Positions 1 through 38,161 of a stretch of 38,161 bases of DNA are shown one piece after another. The DNA comes from Massilia cavernae (GTDB lineage Bacteria; Pseudomonadota; Gammaproteobacteria; Burkholderiales; Burkholderiaceae_D). How positions within the stretch are numbered: the first letter of the stretch is position 1; every line of letters starts with the position of its first letter. The stretch is from contig NZ_QYUP01000092.1 in the NCBI RefSeq assembly GCF_003590855.1, forward strand, positions 1-38,161. Direction: 5' to 3'. Both the position numbers and the translations under genes were made by a program. The notes under the pieces are model-generated. The model did not search any database. It saw only the letters and a program-made list of their open reading frames with translations, and was not told the DNA's origin.

Positions 1-156
1 GGCCAGAACGCGGTGCAGCTGCACGGCGGCATGGGCATTAGCGACGAGCTGGCGCTGACCCACTATTTCAGGCGCGCCACCGTGATTGGAAATACCCTCG
101 GCAGCGCCGACTACCACCTGGCGCGCTTTGCAAGGCTCGAGCGCCAGGCCGCCTAG
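1..156 (+). CDS. Acyl-CoA dehydrogenase, C-terminal fragment (cut by window edge)
   Basis: The frame is open from base 1 to TAG at 154-156 and encodes 51 residues. It contains QLHGGMGISDELALTHYFRR, typical of the last helices of an acyl-CoA dehydrogenase, where the conserved Q-(L/V)-(H/F)-GG-x-G motif lies near the FAD of the partner subunit. The 5' part, including FAD-binding and active-site regions, lies outside the window. It converges on the hemerythrin gene 12 bp downstream. It probably ends an operon that extends leftwards and belongs to the same acyl-CoA-degrading island, but whether it shares the island's operator cannot be seen. Substrate is unknown. Confidence 0.85.
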   Translation, partial: GQNAVQLHGGMGISDELALTHYFRRATVIGNTLGSADYHLARFARLERQAA

Positions 157-168
157 GGCGCGCCGGTT

Positions 169-618
169 CTACGACAAGTCCAGGCCGCGCCGGACCACGA
201 CCGGCTTGCCGCCGAAGCGGCGCTTGCACATCCATTGCGCCAGCGCCGAATCGAGGTAGTCGGCATGGCCGGGGAACCAGTCCGCCAGCGCCGCGGCGAG
301 CGAGGCGACATCGGCGTAGTCGTCCAGGGCGACGCGCGCGCGCACTTCATCGATCGATTTCAACACGGCGGCATGTTCATCGATATGGCAGTCGCGCGGC
401 GGAAAATCGGTCTCCAGCATCCACTTGTTTTCCATCTCAAAATGGGTCCTGGTATGCACGGCGAGCGCGTCGAGGCGCGCCGCCAGCTCGGCCTGGGGGG
501 CGCCTTGCAGTTGCCCGAGCAAGGTCACGAATTCGTGGTGGACGTCGTCCATTTCCTCGTGGCCGAGGAGAAATGTATCGGCCCAGTGAATCTGGCCGGT
601 GGTGGCGGGGGCTGTCAT
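169..618 (-). CDS. Bacteriohemerythrin (O2-binding di-iron protein)
   Basis: The protein has 149 residues, usual for a single-domain bacteriohemerythrin. The di-iron ligand pattern is complete: H27, H59-x3-E63 (HFEME), H78-x3-H82 (HIDEH) and H118-x4-D123. These proteins bind O2 reversibly in the cytoplasm as carrier, buffer or sensor. The ATG at 618 was chosen because AGGAG lies 9 nt upstream; the frame stays open further upstream but without hemerythrin sequence. The gene is divergent from tesB; a TACAAT -10-like hexamer lies at 669-664. No copy of the island operator points at it. An oxygen-supply role for the nearby oxygenases is possible but only suggested by position. Confidence 0.88.
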   Translation of the reverse strand: MTAPATTGQIHWADTFLLGHEEMDDVHHEFVTLLGQLQGAPQAELAARLDALAVHTRTHFEMENKWMLETDFPPRDCHIDEHAAVLKSIDEVRARVALDDYADVASLAAALADWFPGHADYLDSALAQWMCKRRFGGKPVVVRRGLDLS

Positions 619-729
619 GCGAAAGTGCTCCTGAAGAGAATGTGTCGTGCTGCAGTCCGCTTCATTGTAAGACATTAATTCGCGCCGCTGGCCATGAAAA
701 CGGCGCCGGCGCCCGCCAGCGCGCAAAGT

Positions 730-773
730 TCGTCGCTTCGGACGAGGCGACGCGCACGCGCGCTTCCTATACT
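730..773 (+). promoter_or_regulatory. Island operator 1 plus -10 element, upstream of tesB
   Basis: Palindrome TCGTC-gcttcg-GACGA at 730-745 is followed after exactly 22 nt by TATACT at 768-773, an almost perfect -10. No good -35 exists at 17 nt; the palindrome's 3' end lies there instead. This is the architecture of an activator-dependent promoter with the palindrome centre near -42.5. Start codon at 825. Confidence 0.75.
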
Positions 774-824
774 GCGACCAGTTCAACAAGACATGCCGGC
801 CACCGGCGCGGAAGGATGGGGCCA

Positions 825-1634
825 ATGGCTGTATTGGCGGAAGCGGTGGGGCAAGGCGGCAGCGCGGCTCTGGATGAGGTGCTCGCCCTGCTGCGGCTCG
901 AGCGCCTGGAAGAAACATTGTTTCGCGGCGTGAGCAACGATATCGGCACCACGTCCGTGTTCGGCGGTCTGGTGCTGGGCCAGGCCCTGATGGCGGCCGG
1001 GGCCACCGTGCCCACCCATGCGGTCCATTCGCTGCATGGCTATTTCATCCGTCCCGGCGACAAGCGCGCCCCCATCCTGTACACGGTCGAGCGCACCCGC
1101 GACGGCGCCAGTTTCAGCACCCGCAGCGTGACGGCAAGCCAGGGCGGCAAGGCGATCTTTCAAATGCTCGCCTCGTTCCAGCGCGCCGAGGGCGGACTCG
1201 ATCACCAGTGCGCGATGCCCGACGTGCAGCTCCCTGAACAGCTCGCGGACGATAGCCAGGCCGGGGCGCAGCGCGCGATCGTGTTCCGCACCGTCGACCA
1301 GGCGCCGGGACGGGCCTGGATGCGGGCGGACGGCCGCTTGCCTGACGACCCCTTGCTGCACCACGCCTTGCTGGCTTACGCGTCCGACCTCAAGCTGCTC
1401 GGCGCGGCCGTGCGGCGCCACGGCCTCGATCCGCGCCCGCCCAACCTGCACAGCGTCAGCCTGGACCATGCGATGTGGTTCCACCGCGGCTTCCGCTTCG
1501 ACGACTGGCTGCTGTTCGAGACCGATTCGCCCTCGGCTTCCCATGCGCGCGCAATGTGCCGCGGCAGCATCTTCGGCCGCGACGGCCGGCTGCTGGCCTC
1601 GGTCGCCCAGGAAGGCCTGATCCGCTTGCGCTGA
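825..1634 (+). CDS. tesB: Acyl-CoA thioesterase II
   Basis: The product (269 aa) is a double-hotdog acyl-CoA thioesterase that hydrolyses acyl-CoA to free acid and CoA. Seen: FRGVSNDIGTTSVFGG near the N-terminus, HSLHGYFIRPGD in the first hotdog, and in the second the family's catalytic Asp/Thr(Ser)/Gln region: DHAMWFHR, SASHARAM and QEGLIR at the extreme C-terminus. Length and motif order match E. coli TesB (about 286 aa). ATG 825 is preferred because GGAAGG lies about 9 nt upstream; an in-frame ATG at 816 is the alternative. It is a single-gene unit with its own operator copy. Likely role: releasing CoA from dead-end or stalled intermediates of the pathway (inference). Confidence 0.9.
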   Translation: MAVLAEAVGQGGSAALDEVLALLRLERLEETLFRGVSNDIGTTSVFGGLVLGQALMAAGATVPTHAVHSLHGYFIRPGDKRAPILYTVERTRDGASFSTRSVTASQGGKAIFQMLASFQRAEGGLDHQCAMPDVQLPEQLADDSQAGAQRAIVFRTVDQAPGRAWMRADGRLPDDPLLHHALLAYASDLKLLGAAVRRHGLDPRPPNLHSVSLDHAMWFHRGFRFDDWLLFETDSPSASHARAMCRGSIFGRDGRLLASVAQEGLIRLR

Positions 1635-1655
1635 ACATGCGCGCGGCGCGGAGGT

Positions 1656-1699
1656 TCGTCGTTTAAGACGATGCCACGCCGCCCCGGCAAACCTAGAAT
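1656..1699 (+). promoter_or_regulatory. Island operator 2 plus -10 element, upstream of fadB-type operon
   Basis: TCGTC-gtttaa-GACGA at 1656-1671, then exactly 22 nt, then TAGAAT at 1694-1699. The spacer makes the inner base pairs T/A rather than G/C. Start codon follows at 1744. Confidence 0.78.
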
Positions 1700-1743
1700 G
1701 GTCCAAAACCAGCACGGGCTGGATATCTTTCAGGGGATGGCGC

Positions 1744-3894
<2,151 letters not shown>

Positions 3895-3918
3895 CCTGAC
3901 GACTGGATCGATACCATC

Positions 3919-5076
3919 ATGGATTTCTCGCTTTCCCCCGCCCAGCTTGAACTGCAACAACGCACGCGCCGCTTCATCGCCGAGGAAGTCATACCGCTCG
4001 AGCGCGACGAGCGCAACACTCGCCACGGACCCAGCGAGGGCCTGCGCGACGAGCTGATCGCCATGGCCCGGCGCCACCACCTGGTCACGCCCCACGCCAG
4101 TGTCGAGCGCGGCGGCCTGGGCCTGTCGCACGTGGACAAGGCCATCGTGTTCGAGGAGGCGGGCTACTCGCCGCTGGGACCGGTGGCGCTGAACATCCAC
4201 GCGCCCGACGAAGGCAATGTGCACCTGCTCGAGGTGGTCGCCACCGACGCACAGAAGGAGCGCTGGCTGCAGCCGCTGATCGACGGCCGCCTGCGTTCGT
4301 GCTTCTGCATGACCGAACCGGCGCCGGGCTCCGGCTCGGATCCGTCGATGCTGCAGACGACGGCCGTGCCTGACGGCGACGACTACATCATCACCGGCCG
4401 CAAGTGGTTCATCACTGGCGCCACCGGCGCCAGCTTCGCGATCATCATGGCGCGCATGGAGGATGGCACGGCCTCGATGTTCCTGGCCGACATGGACCAG
4501 CCTGCCATCGTCGTGGAACGCCAGATCGACGCGCTCGACAGCTGCTTCACGGGCGGCCACGGCGTGGTGCGTTTCGACGGGCTGCGTGTGCCCGCCAGCG
4601 ACGTGCTGGGCGGCATCGGCGAAGGTTTTCGCTACGCCCAGGTGCGGCTGGCACCGGCGCGCCTGACCCATTGCATGCGCTGGCAGGGCGGCGCCCGCCG
4701 CGCGCACGACGTCGCCGCCGACTACGCGCGCCAGCGGCACGCCTTCGGCCAGCCGCTGATCGCCCACGAAGGCGTGGGCTTCATGTTGGCGGACAACGAG
4801 ATGGACTTGCACAGCGCGCGCCTGGCCATCTGGCACTGCGCCTGGGTACTCGACCAGGGCGGGAAGGGCCGCCACGAATCGAGCCTGGCCAAGGTGTTCT
4901 GTTCCGAAGCGCAGTGGCGCACGGTGGACCGCTCGGTGCAGGTGCTGGGCGCGAGCGGCGTATCCGACGAGACCATCGTGGGACGCATCTTCCGCGACAT
5001 GCGCGCCTTCCGCGTCTATGACGGCCCGTCGGAAGTGCATCGCTGGAGCATGGCCAAACGGATCGCGCGCGGCTGA
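3919..5076 (+). CDS. ACAD10/11-like acyl-CoA dehydrogenase
   Basis: A 385-aa flavoprotein dehydrogenase. Seen: CFCMTEPAPGSGSD (FAD/substrate loop), ITGRKWFITG, the C-terminal QVLGASGVSDET and YDGPSEVH near the end. In classical medium-chain enzymes the catalytic Glu sits in YEG; here it is Asp in YDGP-S-EVH, resembling the ADGPDEVH pattern of the ACAD10/11 and LvaC-like branch. In that branch the dehydrogenase works with an APH-like kinase on 4-hydroxyacyl-CoAs; such a kinase is encoded at 16597. The gene starts 24 nt after fadB and only a weak GGA precedes the ATG, so translation may depend on the upstream gene. Alternative: ordinary alpha,beta-dehydrogenase of a branched acyl-CoA. Confidence 0.85.
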   Translation: MDFSLSPAQLELQQRTRRFIAEEVIPLERDERNTRHGPSEGLRDELIAMARRHHLVTPHASVERGGLGLSHVDKAIVFEEAGYSPLGPVALNIHAPDEGNVHLLEVVATDAQKERWLQPLIDGRLRSCFCMTEPAPGSGSDPSMLQTTAVPDGDDYIITGRKWFITGATGASFAIIMARMEDGTASMFLADMDQPAIVVERQIDALDSCFTGGHGVVRFDGLRVPASDVLGGIGEGFRYAQVRLAPARLTHCMRWQGGARRAHDVAADYARQRHAFGQPLIAHEGVGFMLADNEMDLHSARLAIWHCAWVLDQGGKGRHESSLAKVFCSEAQWRTVDRSVQVLGASGVSDETIVGRIFRDMRAFRVYDGPSEVHRWSMAKRIARG

Positions 5077-5094
5077 GGCGCCCGGCGCGTCGAA

Positions 5095-5138
5095 TCGTCG
5101 GTTTCGACGACGCCGCGGCCGCCGTCCTGGCCGAGAAT
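5095..5138 (+). promoter_or_regulatory. Island operator 3 plus -10 element, upstream of thiolase/racemase operon
   Basis: TCGTCG-gttt-CGACGA at 5095-5110, exactly 22 nt, then GAGAAT at 5133-5138. It begins 18 nt after the stop of the previous operon. Start codon at 5184. Confidence 0.78.
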
Positions 5139-5183
5139 CACATCATCGCTGGACCAATCTTGTCTACTAAAAGGGAACGCAAC

Positions 5184-6359
5184 ATGGCTGAAGCATATAT
5201 CGTCGCTACCGCACGTACCGCGGGCGGGCGCAAGGGCGGCAAGGTATCCGGATGGCACCCGGCCGACCTGGCTGCCGAAGTCCTCAACGCCTTGCTCGAC
5301 CGCAGCGGCATCGATCCGGCGGCGGTCGAGGACGTGATCATGGGATGCGTCGACCAGATCGGCGAGCAAAGCATGAACGTGGGCCGCAACGCGGTGCTGG
5401 CGTCGCGCCTGCCCGAATCGGTCCCTGCCACCACGCTCGACCGCCAGTGCGGCTCGTCGCAGCAGGCGCTGCATTTCGCGGCCCAGGCCGTCATGTCCGG
5501 CACCATGGACGTGGTGATCGCGGCCGGCGTCGAGAGCATGACGCGGGTGCCGATGGGTTCGCCGATCAGCCTGCCGCAGAAGGCCGGGCTGGGCTTTTAC
5601 GTCAGCCCCAGGATGGAGCAGCGCTATCCCGGCGTCGAATTCAGCCAGTTCAGCGGCGCGGAAGCGATCGCGAAGAAATACGGCCTGACCCGCGCCGAGC
5701 TCGACCAGTTTGCCTACGACAGCCACCAGCGTTCGATCGCGGCGGCCAAGGCCGGCCTGTTCGATGCCGAGATCGTGCCGGTGGCCGTGCGCGGCGCCGA
5801 CGGCGCCGGTGAAGGCATGCACAGCGTCGACGAGGGCATTCGCTTCGAAGGCACGCTCGAAGGCATCGCCAGCGTCAAGCCGCTGGTCGAGGGCGGCTGC
5901 ATCAGCGCCGCCAACGCCAGCCAGATCTGCGACGGCGCCAGCGGCGTCATGGTGGTCAGCGAAAAGGCGCTGAAGGCGCTGGGCTTGAAGCCGCTGGCCC
6001 GGATCCACCACATCAGCGTGCTCGGGCACGATCCGGTCATCATGCTCGAAGCGCCGATCCCGGCGACCCAGGCGGCCCTGAAAAAGGCCGGGATGACCAT
6101 CGCCGACATCGACCTGTACGAAGTCAATGAAGCGTTCGCCTCGGTGCCGCTGGCCTGGTTGAAAGCCACCGGCGCCGACCCGGCGCGCCTGAACGTCAAC
6201 GGCGGCGCGATTTCGCTCGGCCATCCGCTCGGCGCCTCAGGCACCAAGCTGATGACGACGCTGATCAGTGCGCTGGGCCAGCGCGGCAAGCGCTTCGGCC
6301 TGCTGACCATGTGCGAAGGCGGCGGCATGGCCAACGTGACGATCGTCGAACGGCTCTGA
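5184..6359 (+). CDS. Acetyl-CoA acyltransferase (thiolase)
   Basis: A 391-aa thiolase of normal length with the full catalytic set: nucleophile C89 in RQCGSS, the GHPLGASG histidine motif following NGGAISL, and the second cysteine in TMCEGGGMANV. It performs CoA-dependent cleavage of 3-ketoacyl-CoA (or the reverse). ATG 5184 was chosen because AAAGGGAA lies about 6-8 nt upstream; a TTG at 5160 in frame lacks support. First gene of a six-gene operon. A 3-ketoacyl-CoA thiolase serving the FadB-type protein upstream is likely; chain-length or branched-substrate preference cannot be read from the sequence. Confidence 0.92.
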   Translation: MAEAYIVATARTAGGRKGGKVSGWHPADLAAEVLNALLDRSGIDPAAVEDVIMGCVDQIGEQSMNVGRNAVLASRLPESVPATTLDRQCGSSQQALHFAAQAVMSGTMDVVIAAGVESMTRVPMGSPISLPQKAGLGFYVSPRMEQRYPGVEFSQFSGAEAIAKKYGLTRAELDQFAYDSHQRSIAAAKAGLFDAEIVPVAVRGADGAGEGMHSVDEGIRFEGTLEGIASVKPLVEGGCISAANASQICDGASGVMVVSEKALKALGLKPLARIHHISVLGHDPVIMLEAPIPATQAALKKAGMTIADIDLYEVNEAFASVPLAWLKATGADPARLNVNGGAISLGHPLGASGTKLMTTLISALGQRGKRFGLLTMCEGGGMANVTIVERL

Positions 6360-6381
6360 CGCGCCACTAGCGCGCAACACC

Positions 6382-6398
6382 GCCGGCCCAGGGCCGGC
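6382..6398 (+). other. Short inverted repeat between thiolase and racemase genes
   Basis: GCCGGCCC-A-GGGCCGGC can form a GC-only hairpin 23 nt after the thiolase stop and 18 nt before the racemase start. No T-run follows, so it is not a classical terminator. It may be an RNA-processing or partial attenuation site; this is a guess. Confidence 0.4.
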
Positions 6399-6416
6399 CA
6401 TTCACGGGGAGATATC

Positions 6417-7574
6417 ATGGCAGGTCCGCTGCAAGGGGTCAAAGTAGTCGAGTTCGTTGGGCTCGGTCCCGCCCCGTTCTGCGGCATGTTGTTGGCCGAC
6501 ATGGGCGCCGAGGTGATCCGCATCGAGCGGCCGCGGCCCGGCGCCGACGCCGCCATCAGCGGTTCGGATCGGTTCGACATCAGCGCCCGCAACCGCCCCA
6601 CGATCAGCCTCGACCTGGCGCAGCCGGCCGGCGTGGCGGCCGCCTTGCAGCTGATCGACGTGGCCGACATCGTGATCGAGGGCTACCGGCCCGGCGTGAT
6701 GGAACGCCTTGGCCTTGGCCCGCAGGCCTGCCTGGCGCGCAACCCGAGGCTGGTATATGGCCGCATGACGGGCTGGGGCCAGCATGGCCCGCTGGCGCAC
6801 GCCGCCGGCCACGACATCAATTACATCGCCATCAGCGGCGCCCTGCATGCGATCGGCCGCAGCGGCGAAGCGCCGGTGGTGCCGCTCAATCTGGTCGGCG
6901 ACTTCGGCGGCGGCGCCATGTTCCTCGCTTTCGGCGTGATGTGCGCGGCCTTCGAGGCGCGCCAGTCGGGCCATGGCCAGGTGGTCGACGCCGCGATGAC
7001 CGATGGCGCGGCGCTGCTGAACACGATGATGTACGGCTTCAAGGCGGCCGGCCAGTGGAGTAACCAGCGCGGTGAAAACCTGCTCGACGGCGGCGCCCAC
7101 TTCTACGATACCTACGCCTGCGCCGACGGCAAATTCGTGGCGATCGGCGCGATCGAGCCGCAGTTCTACGCGCGCTTGCGCGAGCTGTGCGGCATCGACG
7201 ACCCCGCTTTCGATGCGCAGTTCGACAGCCTGCGCTGGCCGCTGCTCAAGCTGCGCATGGCCGATGTCTTTCAAACCCGTACGCGCGACGAATGGTGTGT
7301 GCTGCTCGAGGGCAGCGACGCCTGCTTCGCCCCCGTGCTGGACTGGGACGAAGCGCCGCTGCACCCGCACAACCAGGCGCGCGAAACCTTCGTCACGGTC
7401 GATGGCGTGCTGCAGCCCGCGCCCGCACCCCGCTTCAGCCGCACGCCGGCGGCGGCGCCCGTGCGCAGCGCGCCCGAGCCGTGCGACGACATCTTGCGGC
7501 GCTGGGGCGTCAGCGACGACGTGATCGAACGCCACGCAGCCAGCCGCCCCAATTTTCTTGAGGAACAACAATGA
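6417..7574 (+). CDS. mcr: Alpha-methylacyl-CoA racemase (CaiB/BaiF family)
   Basis: A 385-aa family III CoA-transferase fold protein that closely follows the Mycobacterium tuberculosis Mcr/AMACR pattern from memory: [79 protein letters not shown] and APRFSRT. The racemase acid/base pair is present as H132 and D162, the same 30-residue spacing as H126/D156 of Mcr. It interconverts (R)- and (S)-2-methylacyl-CoA, needed because acyl-CoA dehydrogenases accept only the S form. This is the best single clue that the pathway handles methyl-branched (isoprenoid- or sterol-side-chain-like) acyl-CoAs. GGGGAGA precedes the ATG. The stop overlaps the next start (ATGA). Confidence 0.92.
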
Positions 7575-8545
7575 AGACGAGAGTTACAGAACTGCTGGGT
7601 ATTCGCTACCCCATCATCCAGGGCGGCATGCAATGGGTGGGACGGGCCGAACTGGCGTCGGCCGTGTCGAACGGCGGCGGCCTCGGGGTGCTCACGGCAC
7701 TGACCCAGCCCAGCCCGGATGCGCTGGCGGCCGAGATCAGGCGCTGCCGTACGATGACCGACCGGCCGTTCGGTGTCAACCTGACGATCCTGCCGTCGGC
7801 CAATCCGCCGCCGTATGAAGCCTACCTGCAGGCGATCATCGACAGCGGCGTGAAGATCATGGAGACGGCCGGGAACAATCCGAAGGAGTTCATCCGCAAG
7901 GCCAAGGATGCCGGCGTGACCATCATCCACAAATGCACCTCGGTGCGGCATGCGCTGTCGGCCGAGCGCAGCGGGGTCGACGCGATCTCGATCGACGGCT
8001 TCGAGTGCGCCGGCCACCCCGGCGAAGACGATGTGGGCGGCATGGTGCTGTTCGCATCGGCGGCCGACCAGGTGAAGATTCCGTTGATCGCCTCGGGCGG
8101 GATCGCCGATGGGCGCGGCATGGCGGCGGCGCTGGCGCTGGGCGCCGAAGGCGTGACCATGGGCACGCGCTTTTGCGCGACCGAAGAGGCGCCGATCCAC
8201 CGCCACATCAAGGAGGCGCTGCTGCGGGCCGAGGAACGCGATACCAATTTGATCTTCAGGACCCTGCACAACACCGGGCGGGTGCTCAAGAACGCGATCT
8301 CCGACGAAGTCGTTGCGCTGGAGCGGCGAGCCGGCGGCTGCGCCTTCGAGGATGTGCACCACCTGGTGGCCGGCGCGCGCGGACGGGCGACGCTGGAAAG
8401 CGGCGACGTCGACGGCGGGCTGGTGTGGGCCAGCCAGGTGGTCGGACTGATCCACGACATTCCCACCTGCGCGGCGCTGATCGAGCGCATGGCCGCGGAC
8501 TGCCGGGCCGCCATGGAGCGCGGCCGTCGCGTCTTTTCCGCATGA
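7571..8545 (+). CDS. FMN-dependent NADH:quinone reductase / nitronate monooxygenase-like protein
   Basis: A 324-aa TIM-barrel flavoprotein of the class I nitronate monooxygenase family. Seen: [16 protein letters not shown] at the N-terminus, [48 protein letters not shown] and GTRF phosphate-binding segments. It strongly resembles Pseudomonas aeruginosa PA1024, which biochemically acts as an NADH:quinone reductase. In steroid degradation a relative (IpdC) acts as a flavin oxidoreductase on a CoA thioester, so a CoA-linked redox role is also possible here. It overlaps the racemase stop by 4 nt and has GAGGAA upstream. Confidence 0.85.
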
Positions 8546-8571
8546 GCCTCGACCTGACCAAGGACAATCGC

Positions 8572-9390
8572 ATGGACGACACAGAGATTTTGCTCGACAC
8601 CAGCCGCGCCGGAATCGCGGTGCTGACGCTGGACGGGCCGGCGCGGCTGAACGCGCTGAGCCACAAGACGGTGCGCCAGTTCAGTGCTGCGCTCGATGCG
8701 CTGGCACAGGACGACACGGTGCGCGTGCTGGTGCTGGCCGGGGCCGGGCGCGCCTTCTGCGCCGGATGGGACCTGGGCAGCGCGCTCACCGACGCAGCCG
8801 GCGCCGCGCTCACCAGGGAACCCGGCGTCGCCGATTATTACCGCGGGCAGGAACTGTTCGCAGGCATGGTGACGCGCCTGCGCGCGCTCGACAAGGTGGT
8901 CATTGCCGCCGTCAACGGCGCGGCCGTCGGGGCCGGCTTTGCGCTGACCCTGGCTGCCGACGTGCGCCTGGCGTCGCGCTCGGCATCGTTCCATGTCGGC
9001 GCGGTGCGCATCGGCCTGACGGCAGGCGAATGCGGCATCAGCTATCACCTGCCGCGCCTGATCGGCGCCTCGCGCGCGTTCGAGGTCATGCTGACCGGAC
9101 GTCCGCTGGCGGCCGAGGAAGCCGAGCGGGCCGGCCTGGTCGGCGAACTGGTCGACAGCGCCGAGCTGCTGCCGCGCGCGCTCGAACTGGCAGGGCAGGT
9201 GCTGCGCAACAGTCCTTACTCGACGCGCCACACCAAGCGGCTGATGTGGGCCAACCTGGAAGCGGGCAGCCTGGACGCCGCGCTGGAACTGGAAAACCGC
9301 GCGCAGGTGCTGGCCCTGATGACCGACGACTTCCGCGAAGCGGCGGCCGCCTTTGCCGAAAAGCGCGCGCCGGCATACACCGGCCGATGA
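8572..9390 (+). CDS. Enoyl-CoA hydratase/isomerase family protein, non-canonical active site
   Basis: A 272-aa crotonase. Seen: GRAFCAGWDLGSAL (oxyanion loop), NGAAVGAGFALTLAADVRLA and VRIGLTAGECGISYHLPRLIG. The two hydratase Glu positions are not filled: GAGFAL has Ala where hydratases have Glu, and the usual PE before x-LGL is GAVRIGL. A Glu/Cys pair in GECG may take over. The protein may be an isomerase, hydrolase or dehydratase rather than a standard hydratase. ATG 8572 has AAGGA 8 nt upstream; an alternative ATG at 8542 overlaps the previous stop but has no ribosome site. Confidence 0.85.
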   Translation: MDDTEILLDTSRAGIAVLTLDGPARLNALSHKTVRQFSAALDALAQDDTVRVLVLAGAGRAFCAGWDLGSALTDAAGAALTREPGVADYYRGQELFAGMVTRLRALDKVVIAAVNGAAVGAGFALTLAADVRLASRSASFHVGAVRIGLTAGECGISYHLPRLIGASRAFEVMLTGRPLAAEEAERAGLVGELVDSAELLPRALELAGQVLRNSPYSTRHTKRLMWANLEAGSLDAALELENRAQVLALMTDDFREAAAAFAEKRAPAYTGR

Positions 9391-9423
9391 AGAACAACGC
9401 AGCACACTACAGGGAGCAGGGCG

Positions 9424-9864
9424 ATGAGTGGATTAGGTGCCGATGGCGAATACTGGAAGGCCCTGGCGCAAGGCAAGGTCAAGATGCAGCAATGCGCCGG
9501 ATGCGAGAAATGGAACTGGCCGGCGGTGTGGCGCTGCGGCGATTGCGGCTCGTGGGAACACGCGTGGCGCGAGGTGGCACCGGCCGGGCGCATCTTCAGC
9601 TGGACCCGCACCTGGCATGAGTTCGGCGCCCCGGCGGCGTTCGGGCTGCCCTATGTCAGCGTGGTCGTCGAGCTCGACGGCGCCGGCGGCCGGCGCCTGA
9701 TCGGCACCATGCACGATGGCGCGGCTGCGCTGAAGATCGGGCAGCACGTCACCGGCGAACCCGTCCAGCTGGAGTGGGAGGGCCAGGCCATGTCCGCGCT
9801 GCGGTGGAAATTAACGGGCGAGGCCGCTGGCGCCACGTCGGCAAGCGAAGGGAAAACAGCATGA
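9424..9864 (+). CDS. DUF35 (Zn-ribbon/OB-fold) acyl-CoA-binding partner subunit
   Basis: A 146-aa protein with an N-terminal rubredoxin-like zinc ribbon (C24-x2-C27 and C38-x2-C41) followed by a beta-rich OB-fold region from about residue 50. This is the DUF35 architecture. Members form complexes with thiolase-like proteins, as in ChsH2-Ltp2 of cholesterol side-chain degradation or acyltransferase complexes. It lies directly before a thiolase-like gene, overlapping by ATGA, so equimolar complex formation is likely. AGGGAGCAGGG precedes the ATG. The C-terminal ~15 residues are low-complexity Ala/Gly/Ser. A second DUF35 gene is at 31224. Confidence 0.88.
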   Translation: MSGLGADGEYWKALAQGKVKMQQCAGCEKWNWPAVWRCGDCGSWEHAWREVAPAGRIFSWTRTWHEFGAPAAFGLPYVSVVVELDGAGGRRLIGTMHDGAAALKIGQHVTGEPVQLEWEGQAMSALRWKLTGEAAGATSASEGKTA

Positions 9865-11027
9865 GCCACAAACCATTTTGCGGTGGGGTGTCGGTCGCCG
9901 GTATCGGCTTGCGCCAATACAAACGGGGCACCGCGCCGATGCCGGAGCAGGGCGTGCTGGTGCGCGCCATCGTCGACGCCTGCGAGGATGCCGGCTTCGA
10001 TCCGGCCGACGTCGACGGCTTCGTCGCCTACGGCGACGACCATAACGAACCGGTGCGGCTGATGCCGGACCTGGGCACCAGGAACCTGCTGTTCAATGCG
10101 CAGGCCTGGGGCGGCGGGGGCGGCGGCATCGCGGCCGCGTTCGGCATCGCGGCGGCCGCCATCGCGAGCGGGCAGGCCACGGCCGTGGTGGTGTTTCGCG
10201 CTCTGGTGCAAGGCAACAGCGGACGCCTGTCGGCGGCCGTCATGCGCCACTTCCTCAACGACCATGTGATCGGCGGCGGGATGGTGGCGCCGGCCCAGGT
10301 CTGCGCCTTGCGCGCCCGGCGCTTGTTCGAGCACCACAAGGTGCCGCTGTCGGTGGCCGAGGAACTGGTGCGGGCCTCGTACTATCACGGATCCCGCAAT
10401 CCGGAGGCGACCGCCTTCGGCAAGGACCTGGACCTCGACGCCTACCGCAACGGGCGCATGATCGCCGAGCCGTTCCGGCTGTTCGACTGCTCGCGCGAAA
10501 ACGACGGCGCCGGCGCGCTGCTGCTGGTGTCGACCGAACGGGCAAAGGACCTCAGGAAAAGGCCGATTCGCGTGCTGGGCGTGGCCAACGGCGCATCGAA
10601 GGGATGGGGCGACCTGGCCGAGAACGATGAGGACTACGCCTCCGCCGGCTTCAAGCCGGTCGCGCAGCGCCTGTGGCAGCAAACCGGCCTCGGTCCGGCC
10701 GACGTCGATGTGATCCAGCTGTACGAGAACTTCAGCGCCCAGGGCGTGTCGTCGCTGATAGACCACGGCTTCTGCACCTACGAGAACGTGGCCGAGGTGG
10801 TCAGGTTCGAGAACCTGATCGCCCCCACCGGCAAGCTGCCGTTGAATACCTCAGGCGGCAATTTCGCGCATGGCTTCGTGCACGGGATCGGCACCGCGAT
10901 CGAAGCGGTCAGGGTGTTGCGGGGCGAATCGGCCAACCCGGTCCCGGACGCGAAGGTCTGCCTGCTGGCCGGCGGCCCGGGCGCACCGACCGTCAGTTCG
11001 GCCCTGTTCGGCACGGACGACCTGTAG
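9861..11027 (+). CDS. Thiolase-like (SCP2-thiolase/Ltp2-type) protein, probable retro-aldolase
   Basis: A 388-aa thiolase-fold protein lacking thiolase chemistry residues. The nucleophilic Cys region reads AWGGGGGG and the GHP histidine segment reads AHGFVHG. Such proteins with a DUF35 partner, like Ltp2, act as aldolases that cleave a 3-hydroxyacyl-CoA at a tertiary alcohol. Of the two Ltp2 catalytic tyrosines (Y294 and Y344 by recollection), Y288 in QLYENF matches the first but the second position is F339. So the activity may differ, or Phe may be tolerated. The start is fixed by ATGA overlap with the DUF35 gene and GAAGGGAA upstream. Last gene of its operon. Confidence 0.82.
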   Translation: MSHKPFCGGVSVAGIGLRQYKRGTAPMPEQGVLVRAIVDACEDAGFDPADVDGFVAYGDDHNEPVRLMPDLGTRNLLFNAQAWGGGGGGIAAAFGIAAAAIASGQATAVVVFRALVQGNSGRLSAAVMRHFLNDHVIGGGMVAPAQVCALRARRLFEHHKVPLSVAEELVRASYYHGSRNPEATAFGKDLDLDAYRNGRMIAEPFRLFDCSRENDGAGALLLVSTERAKDLRKRPIRVLGVANGASKGWGDLAENDEDYASAGFKPVAQRLWQQTGLGPADVDVIQLYENFSAQGVSSLIDHGFCTYENVAEVVRFENLIAPTGKLPLNTSGGNFAHGFVHGIGTAIEAVRVLRGESANPVPDAKVCLLAGGPGAPTVSSALFGTDDL

Positions 11028-11037
11028 CGGGGAAGCT

Positions 11038-11062
11038 CCGCAGCGCGCATGCTGCGCTGCGG
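11038..11062 (+). terminator. Hairpin after aldolase gene, abutting operator 4
   Basis: Perfect 9-bp arms (CCGCAGCGC / GCGCTGCGG) with a 7-nt loop, 10 nt after the stop at 11027. No U-tract follows, so termination would be weak or factor-assisted. The hairpin ends 2 nt before the next operator begins. Confidence 0.5.
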
Positions 11063-11064
11063 AA

Positions 11065-11108
11065 TCGTCGGAAGCGACGACGCCAGTGGTGGCAACGACC
11101 GCTAACCT
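11065..11108 (+). promoter_or_regulatory. Island operator 4 plus -10 element, upstream of SDR/beta-oxidation operon
   Basis: TCGTCG-gaag-CGACGA at 11065-11080, exactly 22 nt, then TAACCT at 11103-11108. The 16-bp core is identical to operator 5. Start codon at 11150. Confidence 0.78.
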
Positions 11109-11149
11109 GAAGCCTGGTTATCGGTCGTTTATCTGAGGTGAGGTTCCCC

Positions 11150-11953
11150 ATGAATTCTAGTGACACGCTGGCACTGCGTGAAATCAAAGTCCCTTCGCTG
11201 GCCCTGCACGGGCGCCGTGCACTGGTCACCGGCGCATCGAGCGGGCTCGGCCTGCATTTTGCTCATGTGCTGGCCCACGCCGGTGCCGAGGTGCTGCTGG
11301 TGGCGCGCCGCCTCGACAAGCTCGAGTCCCACGTGGCCGCACTGCGGGAGGCCGGTTGCGCGGCCCACGCCGTGTTCATGGATGTGACCGACAGCGCGTC
11401 GGTCAAGGCCGCCTTCGACCACATCGAGGCCCATCATGGCTGCCCCGACATCATCGTCAACAACGCCGGCGTGGCCGTATCCAAGCCGGCGCTCGAACAG
11501 GACGAGGCCGACTGGGACCTGGTCATCGATACCAACCTGAAGGGGGCATGGCTGACCGCGACCGAGGCGGTGCGGCGGCTGGTGGCCGCCGGCCTGCCGG
11601 GCAATGTGGTCAACGTCGCCTCGATCCTTGGCGAACGGGTCGGCGGCGCGGTTGCTCCCTACTGCGCGTCGAAAGCCGGCCTGGTCCACCTGACGCGGGC
11701 GATGGCGCTCGAATGGGCGCGCCACGGCGTGCGCGTGAACGCGCTGGCGCCGGGCTACCTGCAGACCGACCTGAACAGCGACTTCCTCGCCAGCGATGCC
11801 GGCCAGCGCCTGATGGCGCGGGTGCCGCAGCGCAGCTTCGGCCGTCCCGAAGACCTCGATGCGGCATTGCTGCTGCTGGTGGGGCAGGCCGGGCGCTACA
11901 TCACCGGCGCCATGCTGCCGGTCGATGGCGGCCACCTGGTCAGCACGCTGTAA
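11150..11953 (+). CDS. Short-chain dehydrogenase/reductase
   Basis: A 267-aa classical SDR: TGASSGLG cofactor motif near residue 30, NNAG, Ser in NVASI, and the catalytic YCASK pair. The C-terminal GAMLPVDGG is typical of the family. ARR after the second strand suggests possible NADP preference, uncertain. It oxidises or reduces a hydroxy/keto group, probably an intermediate of the island's pathway. ATG 11150 follows AGGTGAGG by about 6 nt; a GTG at 11138 in frame is less likely. First gene of a six-gene beta-oxidation operon. Confidence 0.9.
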   Translation: MNSSDTLALREIKVPSLALHGRRALVTGASSGLGLHFAHVLAHAGAEVLLVARRLDKLESHVAALREAGCAAHAVFMDVTDSASVKAAFDHIEAHHGCPDIIVNNAGVAVSKPALEQDEADWDLVIDTNLKGAWLTATEAVRRLVAAGLPGNVVNVASILGERVGGAVAPYCASKAGLVHLTRAMALEWARHGVRVNALAPGYLQTDLNSDFLASDAGQRLMARVPQRSFGRPEDLDAALLLLVGQAGRYITGAMLPVDGGHLVSTL

Positions 11954-11990
11954 GACTTCCTCCAACTTCCTCGCTTAACAGGAACCACAC

Positions 11991-13139
11991 ATGAGCCTCA
12001 ATTTTAGTCCTTCCTGGTCCAATCCCGACCTCGAACTGTACCGCGATACCGTGGTGCGCTTCATCGAATCGGAAGTGCTGCCGCACGACGAACATGCCCG
12101 CGCCACCGGCCACGTCGGTCATGAGGTGTGGCGCAAGGCCGGCGCGCTCGGCCTGCTGTGCACAGATATCCCGGACGCGTACGGCGGCGGCGGCGGCGAC
12201 TTCCGCCACGAGGCCGTGATCTACGAAGAAATGTTCCGGCGCGCCCTGAGCGGCATGAACGTGTCGGTGCACAGCATCGTCGCCCACTACCTGCTCAACC
12301 ATGGCACCGAGGCGCAAAAGCTGCGCTACCTGCCGCGCATGGCCAGCGGCGAACTGGTGGGAGCGATCGCGATGACCGAACCGGGCGCCGGTTCCGACCT
12401 GCAGGCGATCCGCACCCGGGCCGAGCTGCGCGACGGCAAGTATGTGATCAATGGCGCCAAGACCTTCATCACCAATGGCTACCTGGCCGGTCTGGTGCTG
12501 GTGGTATGCAAGACCGATCCCAGCCAGGGCGCGAAGGGCACTTCGATCCTGATCCTCGAGACCGAGGCGGCGCCGGGCTACCGGGTCGGCCGCCTGCTCG
12601 ACAAGATCGGCATGAAGGCCCAGGACACCTCGGAACTGTTCTTCGACGATGTCGCCGTGCCGTGCGAGAACCTGCTCGGCGGCGAAGAAGGCAAGGGCTT
12701 CTACCAGCTGATGGGCGACCTGCCGTACGAGCGCCTGGTCATCGGCGTGACCGGCCTGGCCACGATGGAGGGCGCCTATGCGGCCACGGTGGACTATGTG
12801 CGCGAGCGCAAGGCCTTCGGCAAGACGCTGTTCGAGCAGCAGAACACGCGCTTCAAGCTGGCCGAAGTGGCTACCCGGATCATGGTGGGACGCGCCTTCA
12901 TCGACCGCTGCGTGCTCGACATGGTGGCCGGGCGGCTCGACACGGCGACCGCCTCGATTGCCAAGCTGTGGGGCTCCGAGAACCAGGGCAAGGTGGTCGA
13001 CGAATGCCTGCAGCTGTTCGGCGGCTACGGCTACATGAACGAATACCTGGTCGCCCGCATGTATGCCGACGCGCGGGTGCAGCGGATCTACGGCGGCACC
13101 AGCGAGATCATGAAGGAAGTGATCGCGCGCGCCATCTGA
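11991..13139 (+). CDS. Acyl-CoA dehydrogenase (LCAD/IVD-type active site)
   Basis: A 382-aa flavoprotein dehydrogenase. Seen: AMTEPGAGSDLQ, INGAKTFITNG, IGMKAQDTSELFFDD, ERKAFGKTL, QLFGGYGYMNEY and the C-terminal IYGGTSEIMKEVIAR. The usual Glu near the C-terminus (YEG) is Gly (YGG), while E247 in LPYERL stands where isovaleryl-CoA and long-chain enzymes keep their catalytic base. That placement is common for branched or long acyl substrates. It forms 2-enoyl-CoA and passes electrons to ETF (not encoded here). AGGAA lies 7 nt before the ATG; it follows the SDR by 37 nt. Confidence 0.92.
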   Translation: MSLNFSPSWSNPDLELYRDTVVRFIESEVLPHDEHARATGHVGHEVWRKAGALGLLCTDIPDAYGGGGGDFRHEAVIYEEMFRRALSGMNVSVHSIVAHYLLNHGTEAQKLRYLPRMASGELVGAIAMTEPGAGSDLQAIRTRAELRDGKYVINGAKTFITNGYLAGLVLVVCKTDPSQGAKGTSILILETEAAPGYRVGRLLDKIGMKAQDTSELFFDDVAVPCENLLGGEEGKGFYQLMGDLPYERLVIGVTGLATMEGAYAATVDYVRERKAFGKTLFEQQNTRFKLAEVATRIMVGRAFIDRCVLDMVAGRLDTATASIAKLWGSENQGKVVDECLQLFGGYGYMNEYLVARMYADARVQRIYGGTSEIMKEVIARAI

Positions 13140-13186
13140 GGGCCGCCTGCGCTTCCCCCGATCCACTCTTTTCAATTCAATCACGT

Positions 13187-14392
13187 ATGACTGACGTCTT
13201 TATCTATGACCACCTGCGCACCCCGCGCGGCAAGGGCCGGCCCGATGGGGCCTTGCATGAAATCACGCCGGTGCAGCTGGCGACCCAGGTGCTGGCCGCG
13301 CTGCGCATCCGCAATGGATTCGATCCGTCCCGGATCGACGAAGTCGGGTTGGGGATCGTGATGCCGGTAGGCGAGCAGGGGGCCGACCTGACCCGGGTCG
13401 CCTTGCTGCAGGCCGGCTATGGCGACAGCGTGGCCGGCTACCAGTTGAACCGCTTTTGCACCTCGGCGCTCGATACGCTGCGGATGGGTTTCGGCCTGAT
13501 CGCTTCCGGCCAGGCCGGCGCGGCCATCGGCGGCGGCGTCGAGTCGATGTCGCGGGTACCGATCGGCAGCGACGGCGGCGCCGTCTACAGCGACCCGGCC
13601 GTGTGCCGCGATTACCTCTACATGCCTAATGGCGTGGCGGCCGACCTGATGGCCAGCCTGTACGGCTTTACCCGCGACCAGGTCGATGCCTATGCCGTGC
13701 GCAGCCAGCAGCGCGCCGCCGCGGCCCAGGCCGAAGACCGCTTCAGCGCTTCGCTGGTGCCGGTGTGCGACATCAATGGCGAGGTCGTGCTCGCGCATGA
13801 CGAGGCCGTCCGCGGCGGCACCACGATGGCGGACCTTGCCAAGATGAAACCGTTCTTCGACCGGATGGGCGAGTCCGGTTTCGACGCGATCGCACTGCGC
13901 CGTTATCCCTGGCTCGAACGGATCGAACACATTCATACGGCGGCGACCTCGAGCGGCATCGTCGACGGCGCTGCCGCCGTGTTGCTGGGCAATGCCGAAT
14001 TCGGCAGCCGCCACGCACTGCGCCCGCGGGCGCGGATGGTCGCCTGCGCCACCGGCGCTTCCGAGCCGCTGCTCAGCCTGGGCGGTCCGATGCCGGTCAC
14101 CGAGCGCGTCCTGGCCCAGGCTGGCATGAAGGCCTCCGACATCGACCTGTTCGAGGTCAACGAAGCCTTCGCCGTGGTGCCGATGCGCTTCCAGCAGCAC
14201 TTCGAGATCGACCCCGAGCGCCTGAACGTGAACGGCGGCGCGATCGCCCTCGGGCATCCGCTGGGCGCCACCGGCGCCATGCTGGTCGGCACCGCACTGG
14301 ACGAACTGGAACGGCGCGGCTCCCGTACTGCGCTGATCACCCTGTGCGCGGCAGCGGGCCAGGCCACGGCGCTCATCATTGAACGAATTTGA
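13187..14392 (+). CDS. Acetyl-CoA C-acyltransferase (FadA-type thiolase)
   Basis: A 401-aa thiolase with nucleophile C91 in NRFCTSA, the GHPLGATG histidine motif and the second cysteine in TLCAAAGQATAL. The last motif has AAA where many thiolases have GGG, a variant I believe occurs in other FadA-like proteins. It lies directly upstream of a FadB/FadJ-type gene, so the two probably form an alpha/beta beta-oxidation complex. No clear ribosome-binding site precedes the ATG; the 47-nt gap after the dehydrogenase gene is otherwise featureless. Confidence 0.9.
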   Translation: MTDVFIYDHLRTPRGKGRPDGALHEITPVQLATQVLAALRIRNGFDPSRIDEVGLGIVMPVGEQGADLTRVALLQAGYGDSVAGYQLNRFCTSALDTLRMGFGLIASGQAGAAIGGGVESMSRVPIGSDGGAVYSDPAVCRDYLYMPNGVAADLMASLYGFTRDQVDAYAVRSQQRAAAAQAEDRFSASLVPVCDINGEVVLAHDEAVRGGTTMADLAKMKPFFDRMGESGFDAIALRRYPWLERIEHIHTAATSSGIVDGAAAVLLGNAEFGSRHALRPRARMVACATGASEPLLSLGGPMPVTERVLAQAGMKASDIDLFEVNEAFAVVPMRFQQHFEIDPERLNVNGGAIALGHPLGATGAMLVGTALDELERRGSRTALITLCAAAGQATALIIERI

Positions 14393-14404
14393 GGGAAAGC
14401 ACAT

Positions 14405-16600
14405 ATGTTTCAGAACCTGAGCCTGGAAATCGGCCCCGACGGCGTCGCGATAGTGCGCATCAAGCTTGCCGGCCGCAGCATGAATGTCTTCACCGACGCC
14501 CTGGGCGCGGAACTGGCCGCGGTGGCCAGCGCGATTGCGGATAATCCGGCCGTGCTGGGGGCCGTCATCACGTCGGGCCTGCCGGGCGCCTTCATGGCCG
14601 GCGCCGACCTGCTGGAATTCGCGCAACTGTACGAGCGCGGGCTGAGCGCCGCGCAGGCAGGCCAGCGTTATGCGCAGGGCGGTATCGCGCTGCGCGCGCT
14701 CGAGCGCGGCGGCAAGCCCGTCGCCGCCGCGCTCAACGGACTGGCGCTGGGCGGCGGCTACGAACTGGCGCTGGCCTGCCACCACCGGGTGCTGGCCGAC
14801 CGGCCTGACGCGGTTGTCGGCCTGCCCGAAGTGAGCGTCGGCCTGATGCCGGGCGGCGGCGGCACCCAGCGCCTGCCACGCCTGATCGGCATCGTCCAGG
14901 CGCTGCCCTTGCTGCTGTCCGGACGCCATGTCGGGCCGGCCGAGGCGCTCGCGCTGGGGCTGGTCGACCAGCTGGCGCCGGCGGGCCAGGAAGTCGAAGC
15001 AGCGCGCGAGTGGGTGCTGCAAAACCGTGACTTCCAGCCGGCCTGGGATGTCAAGGGCTTCAGCGTGCCGGGCGGCGCGGGCGCGATGGCGGCGCACGCA
15101 ATGCACACCTTCGGCACCGGCGCGGCGCAAGTGCGGCGCGACACCCAGGACCAGTTCCCGGCCCCGATGGCGATCCTGTCGGCGGTGTACGAGGGCACGC
15201 TGCTGCCGATCGACCGCGCGCTGGCCATCGAGAACAAGTACTTCGGCGGCCTGCTGGTAAGCGTGGTGGCGCGCAATCTGATGCGCACCCAGTTCATTGC
15301 CCGCAAGGCGGCGCAAAAGGGCGCGCGCCGGCCAGCCGCCGTGCCCGAACGCAGCGTCGCCCGGCTGGGCGTCCTGGGCGCCGGCATGATGGGAGCGGGC
15401 ATCGCCCAGCTTGCCGCGCAGGCGGGGATCGAAGTTGTGCTGCTCGACCAGTCGATGGAAGTGGCCGAACAGGCCAAGGCCCGCATCGGCGCACTGTGGC
15501 AGCGCGACCAGGCCGCGGGACGCTGCACTGCGCAAGCGGTGCAGGAGCGCTGCGCGCGCATCACGCCGGCGGCCGAGGCGCAGGCGCTCAAGGAGTGCGA
15601 CTTCATTATCGAGGCGGTGTTCGAGGATCGCGCCGTCAAGGCGGCCCTGATGGCGCAGCTGGCCACGGTGCTGGCCGAGCGGGCCGAACCGGTGGTCTGG
15701 GCCACCAATACTTCCACCTTGCCTGTAACCGGCCTGGCGCAGCACTGGCCGGTGCCGGCGCAGGTAATCGGCATGCATTTCTTCTCGCCGGTGGCGCGCA
15801 TGGAGCTGGTCGAGATCATCATGGGCGAACAGACGTCGCCGGATACGCTGGCGCAAGCGATCGACCTGGTGGCGCAGCTGCGCAAGACGCCGATCGTGGT
15901 GCGCGACAGCCCGGGCTTTTATACCAGCCGCATCTTCTGCGCCTATATCGACGAAGGCATGGCGATGCTGGCGCAGGGCGTGCTACCTGCGCTGATCGAC
16001 AATGCGGCGCGCCAGGCCGGCTATGCCACCGGTCCGCTGGCGGTGACCGACGAAGTGTCGCTCGACCTGCAGCAGCGCGTGGTGGCGCAGGCGCTGGCCG
16101 ATGGCTTGCCCAAGCGCTTCCTGCGCGGCCATGCACAAGAGGTCATCACGCGGATGAACCAGCTGGGCCGGTTCGGACGCAAGAGCGGCGGCGGATTTTA
16201 TGACTTTGCGCCGGACGCGCCCAAGCGCCTGTGGCCGGGGCTGGCAAGTTTATACCCGGCGCTGGCGCGGCAGCCCGATGTCGAGGAAGTCAAGCAGCGC
16301 CTGCTGTGCATCCAGGCGCTGGAGTCGGCGCGCTGCGTGGAAGAGGGCGTGATCGACGCCGTGGCCGACGCCGACCTCGGCGCGGTGCTCGGCGTGGGCT
16401 TTCCCGGCTGGACCGGCGGCGCGCTGTCGTATATCGACAGCGTGGGCGCAGCCGAATTCGTGGCCGGTTGCGATTTGCTGGCGCAGCGCCATGGCGAGCG
16501 CTTCCAGCCATCGGACTGGCTGCGCGCGCGCGCCGCGCGCGGCGAGTCCTTCCATCGACCGGCCCTGCACGATGCGCCGCGCATGGGAGAAGCAGCATGA
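14405..16600 (+). CDS. FadB/FadJ-type multifunctional beta-oxidation protein
   Basis: A 731-aa fusion of crotonase and 3-hydroxyacyl-CoA dehydrogenase. The hydratase half has [23 protein letters not shown] and [15 protein letters not shown] with both Glu residues. The dehydrogenase half starts at GAGMMGAG (first Gly residue 325) and has [26 protein letters not shown] and [10 protein letters not shown]-like segments. It is clearly different in sequence from the 1744 protein, so the island has two paralogous complexes, suggesting different chain lengths or branching. GAGGGAAAG lies before the ATG, 12 nt after the thiolase stop. Its stop overlaps the next start by ATGA. Confidence 0.92.
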
Positions 16601-17646
16601 TCGCGAACATGAAGGCGGACATGAACGCTGCAATTGGGCTGCCCTTCGCTGCCGCGCCGCTCGAGGCCTGGCTGCGCCGCCACTTGCCTGGCGTGGCTGG
16701 ACCGATGCGTGTGCAGCGCATCAGCGGCGGGCAATCGAATCCCACTTTCTTTATCGATTTCGACAATCGCGCGCTGGTGCTGCGCAAGCAGCCGCCCGGC
16801 GAACTGCTGCCTTCGGCCCATGCGATCGACCGCGAATACCAGGTCCTGCAGGCGCTGGGCGACACCAATGTGCCCGTGCCGCGCGCCGTGCTGTTTTGCG
16901 CGGACCGGGAAGTGATCGGCACGCCGTTCTACCTGATGGAAAAGCTGGAAGGCCGGGTGTTGCCCGACTATGCCTTGCCGGAAATCGCCAGGGCCGACCG
17001 GCGCGCCTATTTCTTCGCCATGGCCGACACCATGGCCAGGCTGCACGCGGTGGACTGGGACGCGGTGGGCCTGGCCGGCTACGGCCGGCCGGAGAACTTC
17101 TTCGAACGCCAGGTGGCGCGTTGGACCCGCCAGTGGCATGCATCCAAGGGCGCCGAGAACGCGGACATCGACCGCCTGATCGCCTGGCTGCCGGCGAATA
17201 TTCCAGCCGACACGCGCTCGTGCATCGCCCACGGCGATTTTCGGCTGGGTAACCTGATGTTCCACCCCACCGAGCCGCGCGTAATCGCGGTGCTGGACTG
17301 GGAGCTGTCGACGCTCGGCCATCCGCTGGCCGACGCCAGCTACAGTTGCATGGCGTGGCATATGGCGCCGCAGGAATTCCACGGCATCAGGGGCCTGGAC
17401 CTGGAAGCCCTGGGCATTCCGTCCCAAGATGAGTACCTGGCCCATTACCGGCTGTGCGGCGGCCATCCCGAAGCGGTGAGCAACTTTCACATGGCGTTTT
17501 CGCTGTTCCGTTTTGCCGTCATCCTGGAGGGCGTCGCCGCCCGCGCCAGGCAGGGCATTTCGGCGTCCGACGACGCGCATGAAGTGGGCGCCCAGGCCGC
17601 CGCGTTCGCGCGCCAGGCGGTCAGCCTGCTGGAGGACGCGGCATGA
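16597..17646 (+). CDS. APH-like acyl-CoA kinase (ACAD10/11 N-domain and LvaA relative)
   Basis: A 349-aa protein of the aminoglycoside phosphotransferase fold. Seen: [11 protein letters not shown] (nucleotide loop), [17 protein letters not shown] with the ATP-binding Lys, HGDFRLGN catalytic loop and [10 protein letters not shown] metal-binding motif, followed by [10 protein letters not shown]. This pattern is that of the N-terminal domain of ACAD10/11 rather than drug-resistance kinases. In that group and in LvaA of levulinate catabolism the kinase phosphorylates the 4-hydroxyl of a 4-hydroxyacyl-CoA, and the partner dehydrogenase eliminates phosphate. The likely partner is the gene at 3919. 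ATG 16597 overlaps the previous stop, with GGGAGAAG upstream. Confidence 0.85.
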
Positions 17647-18473
17647 GCGCTTCCCCACTTCTGTTCGAGGGCGTCCGCCTTACCCTGGCACGCGAGGGCA
17701 GCAGCGCGATCGTGTCGCTGTTTAACCCGCCGCACGGGTATTTCGATGCGCAAAGCGAACGCGAACTGCTGCAGGCGCTCGATCTCATCGATGGCGAGGA
17801 CGGGCTGCGCACGGTCATACTGACCGGGCGCGAACCGGGCGTGTTCGTGCGCCACTACGATGTCGGCGTGCTCGAACGGATCGGCCGCACCATGCAGGAA
17901 CGCGGCCTGGCTTTCAGCCCGGAGGCGCCGCCGCCGGAGAGCGGCTTCCACCGCTGCGCGGCGCGGCTGGAAGCGGGCAGCTGGATCACCATCGCCGCCA
18001 TCGGCGGCTGGTGCATGGGCGGCGGCATGGAACTGGCGCTGGCCTGCAAGCTGCGCTACGCGCAGGCGGGCGACTATCTGCTGGGCCTGCCGGAAGTGCA
18101 GCTCGGCATCATCCCCGGCGGGGGCGGCACGCAAAAACTGGGGCGCGCGGTCGGCCACACCAGGGCCCTCGAAATGCTGCTGCTGGGCACCTGCGTCGGC
18201 CCCAATGAAGCGGCGCGGATCGGCCTGGTGCACGCCGTCGTGCCCGATGCGCTGGCGCATGCGCGCGCCGTCGCCCGCACCCTGGACGGGCGCTCGCCCG
18301 AAGCGCTGCGGCATATCGTCAGCCTGCACGCGATGGCCGGGCAGGCCGATGCCGCCGCCGGCATGGCGGCCGAACGCGGCGCGTTCTCGCAACTGGTGGT
18401 GCGCCCGTTCGCACTCGAAGCGATGGCGGACTTCAACGGCGGGCGCCGCAGCTTTCCGGAAGCGGACCAATAG
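17643..18473 (+). CDS. Enoyl-CoA hydratase/isomerase family protein
   Basis: A 276-aa crotonase. The typical GADI oxyanion loop is altered ([10 protein letters not shown], a pattern of the branch with FVRHYD), while [17 protein letters not shown] and [15 protein letters not shown] keep both Glu positions. It should hydrate or isomerise an enoyl-CoA. It overlaps the kinase gene by ATGA and ends the operon; its C-terminal segment is longer than in small hydratases. Substrate unknown. Confidence 0.88.
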
Positions 18474-18498
18474 CGGCCGGAACGCAGGGACGCGTGAA

Positions 18499-18543
18499 TC
18501 GTCGGAAGCGACGAGGTTCAGCGCCACGCATGTCACGTAAGCT
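18499..18543 (+). promoter_or_regulatory. Island operator 5 plus -10 element, upstream of aldehyde dehydrogenase operon
   Basis: TCGTCG-gaag-CGACGA at 18499-18514, then 23 nt, then TAAGCT at 18538-18543. This is the only copy with 23 rather than 22 nt. Start codon at 18578. Confidence 0.73.
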
Positions 18544-18577
18544 TGTTTCATCCCACCTATCGAATGGACGAATGCAC

Positions 18578-20011
18578 ATGGACTTCAATTCTGGCTACAC
18601 AATGACGATCGACGGCAAGGCTTGCGGCACGCAGGGCGGGCTGGACGTCGTGAATCCCGCCACCGGCGACGTGTTCGCCAGCGCGCCTGCCGCCACTGCC
18701 GCCGACCTCGATGAGGCGGTGGCGGCCGCGCATGCGGCATTGCCCGCATGGAAAGCACTGCCGATCACGGCGCGCCGCGAACTGCTGATCGCGGCGGCCA
18801 ACGCCATCAAGGCCAATGCGGACGACCTTGCCCACCTGTTCGTGCGCGAGCAGGGCCGGCCCTTCGAGGCGGCGCGCCAGGAGATCCTGTTCGGATCGAT
18901 CTGGCTCAAGAGCGTGGCGCGCCAGGAATTGCCGGTCGAGGTGGTCGAAGACACGCCGGCGCGCCGGGTGGAAGTCCATCACGAGCCGCTGGGGGTAGTG
19001 TGCGCCATCGTGCCGTGGAATTTTCCCTTCCTGCTCGCGATCTGGAAGATCGCACCGGCCCTGCTGACCGGTAACACGATGGTGCTCAAGCCGTCGCCGT
19101 TCACGCCGCTGTGCGCGCTCAAGCTCGGCGAACTGTGGCGCGACATCCTGCCGCCCGGCGTCTTTAACGTACTGTGCGGCGGCGACGAACTGGGCCCCTT
19201 GATGACCGCGCATGCCGGCTTTGCCAAGATTTCCTTCACCGGCTCGACGGCGACCGGCAAGCGTGTCATGGAATCGGCCGCCAAAGACCTCAAGCGCGTG
19301 ACGCTCGAGCTGGGCGGTAACGACGTGGCGATCGTCATGCCGGACGTCGATGTCGACCAGGTCGCCGCGGAGATTTTCCACGGCGCCTTCTACAATTCCG
19401 CCCAGGTCTGCGTGGCCACCAAGCGCCTGTACATCCACGACGACATTTACGACGCCTTGCGCGACCGCCTGCATGCGCTTGCCCTGGACGCCACCGTGGG
19501 CGATGGCGCCGAGGCGGGCAGCCAGTTCGGCCCAGTGCAAAATGCACCGCTGCATCGCCGCCTGCTGGCGCTGATCGCCGAGGCGCGCGCCGAAGGCCTG
19601 ACCCTGCTGACCGGCAAGGCGGTGCCCGAAGGCGGCGGCTATTTCGTTCCCCTGACCCTGGTCGACAATCCACCCGAGACGGCGCGCGTGGTCGCCGAGG
19701 AAGCCTTTGGCCCGGTGCTGCCGCTGCTGCGTTTCTCGGACCTCGATGACGTGATCCGGCGCGCCAACGACAGCGACTACGGCCTGGCCGGCGCGGTGTG
19801 GTCGAAGGACATCGAGCAAGCCGTCAGCATTGCGAAGCGCCTGGACACCGGCAATGTGTGGATCAACCAGAATTTGCAGAACACGCCCGCCATTCCATTC
19901 GCTGGACGCAAGCAGTCCGGCCTGGGCGTCGAGAACGGGGTGGAAGGCTTGAAGTCGTTCACCCAGATGAAGTCGATCTTCATTCCCAAGGTGCAGGAGG
20001 AAGCAGCATGA
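18578..20011 (+). CDS. Aldehyde dehydrogenase (NAD(P)+-dependent)
   Basis: A 477-aa aldehyde dehydrogenase of usual length. Seen: PWNFPFLLAIWKIAPAL, LKPSPFTP, FTGSTATGK (cofactor), E244 in LELGG as general base, nucleophile C278 in SAQVCVATKR, EEAFGPVLP and a C-terminal GRKQSGLG. It oxidises an aldehyde to the acid, probably the product of alcohol oxidation by the GMC enzyme or an SDR before CoA activation. ATG 18578 has GGA about 9 nt upstream; ATG 18572 is an in-frame alternative. First gene of a four-gene operon; overlaps the next gene by ATGA. Confidence 0.92.
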   Translation: MDFNSGYTMTIDGKACGTQGGLDVVNPATGDVFASAPAATAADLDEAVAAAHAALPAWKALPITARRELLIAAANAIKANADDLAHLFVREQGRPFEAARQEILFGSIWLKSVARQELPVEVVEDTPARRVEVHHEPLGVVCAIVPWNFPFLLAIWKIAPALLTGNTMVLKPSPFTPLCALKLGELWRDILPPGVFNVLCGGDELGPLMTAHAGFAKISFTGSTATGKRVMESAAKDLKRVTLELGGNDVAIVMPDVDVDQVAAEIFHGAFYNSAQVCVATKRLYIHDDIYDALRDRLHALALDATVGDGAEAGSQFGPVQNAPLHRRLLALIAEARAEGLTLLTGKAVPEGGGYFVPLTLVDNPPETARVVAEEAFGPVLPLLRFSDLDDVIRRANDSDYGLAGAVWSKDIEQAVSIAKRLDTGNVWINQNLQNTPAIPFAGRKQSGLGVENGVEGLKSFTQMKSIFIPKVQEEAA

Positions 20012-21039
20012 GCAGCATCGAAACCGGCCTGCGCTGGCAACTGAAACGCCGTCCGCAGGGGGCTGTGCAAGCCGACGACCTGGAACTGGCCGAGTTCACT
20101 CCCGAAGCGCTGGGCGACGATCAGATCCGCGTGCGCAATATTTACCTGTCGCTCGACCCGACCCACAGGCTCTGGATGAGCGACCGCGAGCAGTACCTGC
20201 CGCCGGTGGAAGTCGGGGCCGTGATGCGCGGCAGTACGGTGGGCATGGTGACGCAGTCGCGCTCCGGCCGCTTCAAGCCGGGCGACCTGGTACTGGCCGG
20301 CTATGCCGGCTGGGAGTCGCTGAGCACGCTGAAGGCGCGCGCCGTCAGCCCCATCCAGGCCCTGCCCGGGGTGCCGTTGACGGCATCGCTGAGCGTGCTG
20401 GGCGCGACCGGCCTGACGGCCTGGTTCGGCATGACGCGCGTCGGCCAGGTCAAGGCCGGCGACACCGTGGTCGTTTCGGCCGCGGCCGGGGCGGTGGGTT
20501 CGGTGGCGGGGCAAATTGCCAAACTGCGCGGCGCACGGGTGATCGGCATCGCCGGCGGACCTGACAAGTGCCGCTGGCTGACCGGCGAGCTCGGTTTCGA
20601 CGGTGCGATCGATTACAAGAACGAGGATGTGGGCGCGCGCCTGGACCAACTCTGTCCCGACGGAATCGACCTCGATTTCGAGAACGTCGGCGGGGCCATC
20701 ATGGACGCGGTCTATGCGCGCCTGAACACCTTTGGCCGGATGGCCTTGTGCGGGATGATCTCGGGCTACGAGAAAGAGGGGCCGGTTGCCGGCCCCGCCG
20801 ATTTTTCGCGCATCCTGATGCGGCGCCTGAAAATCGAAGGCTTCGTCGTCATCGATCACTTGCCGCACGCACAGCAAGCGCTGGACGAGCTGACGCCGTG
20901 GGTCATGAATGGCCAGATCAAGTGGAAAGACCATGTGGTGCCCGGCATCGAGAATGCGCTGGACGCGATGCAGCGCCTGTTCACGGGCCGCCACGATGGC
21001 AAGCTCCTGCTCGGTATTTCCCCCGAGTCCGGAACATGA
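20008..21039 (+). CDS. MDR-superfamily NADP-dependent oxidoreductase (alkenal/prostaglandin reductase-like)
   Basis: A 343-aa zinc-free medium-chain reductase like leukotriene B4 12-hydroxydehydrogenase and CurA. Seen: NIYLSLDPTHRLWM near residue 45, VMRGSTVG, SVLGATGLTAWFGM, SAAAGAVGSVAGQIAK (NADP loop), GIAGGPDKCRWL, FENVGG and GKLLLGI at the end. It has no zinc-ligand cysteines, as usual in the family. It reduces the double bond of alpha,beta-unsaturated aldehydes or ketones with NADPH. Start fixed by ATGA overlap, with GGAGGAAG upstream. Confidence 0.9.
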   Translation: MSSIETGLRWQLKRRPQGAVQADDLELAEFTPEALGDDQIRVRNIYLSLDPTHRLWMSDREQYLPPVEVGAVMRGSTVGMVTQSRSGRFKPGDLVLAGYAGWESLSTLKARAVSPIQALPGVPLTASLSVLGATGLTAWFGMTRVGQVKAGDTVVVSAAAGAVGSVAGQIAKLRGARVIGIAGGPDKCRWLTGELGFDGAIDYKNEDVGARLDQLCPDGIDLDFENVGGAIMDAVYARLNTFGRMALCGMISGYEKEGPVAGPADFSRILMRRLKIEGFVVIDHLPHAQQALDELTPWVMNGQIKWKDHVVPGIENALDAMQRLFTGRHDGKLLLGISPESGT

Positions 21040-21425
21040 TCAAGCTGATGTTTTGCCTGCGCCGCTTGCCCGGCCTGACCCGAGGCGAGTTCCAGTCCTA
21101 CTGGCGCGAGGTGCATGCGCCGCTGGTACGCGCGCGTGCCGCCGTGCTCGGCATCGAGCGCTACGTGCAATGCCATACCGCCGACGATGCCGCATTCGCC
21201 GCCATGGCGCAGGCGCGCGGCGGCCATCCGCCCTTCGATGGCGTGGCCGAACTGTGGTTCTCCGAAGGCGTGGCGCCGTACCCGCACGAACAGCGGCGCC
21301 AGGCCGCGCAGGATTTGCTGGACGACGAGAAGAACTTCATCGACCTGCCGGCCTCGCCGCTGTTCTTCACCCGTGAGCACGAGGTGCTTGGGCAGTTCCT
21401 GGACCTGCGCCAGGGCTGCCTTTAA
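21036..21425 (+). CDS. EthD-domain (dimeric alpha/beta barrel) protein
   Basis: A 129-aa protein with MIKLMFCLRRLPGLTRGEF and WREVHAPLV near the N-terminus, the signature of EthD-like ferredoxin-fold dimers. Members occur in catabolic operons and are mostly uncharacterised; EthD itself is needed for a P450-based ether-degrading system, and some relatives are isomerases or decarboxylases. Start overlaps the reductase stop by ATGA. Function in this pathway unknown. Confidence 0.82.
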   Translation: MIKLMFCLRRLPGLTRGEFQSYWREVHAPLVRARAAVLGIERYVQCHTADDAAFAAMAQARGGHPPFDGVAELWFSEGVAPYPHEQRRQAAQDLLDDEKNFIDLPASPLFFTREHEVLGQFLDLRQGCL

Positions 21426-21444
21426 TCCCTTTCCCATAATCGCT

Positions 21445-22284
21445 ATGAAAAAACTTCAAGGCAAGGTGTTCATCGTCACCGGCGCGGCGCGCATGCGCGG
21501 CATCGGCCGCGCCACAGCCCTGCGGCTGGCCGCCGACGGCGCCGATGTCGTGGTATCGGCGATGGCGCGCGCGCCGGCCGATTTTCCCGATCACGAACGC
21601 GCGGCCGGCTGGCGCGGCGTCGAATCGCTGGCCGCCGAAATCGCCCAACTGGGCCAGCGCAGCCTGGCGCTCGACTGCGACGTGAGCAATGCGGCACAGG
21701 TGCAGGCCATGGTCGCGGCCACCATTGCAAAAATGGGCCGTATCGATGGCGTCGTGAACAACGCCGGTGTTGCCGGCGGGGCAGGCGCGGCGCCGATCCT
21801 GGACCTCGACGAAGCCGACTGGCAGCGCACGCTCGACGTCAACCTGAACGGGGTGTTCCTGGTGTCCAAGTACGTCGGCCGCGCGCTGCTCGAGCAGGGG
21901 CAGGGTGGGGCGATCGTCAACTTGTCTTCGCTGGCCGGACGGATGGGCATGGCCGGCTATGGCGGCTACTGCGCGAGCAAGTTCGGCGTCGTTGGCCTGA
22001 CCCAGCAGATGGCGCAGGAGCTGGCCCGGCATGCGATCCGGGTCAATTGCGTCTGTCCCGGCTCGGTCGAGACGGACATGATGGACGGCACCTTCAGCCG
22101 CATCGGCGAGCGCACCGGCGCCGGGTTCGACAAGATCAAGAGCGGTACCGCCAAAGGGATCCCGATGCGGCGCCAGGGCCACCCCGAGGAACAGGCTGCC
22201 GCGATCTCCTTCCTGCTCGGTCCGGATGCCGCCTACATGACAGGTCAAACCATCAATGTCGACGGCGGCGTACGGATGGACTGA
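21445..22284 (+). CDS. Short-chain dehydrogenase/reductase
   Basis: A 279-aa classical SDR: VTGAARMRGIGRA cofactor loop (two extra residues compared with TGxxxGIG), VVNNAG, NLSSL, and GYCASKFG with Tyr and Lys. The C-terminal TGQTINVDGG is typical. The insertion in the glycine motif is seen in some catabolic SDRs. It oxidises or reduces a pathway alcohol or ketone, probably with NAD(H). Follows the EthD gene by 19 nt without a visible ribosome site. Last gene of the operon, followed by a hairpin. Confidence 0.9.
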   Translation: MKKLQGKVFIVTGAARMRGIGRATALRLAADGADVVVSAMARAPADFPDHERAAGWRGVESLAAEIAQLGQRSLALDCDVSNAAQVQAMVAATIAKMGRIDGVVNNAGVAGGAGAAPILDLDEADWQRTLDVNLNGVFLVSKYVGRALLEQGQGGAIVNLSSLAGRMGMAGYGGYCASKFGVVGLTQQMAQELARHAIRVNCVCPGSVETDMMDGTFSRIGERTGAGFDKIKSGTAKGIPMRRQGHPEEQAAAISFLLGPDAAYMTGQTINVDGGVRMD

Positions 22285-22302
22285 GGCGCCGCCAGCGGCG
22301 CC
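22285..22302. terminator. Hairpin between convergent SDR and DUF2889 genes
   Basis: Perfect GGCGCCGC-CA-GCGGCGCC directly after the SDR stop and 7 bp before the end of the minus-strand DUF2889 gene. The arms would serve both directions; T-runs are poor, so strength is uncertain. Confidence 0.55.
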
Positions 22303-22308
22303 ATTCGA

Positions 22309-23094
22309 TTATCGACCCGTTTCACGTTTGGCAGGCAGGAAACGCAGCACCTCGCCAGGCGCCTGCCACAACTCCCTGGTGTTATCGAGGCGTACCGAAC
22401 GCGGGTAACGCTCCGGTTGCGACGCGTAGCAGCTGCCGGTGGGCGGGCCGCTCAGGGACGACGGGCTGCCGACGCTCGCGGCGAGGTCGAGGCGGCGTCC
22501 GCCCGCCACGAACAACGCACGCTGCAGCATAAAGGCCTGTTCCACTTTCTCACCGTCGAGATGGGCCGCGATCCACGTGCCGAAGCCGTGGAACACATTG
22601 ACGCCGCGATATTTCTCTGGCGCGAGGATGACATCATTTTCCAAGGTCAGCGACAGCACGCCGACTCCGTTGAGCAGCAATTGCGCGACCTGGGGTTGCT
22701 GCGGCGCGTCGTGAACGATCACGTCGTAGCGCCGGTCCTCGCGCCCATGGAAAGCATGCAGCACGCCGAGCCTGAACATGTCGAAGATATGCGTGCACTG
22801 CTGGCGGTGATCGAGGTAAGCCTGTAGCTCGCGCATGCCGCCATCGACCCGGCAGCCAACCATGCCGTCGATAGCGCCGACGGCGCCGCTGCAGGCGCTC
22901 ATCGGATGCCGGTGCCAGCGCGTATCGATCGACGTGACGTGGGTGCCGTCGTGGGCGAAGCTGATCTCGAACGCATGATAGGAATCTTCCATGCCCAGCA
23001 GCACGGTACCTGGGCTGGGCGTGGCGATGCGCAGTGCGCGGAGAAAATAGCCGTCGCCGTAATGCGGGTTTGGCTGTATTTGCGGTAAGTGCAT
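22309..23094 (-). CDS. DUF2889 protein (uncharacterised)
   Basis: A 261-aa protein I place in DUF2889 from YHAFEISFAHDGTHVTSID, the CSGAVGAIDGMVG stretch and the diagnostic CTHIFDMFRLGVLHAF. There is no signal peptide or membrane segment. The family has no established biochemical function that I know of, but members sit in acyl-CoA and terpenoid or steroid-type catabolic clusters. Its start shares one base with the MFS stop (TAATG), so it is translationally coupled and the last gene of a six-gene operon under operator 6. Conserved His, Cys and Arg residues would fit an enzyme; this is speculation. Confidence 0.75.
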   Translation of the reverse strand: MHLPQIQPNPHYGDGYFLRALRIATPSPGTVLLGMEDSYHAFEISFAHDGTHVTSIDTRWHRHPMSACSGAVGAIDGMVGCRVDGGMRELQAYLDHRQQCTHIFDMFRLGVLHAFHGREDRRYDVIVHDAPQQPQVAQLLLNGVGVLSLTLENDVILAPEKYRGVNVFHGFGTWIAAHLDGEKVEQAFMLQRALFVAGGRRLDLAASVGSPSSLSGPPTGSCYASQPERYPRSVRLDNTRELWQAPGEVLRFLPAKRETGR

Positions 23095-24374
23095 TAGTTG
23101 GCCATTGCGAGCGCTGGCCGGAGGCGTGGCGCACGCGCGAAGGTGATCAGGACCATGCCTGCCAGCATGGCAAAACAGCTGCTCCACAAGGGGACCGTGA
23201 ACGTACCGGTCTGGTCGTAAAGTATGCCTGCAAGGGCCGGTACCGAGGAGATGACCAGCATCGAGATCGGCGTCTGGGTGCCCATGACCGTGGCGAACGA
23301 CGCCGGCCCGAAATAGCTGGCCGTGATCGCTACCCAGCAGATAATCGAGGCGCCAAAGCCGATGCCCATCAGTGCGGCGAACAGGACAATCAGCACTGTG
23401 CTGTTGGCGATCGTCGCGATGGCGATCCCGGCCGCGATCAGCAGCATCATCAGCGCCCAGACCAGGCGTGGCGGGAAGCGGTCGCACAGGATGCCTCCCA
23501 GCACGCGCCCCGGTACGCTGAACAGCACCATCAGCGCCAGCGCCCATGCCGCCACCGCCGGCGCATTTCCCAGCGCTTCAAAATGGGACACGCCATGGGC
23601 CACCATCATCGGCACCGGGGCACTGAAAATGATAGCGACAATCAAGATCTGCCAGAACACGGGATGGCGCAGCGCTTGTGCCGCCGTCCACTGCGGCGAT
23701 GCCGTCGCGCTGCCGGTGGCGGCCGTTGCGGCGCTGTCTGGCGCGATGCCGTCGGGCCATTGGCCAAGGTCGGACGGCCGGTCACGCAGGAAGATGGCGG
23801 CAACGGCGGCACACAGCAGGCTCGTTGCGACGATGAATTGCCAGCCTGCGCGCCAGTCGCCCGTCAGCTGCATGATACGGTCCAATAGCGTGGGGCCGAA
23901 AAAGCCACCGACGCCGGAAGCGGTCATGACCAGCGACATGACCAGCGCGCGTTTGCGGCTGAACCAGAGGGTAATCCCGGTCTGGGTCGGCAGGTTGCTG
24001 GCGATGCCGATGCCAACGCCGATCGTGATCCCGAAAACCAATATGAAGGCGATGCGCTCGTGCACCAGGAAGGCCATGGCTGCGGCGCCGGCGGCGAGCA
24101 CAAGCGAACCGAGGGTCACGGTGAAACGCAGGCCGCGGCGGTTGAGCAGCGCCGCCACCAGCGGGCCAGTCAGTCCCCAGACCATGCTGAGCAGCGAGAA
24201 TCCGAAACCGATCGTGGTCTTGTCGAGCTGCAGGCTCTTGGCCATCGCCGCATTGACGACGCCGGCGCCATAGAACGGCAGGCCCACACTGAGCAGGTAA
24301 GTGAACCACAGCGTGATGGCGACTGTCCAGCCATAAAAGCGTTGGGGTTGAGGGGACAATATCGATTGCGGCAT
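23094..24374 (-). CDS. MFS transporter (monocarboxylate/OFA-like)
   Basis: A 426-aa inner-membrane protein with about 12 hydrophobic segments. It starts with a short cytoplasmic stretch, then YGWTVAITLWFTYLLSVGLP, typical of OFA/monocarboxylate-type transporters. Seen: GPLVAALLNRRGLR between helices 2 and 3, WFSRKRALVMSLVM in helices 4-5, and a central loop of about 40 residues rich in Ala/Ser/Thr. Likely imports the organic-acid growth substrate or an intermediate by proton symport (inference from operon). ATG 24374 was chosen for AGGAAGGG upstream; the longer frame to 24437 is not needed. Confidence 0.88.
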   Translation of the reverse strand: MPQSILSPQPQRFYGWTVAITLWFTYLLSVGLPFYGAGVVNAAMAKSLQLDKTTIGFGFSLLSMVWGLTGPLVAALLNRRGLRFTVTLGSLVLAAGAAAMAFLVHERIAFILVFGITIGVGIGIASNLPTQTGITLWFSRKRALVMSLVMTASGVGGFFGPTLLDRIMQLTGDWRAGWQFIVATSLLCAAVAAIFLRDRPSDLGQWPDGIAPDSAATAATGSATASPQWTAAQALRHPVFWQILIVAIIFSAPVPMMVAHGVSHFEALGNAPAVAAWALALMVLFSVPGRVLGGILCDRFPPRLVWALMMLLIAAGIAIATIANSTVLIVLFAALMGIGFGASIICWVAITASYFGPASFATVMGTQTPISMLVISSVPALAGILYDQTGTFTVPLWSSCFAMLAGMVLITFARAPRLRPALAMAN

Positions 24375-24451
24375 GGGGGAGACCCTTCCTGGTGATCGCA
24401 GCACTCGGGGGGCGGCCGGCGTTCCTGCCGACCGCAAAAAATAATTCTCGG

Positions 24452-25075
24452 TCAGGCCGTCACACGCTGCGCCGCTTTCGCCGCCTTGTATCCATCACGT
24501 TCGCGCAGGCGGTTCCAGTAGCCCAGTACGGCTGGTGGAAACGCCTCGTGCAGGCCAAGCATTTTGCTCAGCATTAATGCATAGCCGACACTGACGTCGG
24601 CGGCGGTGAAACGGTCGTCCACCAGGTAGTCATGCCCCTGCAAGGCGGCGTCCACCAATGCGAGCCGGTTGAGGAAAAACTCCCTGAAGTCGGCCACCAC
24701 GGCCGGCTGGCGGCGCTCGGCGGGTTCGAAGTACTGGTAGCGCAGCATGGTCGCCAGCGGCGTCGTCAGCGATGCCTCGCCAAAATGCAGCCAGTTCAGC
24801 CATGGGCCATGGGCGGGATGGCCTTGCGCGACAGCCAGTCCGGCGGACGGATAGCGGGTCGCCAGGTACTCGAGGATCGCGCCCGACTCGGACAGAGTGA
24901 TGCTCTCGTCCTGCAGGAAGGGGACCGAGCCGGTCGGATTGATTTTCAGGTAGTCGGGCGCACTCGTTCGGGGCGGAAAAGCCATCTGCTGGAGCTCGTA
25001 AGGGTGCTGCATTTCCTCGAGCAGCCAGAGGCAGCGGAACGAGCGGGCGTCGGGGCAATGGTAGAGGGTAGTCAA
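24452..25075 (-). CDS. Glutathione S-transferase family protein (TTG start)
   Basis: A 207-aa GST. The N-terminal thioredoxin fold has LYHCPDARSFRCLWLLEE, NPTGSVPFLQD and LSESGAILEYLA (the glutathione-binding SES); the C-terminal helical domain has DDRFTAADVSVGYAL. The start is TTG at 25075, supported by GCAGGAGC 7 nt upstream and no suitable ATG. It may conjugate or isomerise an intermediate with glutathione, or act in detoxification of reactive enals. 40 nt downstream of the acyl-CoA dehydrogenase in the same operon. Confidence 0.87.
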   Translation of the reverse strand: MTTLYHCPDARSFRCLWLLEEMQHPYELQQMAFPPRTSAPDYLKINPTGSVPFLQDESITLSESGAILEYLATRYPSAGLAVAQGHPAHGPWLNWLHFGEASLTTPLATMLRYQYFEPAERRQPAVVADFREFFLNRLALVDAALQGHDYLVDDRFTAADVSVGYALMLSKMLGLHEAFPPAVLGYWNRLRERDGYKAAKAAQRVTA

Positions 25076-25115
25076 GGGGATGCTCCTGCGGGTGAGTGGG
25101 CGTTGGTGGAATGGG

Positions 25116-26339
25116 TCACAGTCCGAGTCCGGCTTTTGCGATGATGTTGCGCTGGATCTCGTTCGATCCGCCGTAAATCGTACTGGCCCGGTCGTTCAGG
25201 TAGTGCAATGGGGCGATGGCCGCAAAGCGCGGCCCGGCATGCGCACCTGCGCCGTGCGGAAACTGCGCCGGGCCGCCCGGGCGCGTCGCCTGCGGCTGGT
25301 AGGCAATGCCGTAGTGGCCGGCCGCTTCCAGCGCCAGTTCGGTCAGGTGCTGGCTCAGTTCGGTGCCAAGGACTTTCATCACCGACGCCGCCAGGCCAGG
25401 CGAGTGGCGCCCGGTGTCGTCGCGCATGGCGCGGAATTCGTAGAGCTCGAGCGCGCCGATGCGGATGCGGGCGGCCGCGATCTTGCGCGCATAGGCCGGG
25501 TCGTCGGCCAGCATCGCACCATCGTCGGCGGGGGCGCCGGCGGCGAATTCGGCGATGCGGTCGAGCCGCACTTGCAGTTCGGGCGCGTAGGCGGTGCCGC
25601 CGCGCTCGAACTCGAGCAGGAACTTGGCCACCGTCCAGCCCTCGCCAATCTTGCCCACGACGTTCGCGCGTGGCACCCTGACATTATCGAAAAATACCTG
25701 GTTCTGGATGTGCTCGCCGGATGGCGCGACGATGGGGCGCACGCTGATGCCGGGGCTGGCCATGTCGATCAGCAGGAAGGTGATGCCCTGCTGCGGCCGT
25801 TCCCGCTTCTCCGTGCGCACCAGGCAGAAGATCCAGTTCGCCACGTCGGCGTGGGTGGTCCAGATCTTGGCGCCATTGCAGACGAAATCGTCGCCATCGG
25901 CATCGGCCCGCATCTGCAGCGAAGCAAGGTCGGAGCCGGCGTCCGGTTCGGAGTAACCCTGGCACCAGAAGTACTCGCCGCTCAGCGTCTTTGGCAGGAA
26001 GCGGGCTTTCTGGTCAGGGGTGCCGAATTCGATCAGGGCCGGCCCGATCATCTGCAGCGCCATGGTGACCGGCGGCGCGCCGGCGGCCAGCCGTTCGCGC
26101 GCGAAGATGTAGCGCTGGGTGACGCTCCAGCCGCAGCCGCCGTGTTCAAGCGGCCAGTTGGGCGCGGCCCAGCCGCGGCCGTGCAAGATGCGCTGCCATG
26201 CCAGTGCCCCTTCATACTCGCCGTAGATGCTGGTCATGTGCCGCCCGGCGGCGCGCAGGTCGTCGTTCAGATGATGTTGGAGGAAGACGCGCACTTCGTC
26301 CCGGAACGCCAGCTCGGCATCGCTCCAGTTCAGGTCCAT
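25116..26339 (-). CDS. Acyl-CoA dehydrogenase
   Basis: A 407-aa dehydrogenase of the subfamily used on bulky or cyclic acyl-CoAs (like FadE-type steroid enzymes). Seen: NWPLEHGGCGW, YSEPDAGSDLASL, CNGAKIWTTHAD, NVVGKIGEGW, LLEFERGGTAY and IYGGSNEIQRNIIAKAGLGL. The classical C-terminal Glu is absent (YGG); the Glu in FERGG is a candidate base. Steroid enzymes of this group are often two-gene heterotetramers, but no second subunit gene is adjacent. AAAGG precedes the ATG; the start lies within the end of the CoA ligase gene (10-nt overlap). Confidence 0.9.
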   Translation of the reverse strand: MDLNWSDAELAFRDEVRVFLQHHLNDDLRAAGRHMTSIYGEYEGALAWQRILHGRGWAAPNWPLEHGGCGWSVTQRYIFARERLAAGAPPVTMALQMIGPALIEFGTPDQKARFLPKTLSGEYFWCQGYSEPDAGSDLASLQMRADADGDDFVCNGAKIWTTHADVANWIFCLVRTEKRERPQQGITFLLIDMASPGISVRPIVAPSGEHIQNQVFFDNVRVPRANVVGKIGEGWTVAKFLLEFERGGTAYAPELQVRLDRIAEFAAGAPADDGAMLADDPAYARKIAAARIRIGALELYEFRAMRDDTGRHSPGLAASVMKVLGTELSQHLTELALEAAGHYGIAYQPQATRPGGPAQFPHGAGAHAGPRFAAIAPLHYLNDRASTIYGGSNEIQRNIIAKAGLGL

Positions 26340-27901
26340 TGCCGGCCTTTCGATATCAGGGTTGGTGCGCGCGCCAGGTGTTGCTCACGCAGCTTGTACT
26401 TGAGTATCTTTCCGGTGGGCGACAGAGGGAGTTCGCGACGGAACTCGATGCTGCGCGGGCATTTGTAGCCCGCGATCTGGGTCTTGCAATGGGCGACGAT
26501 CGCCGCCTGGCTCACGGCCTCGCCCGGGCGGAGCACGACCACCGCGTGCACGCGCTCGCCCCACTCGGCGTCCGGTACGCCGATGACGGCGCACATCGAG
26601 ACCTGCGGCAGTTGCGCGATGGCGTTCTCGACTTCGGCCGAATAGACGTTCTCGCCGCCGGTGACGACCATGTCCTTGAGCCGGTCGACGATGTAGATGA
26701 AGCCGTCGTCATCCATGTAGCCGCCGTCGCCGGTGTGCATCCATCCATCGCGCAGCACGGCGGCGGTCTGGGCTGGCTGGTTCCAGTAGCCGGCCATGAC
26801 CATCGGTCCGCGCGCGGCGATTTCGCCGATGCTGCCATTCGGCAGTGGCTGGCCGTCGGCGCCGACGATGCGCACTTCGGCGATGGGCACCGGCCGGCCG
26901 GCCGAGCGGCGCCGGTGTGCGGGCTGGCCAGGCTGGTGGCACCAGGCGGGCAGGGCGCTCACCACGGGCGCCAGCTCGGTCATGCCGTACAGCTGGCAGA
27001 AGCCGGCACGCGGCAACGCGGCCAGCGCCTGCGCGAGCAAGGCGTCGTCGATAGGCGCCGCGCCGTACAGCATGAGCTGCAGGCTCGCAACATCGTAGTG
27101 CGCAAAACGCGGGTGCTCGATGAGGCGCTTGATCATGGTCGGCACCATGAAGGTTTCGCTCGCCCGCTCGTTCTCGATTGCTTCGAGCACGGCCACTTCG
27201 TCGAAGGCCGGCATGATGACCTGCTTGCACAGGCGCGTCATCAGTTGCAGGGTAAAGCCGAGCCCGCCAACGTGGAACATCGGCGCCAGGCCGATCCCGA
27301 CCGACTCCAGCGGCCGGACGGCGGCCATGTTGGCCGAAAGCTGGTTCAGGTAAAGGTTCGCGTGCGTGAGCATCACGCCCTTCGGCAGGCCGGTGGTGCC
27401 TCCGGTGTACAGGATGGCGGCCAGGTCGGCGCCGCCGCGGTGCGCGTCCGCAACGGGCGTGGCCCGCGCCATCAGCGCTTCCGCGTCCGCCATGCCATCG
27501 GGTGCCGCGCCGTCGCCGAAGTAGACGAGCGTCTGGAGTGAACGCGACAGTTCGAGCTGCTGCGCGCCGGTGTCGCGGAAGTGCGCATCGAGCAGCAAGA
27601 TGCGGGTGTCGCAGTCGTCGAGCGAGAACGCGACCTCGCGCGCACTCCAGCGGACGTTGACCGGGTTGATCACGCCGCCCGCCCACCAGGTGGCATACAG
27701 GAATTCGACGTAACGGTCGGAATTCAGCCTGAGCATGCCCACGCGCTCGCCCGGCTTCAGGCCGAGCGACTGCAGTACGGCGGCCAGCCGCGCAACCCGG
27801 CCGGCAAACTGGCTGAATGTACGGCGGCGCTCGCCGCAGACGAGCACGGTCGCTTGCGGCCGTTCCTGCAGGCCCTTGTGCAGCGGCTGGGTCAGATTCA
27901 T
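26330..27901 (-). CDS. Acyl-CoA synthetase (AMP-forming CoA ligase)
   Basis: A 523-aa adenylate-forming ligase. Seen: P-loop-like YTGGTTGLPKGVMLTH (about residues 165-180), LYGAAPI, QLYGMTE, GWMHTGDGGYMDDDGF, IVDRLKDMVVTGGENVYSAEVE and the C-terminal SPTGKILKYKLRE with the catalytic Lys. It activates a carboxylic acid to acyl-CoA using ATP, probably the acid made by the oxygenase and dehydrogenase steps. ATG 27901 is 4 nt after the Rieske stop and lacks a Shine-Dalgarno sequence, so translation is probably coupled; the frameshift upstream could therefore reduce its expression. Confidence 0.91.
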   Translation of the reverse strand: MNLTQPLHKGLQERPQATVLVCGERRRTFSQFAGRVARLAAVLQSLGLKPGERVGMLRLNSDRYVEFLYATWWAGGVINPVNVRWSAREVAFSLDDCDTRILLLDAHFRDTGAQQLELSRSLQTLVYFGDGAAPDGMADAEALMARATPVADAHRGGADLAAILYTGGTTGLPKGVMLTHANLYLNQLSANMAAVRPLESVGIGLAPMFHVGGLGFTLQLMTRLCKQVIMPAFDEVAVLEAIENERASETFMVPTMIKRLIEHPRFAHYDVASLQLMLYGAAPIDDALLAQALAALPRAGFCQLYGMTELAPVVSALPAWCHQPGQPAHRRRSAGRPVPIAEVRIVGADGQPLPNGSIGEIAARGPMVMAGYWNQPAQTAAVLRDGWMHTGDGGYMDDDGFIYIVDRLKDMVVTGGENVYSAEVENAIAQLPQVSMCAVIGVPDAEWGERVHAVVVLRPGEAVSQAAIVAHCKTQIAGYKCPRSIEFRRELPLSPTGKILKYKLREQHLARAPTLISKGRQWT

Positions 27902-27905
27902 GGGA

Positions 27906-29071
27906 TCAAGGATTGCAGAACTGCTCGACGGTCTCGTAGAACGCCGGAATGCTTGCCTCCAGGCCGCCATAGACGAGTTCGGCGAGGGCGCCCGATTCCA
28001 GCCCCTTCTGCGACAGGCTGGCTGCCCGGAAGTCCTCGTTGCCGAACACATTGAGCACCATGTCGTACGAGCGGGTATACAGGTCCAGCGCCTTGTCGCT
28101 GTCGGCCGGTCCGGGTGTCAGCATGAAGTAGTCGACCGTCGACCGGTTCGCCGCGCGCGGACCGATGATCATCACGCTGATGTAATAGGGGCTGGTGACG
28201 ATGACGGTATTGGGGAAAACCAGGTAGGAGTGCGTCACCGTCTTGTGGATATTCTCGCCGGGGAGGTCGAGCATCGCGGGCTCGAATTGCGCCTTGCCCG
28301 AGACCTGACGGATATGCGGACCGATCCGGCTCATGATGGTGGCGACATCGGCAAACATGCTGCCAATGGTAGACGCGTGCAGCCTCTGCACGTGGTAGCC
28401 CTCGAGGAAAGGCTCGATGACCAGCTTCCAGTTGGCATCGACCTCGAATCGCTTGTGGCCGAACACGTGCGCATTGGGCATGCCCAGGGCGTCGAAATCG
28501 CCCACCAGTTCGGGGTAATGGCGCTGAAATCGGGCTCGGCCTCGCGATCGAGCATCACCCAGATGAAACCGCCCGCTTCGTGGCAGGCCAGCGGCGCCAG
28601 GCCGTGCTCATGCTTGTCCAGCGAGGGAAACACCTCCTGGCGCGGCACTCCGGCCAGTTCTCCGGCCAGGTTGTAGGTCCAGGCGTGGTAGGGGCAACTG
28701 ACCCGGCCGCCCTTGAAGGCGTCGGCGCGCTCCACCACCTTGGCGCCCTTGTGCTGGCAGGCATTGAGGAAGGCCTTGACCTGGCCGTCCTCGCCGCGGC
28801 TGAGCAGGATCGGCAAGTCATAGGCATCGAGCGCCAGGAACATCTTCGGCTCGGGCAGCATCGACGACAGCGTCACCGCCACCGGCACCTTCCGGAACAC
28901 CTCCGCGCGCTCTCGCGCGTAATGATCCGGAGCGATGAAGATGCCGACCGGCCGCCGCGCTTCCGTCGTGTGCACGGCCGCCTGGCCGTGGGGCGGAATG
29001 GTGCGGATCGCCGCAATCTGGCTGGCGCTGAGCGAGGCTAGTGTCGGGAATTTTCTGTGAGGCGCATGCAT
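27906..29071 (-). pseudogene. Rieske non-heme iron oxygenase alpha subunit, single-base frameshift
   Basis: Two overlapping reading frames together encode an oxygenase of about 388 aa. The first (from ATG 29071, with AGGAAGGA 7 nt upstream) has the Rieske cluster C-x-H...C-x2-H in CQHKGAK and SCPYHAW. At about 28511-28516 the frame jumps: inserting one base (ACCCCG to ACCCCGG) restores TPELVGDFDALGMPN and continues to EGYHVQRLH (mononuclear iron His pair). All motifs are intact on both sides, so this is either a recent mutation or a sequence error. Expected reaction: O2-dependent hydroxylation of a cyclic substrate, with ferredoxin and reductase supplied from elsewhere. First gene of the F-minus operon. 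Confidence 0.85.
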
Positions 29072-29100
29072 TGGACTGTCCTTCCTGGGCAATGGCTTCC

Positions 29101-29144
29101 ATCTTATTGAGCGGCTATCGTCCTGGCGTCGTCGGTTTCGACGA
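29101..29144 (-). promoter_or_regulatory. Island operator 6 plus -10 element, Rieske operon direction
   Basis: Read on the minus strand: TCGTCG-aaac-CGACGA (29144-29129), exactly 22 nt, then TAAGAT at 29106-29101. In transcription orientation the core is identical to operator 7. Start codon at 29071. Confidence 0.77.
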
Positions 29145-29164
29145 TTCGGGCGCCCGCCGGCGGA

Positions 29165-29208
29165 TCGTCGAAACCGACGACGAGAATGGCAAGGGTTCGT
29201 GCCAGCAT
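29165..29208 (+). promoter_or_regulatory. Island operator 7 plus -10 element, SDR/aldolase operon direction
   Basis: TCGTCG-aaac-CGACGA at 29165-29180, exactly 22 nt, then CAGCAT at 29203-29208, a weak -10. It lies 20 bp from operator 6, back to back. Start codon at 29247. Confidence 0.72.
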
Positions 29209-29246
29209 GGATGACATGGGCAGGAATGCCGAACAGGAGAAAACAG

Positions 29247-30017
29247 ATGCGGCTGAAAGATAAAGTGGTGATCGTCACCGGCGCCAGTTCCGGGCTGGGT
29301 GAGTCGATGGTGTTGCGTTTTGCGCGCGAAGGTGCGCACGTCGTTGCCGTTGCCCGGCGTGCAGACAGGCTCGCGCAAGTGGCGGTCATGGCCAGCGGCT
29401 CTAGCGGCAGCGTGGTCCCGCTCACGGGCGATTTATGCAGGCAGGCCGATATTCGCAACATGGTGGCGCACACGGTCGAACGCTTCGGAAAACTCGATGT
29501 GCTGGTCAACAACGCCGGGATGAATGACGATTTTTCACCCGTCGGCGAGATGGATGACGAACTCTGGCGCCAGGTCTTCATCCTCAATCTCGACGCCGCG
29601 TTTTACGCGTCCAAGCATGCGATGCCACACCTGCTGGAAAGCCGCGGCAACATCGTCAACATCGCATCGATCGGCGGCACCGAGGGGGCGCGTGCCGGGG
29701 TTGCCTACACGGCGTCCAAACATGCGCTGGTGGCAATGACCAAGCACACCGCCTTCAGTTATGCGAAGGCCGGCATGCGCTGCAATGTGATCTGCCCTGG
29801 ACCGGTGGACACGCCGATGGTGGCGGCAGCCATCGAGCGCGGCGACACCGGCATGAACAAGGAAGGCGTACGGCGCGCCAACTCCGGCATGAAGAGCCTG
29901 CCGCGCATCGGCGAGCCCGCGGAGATTGCGAACGTCGCCTGTTTCCTGGCCTCGGACGAAGCCAGCCTGGTCAATGGCGCCGTCATCGTGGCCGACAGCG
30001 GCTGGACGGCATATTGA
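29247..30017 (+). CDS. Short-chain dehydrogenase/reductase
   Basis: A 256-aa classical SDR: TGASSGLGES, NNAGMND, Ser in NIASIGG, and YTASKHAL with Tyr and Lys; the C-terminal VNGAVIVADSGW is typical. It oxidises or reduces a hydroxyl/keto group of the pathway. AGGAG lies about 8 nt before ATG 29247. First gene of a four-gene operon (SDR, thiolase-like aldolase, DUF35, CoA ligase). Confidence 0.91.
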   Translation: MRLKDKVVIVTGASSGLGESMVLRFAREGAHVVAVARRADRLAQVAVMASGSSGSVVPLTGDLCRQADIRNMVAHTVERFGKLDVLVNNAGMNDDFSPVGEMDDELWRQVFILNLDAAFYASKHAMPHLLESRGNIVNIASIGGTEGARAGVAYTASKHALVAMTKHTAFSYAKAGMRCNVICPGPVDTPMVAAAIERGDTGMNKEGVRRANSGMKSLPRIGEPAEIANVACFLASDEASLVNGAVIVADSGWTAY

Positions 30018-30026
30018 TTGACGATC

Positions 30027-31205
30027 ATGGAAAATGTCCCGGTCATTGTGGGGATTGGCGAGACCGACTTCTGGCGGCGCGGCACGAGTCCCGATAGCGA
30101 ACTCGCGCTTGCCATCAAAGCGATCCTGAATGCCTGCGGCGATGCTGGAATCGATCCGCACCAGATCGATGGCTTCTGTTCATTTGCCGACAATGCAGTG
30201 CATGCGCTGGCGCTGCAGGGAGCGCTGGGAGTCGCGCAGGTGCGCCTGTGCACGATGGCGTGGGGCGGCGGCGGTGGCGGATCGTGCGGCGCGCTGTCGG
30301 CCGCCGCTTCGGCCGTTGAATGCGGACGGGTGAAGTACGCGGTAGTTTTTCGTTCCGTCGTCCAGCGCGGAGCGCGCTTCGGGGCTGGGGGCGGATACGC
30401 AGGCGGCACTGCGAGCGGAGTCGTAGCAAGCGGGCTTGGCGATATTCACTGCCCAGGATATTCGCAGCCGTATGGCCTGATGACGCCCGGTCAAATCGCC
30501 GCCATGCATTTTCAACGGTATATGTACAACTACGGTGTCGGCACCGAGGGGCTGGGCCATGTTGCGACGACGTTTCGCGATAATGCGTCGCGCAATCCGC
30601 GCGCGCTGATGAGAAAGCCGATGACGCTGGAAGATCATGCGAATTCCCGGATGATTTCGCACCCTTACAGGCTGTTTGACTTCTGCCAGGAGAATGACGG
30701 CGCGTGTGCCCTGATCGTCACGAGCGCGGAACGCGCCAGGGACTTGAAGGGAAGGGCGGTGCGCATCCTCGCTCGCGCGGAAGGCAGCGGCGACCAATGG
30801 GCAAGCCTGTCGCGGCGCTCGGTGCCGGCGAATAACCAGGCCCTGATGGTCCCTGAGATATATGCTGAGGCGGGCATCGGACCGTCCGACATCGACGTGG
30901 CCCAGATCTACGATAATTATTCGGGCCAGGTCCTGATCGGGCTCGAGGAGTGGAAGCTGTGCGGACCCGGCGAGGCAACGGATTTCGTCAAGAGCGGGGC
31001 CATCGGCCGGCACGGCAGCCTGCCTGTGAATACTGCCGGCGGCCTGCTGAGCGAGGGCTATATTCAGGGACTCAACCTCGTCACGGAAGGGGTTCGCCAG
31101 ATCCGCGGCGCATCGACCTCACAGGTGCCCGGCGCCGAGCTTGCGCTGGTTACCGGCGGTTCGATGGCGGCGCCCAGCAGTGCTGTAATTCTTGCTAGAA
31201 TGTAA
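30027..31205 (+). CDS. Thiolase-like (Ltp2-type) protein, probable retro-aldolase
   Basis: A 392-aa thiolase-fold protein related to the one at 9861. The thiolase Cys region is AWGGGGGG and the His motif reads SEGYIQG, so both canonical residues are missing. Y295 (QIYDNYS) and Y345 (EGYIQG) match in position and spacing the two catalytic tyrosines of the Ltp2 aldolase (Y294 and Y344, by recollection). With the following DUF35 gene it is a good candidate for retro-aldol cleavage of a beta-hydroxyacyl-CoA carrying a tertiary alcohol. ATG 30027 is 10 nt after the SDR stop; ribosome site weak, and a TTG at 30018 is an alternative. Confidence 0.84.
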   Translation: MENVPVIVGIGETDFWRRGTSPDSELALAIKAILNACGDAGIDPHQIDGFCSFADNAVHALALQGALGVAQVRLCTMAWGGGGGGSCGALSAAASAVECGRVKYAVVFRSVVQRGARFGAGGGYAGGTASGVVASGLGDIHCPGYSQPYGLMTPGQIAAMHFQRYMYNYGVGTEGLGHVATTFRDNASRNPRALMRKPMTLEDHANSRMISHPYRLFDFCQENDGACALIVTSAERARDLKGRAVRILARAEGSGDQWASLSRRSVPANNQALMVPEIYAEAGIGPSDIDVAQIYDNYSGQVLIGLEEWKLCGPGEATDFVKSGAIGRHGSLPVNTAGGLLSEGYIQGLNLVTEGVRQIRGASTSQVPGAELALVTGGSMAAPSSAVILARM

Positions 31206-31223
31206 ATTACTGGAAGCCCGATC

Positions 31224-31658
31224 ATGACCCGCACCAACTATTTTCGCGACCTGATGCCGACGGTCGCGCCGGAGGCCGACGACCGGGCATGGTGGGAGGC
31301 CTGCCGGCGCCACGAGCTGACGGTTCCCACGTGCTCGCTCTGCGGCCTGAGCCGGTTTCCCATTTCGCCGGTCTGTCCACAGTGCTTCAGGCCCGGCATG
31401 GCGTTGAAAAAGGTATCGGGGCGAGGGAAAATCTTCTCGTATACCGTCCAGCACAACCCGCCGACGCCGGCGCTCGCCGCGATCTGTCCGTACAACATTG
31501 CAATCATCGAGCTCGACGATACGGAGCGCACCCATATGGTGTCGAATATCGTCGACGCCACCCCCGATGAACTCGCCATCGGGCTGCCAGTCGAGGTCGT
31601 ATGGGAGGAGTTGCAAGGCAATATCACGGTGCCTCGTTTTCGCGTCACCGGCTTTTGA
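31224..31658 (+). CDS. DUF35 (Zn-ribbon/OB-fold) partner subunit
   Basis: A 144-aa DUF35 protein with zinc ribbon C37-x2-C40 and C51-x2-C54 followed by an OB-fold region (FSYTVQHNPP, PYNIAIIEL). It sits immediately after its thiolase-like partner, the reverse of the order at 9424-11027. In ChsH2-Ltp2 the DUF35 subunit is needed for aldolase activity and closes the acyl-CoA channel. GGAAG lies about 7 nt before the ATG. Likely partner: the protein at 30027. Confidence 0.88.
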   Translation: MTRTNYFRDLMPTVAPEADDRAWWEACRRHELTVPTCSLCGLSRFPISPVCPQCFRPGMALKKVSGRGKIFSYTVQHNPPTPALAAICPYNIAIIELDDTERTHMVSNIVDATPDELAIGLPVEVVWEELQGNITVPRFRVTGF

Positions 31659-31709
31659 AGTTTTGCAGCGAAAAAATTCGAACACCAATAAATGGAAGAG
31701 GAGATGTGA

Positions 31710-33230
31710 ATGAACGGAACCTTGATTGACGCTGTCGGCTGGTGGTCTGAACTTCGCAAGGATGAGCCTGCAATCGTGACGCAGGATGACCAGCTCACGT
31801 ATGGCGAACTCGCCAGTTGGGCGGGCGCCGCTGCCGAATGGTTGGTCGCCAAGGGGCTGAAGCCTGGCGAGCGCGTCACGATCCTGGCGACCAACAGCCT
31901 TGCATGGTGTGTGATGTCGCAGGCTGTGATGCAGGCCGGGGGCTTGCTGGCGCCAGTCAATCCGCGCTTCACGGTCAGCGAGGCCAGCCACGTGGTGGGA
32001 CGCTATGAGCCGGCATTTATCTTCTATGACCAGGATCGGGCCGAGCTTGCCGCCGCGATCGGCAAGTCGGCGCCTGCGATCGGTCTATTGCCTTTGAGCA
32101 TCGTCGATGAGTTCCGGCATACGAAGCCTTCGGGCCGCAAGCTGGACCGGGGAATCGATGCCGATACCCCGGTCGTCATCATCGGGACGAGCGGCTCGAC
32201 CGGTTATCCCAAGGGCGTTGTTTACAGCCATCGCACGATGTTGGGGGGCTACGCCGACTTCGCCATCGCCGACGCGCGTGCCGCGCATCATCCGCGGGTC
32301 ATGATGTTCGGCCCCTTGTGTACTTCCGCCGGCTATTACGTGCTGATGCTGGCGCTGGTCCTGGGCGGCACCGTTTTCGTCGAAGACAGCTTCGATCCCG
32401 TCAAGGCGCTCAAGCGGATAGCGGAGGACAAGATTTCGATCCTGATGGGCGTGCCGGTATTTTTCGAGCGCATGGCGGCCTGCAAGGAATTCGCCGGGAC
32501 CGACATGTCGAGCATCCGCCAGCTGCAATCGGGCGGGGCCCGGGTGTCGCGTGAATTGCTCATCACCTGGATGGGGAAAGGTTTGGTATTCCAGCAACTG
32601 TATGGACAGACCGAAGCAGGTGGCTGTGCGACGATCAATCCGGTTGCCTCGGCGGTCGAGTTTCCGGAAAAGTGCGGACGCGGCATGCCCTTCACACGAC
32701 TTGCGACGATCGACCAGGACGGCAATTTTTGCCCGCCGGGCGTGCCGGGAGAAATTGTCATCAAGGGTCCCGCGGTCATGGTTGGTTACTGGCGAGACCC
32801 GGAAGCGACCGCAAAAGTACTGGTCGATGGCTGGCTGCGTACCGGCGACCTGGGTGTCATCGACGAGCAAGGCCTGCTGACCATGCTCGACAGGCTCAAG
32901 GACATCATCATTTCCGGCGGCATGAACATCTCGGCGGCAGAGCTTGAACGCGTGATTTCAGTGTTTCCGAACGTGCTAGAAGTCGCCGTGATCGCAGCCC
33001 ACGACGAACGCTTTGGAGAGGCGCCGCTGGCGGTGATTTTCGCCCCCAGGGGCATCGACATCCCGGCCTTGCTGGCCCATTGCAGGGAGCAGCTGAGCGC
33101 TTACAAGATGGTGCGCTACGTGGCGATAAGCGAGGAACCGCTGCCGCGGCTCGCGGCAGGGAAGATCTCGAAACCTGCGCTGCGCAAGCAGTATGCCAAT
33201 GCGCACCTGGTGCTGGACAAACTAGGCTGA
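31710..33230 (+). CDS. Acyl-CoA synthetase (AMP-forming CoA ligase)
   Basis: A 506-aa adenylate-forming ligase: GTSGSTGYPKGVVYSH (about residues 159-174), QLYGQTEAGG, GWLRTGDLGVIDEQGL, MLDRLKDIIISGGMNISAAELE and the C-terminal LPRLAAGKISKPALRKQ with catalytic Lys. It activates a carboxylic acid to its CoA ester and is clearly distinct from the ligase at 26330, so two acids are probably activated. GAGGAGA lies about 6 nt before the ATG; base use is slightly less GC-rich than in operons B-D. Last gene of the operon. Confidence 0.91.
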   Translation: MNGTLIDAVGWWSELRKDEPAIVTQDDQLTYGELASWAGAAAEWLVAKGLKPGERVTILATNSLAWCVMSQAVMQAGGLLAPVNPRFTVSEASHVVGRYEPAFIFYDQDRAELAAAIGKSAPAIGLLPLSIVDEFRHTKPSGRKLDRGIDADTPVVIIGTSGSTGYPKGVVYSHRTMLGGYADFAIADARAAHHPRVMMFGPLCTSAGYYVLMLALVLGGTVFVEDSFDPVKALKRIAEDKISILMGVPVFFERMAACKEFAGTDMSSIRQLQSGGARVSRELLITWMGKGLVFQQLYGQTEAGGCATINPVASAVEFPEKCGRGMPFTRLATIDQDGNFCPPGVPGEIVIKGPAVMVGYWRDPEATAKVLVDGWLRTGDLGVIDEQGLLTMLDRLKDIIISGGMNISAAELERVISVFPNVLEVAVIAAHDERFGEAPLAVIFAPRGIDIPALLAHCREQLSAYKMVRYVAISEEPLPRLAAGKISKPALRKQYANAHLVLDKLG

Positions 33231-33256
33231 CGCCGCTTCATCCTGCCGGCGCCAGC

Positions 33257-33286
33257 GGCCGCCGGGGATCCGCGATCCCGGCGGCC
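33257..33286. terminator. Bidirectional hairpin between CoA ligase and P450 genes
   Basis: GGCCGCCGGGGATC and GATCCCGGCGGCC pair with one bulged G around a CGC loop. It sits in the 67-bp gap between convergent stops, followed by TTCCTCCC on the plus strand. A shared terminator is likely. Confidence 0.6.
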
Positions 33287-33297
33287 TTCCTCCCAGC

Positions 33298-34512
33298 CTA
33301 GCTCGCGGCCGGCGCCGGCGTCCATTCGAGCGGCAAGTCCTTGAGCGACATTACCATTCCCGCACGGAACTTTGGTGCGAAGCCTGCGCTGACGTGGAAC
33401 TGAGGAATCTGCTTCAACCATTCTTCGGTCAGGATCCGCATCTCCGAGCGCGCCAGGTTATGGCCGACGCACAGGTGGGCGCCCGTCGAGAAGGTCAGCA
33501 AGCGGCGGTTCTTGCGATCCACGTCGATCGTCAGCGGATCGGGGTTTTCGCGCGCTTCGCGGCCGAGCTGCGAGTTCAGGCACAGCACCATGTCGCCGGC
33601 ACGGAAAGCGACGCCGAAACGTTCGACGTCCCGCGCTACCATGCGCGGCACATTGACCACGCCAAACAGGCGCAGGCATTCCTCGATGAAGCCGGGTATG
33701 GCAGCCGGATCGCGTACCAGCCTGGCCTGGAGCGCGGGGTCTTCGGCCAGGGCCCGGTAACTGAAGGTCAGCACGTTCACAACCGTGTCGAGGCCGCCCA
33801 GGAACAGCAGCAGCGTCATCTTGAGCAGTTCGTCGGTGTTCAGGGGGCGCCCCTCGACCTGCGCATTGACCAGCACGGAAACCAGGTCGTCGCCGGGCGC
33901 GATGCGGCGCGCCTCGATCAATTCCATCATGATCGCGTGAACTTGCCCGGCGAGCTCGTACCTGCGCGCCTCTGCAATGTCATCGAGGTATTCTTCGGCG
34001 ATCGCCCGGAAGCTTTCGAGCCTGTCGAACGGTATGCCCATCATTTCCATGAAAACCGTGACTGGAAACTGGGAAGCAATGTCCTTGAGGAAGTCGCAGC
34101 TGCCCTTGGCGGCTACCGCGCTGACGAAGTGCCTGGCCCAAGTGCGCAAGGACTCTTCGCGCTCGGCAACCGACTTGGGGGAGAAATAGGGCATCAGCAC
34201 ATGGCGGTAGGGGACGCTGTGCGGTGGATCGAGGTTGATCGGTATGAGCCCCATGGGCTTGGCGATGCGCGGAATTTCCATCTCGGAAGACGTGAAATTG
34301 GCGGGATCCCTGAGGATTTCCTCGGCGTAGGCGAAACGCGTGACGACCCAGTGTCCACCGTTCTTCGGCGTATAGAATACGTCGGGCGCCTGCTCGATGA
34401 GCTTGGCGTAGCCTTCATGCAGGCCGTCCTGAAGAAGCGAATCCTTGTGTATGTCGAATGAAAAGACACGCTCTGCTGCCACGTGGCCGGGAATGTTGTT
34501 CGGACTGGTCAT
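33298..34512 (-). CDS. Cytochrome P450, P450cam (CYP101)-like
   Basis: A 404-aa soluble bacterial P450. Heme ligand C348 in FSTGAHLCVG, helix I GGLDTVVN with the Asp-Thr proton pair, ExxR in EECLR. The helix I segment, the LVxxPAAIPGFIEECLR region and the C-terminal SLKDLPLEW resemble P450cam; relatives hydroxylate camphor, ionones and other terpenoids. It inserts one oxygen into an unactivated C-H bond. AGGAG lies 6 nt before the ATG. No ferredoxin or ferredoxin reductase gene is nearby. It is a single-gene unit with operator 8; convergent with the CoA ligase. Confidence 0.91.
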   Translation of the reverse strand: MTSPNNIPGHVAAERVFSFDIHKDSLLQDGLHEGYAKLIEQAPDVFYTPKNGGHWVVTRFAYAEEILRDPANFTSSEMEIPRIAKPMGLIPINLDPPHSVPYRHVLMPYFSPKSVAEREESLRTWARHFVSAVAAKGSCDFLKDIASQFPVTVFMEMMGIPFDRLESFRAIAEEYLDDIAEARRYELAGQVHAIMMELIEARRIAPGDDLVSVLVNAQVEGRPLNTDELLKMTLLLFLGGLDTVVNVLTFSYRALAEDPALQARLVRDPAAIPGFIEECLRLFGVVNVPRMVARDVERFGVAFRAGDMVLCLNSQLGREARENPDPLTIDVDRKNRRLLTFSTGAHLCVGHNLARSEMRILTEEWLKQIPQFHVSAGFAPKFRAGMVMSLKDLPLEWTPAPAAS

Positions 34513-34588
34513 GAAGTCTCCTTTGTTAAGTACGCAGGAATGCGCGTTCGCTCTTGGTATGCCGCTGTGATTCACGGGGATGCGCTCG

Positions 34589-34632
34589 AATCTAAGGCAG
34601 AACGGCAGCGCAGGCGTCGTCGCTTGCGACGA
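34589..34632 (-). promoter_or_regulatory. Island operator 8 plus -10 element, P450 direction
   Basis: Minus-strand reading: TCGTCG-caag-CGACGA (34632-34617), exactly 22 nt, then TAGATT at 34594-34589. Start codon of the P450 gene at 34512, leaving an untranslated leader of about 70 nt. Confidence 0.77.
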
Positions 34633-34696
34633 TTTTTGGGGCCTGCCCCATGACGTTGCGAGGCGAGGGGCGCTTGCGTGAAGGCTCCCCAAAAAA

Positions 34697-34740
34697 TCGT
34701 CTGTTCCGACGACGCGCACGGGCGCGACCCAACGGACACT
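34697..34740 (+). promoter_or_regulatory. Island operator 9 plus -10 element, GMC oxidoreductase direction
   Basis: TCGTC-tgttcc-GACGA at 34697-34712, exactly 22 nt, then GACACT at 34735-34740 (weak -10). The left arm loses the sixth pair (T for G). Between operators 8 and 9 lie 64 bp, including AT-rich runs GATTTTTGGGG and CCCCAAAAAATC that are near-inverted. Start codon at 34808. Confidence 0.68.
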
Positions 34741-34807
34741 GCCAATGTCCAGGACGAGGGGCTGCAAGCGCCTCGATATTTGATCGAAATTTCATCGGAA
34801 AACCAGA

Positions 34808-36415
34808 ATGATGCAGGCATTTGATTATGTGATTGTCGGGGCTGGCGCCGCAGGCTGTGTGCTGGCCCATCGCCTCAGCGAAGATCCTTCCGTAACGGTC
34901 GCCCTGATCGAGGCGGGCGGCAGCGGCCGCACGCCCCTGGTATCGATGCCGAAGGGGTTCGCCAAGCTGATGCAGGATGTCAAGCGCACCTGGATGTACA
35001 AGGTGGCGCCCGAGAAGGGCAATGCGTTCCGCGAAAGTGAACAATGGCAGCGCGGGCGCATGATGGGCGGATCGAGCGCCATCAACGGCATGATGTACGT
35101 ACGCGGCCAGCCCGCCGACTATGATGAAATCGCGGCGCAAACCAGCGACGACTGGTCATGGAAGCATATCGGCGCCGCCTTCAAGCAGCTCGAGTCGCAT
35201 GAACTGGGCGCCGACCCTACCCGTGGCGATCGCGGCCCGCTGCGCCTGACGCTGGCGAACCGCCGCAACGCGCTCACCGAGGCCATGGTCGATGCCGGCC
35301 CGACGATGGGCCTGACGCGTAAAACCGATGTGAATGCACCCGACGGCGACCCCTGCATCGGCTACGCGACCCGGACGATCTTCCGGGGGCAGCGGCAGAG
35401 CGCCGCGCGCGCCTTCATCGATCCGATCCGGCATCGTGCCAATTTGACGATCTTTACCGACATGCTGGTCGACAAGGTCAATTTTGAAGGCCGGCGCGCG
35501 CGCAGCGTCGCCGTGATTGCAAACGAGACTGGACAGGCGTCGGAAATCCAGGCGCGCCGCGAAGTCATCCTGACCGCCGGCGCCATGGCATCGCCGGGAA
35601 TCCTGCAGCGCTCGGGAATCGGCGACCGCGCATTGCTGCAGCAGCTGGGCATTCCCCTGGTGCACGAGAGTCCGCAAGTCGGGCGTCGCATGCTCGAGCA
35701 TCGCTGCGTCATGATCCAATGGCGCCTGCGCGTCCCCTTATCCGACAACACCGCCTATTCCGGCCTGCGCTTGCTGGGCAATGTGGCCCGCTATTTCCTG
35801 ACCAGGACCGGCCCGATGTCGTCCGGTGCGTTCGAGATCGGTGCATGGCTGAAGTCCAGCCCGAAGGCCGCGCGTCCGGATATCCAGTTCCTGGTGGCGC
35901 CGTGGTCATACGATATGTCGGCGGCGTCTGCCGCCCTGGACAAAGCCCCGGGCATGAGTATCGCCGCCTACCCGCTGCGGCCAAGCTCGCAAGGGGAGAT
36001 CCACATCGTGAGCCGCGATCCGCGCGTCTTGCCGACGGTCAAGCCGAATTATGTGACGACCGACGAAGACCGGGCCCTGATGCTCGATACCATACGCCTC
36101 GCGCGCCAGTATGGCGAGCAAGCCTCGCTGCGCCCGATGATCGAAGCCGAAACCTTCCCCGGACCGCAGTGCGTGTCCGACGCGGACATCCTGGACGCGT
36201 GCGAGAAGTTCGGCATGTGCGGTTACCATGCGGTCGGTTCCTGCCGCATGGGCAACGATGCCGAGTCCGTCATCGATCCGGAGCTGCGGGTGCGCGGGGT
36301 CGACGGACTACGGGTGGTCGACACGTCGATCTTCCCGCAAATACCTTCCGGAAATACCAATGGGCCGACGATGGCGATGGCCTGGCGCGCTGCCGACGTC
36401 ATCCGGCGCGGCTGA
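34808..36415 (+). CDS. GMC-family FAD oxidoreductase (alcohol dehydrogenase type)
   Basis: A 535-aa glucose-methanol-choline oxidoreductase similar to choline/AlkJ-type alcohol dehydrogenases. Seen: YVIVGAGAAGCVLAHRLSED (FAD loop), GGSSAINGMMYVRG, LTAGAMASPGILQRSGIG, the active-site His in GYHAVGSCRMG and NTNGPTMAMAWRAAD at the end. It oxidises alcohols to aldehydes or ketones with electrons going to FAD then a quinone or O2. Most likely it acts on the hydroxyl introduced by the divergently encoded P450. ATG 34808 is followed by a second ATG; ribosome site (GGAAAA) is weak. Confidence 0.91.
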   Translation: MMQAFDYVIVGAGAAGCVLAHRLSEDPSVTVALIEAGGSGRTPLVSMPKGFAKLMQDVKRTWMYKVAPEKGNAFRESEQWQRGRMMGGSSAINGMMYVRGQPADYDEIAAQTSDDWSWKHIGAAFKQLESHELGADPTRGDRGPLRLTLANRRNALTEAMVDAGPTMGLTRKTDVNAPDGDPCIGYATRTIFRGQRQSAARAFIDPIRHRANLTIFTDMLVDKVNFEGRRARSVAVIANETGQASEIQARREVILTAGAMASPGILQRSGIGDRALLQQLGIPLVHESPQVGRRMLEHRCVMIQWRLRVPLSDNTAYSGLRLLGNVARYFLTRTGPMSSGAFEIGAWLKSSPKAARPDIQFLVAPWSYDMSAASAALDKAPGMSIAAYPLRPSSQGEIHIVSRDPRVLPTVKPNYVTTDEDRALMLDTIRLARQYGEQASLRPMIEAETFPGPQCVSDADILDACEKFGMCGYHAVGSCRMGNDAESVIDPELRVRGVDGLRVVDTSIFPQIPSGNTNGPTMAMAWRAADVIRRG

Positions 36416-36425
36416 AGAAGCGATG

Positions 36426-36453
36426 GGGAAGGGGCAGCGCGCTGCCCCTTCCC
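36426..36453. terminator. Strong convergent terminator hairpin
   Basis: A 14-bp perfect inverted repeat (GGGAAGGGGCAGCG / CGCTGCCCCTTCCC) 10 nt after the GMC stop. On the plus strand ATGACTATTTTTTC follows, giving a U6 tract 7 nt later. The minus-strand SDR gene ends at 36458, so both genes may use it. Confidence 0.75.
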
Positions 36454-36457
36454 ATGA

Positions 36458-37049
36458 CTATTTTTTCTTCGTAAATACCGCCTGCAGGTCCGGCATGGCT
36501 TTCTTGCTTGCCTGCCCGGCATCCACGCTGAGCACGCTGCCGGTAATGAAGGAGGCCTCATCCGAGGCCGCGAACACCACCGCGTTGGCGACGTCCGCCG
36601 GTACCCCGACCCGGGTCGTCAGCATCTGCGTTTCGCGCAGCATCGGGCCGGGACCGACCCGCAGCGCCACGGCGCGAATGCCCTGGTGGCGGTAATCGAC
36701 CGCGATCTGGTTGGTCAGCGATTCTAGCGCCGCCTTGGAGGGGCCAAACACGGTAAGTCCCTTGACCGCGCAGACCGCCGCTATCGAGGAGATATTGATA
36801 ATCACGCCACCGCCACGCTGGGTCATTTCAGGAATCGCGTATTTGGCGAACAGGAAGGGCGCGTACACCCCGACCCGCATGAACTGATCGAAGGTTTCCA
36901 GGCTTTCGTCAACCACTTCATGCGCATTGCCGCTGCGGATGATGTGGGTGGCCGCGGCATTGTTGACGACGATGTCGATGCCTCCAAAAAACGCTACCGT
37001 ACGGGCGACGGCGTCGCGCACCTGCGCCTCGTCGGTCACGTCGCATTCG
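36458..37049 (-). pseudogene. SDR remnant, 5' part removed by IS element
   Basis: About 197 residues of an SDR remain, beginning ECDVTDEAQVRDAV and including VNNAAATH, NISSIAA, a C-terminal TGSVLSVDAG and AVFTKKK at the end. The first ~60 residues with the TGxxxGxG cofactor motif are missing because the IS element ends immediately upstream. A GTG at 37037-37039 could start a shorter protein but would not make a working Rossmann fold. The catalytic YxxxK motif reads FGPSK: Tyr is Phe (TTT), so even the remnant lacks the active-site Tyr. A T-for-A change would convert TAT to TTT. Probably a dead gene. Confidence 0.82.
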
Positions 37050-37165
37050 TTGACGTCCTCCCCGACCTAAAGGACGGGGATTCCTACAGCTAGCGTCGCA
37101 CGTCCGCGACGGAGAATGTTCAACGCAGCATTGAGATCACGATCATGTGCCGCTCCGCAATCACA
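37034..37165 (-). ncRNA. Putative omegaRNA (reRNA) of the TnpB element
   Basis: In IS200/IS605 elements the guide RNA overlaps the 3' end of tnpB and ends in flanking DNA. Here, transcribed on the minus strand, two hairpins lie near the 3' end: CGTCGC/GCGACG (37094-37111, inside tnpB) and TCCCCG/CGGGGA around ACCTAAAGGA on the plus strand (37059-37080, spanning the tnpB stop). The element appears to end in GTCAA at 37053-37050. The guide would be the following SDR sequence from 37049 downwards. Boundaries are approximate. Confidence 0.45.
37059..37080. repeat. Right-end subterminal hairpin of the IS element
   Basis: TCCCCG pairs with CGGGGA, with an A-A mismatch, two further CC/GG pairs and loop TAAA. 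This imperfect palindrome is the typical transposase/omegaRNA recognition hairpin at IS200/IS605 right ends and contains the tnpB stop codon at 37067-37069. Confidence 0.7.
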
Positions 37166-38140
37166 GCAACGCCATTCTCTTATTCCAAGGTCTGCGATAC
37201 CTTTCGGCCGCGAATCGGGCACAGCGCCGCAATCCGAGCAGATCTGGGTGGTAAAGCTTTCGTTCACTTCTTCAAACCAGGCGCCATGCTTAACAGCCTT
37301 GTACGCCAGTTGTGTACGGAAGGACGACCAGCCGACATCGTAGACGGACTTCGCCATGCTGGTTTTGGCGAGCCCGGATGCATTGATATTTCCAACCACG
37401 ATGTAGTCGAACGCGCCGACGATGGCGCTGGTGCAGGTGTGCAGGTAATGGCGGCGGCGATTGGCAATCTTTGCATGGAGCGCCGCAACCCTCTTCTTCT
37501 TGCGTGCGCGCTGGGCCACCGCCAGCGCCGCCTCGCTGGCACGGTAGATCTGCGGCGCTGCGATGCGGCTGCCGTCGCTCAGTGTGGCCAGGTCTTTCAG
37601 GCCAAGATCGATTCCCACGCCGCGCACCGGCAAGCGGGCAGGCGGTGCCTGAACTTCAAGGACGATATTGAGGAACCAGTTGCCGCGCCGGTCGCGCGAG
37701 AAGTTGGTCCCGTCGGTGATTTTTCCCTCAGGCAGCGCGCGCGAATGGAACACGCGGAAGGTATTGCCGGCGAAGCGGAAGGCATTGCCTTCGCGTTTCA
37801 GTTCACGTCCTTTCAACGGCACCCAACCCATGGACTTCCTGCCGCGATAGCGAAGGTAGGGCCGACGCGACTGGGAGCGCGACTTCGCATACTGCTGGCA
37901 TACGTCGTTGACTGTGCCAGAGTGAAGGCCAAGCTCCTTGCTGCACCCCATCGTGAGCTTGATCAGGTCAAAACCGGTATGCCAGCGGCGACCGAAACGC
38001 AGCGCGTCCTTTTGCCTGTCGTTGCAGTAGTTCCAGACAAAGTTGACTGCCCGGACCTGCTTGTTCAGCAAGCCGGTCAGCGACTTGACGCGGTAGCGGT
38101 AGACCAGTTTCATCCATGTTTGACAGCCATTGTCGACCAT
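37067..38140 (-). CDS. tnpB: TnpB RNA-guided nuclease-family protein, atypical RuvC-II
   Basis: A 357-aa TnpB/IS1341-type protein. Helix-turn-helix-like N-terminus (MKLVYRYRVKSLTG), RuvC-I D178 in VGIDLGLKD, zinc finger C301-x2-C304 and C325-x2-C328, RuvC-III in HDRDLNAALNI (D333/D335). The RuvC-II position normally holding Glu in a VVVEDLxV-like strand is IVVGNINASG, with G250. E290, E291 and E294 (FEEVNES) are nearby in sequence. So it is either nuclease-dead or uses a relocated Glu, as reported for some TnpB groups. ATG 38140 has GTGGA upstream; ATG 38113 is an alternative. TAG overlaps the right-end hairpin. Confidence 0.88.
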   Translation of the reverse strand: MVDNGCQTWMKLVYRYRVKSLTGLLNKQVRAVNFVWNYCNDRQKDALRFGRRWHTGFDLIKLTMGCSKELGLHSGTVNDVCQQYAKSRSQSRRPYLRYRGRKSMGWVPLKGRELKREGNAFRFAGNTFRVFHSRALPEGKITDGTNFSRDRRGNWFLNIVLEVQAPPARLPVRGVGIDLGLKDLATLSDGSRIAAPQIYRASEAALAVAQRARKKKRVAALHAKIANRRRHYLHTCTSAIVGAFDYIVVGNINASGLAKTSMAKSVYDVGWSSFRTQLAYKAVKHGAWFEEVNESFTTQICSDCGAVPDSRPKGIADLGIREWRCCDCGAAHDRDLNAALNILRRGRATLAVGIPVL

Positions 38141-38161
38141 GGTTCCACTCTTAAAACCAAG

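Follow-up and report, generated by a model that had tools for sequence, protein, structure and literature searches.

AlkS of Pseudomonas putida GPo1 and Alcanivorax is a LuxR/MalT activator of alkane genes and, as far as the sections of the two reports that describe it go, resembles the system analysed here in its LuxR/MalT type, in a LuxR-type 20 bp inverted-repeat operator upstream of the promoter and in its link to hydrophobic substrate catabolism (PMC8784404, PMC3664771). Different from AlkS, the neighbouring genes here encode branched acyl-CoA beta-oxidation rather than an alkane hydroxylase and the promoters are many and scattered; the likeness is drawn from descriptions. MalT of Escherichia coli has the same domain order (STAND NTPase, TPR, GerE) as the candidate regulator described below. 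The boxes that MalT uses at maltose genes are short and non-palindromic, whereas a 16-20 bp palindrome occupies the -35 position here. KstR and KstR2 of actinobacteria, in the parts of the literature that cover them, also serve a large sterol catabolic regulon through one operator type, but they are TetR repressors with other operators. TesR/TeiR of Comamonas testosteroni is not known to belong to the MalT-like LuxR-family proteins (LALs). In the portion of the source that treats it, which names no operator, it is a LuxR-type protein of a betaproteobacterium that is needed for steroid catabolism (PMC6678751), features comparable to those found here by description, not by sequence.

The window, that is, the whole stretch of 38,161 nt of Massilia cavernae DNA that was analysed, contains nine exact matches to TCGTC-N6-GACGA against 0.07 expected, a number reached in none of 100 shuffles of the window, and no tenth exact copy was found in it. 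Nine catabolic units have one operator each, with the ATG 66-104 nt from the operator in eight of them and, for the Rieske frame, a best ATG 57 nt away; gene starts are those of codon-score gene calls. The operators, with the -10 hexamer and its distance from the palindrome, are:

730..745 (+), promoter of a thioesterase gene, ATG 825; -10 TATACT at 22 nt
1656..1671 (+), FadB-like and acyl-CoA dehydrogenase unit, ATG 1744; -10 TAGAAT at 22 nt
5095..5110 (+), unit of thiolase, alpha-methylacyl-CoA racemase relative (Pfam CoA-transferase III), nitronate monooxygenase, hydratase and ChsH2-thiolase, ATG 5184; -10 GAGAAT at 22 nt
11065..11080 (+), unit of SDR, LCAD-like acyl-CoA dehydrogenase, thiolase, FadB-like protein, APH and hydratase, ATG 11150; -10 TAACCT at 22 nt
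18499..18514 (+), unit of aldehyde dehydrogenase, ADH, EthD and SDR, ATG 18602; -10 TAAGCT at 23 nt
29129..29144 (-), leftward unit of Rieske oxygenase, acyl-CoA ligase, acyl-CoA dehydrogenase, GST, MFS and DUF2889, ATG 29071; -10 TAAGAT at 22 nt
29165..29180 (+), unit of SDR, Ltp2-like thiolase, ChsH2 and acyl-CoA ligase, ATG 29247; -10 CAGCAT at 22 nt
34617..34632 (-), leftward cytochrome P450 gene, ATG 34512; -10 TAGATT at 22 nt
34697..34712 (+), GMC oxidoreductase gene, ATG 34808; -10 GACACT at 22 nt

A sequence-only reading of this DNA had proposed nine copies at these positions and one site per transcription unit, both of which were recovered. The longer form that it gave for a genome scan, TCGTCG-N4-CGACGA, held in part, being exact in six of the nine sites and carrying one mismatch in each of 730, 1656 and 34697. 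The genes at the edges of the window, a hemerythrin-like ORF (169-552, -), an SDR fragment (36458-37039, -) and a transposase (37067-38113, -), have no operator.

In transcription orientation, a hexamer NANNNT starts 22 nt past the palindrome in eight of the nine window sites, beginning with TA in five of these eight, and TAAGCT starts at 23 nt instead at site 18499, the same hexamers and spacings as named earlier. By comparison, when nine segments were drawn at random from the window 5000 times, the maximum at any single offset was five NANNNT, which occurred once. A clear -35 hexamer was not found in the window promoters (best match 2.8 of 6 letters vs 2.6 for random). Relative to the predicted start, the operator is centred near -42.5 in the -35 position at a constant distance from the -10, which is the arrangement of a class II promoter of the LuxR type.

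Across the whole genome, the N6 pattern gave 80 sites vs 27 in a read-backwards control, and part of these sites is therefore background. The AT-centred form of the operator was far cleaner, with 22 sites (nine in the window and 13 outside) vs 2 in the control. The earlier description of a nine-member regulon is thus correct for the window but an under-count for the genome. NANNNT stands at exactly 22 nt in eight of the 13 outside sites, three of which lie on contig C192 within a few kb of LAL genes. When plasmids were searched with the first FadB-like protein, no match exceeded 60% identity.

The two paralogous LALs on this contig are the likely candidates for the regulator:

Contig C192, L029:3275-5929 (-), candidate regulator, MalT-like LuxR-family protein (LAL)
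Contig C192, L029:12409-14565 (-), paralog of the candidate LAL, 72% identical

The candidate LAL contains a C-terminal GerE/LuxR helix-turn-helix (PF00196, E 1.8e-18, residues 822-877 of 884) and a MalT-like TPR region (PF17874, E 7.8e-30), and the Walker A motif RAPAGFGKT of the N-terminal NTPase is present in four of six LAL alignment rows, the other two of which begin downstream. Its best PDB match is MalT (8bob, aligned over profile positions 9-416), as is its best NCBIfam match, at 364 bits, which does not reach the curated equivalog cut-off of 537. The sequence AEKLFVSDSTVRTHLRN is identical in all six aligned LALs, although the peptide pattern of the scan, AEKLFVSD, accounts for part of this identity in the helix. 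Relatives of the regulator with adjoining sites occur in the laboratory strains Cupriavidus metallidurans CH34 (53% identity) and C. necator N-1 (49%). Within the window's genome, no site was found in the 13-20 kb read around each of three other LALs (26% identity), nor in the 18 kb read for the LAL on C56 (50% identity, near-same helix). The operator-linked protein, a LuxR-family (GerE) regulator of the MalT/LAL type encoded on another contig, fits the proposal that a LuxR-type regulator is encoded outside the window.

Eighty loci (1.55 Mb), 20 of them from Variovorax, were kept from 192 confirmed LAL relatives and chosen by protein alone. They contain 192 operator copies, with sites in 70 of the 80 loci; the exact site is absent from the other 10, all of which are shorter than 17 kb. 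Permuted half-sites gave at most 7 copies in these loci (median 1), other spacers 1-14 and the backward pattern 2. The centre, left free in the search, is A/T in 180 of the 192 sites and in all 102 promoters. Could the palindrome be a chance product or a codon-derived TCG-TCG repeat of a G+C-rich genome? The 27 backward matches against 80 for the N6 pattern and the raised counts at spacers 3, 9 and 12 in the LAL loci, as expected from codon repeats, point that way, but the AT-centred excess (22 vs 2), the 192 copies against at most 7 and the constant -10 distance refute this explanation, which we regard as having virtually no chance of being right.

The promoter geometry recurs in the relatives' loci, where TANNNT lies at 22, 23 and 24 nt in 33, 37 and 11 of 313 non-redundant flanks, respectively, and in three or fewer at every other offset from 0 to 53. 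The spacing is thus 22-24 nt, with 23 commonest, and for 103 of the 192 sites neither flank carries TANNNT at 22-24 nt. Sites with TANNNT at this distance were found in 18 of 19 named genera, including Marinobacter, Alcanivorax and Pseudomonas. A clear -35 was not found in these promoters either (best match 3.0 of 6 letters vs 2.6, slightly above random). Across genera, these data support the earlier placement of the operator near -42.5 in lieu of a -35.

Lipid-degradation operons are often under TetR or GntR repressors such as KstR, PsrA and FadR, and polymerase could be obstructed by an operator that lies at about -34 to -50. The palindrome might then be a TetR, MarR or GntR repressor operator overlapping the promoters, with the LAL a mere passenger of the same clusters. 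We consider this improbable, because the constant 22-24 nt spacing without a clear -35 hexamer fits an activator and because the protein to which the operator is linked, one of LuxR type, was selected purely by its sequence. Moreover, the small ORFs (213-230 aa) adjoining sites in four loci, considered as TetR candidates, turned out to be nitroreductases. The spacing, the lack of a clear -35 and the LuxR-type linkage thus favour an activator over a repressor, as had been claimed, and activation by the LAL is the probable mode of control. Binding by a CRP/FNR-type protein, considered from the 5-N6-5 format, was dropped solely on the appearance of the LAL linkage.

A LAL of this clade is present in six of 145 family genomes. 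At least three promoter-pattern matches were found in five of these six genomes vs one of the 139 others (Fisher 7e-8), and in four of five vs one of 139 when either the window's genome or G084 was dropped (Fisher 1.4e-6). The six LAL genomes hold 43 matches (backward control 9, six of them in G084, which has only five pattern matches), and the 139 genomes without the LAL hold 51 (backward control 24). Three of the latter, G083, G143 and G108, carry operator-like sites that are flanked on both sides by -10s at 22 nt, and no LAL of this clade was found in them at E 1e-150; they encode 12, 13 and 13 other GerE matches, respectively. Another LuxR-type (GerE) regulator, whose specificity the LAL shares, might bind the sites at least in part. 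This appears unlikely, since operators are frequent both across the 80 loci chosen by protein and in five of the six LAL genomes; furthermore, the helix could be read in 11 of 30 GerE loci, and the sole SDSTVRTHLRN among these 11 is in G069, a LAL genome. With regard to TesR/TeiR as a candidate for the G083 and G143 sites, the genes surrounding a 395-aa LuxR-like ORF of G083 (L222) do not, by eye, form a steroid cluster.

Neighbours of the LAL were counted in the 57 LAL loci that span at least 20 kb, with 55% identity as the minimum for a relative. Three genes of the window are frequent among them:

5184..6359 (+), thiolase, in 40 of 57 LAL loci; no solved relative at E 1e-90
6417..7574 (+), alpha-methylacyl-CoA racemase relative (CoA-transferase family III), in 40 of 57 LAL loci; best PDB match MCR (1x74), E 5e-119
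11991..13139 (+), acyl-CoA dehydrogenase, in 40 of 57 LAL loci; nearest solved relative mitochondrial LCAD, E 7e-108

An HSD10-like dehydrogenase is also among the usual neighbours. Since these are a racemase relative, LCAD-like and HSD10-like enzymes and a thiolase, the trigger would be a methyl-branched or isoprenoid compound. The Ltp2/ChsH2, Rieske, P450 and GMC genes hint at a steroid as a possible substrate.

We propose, with a probability of roughly 85%, that the operators form one regulon of methyl-branched/isoprenoid acyl-CoA catabolism under an AlkS-like class II LAL activator. The activator encoded on C192, a MalT-like STAND NTPase with TPR and GerE regions, would respond to a substrate or acyl-CoA that is methyl-branched or isoprenoid-derived. 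A dimer would bind the palindrome, whose centre at about -42.5 takes the place of a -35 box, and recruit RNA polymerase to the -10 hexamer 22-23 nt downstream, as AlkS does in class II activation at alkane promoters. We infer binding, the dimer, activation, the ligand and a division between the two LAL paralogs from the observed sites, their geometry, their spread and their linkage to the LAL clade.

On a broader reading, which we hold with some confidence, this may be a horizontally spread and undescribed regulon that is shared by Beta- and Gammaproteobacteria. Its sensors, a single clade of ATP-dependent LuxR-type proteins, would recognise an isoprenoid-derived methyl-branched metabolite and, via one 16-20 bp operator at -42.5, switch on a shared core (racemase, LCAD, HSD10, thiolase) together with entry modules that differ between lineages, such as P450/GMC/Rieske/Ltp2-ChsH2 in the host of the window and, in Aquabacterium, a RoxA-like rubber oxygenase. 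Among the papers listed in a literature search, none described this operator or LAL clade, one of the queries excluding little. Since sequence alone sufficed to pair the operator with a regulator clade across 18 named genera, genomes can be used to predict the targets of a group of LAL regulators that are still uncharacterised. The common control of methyl-branched/isoprenoid breakdown indicated here is of relevance to petroleum isoprenoids, sterols, terpenoids and rubber. A RoxA domain alone does not imply rubber cleavage, since 19 of 145 family genomes have a RoxA-family match above the cut-off. The match in the window's genome (C160, 42 bits) exceeds the family cut-off of 26.7 and is below those of the two Aquabacterium loci in which the operator precedes a RoxA-like gene (68 and 74 bits).

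In the window, the exact palindrome TCGTC-N6-GACGA occurs nine times against 0.07 expected from shuffles, and an exact pattern search recovered every copy reported by a sequence-only reading, at 730, 1656, 5095, 11065, 18499, 29129, 29165, 34617 and 34697. Six of the nine also match the longer form TCGTCG-N4-CGACGA exactly, and all nine have A or T at the two central positions of N6 (AT-centred sites). As that reading had proposed, one site precedes each of the nine catabolic units, 57-104 nt upstream of the likely ATG; the edge genes (a hemerythrin-like ORF, an SDR fragment and a transposase) have none. The claimed fixed distance to the -10 was likewise confirmed: in transcription orientation, a NANNNT hexamer begins 22 nt past the palindrome in eight sites and 23 nt past it in the ninth (18499), while 5000 random sets of nine segments never gave more than five at any single offset. 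Upstream of these -10s, the best -35 match averages 2.8 of six letters, compared with 2.6 at random places in the window.

The draft genome (G000; 5.44 Mb, 201 contigs, with the window as C193) holds 80 sites of the N6 pattern versus 27 in a read-backwards control, and 22 AT-centred sites versus 2. Thus, the regulon proposed to have nine members has nine in the window and is larger genome-wide. The expected -10 at exactly 22 nt was found for eight of the 13 AT-centred sites outside the window (three on C192, and those at C34:9023 and on C8, C127, C147 and C189, the last in both directions), and the hexamer of C34:8927 lies at 24 nt. The sites on C157, C19, C21 and C24 have no NANNNT, three of the four being within predicted genes. 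Gene prediction puts the C189 site within an ORF as well, but visual inspection places it between the divergent frames of an MFS protein and an acyl-CoA dehydrogenase. Genes downstream of the outside sites are:

Pyruvate-carboxylase-like gene, behind two sites, 64 and 416 nt away
SDR and hydratase
DUF1302/DUF1329
Oxygenase and acyl-CoA ligase
Thiolase
SDR and acyl-CoA dehydrogenase

The sequence-only reading had placed the gene of a LuxR-type regulator outside the window, and our candidates are two MalT-like LuxR-family (LAL) proteins encoded on C192, 72% identical to each other. The first (884 aa) is oriented away from the carboxylase gene, two sites separating them, and the second is truncated by the contig end. 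On C127, the site is flanked by a thiolase and by a LAL-like N-terminal fragment that ends with the contig; this fragment may be the missing start of the second LAL. In four relatives with site clusters (G115, G097, G084 and G058), LALs 55-58% identical to the first directly adjoin sites and relatives of window genes. A third LAL of this genome (C56:7428-10064, L060) is 50% identical with a nearly unchanged recognition helix; no operator was found in the 18 kb read around it.

When named genomes were scanned with the LAL alignment, 192 relatives were confirmed, and the loci of the best 80, chosen by protein alone, were analysed; Variovorax contributes 20 of them, G058 and G097 are also present, and part of the recognition helix is preset by the peptide pattern used in the scan. 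These 80 loci (1.55 Mb) contain 192 operator sites, compared with at most seven for each other permutation of the half-site letters (median 1) and 1-14 for alternative spacers of 2 to 12. At least one site was found in 70 loci, within 3 kb of the LAL in 48, and none in the other ten, all shorter than 17 kb. Over 313 non-redundant flanks (both orientations), TANNNT begins 33 times at 22 nt, 37 times at 23 nt and 11 times at 24 nt, and at most three times at each other offset. Counted per site, 89 of the 192 have TANNNT at 22-24 nt and 103 have none; 18 of the 19 named genera have sites of the former kind. A/T occupies the centre of 180 of the 192 sites and of every one of the 102 distinct promoters of these loci. 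The consensus of 118 promoters, drawn from the 80 loci and ten further loci mostly fetched with the AT-centred pattern, is wTCGTCGGwwCCGACGATG; the best -35 match in relatives' promoters shows a small excess (3.0 of six versus 2.6 at random). After the palindrome, relatives' 22- and 23-nt promoters have T (88-93%) then G (84-85%), versus CG in six of the nine window promoters, which, given two LAL paralogs in the genome, could reflect different owners of the sites.

Among 145 family genomes, six encode the LAL at E 1e-150 or better. At least three promoter-pattern hits were found in five of these six versus one of the 139 others (Fisher 7e-8), and removing either the window's genome or G084 leaves four of five versus one of 139 (1.4e-6). 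Pattern totals are 43 in the six genomes (backward control 9, six of them in G084) and 51 in the 139 (control 24). Against this linkage, sites flanked by a -10 on either side occur in G083, G143 and G108, yet these genomes have no such LAL at this threshold, and in G084 control hits (six) exceed pattern hits (five, four of them in the LAL locus). Since the LAL is absent at this threshold from the seven remaining genomes of the genus, the regulator-operator system looks acquired by the window's host. In genomes without this LAL clade, TCGTC-N6-GACGA palindromes at L101:6716, L101:10160, L106:7620 and L105:7940 have a -10 22 nt away on either side; genes for SDR, lipase, MFS and aldehyde dehydrogenase proteins lie nearby.

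The sites, their geometry, their spread and their linkage to the LAL are observed, whereas LAL binding, activation and a ligand are inferred. The best reading is that a LAL dimer would sit at the predicted operator, centred at -42.5, and would drive class II activation of the operator-bearing promoters. The proposed regulator class (LuxR-type class II activator) appears right as far as sequence can tell. This candidate mechanism resembles that of AlkS, the LuxR/MalT-type activator of alkane genes (PMC8784404, PMC3664771). No description of the operator-LAL pair was found in the literature searched, whose coverage excludes most subscription journals.

By Pfam, the window units encode a thioesterase, two FadB-like proteins, several acyl-CoA dehydrogenases and thiolases, a family III CoA-transferase, SDRs, two ChsH2 and thiolase pairs, two acyl-CoA ligases, an aldehyde dehydrogenase, a Rieske oxygenase, a P450 and a GMC oxidoreductase. 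Features of note are:

9424-11027 and 30018-31658, two ChsH2-like and thiolase pairs
27906-29071, minus strand, ring-hydroxylating oxygenase alpha subunit in two overlapping frames (Rieske 28331-29071, catalytic 27906-28505)
36458-38113, minus strand, SDR fragment and neighbouring gene with OrfB_IS605 and TNB domains (IS605-type)

A ChsH2-like protein paired with a thiolase is a combination familiar from the retro-aldol cleavage of sterol side chains. The split of the oxygenase is a frameshift or assembly error, and an unsplit relative of 398 aa is found in Cupriavidus lacunae (L113). The oxygenase adjoining the C8 site likewise has its catalytic domain split across two ORFs. The SDR fragment does not cover the N-terminal part of its family profile.

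The closest solved structure to the window "CoA-transferase" is alpha-methylacyl-CoA racemase MCR (1x74, E 5e-119), that to the acyl-CoA dehydrogenase at 11991 is mitochondrial LCAD (E 7e-108), and the closest solved relatives of the C192 SDR are short-chain/type II 3-hydroxyacyl-CoA dehydrogenases (HSD10). Among the 57 LAL loci at least 20 kb long, 51 contain a relative of this SDR (55% identity, 60% coverage), and relatives of the window thiolase, racemase and LCAD-like enzyme are present in 40 each. Beta-oxidation of 2-methyl-branched acyl-CoAs is carried out by racemase, LCAD, HSD10 and thiolase acting together, and their recurrence points to such methyl-branched acyl-CoAs as the probable substrate class. 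Two Aquabacterium loci have a RoxA-like gene (rubber oxygenase family domain PF21419, 68 and 74 bits) downstream of an operator whose -10 is at 23 or 24 nt:

L111:16764-18948, RoxA-like gene behind the operator, followed by a CcmH-like TPR gene
L116:16802-19046, RoxA-like gene behind the operator

Two genes further on, both loci carry an aldehyde dehydrogenase with 55-56% identity to that of the window. The arrangement suggests a tie of the system to polyisoprene in these two hosts.
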